Positions 1 to 20,992 of a stretch of 20,992 nucleotides of DNA are shown one piece after another. Position 1 is the stretch's first letter. The number at the start of each line of letters is the position of its first letter. A program made the position numbers and the translations under genes. A model generated the notes under the pieces. The model was not told where the DNA came from. It saw only the letters and a list, made by a program, of their open reading frames with translations, and ran no database searches. Source of the DNA: Chrysochromulina tobinii (taxonomy: Eukaryota; Haptophyta; Prymnesiales; Chrysochromulinaceae); contig JWZX01002749.1 in NCBI GenBank assembly GCA_001275005.1, positions 1 through 20,992 of the forward strand. The letters run 5' to 3'.

Positions 1-152
1 CACGACTCGAATTACGACCCGATATGGTAATATGGGCGGTATATGCATGCATGCTCGGCCGGACCGAAAGGTCGGCTCGCCTGCGGGAGCCCTCATTCAC
101 ACCTAACTGAACACAACCACACCTGCGGTGAGCTTGAGGAGAAGTCGTCCAT
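1..152. other. Upstream region of the first gene
   Basis: No gene is supported here. An in-frame stop codon (TGA at 135-137) lies 18 bases before the ATG at 153, so the first reading frame cannot extend further upstream without a splice. There is a short inverted repeat around 55-75 (CGGCCGGACCGAAAGGTCGG), which could be part of a promoter or 5' leader. No TATA-like element was recognised with confidence. Confidence 0.4.
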
Positions 153-3100
153 ATGGAAACTCTTGCTGGCGGCGGCGTAGCACCTCGTGCTGCCGGCGGC
201 TATGATCCTCGCGCTGCCGGTGGCTCAGCACCTCGTGCCTCCTGCGGTGCACCGACCGCGAAGAAAGCACCGCCCGGCATGCATGCGGGGCGCTATGAGG
301 GCCTGAAGAAGAGCAAAGCTGCGGAATCGCGTCAAGAAGCGGCACGCCTAGAGGCCGAGCGAATCAAGGCCGAGGCGGCGTCGGCAGAAGCGGCACGCCT
401 GGAGGCCGAGAGGCGCGAGAAGGAGCGTCTCGCTGCCGAGAAGGCCGCGGCGATGGCGGCCAAGATCGCGTCTCGGCAGGCTGCTCTTGATGCTGCAGTC
501 AAACGGCCAACTCATGCAACGCAGCCGCGTCCGACCAGACCATCCGTCTCTGCAGAGCCTGCAGCCAAACCCTCCATTCACATTCACGACAGCACGGGAA
601 GAGCGCGCGCCTCCGCAGAGCCTGCGGCCAAACGTACCGTGGCGTTACCAAATAAAGACACGCTCGACTTTGGCATCCATGTCGTCGAGGGGTTCGCGTG
701 CACGGTCATGCTGCCTGAGGGCAAGAGCGTGGGCGACTCCCATTATCTTTCTGAGCTCTCGTCGCATAAGCATCCGAGGCTCGTCGAGTTCGTCATCGAA
801 GGGCCGCGCGATGCCGTCGACTGTCTGACAGAGGCAGTTTGGGAAGGGCAGGCAGTGCGGCTGGTTGGGCACATGTCGCCGGTCAATGCCGTGAGCCTCG
901 ATACTTTCGTCGAGCGAGGAGCCGCACTCTCGATGGGCATCCCCAAAAAGGCGGCGTTCTTCGCCTTCGTGTACCCGTGCCGCCTCCTTCACAACAGGCA
1001 GCGGAGATTGCTCGAGATCGTCGGCTCCCGGCTTGGTTCGGAGTGCCTGGTGAACACGCCGCCGTGGCTCGACCTGCTGAGTGCATCCGATGATTGCATG
1101 CTGATTGCCTCCCTCATCAGGTGAGCACGCCGCCGTGGCTCGACCTGCTGAGTGCATCCGATGATTGCATGCTGATTGCCTCCCTCATCAGGTGAACACG
1201 CCGCCGTGGCTCGACCTGCTCCTGACGGGCGGCTACGTCTACTTCGATAAGGCTGGCACGCTCCTGCGCGCGAACGCGCTCGGGCAGCTCAAGGCGAGAT
1301 CCGCAGGTACGCTCTCTCTCTGATTGCCCTTGATGAGCTCCCTCATCAGGCACGCTCTGATTGCCCTTGATGAGCTCCCTCATCAGGTACGCTCTCGCTC
1401 ATGGGCCCGTATACAGCCAACCGTCTCGCGGGTGAAGCACTGCGCGTGGCGGAGCGGCTGCAGCCGGTGACGCTCGACACGCTCGCGCACGCGGGGTTCG
1501 TCAAGTTCGGCTGGGTCTTCAAGAGCGAGTGCCCCGGTCAGACGGCGCTCTCGGAGGCCCACGAGCAGGGTGCCTTCGTGTACGCGCACAAGGACGGCTC
1601 GTACTACTTTTACCAGCTCAAGCTGCCGGGGGTGAGAAGGGCGCCCAAGCGTGCGCCTCGGCCAGAGCGCGACGAGCCGTCCGCGCATCGAGGTGAAGCT
1701 CGCTGGCGAGATGGGCCAGGCACTCGACCGCGCCATCCGGCAGGGAGCGGCCAACGCAGCCGACACGCTCGCGTACGCACGCGAGGCGCTGCGCCGTCGG
1801 CGGGAGGAGGAGGGCAAGATGCGTCACGACGTGCTCAAGATGACGCGTACCGAGGCAGATCACAATCTCTCCCTCGAGGATCGTCAGAAGCAGAAGCAGA
1901 ATCGCAAGCGCAAGCAATGGCAGTTGCGCTTGGTGCCCACGCTCCTCTCAGCACTCGTCACCTTGGGTCTGCTCTTCCTCGCGCAGGCCGCACACATTCC
2001 ACGACGACGACCCAGACGAGGTGCGCCGGTTCGCGCAGATCGGGAGCGTGCGCTTCTCGGGCTTCCGGCTGGTTGCCTCGTTCGTGTGGAGCGGACTTTT
2101 CACGTACCTCGTGTGGTAAGTCTTCTGCGTCTGCTCGATGGAAGGGCTGAGCAACACGCAGCGCCGGTGGCTGCGCCATGGGCTACTCTTCGTGCCGGTG
2201 CTCTCCGTAGGCACGGAGGCACTCGTGCTTTGGCTCGATGACTCCTCCATCGAGTCGCTCACGCTCGCTGCGATCTTGCCGCAGGCGGTGCTCTATCTCC
2301 TCCTCTTCATCGCCTTTCCAAGCGTGGTCTACTACTGGCGCATCCAGGCGGCGCGAAACTGGCTCAACAAGGTCTCAGAGAGGCAATTGCTGCGCACCTC
2401 GACCCGCAACTCGATCCACTCGAGCACATCCTCGGAGCCAGCGCCCGCTCGCGCGCGCAACTTGCCTCCTCCTCCTCCTCCTCCTCCTCCTCCTCCTGCC
2501 ACCGCCGTCCCCGCCGCTGTCCCCGCCGCCGTCCGCACCGCGACTGCTCCGAGGCGGCCGCAGATCCACGATGATCAACACGGCGCCACCCAACCACCGC
2601 CCAAGTTTAGCGCACGCACGCTGGCCTGCTACATGCGTCGGCATCACACCAAGTCGATCCCAGCGGCAGCGAGGCTTCCTAGGCCGCCGGCTCCACCCAG
2701 CCCTGCGAACAGCCCTCCGGACCCATCGTCGGAGAGCCCACTCAACTCTTTCGGCCGTTTCATGAGCGTCGCCGACTTTTTCTCGGTGTCGACGCCCGGC
2801 CAGGCCGCTTCAGTCTCGGTGTCGACGCCCGGCCCGGCCGCTTCAATCGAGGCGTCCGAGGAGCGTCACGCTGCCGCCACCGCGGCGCCGGGAGCGGCGT
2901 CGGACACACCGAAGGCCTCCGAGGCAGCCTCCGAGGCAGCCGCCCCGACGTCGTCGGTTGCCGATGTCGCCCGTCTCGTGACCGCTGTGCGCAGGGTGCA
3001 GGCGAGCTATCGACGGCTCTCGATCCAACGCAAGAGCGAGCGCGAGCTTGAGGAGCGCAAGCGGCGTCTGCTGCTCGTCTCCAAGCCGATCCTCCTCGCC

Positions 3101-4969
3101 TCGGCCGCCTATGTGCTCATCGAGCCGGTCATCGTGCACCTCGATGCGACGCCGCCGAGTGTGGCCGCGTGGAGTTGGCTGCTGCTGCTGCTGCCGGGCA
3201 GTCTTGGATCGTGGTACTCGACTACAGCGGCGGACAGGAGCGCCGGCACAAGCTCGGGCCTTTCCTTTTCGATCACGCATGCCATCTTCATATGCGCCGT
3301 GCTGCTACGCCTGCCCTACCGGTTCGCGCCGTACGCGGTCTATTTATGGGACGCCTTCGAAGCGCTCTTCGGTGCCGAGCACCGACTCTGGATTTCGCTC
3401 TGCGCCTCGGCCTCCTACTTTATCTCGCAAGTGCTCGTGCAGCAGTTGGCTCAGCGCGCGCTCTTTCTGGCCTCGCTGCTCAACTACGCGCCCCACCTGC
3501 TCTTCCCGCTGCACGTCTTCGATTTCGCGTGCTACTATGCCACCTTGGGGCTGCGCTCGTACGCGCAGCTGCGCTGGTCGTGGGTGCCCGTGACGCTCCT
3601 GCTCCAGGTCAACGTGGTGCTCAAGAACTCGGGCACCATGCATGCGGTCGTGGTCGGCATGTATCGGCTGATCTTCGAGGGCCAGTGGCGCGCTGGCCAA
3701 GGCAAGCACAGCGAGGACCCGTTGCTCAAGCTGCAGTTCCTCGCGCGCCTCGCAATCCAGTGCGACCTCGCGGACATCACCGCCATCCTCACCGTGCCCA
3801 CGGTCGTCTCGTACTTTGTCTGGCGCGACGAGTGGTTCTCGCTGCAAGGCACGGGCATCCTGCTGCTGCCGTGCGACTTGCCTACAGTCTGGCTGCACTT
3901 TGGCTTGCTGCTCGTGATCAAGCCCTTCTCCTTCATGATCGCGCGGCGCATCCTCGAAAGGAACATGTACGTTGCTCTCCTTGGCCGCTCGACCATCCAT
4001 GGCACCTCGACCATTGCCCAGGAGCTCGTCCAACAGCGTCGGGCCGCCGCCACCAAAACCTGCCAGAGGCAACGGAGCGGTCTTGGGTCTGACAGGCTCG
4101 CGCGCGCTCGGATACGACGGGTTGCGTCCGTCTTCAGGGGCGTCCCCACAGCGACCAAGGACAAGAATCGAGCCGATGGCTACTGGAGGAGCCGGCCGAA
4201 GCCGGTGTCAACCGCCGCCGCCGCCTCCGCCTCCGCCTCCGCCTCCGCCTCGCCGCCGCCATCACCTCCAGCCGTTGGCCACACGGCAGTCGCTGGCGGC
4301 AAGGCAACGATGGCCCTGCGGCCGCAGGCGGCGCAGAAGCCGCGCGCGCCTGTACAGTGTGGTGGAGCCGAGGCTGCTGGAATGGGCCACCTGAGTGTGC
4401 CTTCTCAGAGAGGGAGCTCCGACGTGGCTGCCACGTGGGACATCCCTGGCGCGGCCTCATGGGAGCATCGTGAGGTCAAGAGCACTGACGGCGCCATCGA
4501 CCCGAAGACGCTCACTGACTTCGTGGTGGGCAAGATGGAGGATCATTTGGGTGACCGCTTTGACGTCCACCGTCGCAAGCTGCTCCTCGAGGAGTTCGAT
4601 GTGGGCAACCTCGACTATGCCCACCTCTTCTACAAGACCATCCGGCGCTCGTACTTCTTCTTCGCATGCGCGACGCTCTTCGAGCTCTTCGCCGTCCTGC
4701 CTCGCCACGTGCGCGTGCCCCTTCCAGGAGCACTCGAGCAGCTCGTCATGGTCGGGGAACCGTCGATCAACGGCACGACAAGCACCCGCACGCACTGGGT
4801 CGAGCTGCCGCCATGGGCCGTGTGGGCTCGTCTTCCCACCTCGGTCACACTCGCCATCGACAACGACGCGCGATGGGCATGGGACCGGATGTCGGCCGGC
4901 AACGCAACGTATGCCGACAATTGTGCTAGCTACACTGTGCGGGGCGTCGCACTGACCCACTGGTTTTAA
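153..4969 (+). CDS. Large multi-pass membrane protein with coiled-coil N-terminus, multi-exon, family unknown
   Basis: I do not recognise the family. Supported exons are 153-1049, 1192-1306, 1387-1631 and 1693 onward, with the last long open stretch ending at 4969. The N-terminus has Gly/Ala/Pro/Arg repeats, then an Ala/Glu/Arg coiled coil (about residues 50-120) and a globular region of about 200 residues. A second basic coiled coil precedes a membrane segment (LVPTLLSALVTLGLLFLAQA). The last exon encodes about ten hydrophobic segments in two blocks, separated by a proline run (codons at 2467-2497) and Ser/Ala/Pro-rich loops. The C-terminal 170 residues are globular with one hydrophobic stretch. 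The frame changes between about 1923 and 2161, so one or two small introns or a sequence error lie there; one consistent model uses introns 1957-2020 and 2111-2161, giving about 1,470 residues. The start at 153 is supported by an upstream in-frame stop. It is probably a lineage-specific membrane protein; function unknown. Confidence 0.7.
1050..1191 (+). repeat. Intron made of two 71-bp tandem units carrying a copy of the downstream exon
   Basis: Units 1050-1120 and 1121-1191 differ at one base (GTGAAC against GTGAGC). The first 29 bases of each unit copy the start of the downstream exon (1192-1220). The remaining 42 bases contain TGATTGCATGCTGAT and end CTCCCTCATCAG. Removing all 142 bases (GT...AG, phase 0) joins SECL to VNTPPWLDLLLTGGYVYF in an open frame. 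Retention gives a stop codon at the second unit, and removing only one unit shifts the frame. Confidence 0.85.
1307..1386 (+). repeat. 80-bp intron of two related units with hairpin ends
   Basis: The intron starts GTACGC and ends CATCAG, splitting a glycine codon (G at 1306, GT at 1387-1388) and restoring the frame through TLSLMGPYTANR. It consists of a 43-bp unit (1307-1349) and a 37-bp unit (1350-1386). Both contain CTGATTGCCCTTGATGAG and both end CTCCCTCATCAG. The downstream exon begins with the same GTACGCTCT as the intron. Each unit can fold TGATGAG against CTCATCA around a four-base loop. The donor of the second unit is changed to GCACGC. Confidence 0.8.
1632..1692 (+). other. Ordinary 61-bp intron
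   Basis: GTGAGA...CGAG, phase 0, joins LKLPG to VKLAGEMGQALDRA and moves from one open frame to the next. It contains no copy of the repeated intron cores found elsewhere in the window. Confidence 0.7.
1923..2161 (+). other. Unresolved exon junctions in the membrane-protein gene
   Basis: The upstream frame reads to LLFLAQAAH, while the coding signal continues one base out of phase as TFHDDDPDEVRRFAQIG and then meets TAA at 2117-2119. In-frame splice options for the first break are 1923-1986, 1933-2020 and 1957-2020. Options for the second are 2111-2161 (51 bp) and 2116-2151 (36 bp, with a consensus GTAAGT donor). None is decisive from sequence alone, and a one-base sequence error at the first break is also possible. 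Confidence 0.5.
2464..2500 (+). repeat. (CCT)n microsatellite coding polyproline
   Basis: About eleven CCT codons in a row encode a proline run in a loop between the first and second hydrophobic blocks of the membrane protein. It is followed by imperfect CCGCC-rich repeats coding for Ala/Pro/Val. Confidence 0.9.
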
Positions 4970-5339
4970 CGGTTTACCACCGGTTGAGCCCAGCTACGGC
5001 GAAGACATCGTGCAGGGCCCAGGGGCTGTGCCTTCTTCCAACCGTTCTTGTTGACATATCTTCCTCCGTCGATCGTCCTGTAGGTTTACATTATGCGTAC
5101 ACTCGGAGTCCCCGAGTAGCGAGTTTTGTGCCCCTCAGGGGGCCTACAATTCACACTGAATTCACACTGTTACGGTTTTAGGGCGTTATCGGAGCTGCAT
5201 ATCGGAGCGGCGCGGGATGCGGGATGCGGGAGTCGGAGCGGCGCGGCATCACCGTTTGGCGGAAAACGCTCTGATCGACGCGGGCACGTCACATCTGGGC
5301 AGTGCATCGCACGACGCCCCGAACTCACCCTATCGAGCC
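4970..5339. other. Intergenic region between the membrane-protein gene and the FAD monooxygenase gene
   Basis: About 370 bases when the next start is placed at 5340. An imperfect short duplication (GGGATGCGGGA...GGAGTCGGAGCGGCGCGG) lies at about 5203-5245. The downstream reading frame is open from an ATG at 5217, so 5217-5339 may be 5' leader or 41 extra residues. No other gene was seen. Confidence 0.4.
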
Positions 5340-7799
5340 ATGAAGAAGGCCGCCACCTGGCGCGGCCGGGTGGCTGGTGCAGTCGCTCGAGATTTGGTTG
5401 CAGCAGCAGCAGCTGCGGCTGCTCGCACGCGTGCACGCGCTGACGGCAGCGAGAGCGGCGGCAGGCCGGAGACTAAGAAGCAACGCATGCAGGCCTCCGC
5501 GCGTGTTAAACAGCACGAGCGCGAGCCCAACGCGTGGGAGCGGGATATGGCTGCCCAAGCTGCTTTGGTCGCCGCGCGCCTCAAAGCACGGGCGGACGGC
5601 AGCGGCAGCGGCGGCGACGAGCATGCGAAGGCGTTGAGGAGGGACGCGCTCGAACGGCTGAGGCTGCAGCGGGAGGCCCTCGAGGCCGAGCGCATCGGCG
5701 GGCGTCGCGCCGCGCGCATCGCCATCGTCGGCGCGGGGCCGGCCGGCCTCTGGCTGGCTGTGCTGCTCGCACGCAAGCACGCGACGCTCACGCTGACCGG
5801 CAATGCGGTGAAGATTACGCGGAACAGCCACGCGCCACAGATTGACGTCTACGAGCGCCGTCTGCCCGCGGCCGAGGCAGGCGCCGCCGTTCGGAGCGCT
5901 GACGAGGCGAACAAGTATGATCACAGCAGCGACAACAGCGAGGCGACGAGTAAGGCACTGCACGGGAGCCGCAACATCATCCTCGCGATCACGCAGCAGA
6001 CGCAGGACCTGCTCAACCGACACCTGTGCGGCACGGCCTCCTCGCATAGCCATCACGCCTTCGCGCCCACCTCGCGCATCGGCGATATTGAACGGATCCT
6101 TGCCGCCGAGTTTGAACGGTACTGCGCTGCCGGTTTCGGCCAGCTCACCTACGGCGCCGTCGTGGGCGATCCGGACGAGTTCCACAGCGCGCGCCGCGGT
6201 GGCTACGACGTGGTCTTCGTCGCCTCGGGCAAGAAGGGCGTGCCTGACGAGTGGCGCATCGCGAGGGGCCTCGAGTCCATCGTTGAGGGCACGGCGGCAG
6301 CGATCCTTGTCCAGGTACGTTGATTGCATGCTGATGGCCTGCCTTGCATGCAAGTGCTCACCACAGCGCGGAGGACCTGCCTTGCATGCAAGTGCTCACC
6401 ACAGCGCGCTCGACTCGCCGCGATCCTCGTCCAGGTACGTTGATTGCATGCTGATGGCCTGCCTTGCATGCAAGTGCTCACCACAGCGCGGAGGACCTGC
6501 CTTGCATGCAAGTGCTCACCACAGCGCGCTCGACTCGCCGCGATCCTCGTCCAGTACTGGGGCGCCGCTACCGACCTCGGCCGTCTGATGGACGTCTTGG
6601 TCGGGTCGGCGAGCCGCACGATCGCGCCCGCGCGCGTCTACTTACGGCCCGGAGCCGATGCGGGCAGCGGCTGGGCGTGGCTGGTGGGCCTGCCTGAGCC
6701 GCTCACCGAGGCCGTCCGCCGCGGAGTGGAGCGCGCCCGACATGGCGACCGACCGCGTGGCGTCAGCGAGGCGCCGAGCCACTCCTCCTTGGCCCAGGCA
6801 CTCCAAGCTATGCTCGACATGGGGAGGGACGCCGCTGCCAACGGGAGCGTTGGCGGCAGGGATGCCTGTGGTGGTGGTGGCGGCGCCGGTGGCGCCGGCC
6901 AGCTCACCTACGGCGCCGAAGGTGAGGGCAGCACCGCGCCGTCGCGAGCGCCCTGGCCAAGCATGACGCCGCCCACCTTCGCCGGGGAAGTGGCTGCGCT
7001 CGAGGCGCTGCGTATGCTCGACACAACGCTCCGGGCGGCCGGTGCACGCGCAAGCTGGACGGAGGCGAGCTTTTGGCGCTCGTCGAGCGTCTTGCATGCG
7101 GCGGGCGCCGTGGCGGGCGCAGGCGCCGTGGAGGGCGCGGGCGCCGTGGAGGGCGCGGGCGCCGTGGAGGGCGCGGGCGCCGTGGAGGGCGCGGGCGCCG
7201 CGTTGGGCGCGAACGTGCCCGGTCCGACGCTGCTCGTGGGCGACACGTGCTGTGGGCGCCCCTTTTGGCTCGGCTCGACGCTCAACGGCCACTTCGCCGA
7301 CTTGGCGCATCTGACCAGCTCGACGAGCTGCTGGGATAGCTGGGATTGGGCCGCCGAGAGAGAGGCACCTTTCAAGCCGTGGCTCGATCGGATGCGGACG
7401 CTGCGCAAGTGCGGCAACACGCCGGCAGTCGCCGCCTTGCCCACCAGGATCCGACGTGAGCTCGCCAAGGCCCTGGAAGCAGGCAGGGCCGCGGCCGACG
7501 GAGCCAAGGCCTTGGAAGCAGGCAGGGCCGCGGCCGACGGAGCCAAGGCCTTGGAAGCAGGCAGGACCGCGGCCGACGGAGCCAAGGCCTTGGAAGCGGG
7601 CAGGGCCGCGGCCGACGGGACGGCGTCACCACGCACGACCACGAGTCCGAAGCCGTCGAGGCTGTTGGCGCCCCCGCATGCGCCCTCGGCGCCGCGGCCA
7701 ACGATAACCCTCACGACCGAGCTGGAGCTCGCGCCCGACGCGCGCGTTGGTGCGCCACGGGGCACCTCGCTGCCCAAACTGCTGACGCGCACTAAGTAG
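5340..7799 (+). CDS. FAD-dependent monooxygenase-like protein with Gly/Ala and EAGRAAADG repeats
   Basis: Two exons (5340-6314 and 6555-7799) give about 739 residues; an in-frame ATG at 5217 would add 41. After an Ala/Arg-rich N-terminus, the dinucleotide-binding motif IVGAGPAGLWLAVLLAR lies at about residues 129-145. SRNNIILAITQQT-type sequence follows (the protein reads GSRNIILAITQQTQDLLNRH), then YDVVFVASGKKG near residue 289, which occupies the place of the DG motif of class A flavin monooxygenases. The second exon has LLVGDTCCGRPFWLGS (GD at about 554-555), fitting the GD motif that contacts FAD ribose. The best guess is a PHBH/MICAL-like FAD hydroxylase; the substrate is unknown. A Gly/Ala/Val/Glu repeat sits just before the GD motif, and four 13-residue repeats (KALEAGRAAADGA) sit near the C-terminus. 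No targeting signal is obvious. Confidence 0.75.
6315..6554 (+). repeat. 240-bp intron of two identical 120-bp units, introner-like
   Basis: Units 6315-6434 and 6435-6554 are identical as read. Each starts GTACGTTGATTGCATGCTGAT, or 21 bases counting GTACGT plus the 15-base core, and ends GATCCTCGTCCAG, a near copy of the upstream exon end GATCCTTGTCCAG (6302-6314). Inside each unit a 33-base subrepeat occurs twice (6338-6370 and 6376-6408 in the first unit) and contains the perfect palindrome CTTGCATGCAAG. Removing 6315-6554 joins AAAILVQ to YWGAATDLGRL in phase 0. Retention puts an in-frame TGA three codons in, so splicing is required. Confidence 0.85.
7104..7211 (+). repeat. 18-bp coding minisatellite, six units
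   Basis: The unit GGCGCCGTGGAGGGCGCG is perfect four times (7122-7193), with one degenerate copy on each side. It encodes a GAVEGA repeat placed immediately before the GD motif of the FAD monooxygenase. Confidence 0.9.
7467..7622 (+). repeat. 39-bp coding minisatellite, four units
   Basis: Four nearly identical 39-base units (7467, 7506, 7545, 7584) encode KALEAGRAAADGA; the third has Thr for Ala. The unit size keeps the frame. It probably forms a short helical linker in the C-terminal tail. Confidence 0.9.
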
Positions 7800-8124
7800 A
7801 GCGGTGTGCTGTGTGCGTGTGCACACGATTTAGCAATAGAAAGAAGCAGCCCCCATGCCGGGCCTGGCCGGACCAGCGCGGCAGACGGCCTCGGCAGCAG
7901 CAGGCGAGGCGAGCAGCGCCGTGTCGACGCGACCGGCGGCGTCACGACGCCGCACGCGGCGCACGTCCGCGTCTCTCGATAATTTCCGTATCGTCCCGCA
8001 CGGCGCGTCGTTACTTGCCGGCGCGAACCGGACTTATTCGCCCCTCGCCTAACTAATCTCTAATGCGTGGGTCGTGAGCTGCAACCGCGCGGCCTGCAAA
8101 TGAGGCTGCCTAACGAGGTGGGAC
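7800..8124. other. Convergent intergenic region
   Basis: This lies between the end of the FAD monooxygenase (+) and the end of the DUF6625-like gene (-). A 65-codon frame (7855-8052, +) is open but is basic, low-complexity and lacks recognisable motifs. It is probably 3' untranslated sequence. Nothing else is supported. Confidence 0.4.
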
Positions 8125-9631
8125 CTATACATGCTCAATACATGCCCTGCGCACCGCTGGGGCCTGCTCGACGGCGCTCCAGTTGAAAAGTTTACGCGGC
8201 CCAAGCAGCGCCTCATTTTCCTTAAGTGCCACAAAGCACTGCCGAGGCATCGTCCGTAAGCGCAAGCCCGGAGCATTCTTGGCCACTCCTCCGTAGCCGG
8301 CCGACTCTAGCAGTGCATCGTGTAGCAGTCCATCGTGGCAACTGAAATCTGAGCTGCCAGTTCGCACGCCGATGCACGGGGAGGAGAGCACACTCTTGTT
8401 CGGCATGCGATCGAGCGGAGCCCTCCCTTTCCGATGATGAAAGTGGCACAGGAGCAGGGCGTGCGAGCCGTCGCTAAGGTGGGACACGCCGCCTTTGTCG
8501 ATGCGCAGGTTGCAGTCCGGCGGAGCTAATGCGTCATCGAGCTGAACTGGCACCACAAGGTGCGCCACACCAAACGGCGTGCCAGGGGCGGCCGCGGCAT
8601 CGAGCACTGCCGCAGAGAACGAGAATCGGTACCCCATAGCAGCGAAGTACTGCCCCCACTCGTCGTAGCTGGCGCGGTGGCGGCGCAGCGGACCGAAGAC
8701 GGCCCTCAGCGCGCCCAAGTTGATCACGGGCATCACGTGCGAGAAGAAGGCGGCGGTGCTGTAGACGGCGATTGGGCCATACGAGAGCTGCATCGGGACC
8801 TCCGTGACCTGCGCACCAAACCAACCGACCAATCAAATCTAAGCTGCGGGAAGACGTGTGCGCACATGGGCGCAGTCCGACTCGAGCGATGCGCGCGCGG
8901 GGATGGGGGCGGCGGCCGGCACGCCGACGAGCAGCACGGCACAGCTGTGTGAGATTACCTGCACCGCCCCGATGGGCGCGCTGCGACTCTCCCCCAGCTG
9001 CCGCGTGAGCGCCGCAAACATGTGCCCAGACACCATGACCTGCAGGGTGGGGGTGAGAAGGGCACGTCACAATGAGCTGGAAGAGACTGGACACACTCGC
9101 AGAACACGCGCAGCCACACAAAACAAGGTGCTTCAGAGGCACACGCGCAGGCTGTCGTGCGGGTCGCACATCGTTGTCAATCCAGCCCCACCACGCATAC
9201 GGCGTGATAACCTCGGGAACGAGTAGTGCGGCCAGCGGCTTCATGTCGGTTATCTTCCGATAGTCGAACCCATTAACGTGGTGCATGCTGGCGCTCAAGA
9301 CGGTCTGGAGCCGTGCGCACAGCGTCCCCCAAGGAAGCGAGATAAACTCCACGTTAGACGGCATCGGCAGCAAGTGCGCTGGTGGGCTTGGGTCGCCCAC
9401 GATGGCCACGCGGATCGTCGGGCTGGCGCCGACTGATCGCAGGAACAGAGGGAGGCAGGTGGAGTTCCACTGCGCCGGGCCGTACAGCCAACTGACCAGT
9501 AGAAGTAGCGGCTGCGGCACGGCCGGCAGCAGCGCCGGACGCGCCACACGGACAGCGGACGGAGAAGAATTATTGAGAGGGCGCGCTGGCGAAGTGACAG
9601 GCGCTGAGAGCTTGTTAGAGAGCCTGTGCAT
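8125..9631 (-). CDS. DUF6625-type glycosyltransferase-like protein, three exons
   Basis: On the minus strand the exons are 9631-9170, 9039-8959 and 8808-8125, giving 408 residues. The introns (9040-9169, 130 bp; 8809-8958, 150 bp) have GT-AG ends and both junctions restore one frame. After a proline-rich start, a beta-strand-like LLLLVSWLYG opens the catalytic domain. The signature GFDYRKITDMKPLAALL, then YAWWGWIDNDV (about residues 146-155), matches the DUF6625 pattern of a lysine-proline stretch followed by W-G-x-x-D-x-D. D152-N153-D154 would be the nucleotide-sugar/metal DxD motif, and it is split from the next residue by the first intron. Conserved-looking exon 3 parts include the AFFSHVMPVINLGALRAVFG and DEWGQYFAAMGY regions. 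It probably acts in the Golgi or ER on glycans; donor and acceptor are unknown. No clear membrane anchor is seen, so the N-terminus may be incomplete. Confidence 0.75.
8809..8958 (-). other. Intron 2 of the DUF6625-like gene
   Basis: Read on the minus strand, GTAATC starts at 8958 and GCGCAG ends at 8809. It joins APIGAVQ to VTEVPMQLSYG in phase 0. An earlier possible acceptor (CCGCAG, about 35 bases upstream on this strand) would add an in-frame-incompatible segment, so 8809 is preferred. Confidence 0.75.
9040..9169 (-). other. Intron 1 of the DUF6625-like gene
   Basis: Read on the minus strand, GTGCGA starts at 9169 and a C-rich tract leading to CCTGCAG ends at 9040. It joins GWIDND to VMVSGHMFAAL in phase 0. 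It is an ordinary intron, without the repeated cores seen in genes 1, 2 and 8. Confidence 0.75.
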
Positions 9632-9957
9632 TTTTGTCGCGCATCACACGTCCGTGAACCACGAGGGTTTCTCGTCCTGTGAAAGGTTGAAACGGCTGTG
9701 AGCCGGAGCTTGCGGCACGTCCAACCCGAGTAAATCAGGTACGGTGCGTACCGGTGTACCTGCTTTAACTGTTGGAATCATCGAATCACTCGGGGAATCA
9801 CTCAAGGGAATCACTGCGAGAGGCTCCCCACACAGGCACGACTTCTTCACCTGTGAGTTGGAAATGATCAAGATGTGACTGAAAAAAGGAGCTCTGGATC
9901 TCCGTCCGCGACCCCACTCCCACTCCTGTGATTGCCAACCTTTTTCGCGAGAGGCGC
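9632..9957. promoter_or_regulatory. Divergent promoter region with inverted and direct repeats
   Basis: This separates the divergent starts of the DUF6625-like gene (-) and the WW-like repeat gene (+). GGTACG (9738-9743) and CGTACC (9747-9752) form a perfect inverted repeat around three bases, nested with AGGTAC (9737-9742) and GTACCT (9756-9761). The octamer GAATCACT occurs three times (9783, 9795, 9808) with 12-13 base spacing. These are candidate factor-binding sites for one or both genes; no known motif is assigned. Confidence 0.45.
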
Positions 9958-10551
9958 ATGGCTCCTCTCGCGATTCGATGGTTCGCACTGCTGCCAGTGC
10001 TTCTCTTGCTGCAGGTAGGCGGCCTCATGCCAGCGCCTCCGCCAACGCGCGGCCCTTTGCGGGGCTCAGCCATTCAACTTGGCCTTGTCTTTCCCGACTC
10101 GCAGGAGGGCACGCCAGCTGACCCGCGATCTTGGCGCAAGGGCACTGTGGGCGACTCGAGCACCACCTACTGGTGGAGAAAAGGCGTCCATGAGTCTGAC
10201 GCTCCAGAAGTTTCCAACACACCGCCAGCAGAAGACTGGAAGGTGGGCAAGCTCGAAAATGGGCGCGAGTTCCTGTGGCGCGAGGGCAATGACCCCAACG
10301 ACCCTGAGATTGCGCTGCAGGGATCGGAGGTCGAGGCCACGTCCGCCCCGGATACGTCGCCCGACGGCTGGCGAATCGGCGTGCTAGCGAGTGGCAGGAG
10401 GTACCTATGGCGAGGCAGCGCTGAGGATCCGGAGGTGCGCTTCTGGGACTCGTCAACGCTCGAATCGGGCAAGGTCTTCTGGTACACAGGCGATGGCCAC
10501 GTGAGCCTAACCGATCCCTTTGACCTTCGCAGCCGGCAAGAGCTCATATGA
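9958..10551 (+). CDS. Small leader-bearing protein with degenerate WW-like repeats
   Basis: A single 197-residue exon from the ATG at 9958; an ATG at 9928 would add ten residues ahead of the hydrophobic leader and is less likely. The leader (LAIRWFALLPVLLLLQVGGL) looks like a signal peptide or the first part of a plastid-targeting sequence. The mature part carries three or four related blocks: WKVGKLENGREFLWREG, WRIGVLASGRRYLWRGS, and a third reading LESGKVFWYTGDGHVSLTDP. Each has a Trp, then (S/N)GR or SGK, then an aromatic pair, and the last ends Asp-Pro as WW domains do. They are called WW-like with caution because the second Trp is not at the usual place. The function is unknown; binding of proline-rich partners is only an inference. 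The rest is acidic and Ser/Pro-rich. Confidence 0.65.
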   Translation: MAPLAIRWFALLPVLLLLQVGGLMPAPPPTRGPLRGSAIQLGLVFPDSQEGTPADPRSWRKGTVGDSSTTYWWRKGVHESDAPEVSNTPPAEDWKVGKLENGREFLWREGNDPNDPEIALQGSEVEATSAPDTSPDGWRIGVLASGRRYLWRGSAEDPEVRFWDSSTLESGKVFWYTGDGHVSLTDPFDLRSRQELI

Positions 10552-10902
10552 GGGAGGCCACAATCGTCGGTTTGGGCGAGATATGCTTTGTTCTTATCGT
10601 ATGTCGAAGATCGAGAGCCAGCGCAGAGCCAGGAGCAGAGACAGCCGGGGTAGTAACGGAAATATGCGCGCCTTTCCCTTTGGGGCGACGAGTATAGAAA
10701 TGATATAGTTAAACGCCTTCTATACCCCGTACGTGTGGGCTACACACACGCGCGGTACGGCGTTCCGCCCGCACGAGCGTCGAGCCACGCGGTCGACCAT
10801 CATCAGTGAGTCGGTTCATGTACACGGCCGTCCCGCCCCCTGGCACCTCCCCCTCTCCCCATGGCGCTATCGCCATTTGCGATGCCGTGTGCCCGTGTCG
10901 TC
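10552..10902. other. Convergent intergenic region, no gene seen
   Basis: About 350 bases between the WW-like gene (+) and the stop of the next minus-strand gene. Short open frames occur on both strands but have no motif. A lower-GC stretch at about 10575-10720 may hold 3' ends of both transcripts. Confidence 0.4.
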
Positions 10903-11751
10903 TCAAAACGGATTGACGCCCGTCATCGAAAACCCCTTGAAGGATGTAATGAAGCCACCGAAGATGAGCCACGTGGCGCCTGCGGTGGCTACCGCGACCG
11001 CCCCCCAGCGTGCGTTCACTGGCACCGCCTCCACCACATCGACCACCGCGGCGGCGCGCTTGATATCATCAGCGCTGGCACCCCGAAGGCCGATGGGATT
11101 GCTCGTGAGCACGCCAGGGTTCTTCGTGATGACCTCGAGCGCCTCCGCCTCGCTCATCTTCTCGGTGAGGACCCGCCAGCTGCCGTCAATGTGGAACGGC
11201 TTGTTCAAGTACGGGAGCACCAGGGCAGAGTTGCGAGCAATGGCCTCGAGCGCTGCGTCCTCGTTTGGGTAAACACTGAGGACGCGATTGTACAGGATGC
11301 GGACGCCAGGACGGGATTCCTTTAGGTCATCGTCTACTAGCAGCGCTTCAATCGAAGGCGGCAGCGGCGTGTCGAGCTCGCGAAACGGCACACCCGTCTG
11401 TGCGGCCAGCGCCCTCAGCGCCTCTGCTTGCTGCAGCTGCCTCTCGGGTTGGAACTGAAACTGCCCTCGCTCCGCGCCAGTCGCACCCTGCGTGACGACC
11501 CACCCTTCGATGACGTCGTACTCGATCGATTTGATCGATGGGCAATGACGAGTTCCGTCCACAGATAATTCGAGCACATTATCAGCCGCCATACGAAAGA
11601 GCAACGTGTCCTCCTCTAGGTCCACTAGCTCTAACTCTTGAGCCGCTACCATGGTCACGAACGGGTGAGCTCGCACAGGCCGCAGAACTCGCACGGTGCT
11701 CAACGCTGGATGCGCCGCTGGCGCGAAAAGGACTAGGAGTTGAAGCATCAT
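10903..11751 (-). CDS. Leader-bearing protein with mTERF-like helical segment and C-terminal membrane anchor, unknown function
   Basis: A single exon on the minus strand. The start is placed at 11751 (or the adjacent ATG at 11748) because MMLQLLVLFAPAAHPALS is a good signal-peptide-like leader; the open frame also reaches an ATG at 11898. From 11751 the product is 282 residues. The middle has a Gln/Glu/Ala helix (about 115-135). Then comes a segment with NEDAALEAIARNSALVLPYL and EALEVITKNPGVLTSNPIGL, two helix pairs ending in a hydrophobic-proline pattern like mTERF repeats. A single hydrophobic helix (WGAVAVATAGATWLIFGGFI) lies near the C-terminus. The arrangement suggests a plastid or endomembrane anchored protein. 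Calling it mTERF would overstate the match: only one or two motifs are visible, whereas mTERF proteins have many. Confidence 0.7.
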   Translation of the reverse strand: MMLQLLVLFAPAAHPALSTVRVLRPVRAHPFVTMVAAQELELVDLEEDTLLFRMAADNVLELSVDGTRHCPSIKSIEYDVIEGWVVTQGATGAERGQFQFQPERQLQQAEALRALAAQTGVPFRELDTPLPPSIEALLVDDDLKESRPGVRILYNRVLSVYPNEDAALEAIARNSALVLPYLNKPFHIDGSWRVLTEKMSEAEALEVITKNPGVLTSNPIGLRGASADDIKRAAAVVDVVEAVPVNARWGAVAVATAGATWLIFGGFITSFKGFSMTGVNPF

Positions 11752-12064
11752 AATTGCTCGAGCGAAGGCACCAAGGGGCTGGGTGCAGGGGCTGGGAGAG
11801 CCTTGTTGGAAGGCACGCACGTTTCGTAATTTTCGCGATCTCAGTTTCTCATGAAATACTCGATGAGGCACCCCCCCAATCTCAATACGTTGATTCATAT
11901 TGAAGAAGAGATTTGCTCATGTTTCGTACAGTCCAGTACATTGTACTTGACATCGAGCGCGAAGTTGCGCTCAACACGGCGTGTGTTTCGTTTCCCGCTT
12001 GTGCGGCTCGATGCGTCGGGACGCCGGCACGCGAGCGAGGCGCGCCGCGCGCGCGGCCCGATCG
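11752..12064. promoter_or_regulatory. Divergent promoter region between the mTERF-like and TylF-like genes
   Basis: About 310 bases, AT-richer than the surrounding genes, between divergent starts. AGTAC (11935-11939) and GTACT (11943-11947) form an inverted repeat around three bases. A C-run lies at about 11871-11877. Both genes have alternative upstream ATGs inside this region (11898 on minus, 11981 on plus), so part may be leader sequence. Confidence 0.4.
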
Positions 12065-15016
12065 ATGCGTCTTGTGGGTTGCAAGCTATTGCAGCTCATC
12101 ATCGTGCTCCAAGCTTCCAAGCTCGCTCAGGCTGATTGGTCAGCACCGCATGGCTCGAATCAGACGTCGGGCACGGCACTCAACAACCCAATAAACGCAA
12201 CAGGCAACGCGACAGGCAACTGCTGTCCCCCAAGGGCAGAATCTGGGCGGATGGGGCGCTGCGATTTCATGGCTCAAAAAGCAGGATGCGCTCACGCCCG
12301 AACGCGGAATTTCTGCCCAATCGCGTGCGGATCATGCGCCATCTGTGATCCGGCCTTGCGTGAGATATATCGACAGTTTTACGTGCGGACAGCTCGCATG
12401 CGGGCCAAGGCGGCGCCGAGTGAGGTTGCCTTTACAAACAATTACAACGTCTCATTGGCAGAAGCGCGGAATATGGCCGTAAAAATGGGCAAAGATCTCT
12501 CCAGGCGTTCCCGCCTATTGCTGGTAGACGTGGTCATCCGCGGACTCTCTTTCTCCCACTATGTTAACGATCCTGGCTTCGACATGGTGCCAACGAAGCC
12601 CATCTTCGATTATATACAGTTTAGCCGCACCCGCACAACACAGCACCTTTGGCCTCGCTACGGCCATTCGTTGGTGGGAGTCGACGGGATGAACCAGGTG
12701 GCAAGGCTTATAGAAAAAGTCCTCGAGAGAGGCGTGCCGGGGCACTTTGTAGAGGCAGGCGCCTGGAAGGGCGCCAACGGCATTCTGGCTCGCAAGTTGT
12801 TCGACGCGTCGCCCCAATCGCAAGACAATGCTCGCATGGTCTACTCGTTGGACTCGTTTTCATGGTTTCCTAAGACGGCAAACAAATCGTACTACGCCGA
12901 TCGTGGCCTTATCGAGACCTTTCATTTTAACACTACGATGAAATGGCACGAGAACTTCTATGCCGACATCAGCAAGGTGAAGCAGATCCACTTGCAGTTT
13001 GGCATCGACGTCGGGCACGAGTCGTCACGAGTGAGATTGATCCAGGGCTACTTTCAGCAGACTGCACCACAGCTTGCCAGCTTCCTGCAGAGTACAGGCG
13101 AGCGGATATCGGTGCTAGTCATCGACGCCAACTCTTACCAAGGCACATGGGAGTCACTGATGACGCTGTATCCTCACGTGTCCATCGGCGGCTACGTATT
13201 CATTGGCGACTACGGCTCGTTTCCCTCACGGCGCGCCACGGATGACTTTCGTGGATGCATCGGCATCGACTCGGAGCTCAACTTCTTCTTGCCGCATAGC
13301 TCACGGCACGGCCGGGAAGGCCAGGTGTACTGGAGAAAGTACCAAGAGGCGCCCTCCGACAAGAGGCTGCACGCTCGTTGCGACCCGATGCCTTCTCTGA
13401 AGGTTGGGTTCGGAGCCAACCAAGAAGAATTCTTCCTCGTCGCGCGCGTGACGACATTCAAGGGCAAGCGCTTCTGGCCCGTGATGAAAATGCCGTTGCT
13501 GAATGAGTCAGGCCGACCGGAAACAAGTGAATCCCTAGCGCGATTCATGTATCGCCCTGCAGCCATGAACATGTTCCGCGCCGCAGCTAGTGCGTGGAGT
13601 GCTGCTTCGAAGTCAACGTGCTTCGTTGATGTGCTCCTTTACGGCCTCATCCGGTCAGATGCGATGCTCGAGTACACGACGCCAACGCTACGTTCGCACG
13701 TCCTCGCCCCCATGCAGGGATACGGCTGCCTGCATGTGCACGCCTACTGCCTCGAATCGCAGTGCAACGTCTCGACGACGCACAGGCTTTTAAGTGGATT
13801 GAACCCCGTCACAGTGAACGTGACCCAGTCGGTCCCACCTGCAGTAGAGCTTGGCAAGCACGTAGGCACGGAATGGAACGCGCGGTATTTGAATGGAGAA
13901 GACAGTCGAATCGCACGTATGATCGCGAAAGACTCCCGCAAGAGGCGCGAAAAGATCATCAATCGCTGGCGCAGCGGCGTGCACAGCCTGTGGCTCGCTT
14001 GGACTGCTGCACGACATAACACGCCGGCCAAGTACGGCGAGTCACCGTCTGGTCTGGTGGTGGTGTGTCGTATCGACGTCGCCTTCGTTGCAAAGCCCCT
14101 TTACAATCTATGGGCCTCAAACGCCTGGGAAGAGCAGGAGCAGCGCACTGTGTTCGTGCCCAGATTTCAGCACTATGGTGCCCTGAATGATCGGTTCATG
14201 TACGGCTCGGCCATGGTGATGAAGACGCTCGTGATGGCTCGCAAGGAGCAAGCATGGCTAGGAGAAACGTTCGCGGAGCGTGCCATGTGCGCTGCTGTCC
14301 TCGAGCACAACGTATCCGTGAGCACAACGAATGTCGAGTTCGTGAGAGTGCGCGAGGACCTGTTCATCCCAAAGGTTGACAACGCCACCGTCTTGCACGA
14401 TGGCGCTTCTACGGATGGTAAGTGGTGGCACGGGCACAAAGTTGGAATGTGTCTGAGCTGTATTGCGTCCAATGGCCGTTGCCACGGCAGTGAGGAGGTG
14501 GCGTCCAATGGCCTCAATCCCTATCATTCTTTCTGCCCAGGCGATATGTGTCGGTTGCTCACCTCTTTCAACGCTCGTCTGGGAGCGTTTATCGACCGGG
14601 CTCAGCTGGCCGGCCTCCTCACCCTGGCACGTTCACGACCTGCCGTCTTCGCCGCGTTCCATCGGCGCATCGCGAAAGGAACATCGCGACTGGAGTCGGA
14701 ATCGCGACCATCCCGATCATCGCGTAAAGGAAAGACGAAGTCGGTCAAAACGACGCAAACGAGCGTGGCCGAGACCAACGATGCAAAAAAGGCCAAAGAG
14801 GAGCTGGACGCGTTGACCAGGTCAGACCTCATGGTTATCACCGAGGCCGAGGAGCGTATGGCGCATTTTCGTGAGCTACACAAGGAAAAGCTACGTGACC
14901 GTAAACGCCGCCGCCCGAGGGCAACCGTAAGCACTGCAATCACAACCACAGTCAGTCAGTCAGTTAGTCAGTCAGTCAGTCAGTCAGTCAGTCAGTCGAG
15001 TACTTATACGTTATAG
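12065..15016 (+). CDS. Secreted fusion protein: ShKT-like, TylF/MycF-like methyltransferase and glycosyltransferase-like regions
   Basis: An intronless frame of 983 residues from 12065, chosen because MRLVGCKLLQLIIVLQASKL is a clear signal peptide; the open frame begins at 11981. Residues about 53-95 have six or more cysteines in an ShKT-like pattern, ending NFCPIACGSCAIC. Residues about 195-400 fit the TylF/macrocin O-methyltransferase family: HFVEAGAWKGANG (SAM-binding loop), a GYFQQT segment, VLVIDANSYQGTWESL, then GGYVFIGDYGSF. Residues about 515-785 resemble a glycosyltransferase-like region (DUF7796-type): VVVCRIDVAFVAKPL and YGALNDRFMYGSA. The tail is a Lys/Arg/Ser coiled coil ending in a Ser-Val-Ser-Gln repeat. 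Several Asn-X-Thr/Ser sites fit passage through the secretory pathway. Likely work is modifying sugars or glycoproteins in ER/Golgi. In TylF proteins the metal-site loops usually read D-x-D-x-Y and D-D-Y-G; here they are D-A-N-S-Y and G-D-Y-G, so activity is uncertain. Confidence 0.8.
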   Translation: MRLVGCKLLQLIIVLQASKLAQADWSAPHGSNQTSGTALNNPINATGNATGNCCPPRAESGRMGRCDFMAQKAGCAHARTRNFCPIACGSCAICDPALREIYRQFYVRTARMRAKAAPSEVAFTNNYNVSLAEARNMAVKMGKDLSRRSRLLLVDVVIRGLSFSHYVNDPGFDMVPTKPIFDYIQFSRTRTTQHLWPRYGHSLVGVDGMNQVARLIEKVLERGVPGHFVEAGAWKGANGILARKLFDASPQSQDNARMVYSLDSFSWFPKTANKSYYADRGLIETFHFNTTMKWHENFYADISKVKQIHLQFGIDVGHESSRVRLIQGYFQQTAPQLASFLQSTGERISVLVIDANSYQGTWESLMTLYPHVSIGGYVFIGDYGSFPSRRATDDFRGCIGIDSELNFFLPHSSRHGREGQVYWRKYQEAPSDKRLHARCDPMPSLKVGFGANQEEFFLVARVTTFKGKRFWPVMKMPLLNESGRPETSESLARFMYRPAAMNMFRAAASAWSAASKSTCFVDVLLYGLIRSDAMLEYTTPTLRSHVLAPMQGYGCLHVHAYCLESQCNVSTTHRLLSGLNPVTVNVTQSVPPAVELGKHVGTEWNARYLNGEDSRIARMIAKDSRKRREKIINRWRSGVHSLWLAWTAARHNTPAKYGESPSGLVVVCRIDVAFVAKPLYNLWASNAWEEQEQRTVFVPRFQHYGALNDRFMYGSAMVMKTLVMARKEQAWLGETFAERAMCAAVLEHNVSVSTTNVEFVRVREDLFIPKVDNATVLHDGASTDGKWWHGHKVGMCLSCIASNGRCHGSEEVASNGLNPYHSFCPGDMCRLLTSFNARLGAFIDRAQLAGLLTLARSRPAVFAAFHRRIAKGTSRLESESRPSRSSRKGKTKSVKTTQTSVAETNDAKKAKEELDALTRSDLMVITEAEERMAHFRELHKEKLRDRKRRRPRATVSTAITTTVSQSVSQSVSQSVSQSSTYTL
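14949..15000 (+). repeat. (CAGT)n microsatellite at the 3' end of a coding region
   Basis: About twelve CAGT units, with one TAGT variant, encode a repeating Gln-Ser-Val-Ser tail, which is a 12-base coding period. The stop at 15014-15016 lies a few codons later. Changes by one unit would shift the frame and alter the last residues. Confidence 0.9.
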
Positions 15017-16007
15017 CGGTTGACCCCACGCAGGCCACGGCAGCGGAGCCGTCCTTTGAGACGGAGTGTGGTGAGCGCTACGGGTGAGCGCGGGGGGACC
15101 GCGACGTACCTTAGACATACCTGGCCGACTGCACGCCCGACTCTTTACCCGACTCTCGACCCGACTCCACCTCTCGCGTCTCGAGCCGAGCTCATAGGGG
15201 GCTCCGGCCGCACCGCCGGCCGCTACGCGTCTCGGCGTCTGCAGCGCGCGCCTTCATTTCGCCGACCGCCTTTGAGCAGGCGCGGGGAGGCGCTCTGGCA
15301 GCGGGTGGCGGCAGGGTCGGGTTTGCAGGGGGCGGCCTCTTCTGAGTCGGCCGCGGGGAGCGGTCGGCTCCGGGGAAGCGGCTGTTGAGTCGGCCGCGGA
15401 TTCGGTCGTCGCGCAGTCGTGCGGGTGCATTTTGGTGTAAGCATGGGTCCATTTGGTGGGTTGGGATGGTTGTGAGGTTCGTCTGTGTGATCCGTGTGCC
15501 CGTGTGTCCCCTTGAGTCCCGTTGTGTCGCGGCTCCCCAGCGCTCCCCCATCTCTTAACCGACTGACTAGTGTGACTGCGGAATTCCTGTTTACTGCACC
15601 TTTTTACGTTCAGTATGAATACAGTTGACGTGACTCGTGAGCAGGACGGATGGAGTGAGTCAGCGTCTCTTCAGGGGGCCGCGACGTCAATACTCGTCGC
15701 CCCTTGGCTCGTCCATCTGGGGGTTCACCGCCCATGTCGGCGGGCGCTCTCCCTCCCGAGCTCGTATACTGCCCGCTCAGCTGTGTGAGTGAATGTGAAT
15801 GTGTGTCTGTGTGATTTCCCACGTAAACAGTACTCGAAATGAGACACATGCAGACGGAGATCTGAGAAACAGCCAAAAAAAGAGAGAGTGCGGCGAGACC
15901 CATGTATACGAGCCTGAACCGCGCAGTTGTCGCGTCTGTCGTGTTAACGTTCACACATGAATTCATATGTACACAGAAGATCGAGGGATCTTGCATGTAG
16001 TGCACCT
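15017..16007. other. About 1 kb without a supported gene
   Basis: Open frames exist on both strands (for example 15192-15551 and 15610-16005, minus) but are basic, low-complexity and motif-free. The first 400 bases are very GC-rich. About 15413-15535 is strongly G+T-biased on the plus strand. About 15780-15960 is more AT-rich and probably holds the promoter and 5' leader of the next gene. Two copies of a short phrase (GGGACCGCGACGT near 15097 and GGGGCCGCGACGT near 15675) occur. Confidence 0.4.
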
Positions 16008-17955
16008 ATGTCGGTACATAGTCGATGCTGCTGGATCGCTGCGGCAGCGGTGGCGATGCTGGCCACTGCCGGCGAGAAGGCGCCATCGTGTCTCACTCGG
16101 CCGTCGGAGCACACTGCGGAAGCTCTGTCACAAACTCTGTTGCAAGCCGATGACCATACCATCGCATGGAACCTAGACGGGTGGACCGATTCGGAGCGAG
16201 CCTGGCTGCTGCGCGGAGCGCTCGAGGAGAGATCTCTTGCTGGCGTGCAGCTCGTGGCCGCCCACGGCTTGACGCACCTCGACACGGTTAGTCTGAAAAC
16301 AATGCTTGATGGTGCAATGAGCTGGTGCGCCGCACGCTCGCTACGCTTTCGGCTGCAAGACTTTTTGATTGGGCGCGGCTCCGTGTGTGCGATAACTCGC
16401 GTCTGCCATGCCCCTGAGCAAGAAATTGTGCAAGAGCTTCTGACCCGCGTGCCGACACTCAAGCTGCGCGGCGCTCGGCGGCTCTACGAGAGCCTCTGCA
16501 ATCGGTTGCCTGGAGCCCTGGAGACGGGTCTTGTGAGTGAGCATGATGTCGCCAACGAATTCATGGATGACATAGTGCTTGACCTCTGCGCGCCCTTTCT
16601 AAGTGCTCTCGTCATGGCTGGCGGGCAGCACCCCGACCTTGACTCCTCGCCTCTCGCCACCAACTTTGCGACGATGGCGCACGGGATTCCGATGCTCGAG
16701 CTCCTACTGGAGGCAGGCTACCTTCTCGACCAGGAAGGGAAGGGTGGAGCCTTCTCCGACCGTTGCCTCGCGTGCCCACAGTGCTGCCTCAACGACGGCG
16801 TCGCGTCGACGGGCGACCGAGCGATGCGCTTCAGTGCGCAACATGCTGCTGCTGCTTCTGGACACGATGCCGTGCTGTCTTGGCTTGAGCAGCGCCAGCC
16901 ACCTCATCCGACGGCGCGCTCGATGCTGTTCAGATCGGAGTACGTTGATTGCCAGTGACGGCCTGCCTTGCGTGAAAATGCTCACCACGGCGCTCTCGAT
17001 GCTCTTCAGATCCGAGGCGCTCGAGACGGCGCCGATCTGGGCTGATGCGAACGAGCAAGCAGTCGCGTCCGCCCATGCCACTTCGGGCGGATGGCAATCC
17101 AATGCCGCTCCGCCATCCTCTGCAGACACCGATACCGGCAGGTCCGTGGCCAATCCTTGCGCCGAGCCGAGCTTTGCATGCAGGTGCGACATTCATTCCA
17201 TTTCCGGCAAGGACGTCGTGCGTGACCCGATCGCCTTCATCGAGCGGTACCTCCGCGGCGCTCAGCCGGTCATCATCCGCGGCCTCCTCCACGCCGACCC
17301 GGCGCTTGCCCCTGCTACAAGAGCCTTCGGGAAGGCAGCCTTGCTCGAGCGCCTCGGGGAGACCGTCTGGGAGGTTGGCGAGATTCCGTACGAGGCGCGG
17401 TACCAGGTGAACGGGTCTGAGCCGATGACGCTACGAGCGTTCGTTGAGAAGCATCTGGATGGGTGCTCGGCTACCGCCGCCACTGACGCTGACACCGCCG
17501 CTAACGCTGACACCACCGTCGACTGCGCCCCTCGCTATGTGTTTGATGTCCACTTTTGGCGTGGCGACGTGCAGGTTAGCGTGAAGAAGCTCAAGTTAGT
17601 ATCGCTTCCGAGCTGGGCCACGGCGGCGAGGGTGCGCCCTGCGTCTCATGGCGTGCAATTCTTTCTGGGCCCAGCAAACTCGGGCGCTCCCATGCATTTT
17701 CATGGGGCCGCGTACAATCTGCTCGTCCACGGCCGCAAGCGCTGGCTGCTCACGCCACCCGGGCACTCGACCTTTTCGATGCTCCCCGCGAGAAAGTGGC
17801 TCTCAACGCGACTCCCGCAGCTCCGCGCGCGCAATGCAAGCGTGTTCGAGTGCGAGCAACACGCTGGGGATATGCTGGTGCTACCCGACCTGTGGGGACA
17901 TCTCACCATTAACATGGAGACCTCCGTCGGCGTCGCGCAAGAGTTTGCGCACTAG
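16008..17955 (+). CDS. Secreted JmjC/cupin-8 domain protein with ankyrin-like N-terminal half
   Basis: Two exons (16008-16939 and 17010-17955) give 625 residues. The start at 16008 gives the leader MSVHSRCCWIAAAAVAMLA; an ATG at 15957 would add 17 residues before it. Residues about 40-305 are helical with ankyrin-like pieces: HGIPMLELLLEAGYLL, and AAAASGHDAVLSWLEQ near 278-295. After a Ser/Ala/Thr linker the cupin part runs from about 400: DPIAFIERYLRGAQPVIIRGL, then APMHFHGAAYNLLVHGRKRW (H540 and H542), and GDMLVLPDLWGHLTIN (H608). This fits cupin-8/JmjC hydroxylase-fold proteins such as the JMJD8 type, which are luminal rather than nuclear. The first metal motif reads H-x-H where active enzymes usually have H-x-D/E, so Fe(II)/2-oxoglutarate chemistry is doubtful. 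Cellular substrate unknown. Confidence 0.8.
16940..17009 (+). repeat. 70-bp introner-like intron inside a 76-bp exon duplication
   Basis: The intron starts GTACGTTGATTGC, identical for 13 bases with the intron at 6315, and shares a further GGCCTGCCTTGC stretch and GCTCACCAC. It ends CTCGATGCTCTTCAG, a near copy of the upstream exon (CTCGATGCTGTTCAG, 16919-16933). Phase 2 splicing moves from one open frame to the other (GA at 16938-16939 plus A at 17010). The exact duplication period is 76 bases, so six duplicated bases remain in the mRNA, giving RSESEALE. Confidence 0.85.
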
Positions 17956-18244
17956 CGGCTGTATTAGTCTCCGAGATCATCTCCGAGATCATCTCCGAGA
18001 TCCGAGTGCTTCTCGACGCGTCTCGTACTCGAGAAGAGTGACGCGCTTAGTCTGTTGTAGACATTACAGTAGCGTGGTATCCTGTTCAAGCCACAAACGC
18101 AGTCTGCGAGAACGGCACCGTCTTGTTCTCTCTCGACACATCATTACTGCGTAATATGATAAAACGATTTACGAGCGTCCCTGACCGCGCGTCCATCGCG
18201 CCGGTGAGAACCGAACTGGCTATGGCCCCCATGCCATGGACTTC
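17956..18244. other. Convergent intergenic region with a short tandem repeat
   Basis: About 290 bases between the JmjC gene (+) and the FKBP gene (-). Near 17969-18005 the 12-base phrase CTCCGAGATCAT is repeated about three times. No gene was seen. Confidence 0.5.
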
Positions 18245-18853
18245 TCAAAGAGGCGGCCGCACACTTATCAATGCAACATCCAAGGCTACAACGCCAGCGA
18301 CATCGTTTCCATCGCCCAGACCCGAGGCCTCTTGCTGCCGTCTATTCTCATTCAGCACGGTGCCGAACAGGCGTTGCCGCTGACCGAAGGAACGTGGAAT
18401 AGGCGCGCGAGACTTGTCGCGGTAGCCAATGCTAGATGGTATGATGAGGCGTCGCTTGCCACCTGCCTTCATGCCAAGCAGACCTTCTTCGAGGCCATTG
18501 ATCATCTCGTTCTGGCCCATGGTCAGACGGTACGGCTCATCATCCAGCACCGTGTCGAGATAGATCCACCCCTGCTTGCCGACCAGGCGCCCCTTTGCGT
18601 CAAAGGTGACGCGGCTGTTAGCGCTCACAGCCTCTCCCGCTCCGATGCTGATATCAGCCCAACGTAGTCCAGTCGGCGTGATAATGAAGATTAAACTCTG
18701 GGCAGCAACAGACCGCCTAGGATGCAACATCAAGCCGGAAGCACATCCCGCTATCCAGAGTCGCCGGCTTACCGCTGTTGTTTTGGCCGCAGGCGTGACC
18801 GTGGCGCTGAACGCCAATATTGACATAAATTTCAGCGGCGTGCGCATAGCCAC
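18245..18853 (-). CDS. FKBP-type peptidyl-prolyl isomerase with thylakoid-lumen-like leader
   Basis: A single exon of 202 residues. The N-terminus starts with a hydrophobic stretch (FMSILAFSATVTPA), then a second leader with a twin arginine, SRRLWIAGCASGLML, ending RRSVAAQ. That two-part layout fits import into a complex plastid and then Tat export to the thylakoid lumen, as with lumenal FKBPs. The domain has YRLTMGQNEMINGLEEGLLG, then MKAGGKRRLIIPSSIGY, and the end VALISVRPPL, all standard FKBP landmarks. The early part, where active FKBPs have Tyr and Phe-Asp around the pocket, reads VTFDAKGRLVGKQGWIYLDT and is hard to align. The IPP motif is IPRSF and the final strand is interrupted by a 30-residue basic and Gly-rich stretch. 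Fold assignment is good; isomerase activity is uncertain. Confidence 0.8.
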   Translation of the reverse strand: MAMRTPLKFMSILAFSATVTPAAKTTAVSRRLWIAGCASGLMLHPRRSVAAQSLIFIITPTGLRWADISIGAGEAVSANSRVTFDAKGRLVGKQGWIYLDTVLDDEPYRLTMGQNEMINGLEEGLLGMKAGGKRRLIIPSSIGYRDKSRAPIPRSFGQRQRLFGTVLNENRRQQEASGLGDGNDVAGVVALDVALISVRPPL

Positions 18854-19003
18854 TGCAACCTTCGCGGCTTCGGCCCTGGATCAGATGATGGTCAGGCGAT
18901 GCACAACATGCAGTCAGCCCTAATCATGTGAACGCTGGATGCATGTTTTGAGTGTTGACGAAACACAGGAAATTTGAGCACGGCCGAGGCTTGCACCTTG
19001 CAG
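18854..19003. other. Intergenic region between two minus-strand genes
   Basis: About 150 bases. No gene was recognised. It should contain the promoter of the FKBP gene and the 3' end of the gene to the right. Confidence 0.4.
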
Positions 19004-20899
19004 TCACCTCCTCGCCTTGCTCGGACCGGCGATCGTCCCCGCGGCCCCGTTCCGCAGCGGCCCATGTCGGCTGCTCGAGCCATGCGCGGATGCTGCCTTT
19101 GGCCGTGAGGCCGGCCGCTCGGCCGTCGCCTGGCGCCGCACGCGAGGCGTCGAGCGCGCGCCAATTCTGGCCATATGGCGGCTCTGGCTGGTGCTGCTCG
19201 CGCTCGATGCAGCACGCTGTGCGACCGCCCGCGACGCCTCACGCGAAAGGATCTCAGCAGCCGCATCGATCGGGTCCATCACTTCTGTCGACCCGCCGTA
19301 CGGCCAGAAGCGGCGCGAGCTCGCGAGGGCCACGCCGCCCATGAGCAGCTCCGGAGAGGATGAGCCCGCCGAGCTCGACGAGTGCCCATCTTCATACGCC
19401 GCGTGTGACGGTGCGTGCCGCGGCGCCGCCGCGGCAAGCAGCGCCTCGTATGTGACCTCGACCGGCACGCCGTCGCCCTCATCGATGTGGAGCACACGGA
19501 AGAAAGGGTTGTTCGAGAGCACCACCGCCGAGCGCCCGTGCACTTCGACGGACAGCTCCTGACCTGGCTTGAGTCGATGCAGGAGCGGCGACGCCGGCGC
19601 GATGGGCGCCGTGACAGGTGCACGTGCGGAGCCATCATCCATATTTGGGTCGGCCCGCGAGCGTGGCGCCGTTCTGAACGCGGCGCCGTTCTGAGCGCCG
19701 TTCGCCGCCTCGGCCGTTGCGTCCATCGCCGCCTCCATCACCAACGACTCGATGCGTGAGGCGGTCATCGCTGTGAATGGTACGGATGGCCCCCACGTAG
19801 CGCTAAGGGGCAGCGGGGCAGAGGCGGTGGCGGCGGTGGCGGCGGCGGTGGCGGAGGCGGCGGCGGTGGCGGAGGCGCCGCTGTTGCAGCAGACCGCACT
19901 GTGGCGTCGACGCTCCTTGTCCTTTCCTCGGCTACTGTGCTGCTGCCTGTGCTGCTGCCTGTGCTGCTGCTGCTGCTGCTGCGGCTGCGGCGGCTGCGGC
20001 GGCTGCAGCTGCGGCTGCGGCGGCGGCTGCGGCTGCGGCTGCGGCGGGTCTCGGTTTGCCTGGCTAGGCGAGCCGCGCGCACGCGAGTGAGCAGTAGGCG
20101 CCGTGTTGGGCGACGCGTGCGCGCCGCTCGCCACGCAGACGGTCGCAGCCAGGCGGTCACGGGTCGCGGACAGGCGGGCATCGGCGGCGCTCGTCGGGGC
20201 GTGCGGCCGGTCCGCACGGGGCGACGGCAGGTTCGCACGGGGCGACGGCAGATGCGCACAGGGCGACGGCTCCGACCAGATGGCGAGCGCAGTCCGCGGC
20301 GGTGACTCCGGTGCTGACCCGGCGACGACAGCGATGGTAGCGATGGTAGCATGCTTGGGCTTCGCCTTCGGCTTCGTCCTGGATGCTGCCGTGGCGGCGG
20401 CCTCGTCGGCGGCGCAGGTGGCGTCGGCGGCGGCATCGCTGTGCTCGACACGACGCCGAATCCACGAAGTGACGTTGGCCAACGTGACGAGCGGTGCCGC
20501 GAGAGGCGCTGTGCTCGGCGCAGCAGCCGAGAGGGACGCAGCAGCCGTGTGCGCCTCCTTGTCTAAACGGCGCCTCTCGTACAAGTCTACGAGCGCGGCG
20601 CCGCTCAGCTGCTGCGTCCCGCGCGGGCTGGGGGCTGCCTCGTGAGCGCCGTGTTGGTCGGATCCAGCGCCGTGTTGGGCAGATCGAACGCCGTGTTGGG
20701 CAGTGCGCACGAGCGACGGGCTACCGCCGCCGAGATTTGCACCGAGATTTGCACCGAGATTCGCACCGAGCTCTAGGTTCGAGCGCGACGAGGACGAGGG
20801 CGACGTGGGCGGCAGGATGGGCGGCGGCGGCAGCCATGAACGCAGTGCCGCGAAGCCTTCTGCCGGCAGATCCATGCGGATTCGATCGGGCACAGCAAC

Positions 20900-20950
<51 letters not shown>

Positions 20951-20992
20951 GGAAGGCATCGACGCGGCGGGCGGGCGCTTCTTGCCGCTGCT
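19004..20992 (-). CDS. Low-complexity Ala/Pro/Gln-rich protein, 5' end outside the window
   Basis: At least 651 residues from an ATG at 20959; the frame stays open for eleven more codons to the window edge, so the true start may lie beyond. It opens with about sixteen prolines, then has NLGA repeats, QHG(A/V) repeats with an 8-residue period, PSPRA repeats and a long Pro/Gln then Gln/His tract. The one region that looks globular is about codons 470-530: LKPGQELSVEVHGRSAVVLS, NNPFFRVLHIDEGDGVPVEV, then TYEALLAAAAP. The C-terminus is Ser/Arg/Ala-rich. No enzyme motif, signal peptide or membrane helix is visible. A donor-like GAG|GTGA at the apparent stop (about 19004-19010) means a further exon is possible. 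Strong codon-level repeats make much of it likely disordered. Function unknown. Confidence 0.55.
19820..20045 (-). repeat. Triplet-rich GCG/GCT/CTG region coding Ala, Gln and Pro tracts
   Basis: Imperfect GGCGGT and GCTGCGGCT triplet arrays on the plus strand encode Ala/Thr, Gln/His and Pro/Gln tracts on the minus strand. All frames on both strands stay open here because the repeat lacks stop codons, which explains the many overlapping open frames. Confidence 0.8.
20642..20770 (-). repeat. 24-bp and 12-bp coding repeats in the low-complexity protein
   Basis: GCCGTGTTGG-based units recur at about 24-base spacing (near 20649, 20670, 20691), coding QHG repeats on the minus strand. ACCGAGATTTGC-type units of 12 bases (about 20730-20770) code NLGA repeats. 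Confidence 0.8.
20901..20949 (-). repeat. (GCC)n microsatellite coding polyproline
   Basis: About sixteen GGC triplets on the plus strand read as consecutive proline codons on the minus strand, just after the first ATG of the truncated low-complexity gene. Confidence 0.9.

Follow-up and report, generated by a model that had tools for sequence, protein, structure and literature searches.

The spliceosomal introns analysed here in the haptophyte Chrysochromulina tobinii are probably copies of short pre-existing introns (introners) that entered exons by homology-primed copying, a reading to which we give a probability of about 0.6. At the tested loci, the element lies between two copies of a stretch of its target exon. 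The question of how spliceosomal introns originate is an old one, and here the element, the target and the join can be read at many sites of one compact genome; copied introns and their exon duplicates may reveal how introns arise and spread.

Repeat-built introns in the window

The window, a stretch of 20,992 nucleotides from contig JWZX01002749.1, holds four such introns in three genes (Table 1). The preliminary description had placed all four correctly: once they are taken out, the open frames of the three genes are joined, and unspliced, each frame hits a stop within the gene's first listed intron. It had also called the genes unrelated, and the predicted proteins indeed have no Pfam family in common; Cupin_8, in the third gene, is the sole match among the scanned pieces of the three proteins. 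The sequences reported as shared between introns are where they were said to be: the 15-mer TGATTGCATGCTGAT at 1091, 1162, 6321 and 6441, the 13-mer GTACGTTGATTGC at 6315, 6435 and 16940, and CTCCCTCATCAG at 1109, 1180, 1338 and 1375, the 1180 copy ending intron 1 and the 1375 copy intron 2. No minus-strand copies of these three sequences were found within the window. The proposed whole-genome search for the two cores gave counts far above chance, with 782 exact sites for TGATTGCATGCTGAT and 105 for GTACGTTGATTGC against 0 for each reversed control. Depending on the core, the 53 Mb assembly holds between 105 and 2,495 sites (reversed controls, 0); the upper figure is that of GATTGCCTCCCTCATCAG, from the element family of intron 1, at up to one mismatch. 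Two scans of the cores against viral contigs returned no matches. GC content is 63.9% over the 178 kb examined.

Table 1. Exons and repeat-built introns of the window
Feature	Position	Strand	Remarks
Gene 1, first exon	153..1049	+	Open frame; no Pfam family
Intron 1	1050..1191	+	Two tandem 71-nt units, each exon copy plus element
Downstream-exon copy (GTGAACACG...CTGCT, 29 nt)	1050..1078	+	Repeat family D12
..TGATTGCATGCTGATTGCCTCCCTCATCAG-family element, unit 1	1079..1120	+	Unit 2 at 1150-1191
Intron 2	1307..1386	+	Exon copy, element, shortened copy, second element
Gene 2, first exon	5340..6314	+	Last 18 nt (6297-6314) copied inside intron 3
Intron 3	6315..6554	+	Two identical 120-nt units
Gene 2, second exon	6555..7799	+	
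Gene 3, first exon	16008..16939	+	Cupin_8 domain located in second exon instead
Intron 4	16940..17009	+	Core of ~54 nt beginning GTACGTTGATTGC, then most of an imperfect exon copy
Gene 3, second exon	17010..17955	+	

Intron 1 takes its GT from the exon copy, and its element terminates in CTCCCTCATCAG; the 29-nt copy is repeated at 1121-1149, and 1192-1220 is the exon itself. The first copy in intron 2 corresponds to the start of the downstream exon (14 nt, one mismatch), with the first element, TGATTGCCCTTGATGAGCTCCCTCATCAG, at 1321-1349 and the second at 1358-1386. Each unit of intron 3 begins with GTACGTTGATTGC, carries the core TTGCATGCAAGTGCTCACCACAGCGC twice and terminates in a duplicate of the end of the upstream exon; these duplicates, at 6417-6434 and 6537-6554, provide the AG. 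A sister intron on another contig (locus L072) has the same double core. The imperfect copy of intron 4 spans about 29 nt (16987-17015) and has its source in the upstream exon end, 16911-16939; if the duplication reading is right, removing the intron as tabulated retains 6 nt (two codons) more than removing the whole 76-nt insert. Tandem units are near-identical: those of intron 1 agree at 70 of 71 bases, those of intron 3 at all 120. For the minus-strand gene at 8125-9643, the frame test for introns yielded no open solution.

Exon copies and splicing

Twenty of the stretches compared were selected around one core, 60 short ones are the first-listed core sites, and two are core-independent. 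The 117 core instances obtained from them, core instances close to stretch ends being left out, are therefore a non-random sample, most stretches having been picked by core. Flanking duplications scoring at least 15 were found at 60 of the 117, compared with 4 of 343 mispaired flanks, and 42 have no duplication at a score of at least 12. At the 75 loci with a duplication of at least that score, the duplicated exon stretch measures 13-51 nt (median 25, quartiles 19.5-31.5) and is often imperfect. GT..AG falls in register with the duplication at 45 of these 75 loci, as against 1-9 in 14 shifted registers and 8 in antisense; with near-duplicates removed, which leaves out L044, L066 and L092, the figure is 45 of 74, and the shifts average 5.3 with a maximum of 8. 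The exon copying noted in the preliminary description is thus a long duplication of the target, and it shares its register with the splice sites. Where GT and AG lie in this register, one period would be excised and the mRNA left unaltered, and the duplication explains how a protein can survive the insertion unchanged; the periods of 44 spliced loci are unconstrained modulo 3 (14, 14 and 16). Of the rest of the 75 loci, 11 show GC..AG alone in register and 19 neither GT nor GC; alignment imperfections, a GA donor or inserts that stay unspliced account for part of this. Since exon copies lie inside introns, gene models of such genomes may misplace exon ends.

The elements occur in two mirror layouts with one 26-nt core common to both. 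Layout 1 takes its 5′ splice site from the element and its AG from the exon copy; layout 2 takes its GT from the exon copy and its 3′ splice site from the element. Layout-1 copies begin exactly at the 5′ splice site, layout-2 copies end exactly at the 3′ one, and tandem units are repeats of element plus exon copy. Among 43 distinct 5′-complete copies (46 rows minus one near-duplicate locus and two array units), spread over 37 stretches including the window, 29 have their own exon copy anchored at the last base of the exon with a score of at least 10, as do 1.2% of 1,786 mispairings. As a class, 5′-complete copies have site-specific 3′ ends, and their tails are exon-derived and vary by locus.

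A non-autonomous, MITE-like cut-and-paste DNA transposon, as proposed for the introners of Micromonas and Aureococcus, would account for similar copies in their hundreds and for a target duplication co-opted for a splice site, and most published accounts of introners favour it (PMC9860276). However, the four element forms lack terminal inverted repeats, scoring 1-2, no higher than shuffled sequences, and no fixed duplication length was found across the 75 loci, where it varies from 13 to 51 nt. On these two grounds we reject a classical transposon and hold a MITE-like origin to be highly improbable. A sequence-blind count of all direct repeats that have splice sites in register was dropped, having given 335 at shift 0 against 346 at +1 and 310 at +8; its high controls were mostly simple repeats, as far as visible.

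Splicing was judged from conserved proteins. Examination of 28 (20 + 8) of 36 kinesin gaps located 19 introns whose removal leaves a sequence that reads as kinesin; their exact GT and AG were placed by eye in the kinesin frame. Eight gaps (L099, L100, L101, L107, L108, L111, L114 and L122) are in-frame loops or frame breaks, unclear as introns, and L117 was excluded for its complex boundaries. Five family motifs, picked after viewing the family sequences, occur 73 times on the sense strand of the 19 introns, once in antisense and not at all in 2,795 bp of adjoining exon. Five of the 19 are without family motifs, and an exon copy is detectable in only 5 to 7. Two kinesin genes, on contigs C3 and C2170, score equally. 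An ornithine aminotransferase aligns with no gap where an element intron is taken out. Among ten spliced loci scanned, one is without a Pfam match and the other nine each hit a different family at E≤0.01; three of these hits lie below the curated cut-off. By protein homology, the segments are probably spliced from transcripts. That a copied element makes introns, as first suggested for the window, is supported by similar introns at many unrelated sites, by motifs present in kinesin introns but absent from the adjoining exon, and by the sister of intron 3. Satellite-like exonic repeats or misassembly taken for introns could explain the near-identical units of the arrays and the equal scores of the two kinesin genes, but homology places the introns, their removal restores the frames, and conserved proteins span the junction; such an artefact is untenable for homology-tested loci and, overall, vanishingly improbable.

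Tails, targets and possible routes of copying

Some copies still carry a relative's exon-derived tail, and the targets they occupy match it. When copies are sorted by eye into four subfamilies on their full tails, the end of a copy's target exon agrees with the tail of a fellow member for a mean of 6.4 nt; the remaining pairs agree for 2.6 nt (label shuffles, 0 of 5,000). Grouping by rule reduces the set to 8 distinct pairs (16 when ordered); 5 of them share at least 6 nt, and both L042 pairs and L034-L047 share 2-3 nt. GCACG-type copies are preceded by GAGCAG in 5 of 7 cases and others in 2 of 39 (Fisher 0.0003). An example of a tail-matching site is GAGGAGCAG. Upstream of the common suffix, the exons of subfamily members are only 18-40% identical, so the donor exon was not co-copied. 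Inherited tails and tail-matching targets together suggest homology-primed copying.

At the 5′ join, 7 of 33 5′-shortened copies overlap by at least 3 nt (2.2% in a pasted control). Microhomology as a general rule for this join held only partly, because 20 of the 33 have unmatched nucleotides at the junction and zero overlap. Such nucleotides would suit ordinary repair, in which AGGT-model tandem exon duplication, or the repair of staggered breaks with filler, makes introns with no mobile element, and similarity comes from common intron repeats often used as filler; gains marked by direct repeats, like gains by tandem duplication, are known (PMC3443670). The AGGT model implies a duplicated exon segment with no foreign insert, and here element sequence separates the copies. 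The inserts, moreover, belong to families of hundreds to thousands of sites, and random filler would not predict inherited tails or matching targets. We consider ordinary repair unlikely.

In homology-primed copying as proposed here, the target strand, broken or stalled, would anneal by a few nucleotides to the end of an intron already present, copy that intron and rejoin the target upstream of its point of departure, whereby an exon stretch would be duplicated. The new intron would carry this copied stretch as its tail, which could be used as homology in later moves, and slippage between exon copies may later generate tandem units. The copying and the slippage we infer; the layout itself is visible at the tested loci. 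Tentatively, the spliceosomal introns of this organism could retarget themselves without a transposase, the exon-derived 3′ tail directing the next copy to exons that share a short sequence. If true, this tail-guided spread would let introns be gained with no need of transposon ends.

RNA-mediated copying is possible, if doubtful. Excised intron RNA would be reverse transcribed at a nicked exon in a target-primed reaction, with variable duplications as in LINEs and SINEs; intron base 1 would be the 5′ end of the RNA, and internal priming would give variable 3′ joins. The exact ends of both layouts at splice sites, the donor exon left behind, the sense-strand bias of the kinesin-intron motifs and 26 reverse-transcriptase domain matches in the genome (22 above cut-off) agree with this. 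On the other hand, selection for splicing could equally produce exact ends, the five inserts that we read as unspliced (L017+, L023-, L034-, L049 and L096) are internal pieces without either end, and the copies have no 3′ tail in common. LINE/SINE retroposons make variable target duplications of ~7-20 nt and end in a shared 3′ tail of poly-A or a simple repeat. Here the duplications vary in length and are longer, with a median of 25 nt, and the tails are exon-derived and locus-specific rather than of that common type.

Comparison with known systems

Two features by which PMC9860276 recognises introners were found here: similar introns shared by five or more non-paralogous genes, and a splice site co-opted from the target duplication (the in-register GT..AG loci above). 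A third, removal from transcripts, is supported by protein homology. Similarity near both intron ends is absent from the 5′-complete class, with its site-specific 3′ ends; this was a search criterion of that 2022 survey and not a biological one, and subfamilies with shared tails would satisfy it. Published introner families have median lengths of 30-654 nt, and one from a Chrysochromulina MAG has its own 5′ splice site and a borrowed 3′ one (PMC9860276), so neither small size nor splice-site borrowing is new. Of the combination that the preliminary description thought unusual, small size was thus already published, and exon copying stands as the key part.

Micromonas and Aureococcus introners, of DNA-transposon type, likewise take one splice site from the element and one from the target duplication, but are described as having inverted repeats and short duplications, neither of which was found here (PMC9860276, PMC7789003, PMC12403724). 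Amoebophrya introner elements are also genome-wide repeated introns with bordering direct repeats and no internal transposase gene, and differ in their direct repeats of 3-5 nt, inverted repeats of 8-20 nt and mostly non-canonical splice sites (PMC7789003). Intron gain by tandem exon duplication or break repair similarly derives splice sites from exon-derived direct repeats, whereas the direct repeats here enclose a member of a large repeat family (PMC3443670). The stwintrons of Hypoxylaceae and Xylariaceae are sequence-similar introns spread within one genome, too, but insert seamlessly, without target duplication (PMC12403724). Family 5 of Chrysochromulina sp. MAG TARA_PON_109_MAG_00232 (PNAS 2022, PMC9860276 Fig. 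2C) likewise lacks inverted repeats, carries the 5′ site and borrows the 3′ one; it is set apart by description, with 4-bp duplications reported, against the variable 13-51 nt and the additional mirror layout here. Compared by description with published introners, Chrysochromulina included, the long in-register duplications and the inherited tails are new.

Exon duplication and the register of splice sites

The elements occur in two mirror layouts that have one 26-nt core in common, and in both the element lies between two copies of a stretch of exon. In layout 1 the element opens with GTACGTTGATTGCC directly after the exon and the AG comes from the copied exon end (introns 3 and 4 of the window); in layout 2 the GT comes from the copied exon start, and a pyrimidine tract and CAG form the 3′ end of the element (introns 1 and 2, whose elements belong to the CTCCCTCATCAG family). 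A handful of loci take both splice sites from the exon copy. AG precedes 39 of 43 distinct copies with a complete 5′ start, and 29 of the 43 have their own exon copy at a score of at least 10, compared with 1.2% of 1,786 pairings between different loci.

The core was sought in 82 stretches of the genome and in the window, yielding 117 usable instances in 80 of the 83, and direct repeats were sought on both sides of each. The flanking repeat scored at least 15 in 60 of the 117 instances, compared with 4 of 343 mispaired flanks, and below 12 in 42. At the 75 loci scoring at least 12, the duplication is 13–51 nt long (median 25), with 95% identity on average and a perfect match in 31. Insertion driven by a transposase is disfavoured, because this length is variable and inverted repeats are absent from four element forms.

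The key result is the agreement in register between splice sites and exon duplication. A GT in the duplication is accompanied by an AG exactly one period (element plus one exon copy) downstream at 45 of the 75 loci, compared with 1–9 loci across 14 shifts of 1 to 9 nt and with 8 for the antisense equivalent; once near-duplicate loci are dropped, the figure is 45 of 74, the shifted registers then averaging 5.3 and reaching at most 8. Splicing thus takes out the element and one exon copy, leaving the message unchanged. Only GC..AG is in register at 11 of the 75 loci, and neither GT nor GC at 19. With GC donors included, the left copy has the donor at its end in 25 of the 74 loci, at its start in 24 and internally in 6. 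Period length at 44 spliced loci is unconstrained by the reading frame (14, 14 and 16 modulo 3); at the 19 loci lacking a site in register it is divisible by 3 in 10 cases and not in 9. Five candidate unspliced inserts, picked by eye from these 19, are core fragments with flanking duplications whose periods are all multiples of three; they may be insertions of this element into coding sequence that keep the frame.

Features of the window and of other stretches of the same genome (L numbers)
Feature	Stretch	Position	Strand	Remarks
Intron 1	window	1050–1191	+	
Intron 2	window	1307–1386	+	
Intron 3	window	6315–6554	+	
Intron 4	window	16940–17009	+	
Gene 1, further region	window	near 2000–2150		may hold a further intron or frameshift
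Open frame, 949 aa	window	2120–4969		no Pfam family; overlaps the end of gene 1 in a different frame
Gene with weak DUF6625 match	window	8125–9643	−	seems to contain introns that lack family motifs; a frame test found no open solution
Long open frame	window	11951–15016		TylF-type O-methyltransferase domain, E 8.5e-33
Intron-like insert	L017	6453	−	exact 34-nt exon copies; a GA..AG splice pair would be used
Candidate unspliced insert	L017	8289	+	period 69
Candidate unspliced insert	L023	1378	−	period 45
Candidate unspliced insert	L034	8085	−	period 63
Candidate unspliced insert	L049			period 66
Candidate unspliced insert	L096			period 63

Splicing judged by reading frame and protein homology

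Without the four window introns, open frames run on across the joins in three genes, while retention of the introns brings a stop into each of the three frames; among the three predicted proteins, only the third has a Pfam domain (Cupin_8). Tandem units inside one intron are near-identical (70/71 and 120/120 bases).

Kinesin genes provided introns selected irrespective of the core, whereas most other loci were selected for holding it. A search of the genome gave 130 kinesin matches, exon by exon, and introns were sought in the gaps separating matches that follow on from each other within the domain. Of 36 stretches selected, 28 were obtained; 8 were not clear introns, one was dropped for its overly complex boundaries, and 19 were kept, their GT and AG being set by eye in the kinesin frame. 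Once the introns are removed, kinesin motor sequence stands on both sides of the join in all 19 (for example, SHAIFSLELDLK joined to VKGKTFSPKLHFVDLAGSE). A family motif is present in 14 of them and absent in 5; their 2,539 bp hold 73 sense motifs versus one antisense, and 2,795 bp of flanking exon hold none on either strand, the five motifs having been picked after the family sequences were known and the introns located via domain gaps alone. An exon copy scores at least 12 in 5 of the 19 (0 of 342 mispairings) and at least 10 in 7 (2.3% of mispairings). Two kinesin genes on different contigs, G000:C3 and G000:C2170, have equal scores and match ranges, and stretches L040 and L044 likewise look identical; both pairs perhaps reflect assembly redundancy or recent duplication.

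Ten spliced element-bearing loci were scanned against Pfam. A match that crosses the junction reaches the curated cut-off in five loci, namely L088, L094, L058 (ankyrin), L067 (fatty-acid hydroxylase) and L085 (NUDIX, exactly at the cut-off); in L055 and L074 such a match falls short of it. For L046 and L052 the match lies wholly downstream of the junction, and L078 has no domain match. Across its junction, L046 also has a weak match (3.3e-6) to a chain of the ABC1 family. Spliced L088 aligns without a gap to ornithine aminotransferase (1gbn, E 7.7e-40) at the junction EPIQ/GEAG, and the junction of spliced L094 is equally gapless against dual-specificity phosphatases (PF00782, 1.1e-20).

Abundance, inheritance of tails and a proposed copying route

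The preliminary description had seen a mobile or copied element in sequence common to introns of unrelated genes. The positions at which it placed a 15-mer, a 13-mer and a 12-mer are all correct, the minus strand of the window holds no copy of any of the three, and a whole-genome search finds the cores throughout. The assembly searched comprises 53.15 Mb in 2,253 contigs, the window being contig C1591, with 63.9% GC in stretches L017–L036; for the published Chrysochromulina tobin assembly, PMC4580454 gives 3,472 contigs totalling 59 Mb, a GC content of 63.4% and roughly one intron per gene. On the two strands, TGATTGCATGCTGAT occurs exactly at 367 + 415 sites, GTACGTTGATTGC exactly at 45 + 60, TTGCATGCAAGTGCTCACCACAGCGC with up to two mismatches at 293 + 342, and GATTGCCTCCCTCATCAG with up to one mismatch at 1,208 + 1,287, each with 0 sites for the reversed pattern; TGATGACCTCTGATGACC with up to one mismatch, overlapping tandem matches included, occurs at 2,445 + 2,459 (reversed pattern, 1). 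These are counts of sequence sites and not of introns, because many sites fall in arrays. The palindrome GCATGC is common to both element families (core TTGCATGCAAG and window TGATTGCATGC units), and many 5′-shortened copies start near it.

Tails, the exon-derived 3′ ends of the introns, are inherited between copies. In L020 the tail of L034 and L074 precedes the locus's own exon copy, the tail of L070 recurs in L085, and an unusual double core is common to window intron 3 and L072, on a different contig. The exons of tail-subfamily members look unrelated (18–40% identity upstream). Nevertheless, the last bases of an exon match the tails of other members over a mean of 6.4 nt in 52 ordered within-subfamily pairs versus 2.6 nt in 1,404 others, a value reached by 0 of 5,000 label shuffles. 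The subfamilies were set by eye in this test, which was repeated two further ways. Grouping by the tail outside the own exon copy only gives 6.4 nt (16 ordered pairs) versus 3.1 (322 others); of the 8 distinct pairs, 5 have at least 6 nt in common and 3 do not. GAGCAG precedes 5 of 7 copies with the rare start GCACG versus 2 of 39 others (Fisher 0.0003), the 46 rows including a few array units. Among 33 copies shortened on the 5′ side, exon and element overlap by at least 3 nt at the join in 7, compared with 2.2% in a pasted control, and 20 have unmatched bases there.

In the tested loci, the structure, the register, splicing as judged by homology and the inheritance of tails are established. 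As for their origin, we infer that a strand of the target exon would anneal, through a match of a few bases, to the end of an intron already present, copy that intron and rejoin the target upstream; 13–51 nt of exon would thereby be duplicated, and the splice site still lacking would come from the new copy. Slippage from one exon copy to another could afterwards generate arrays of the element with its exon copy; as this merely lengthens the intron, the cost would be small. The template could be DNA or excised intron RNA; the genome has 26 reverse-transcriptase domain matches, 22 of them over the cut-off.

Comparison with known introners

A systematic survey in 2022 reported introners in 175 genomes; its method, as described, required similarity near both intron ends (PMC9860276), so that introns whose last 13–50 nt are site-specific may be missed. 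Amoebophrya introners are described with direct repeats of 3–5 nt and inverted repeats (PMC7789003), direct repeats of 4–30 bp near intron borders have been reported in general (PMC11782384), and the known routes by which introns are gained include tandem exon duplication and break repair (PMC3443670). Neither tail-matched targeting nor, for haptophyte introners, long in-register exon duplications turned up in the titles, abstract openings and open-licence full texts searched. The nearest relative known to us is an introner family of a Chrysochromulina MAG, reported to have 4-bp duplications, no inverted repeats, its own 5′ splice site and a borrowed 3′ site (PMC9860276); judged by that description, layout 1 may be of the same kind.
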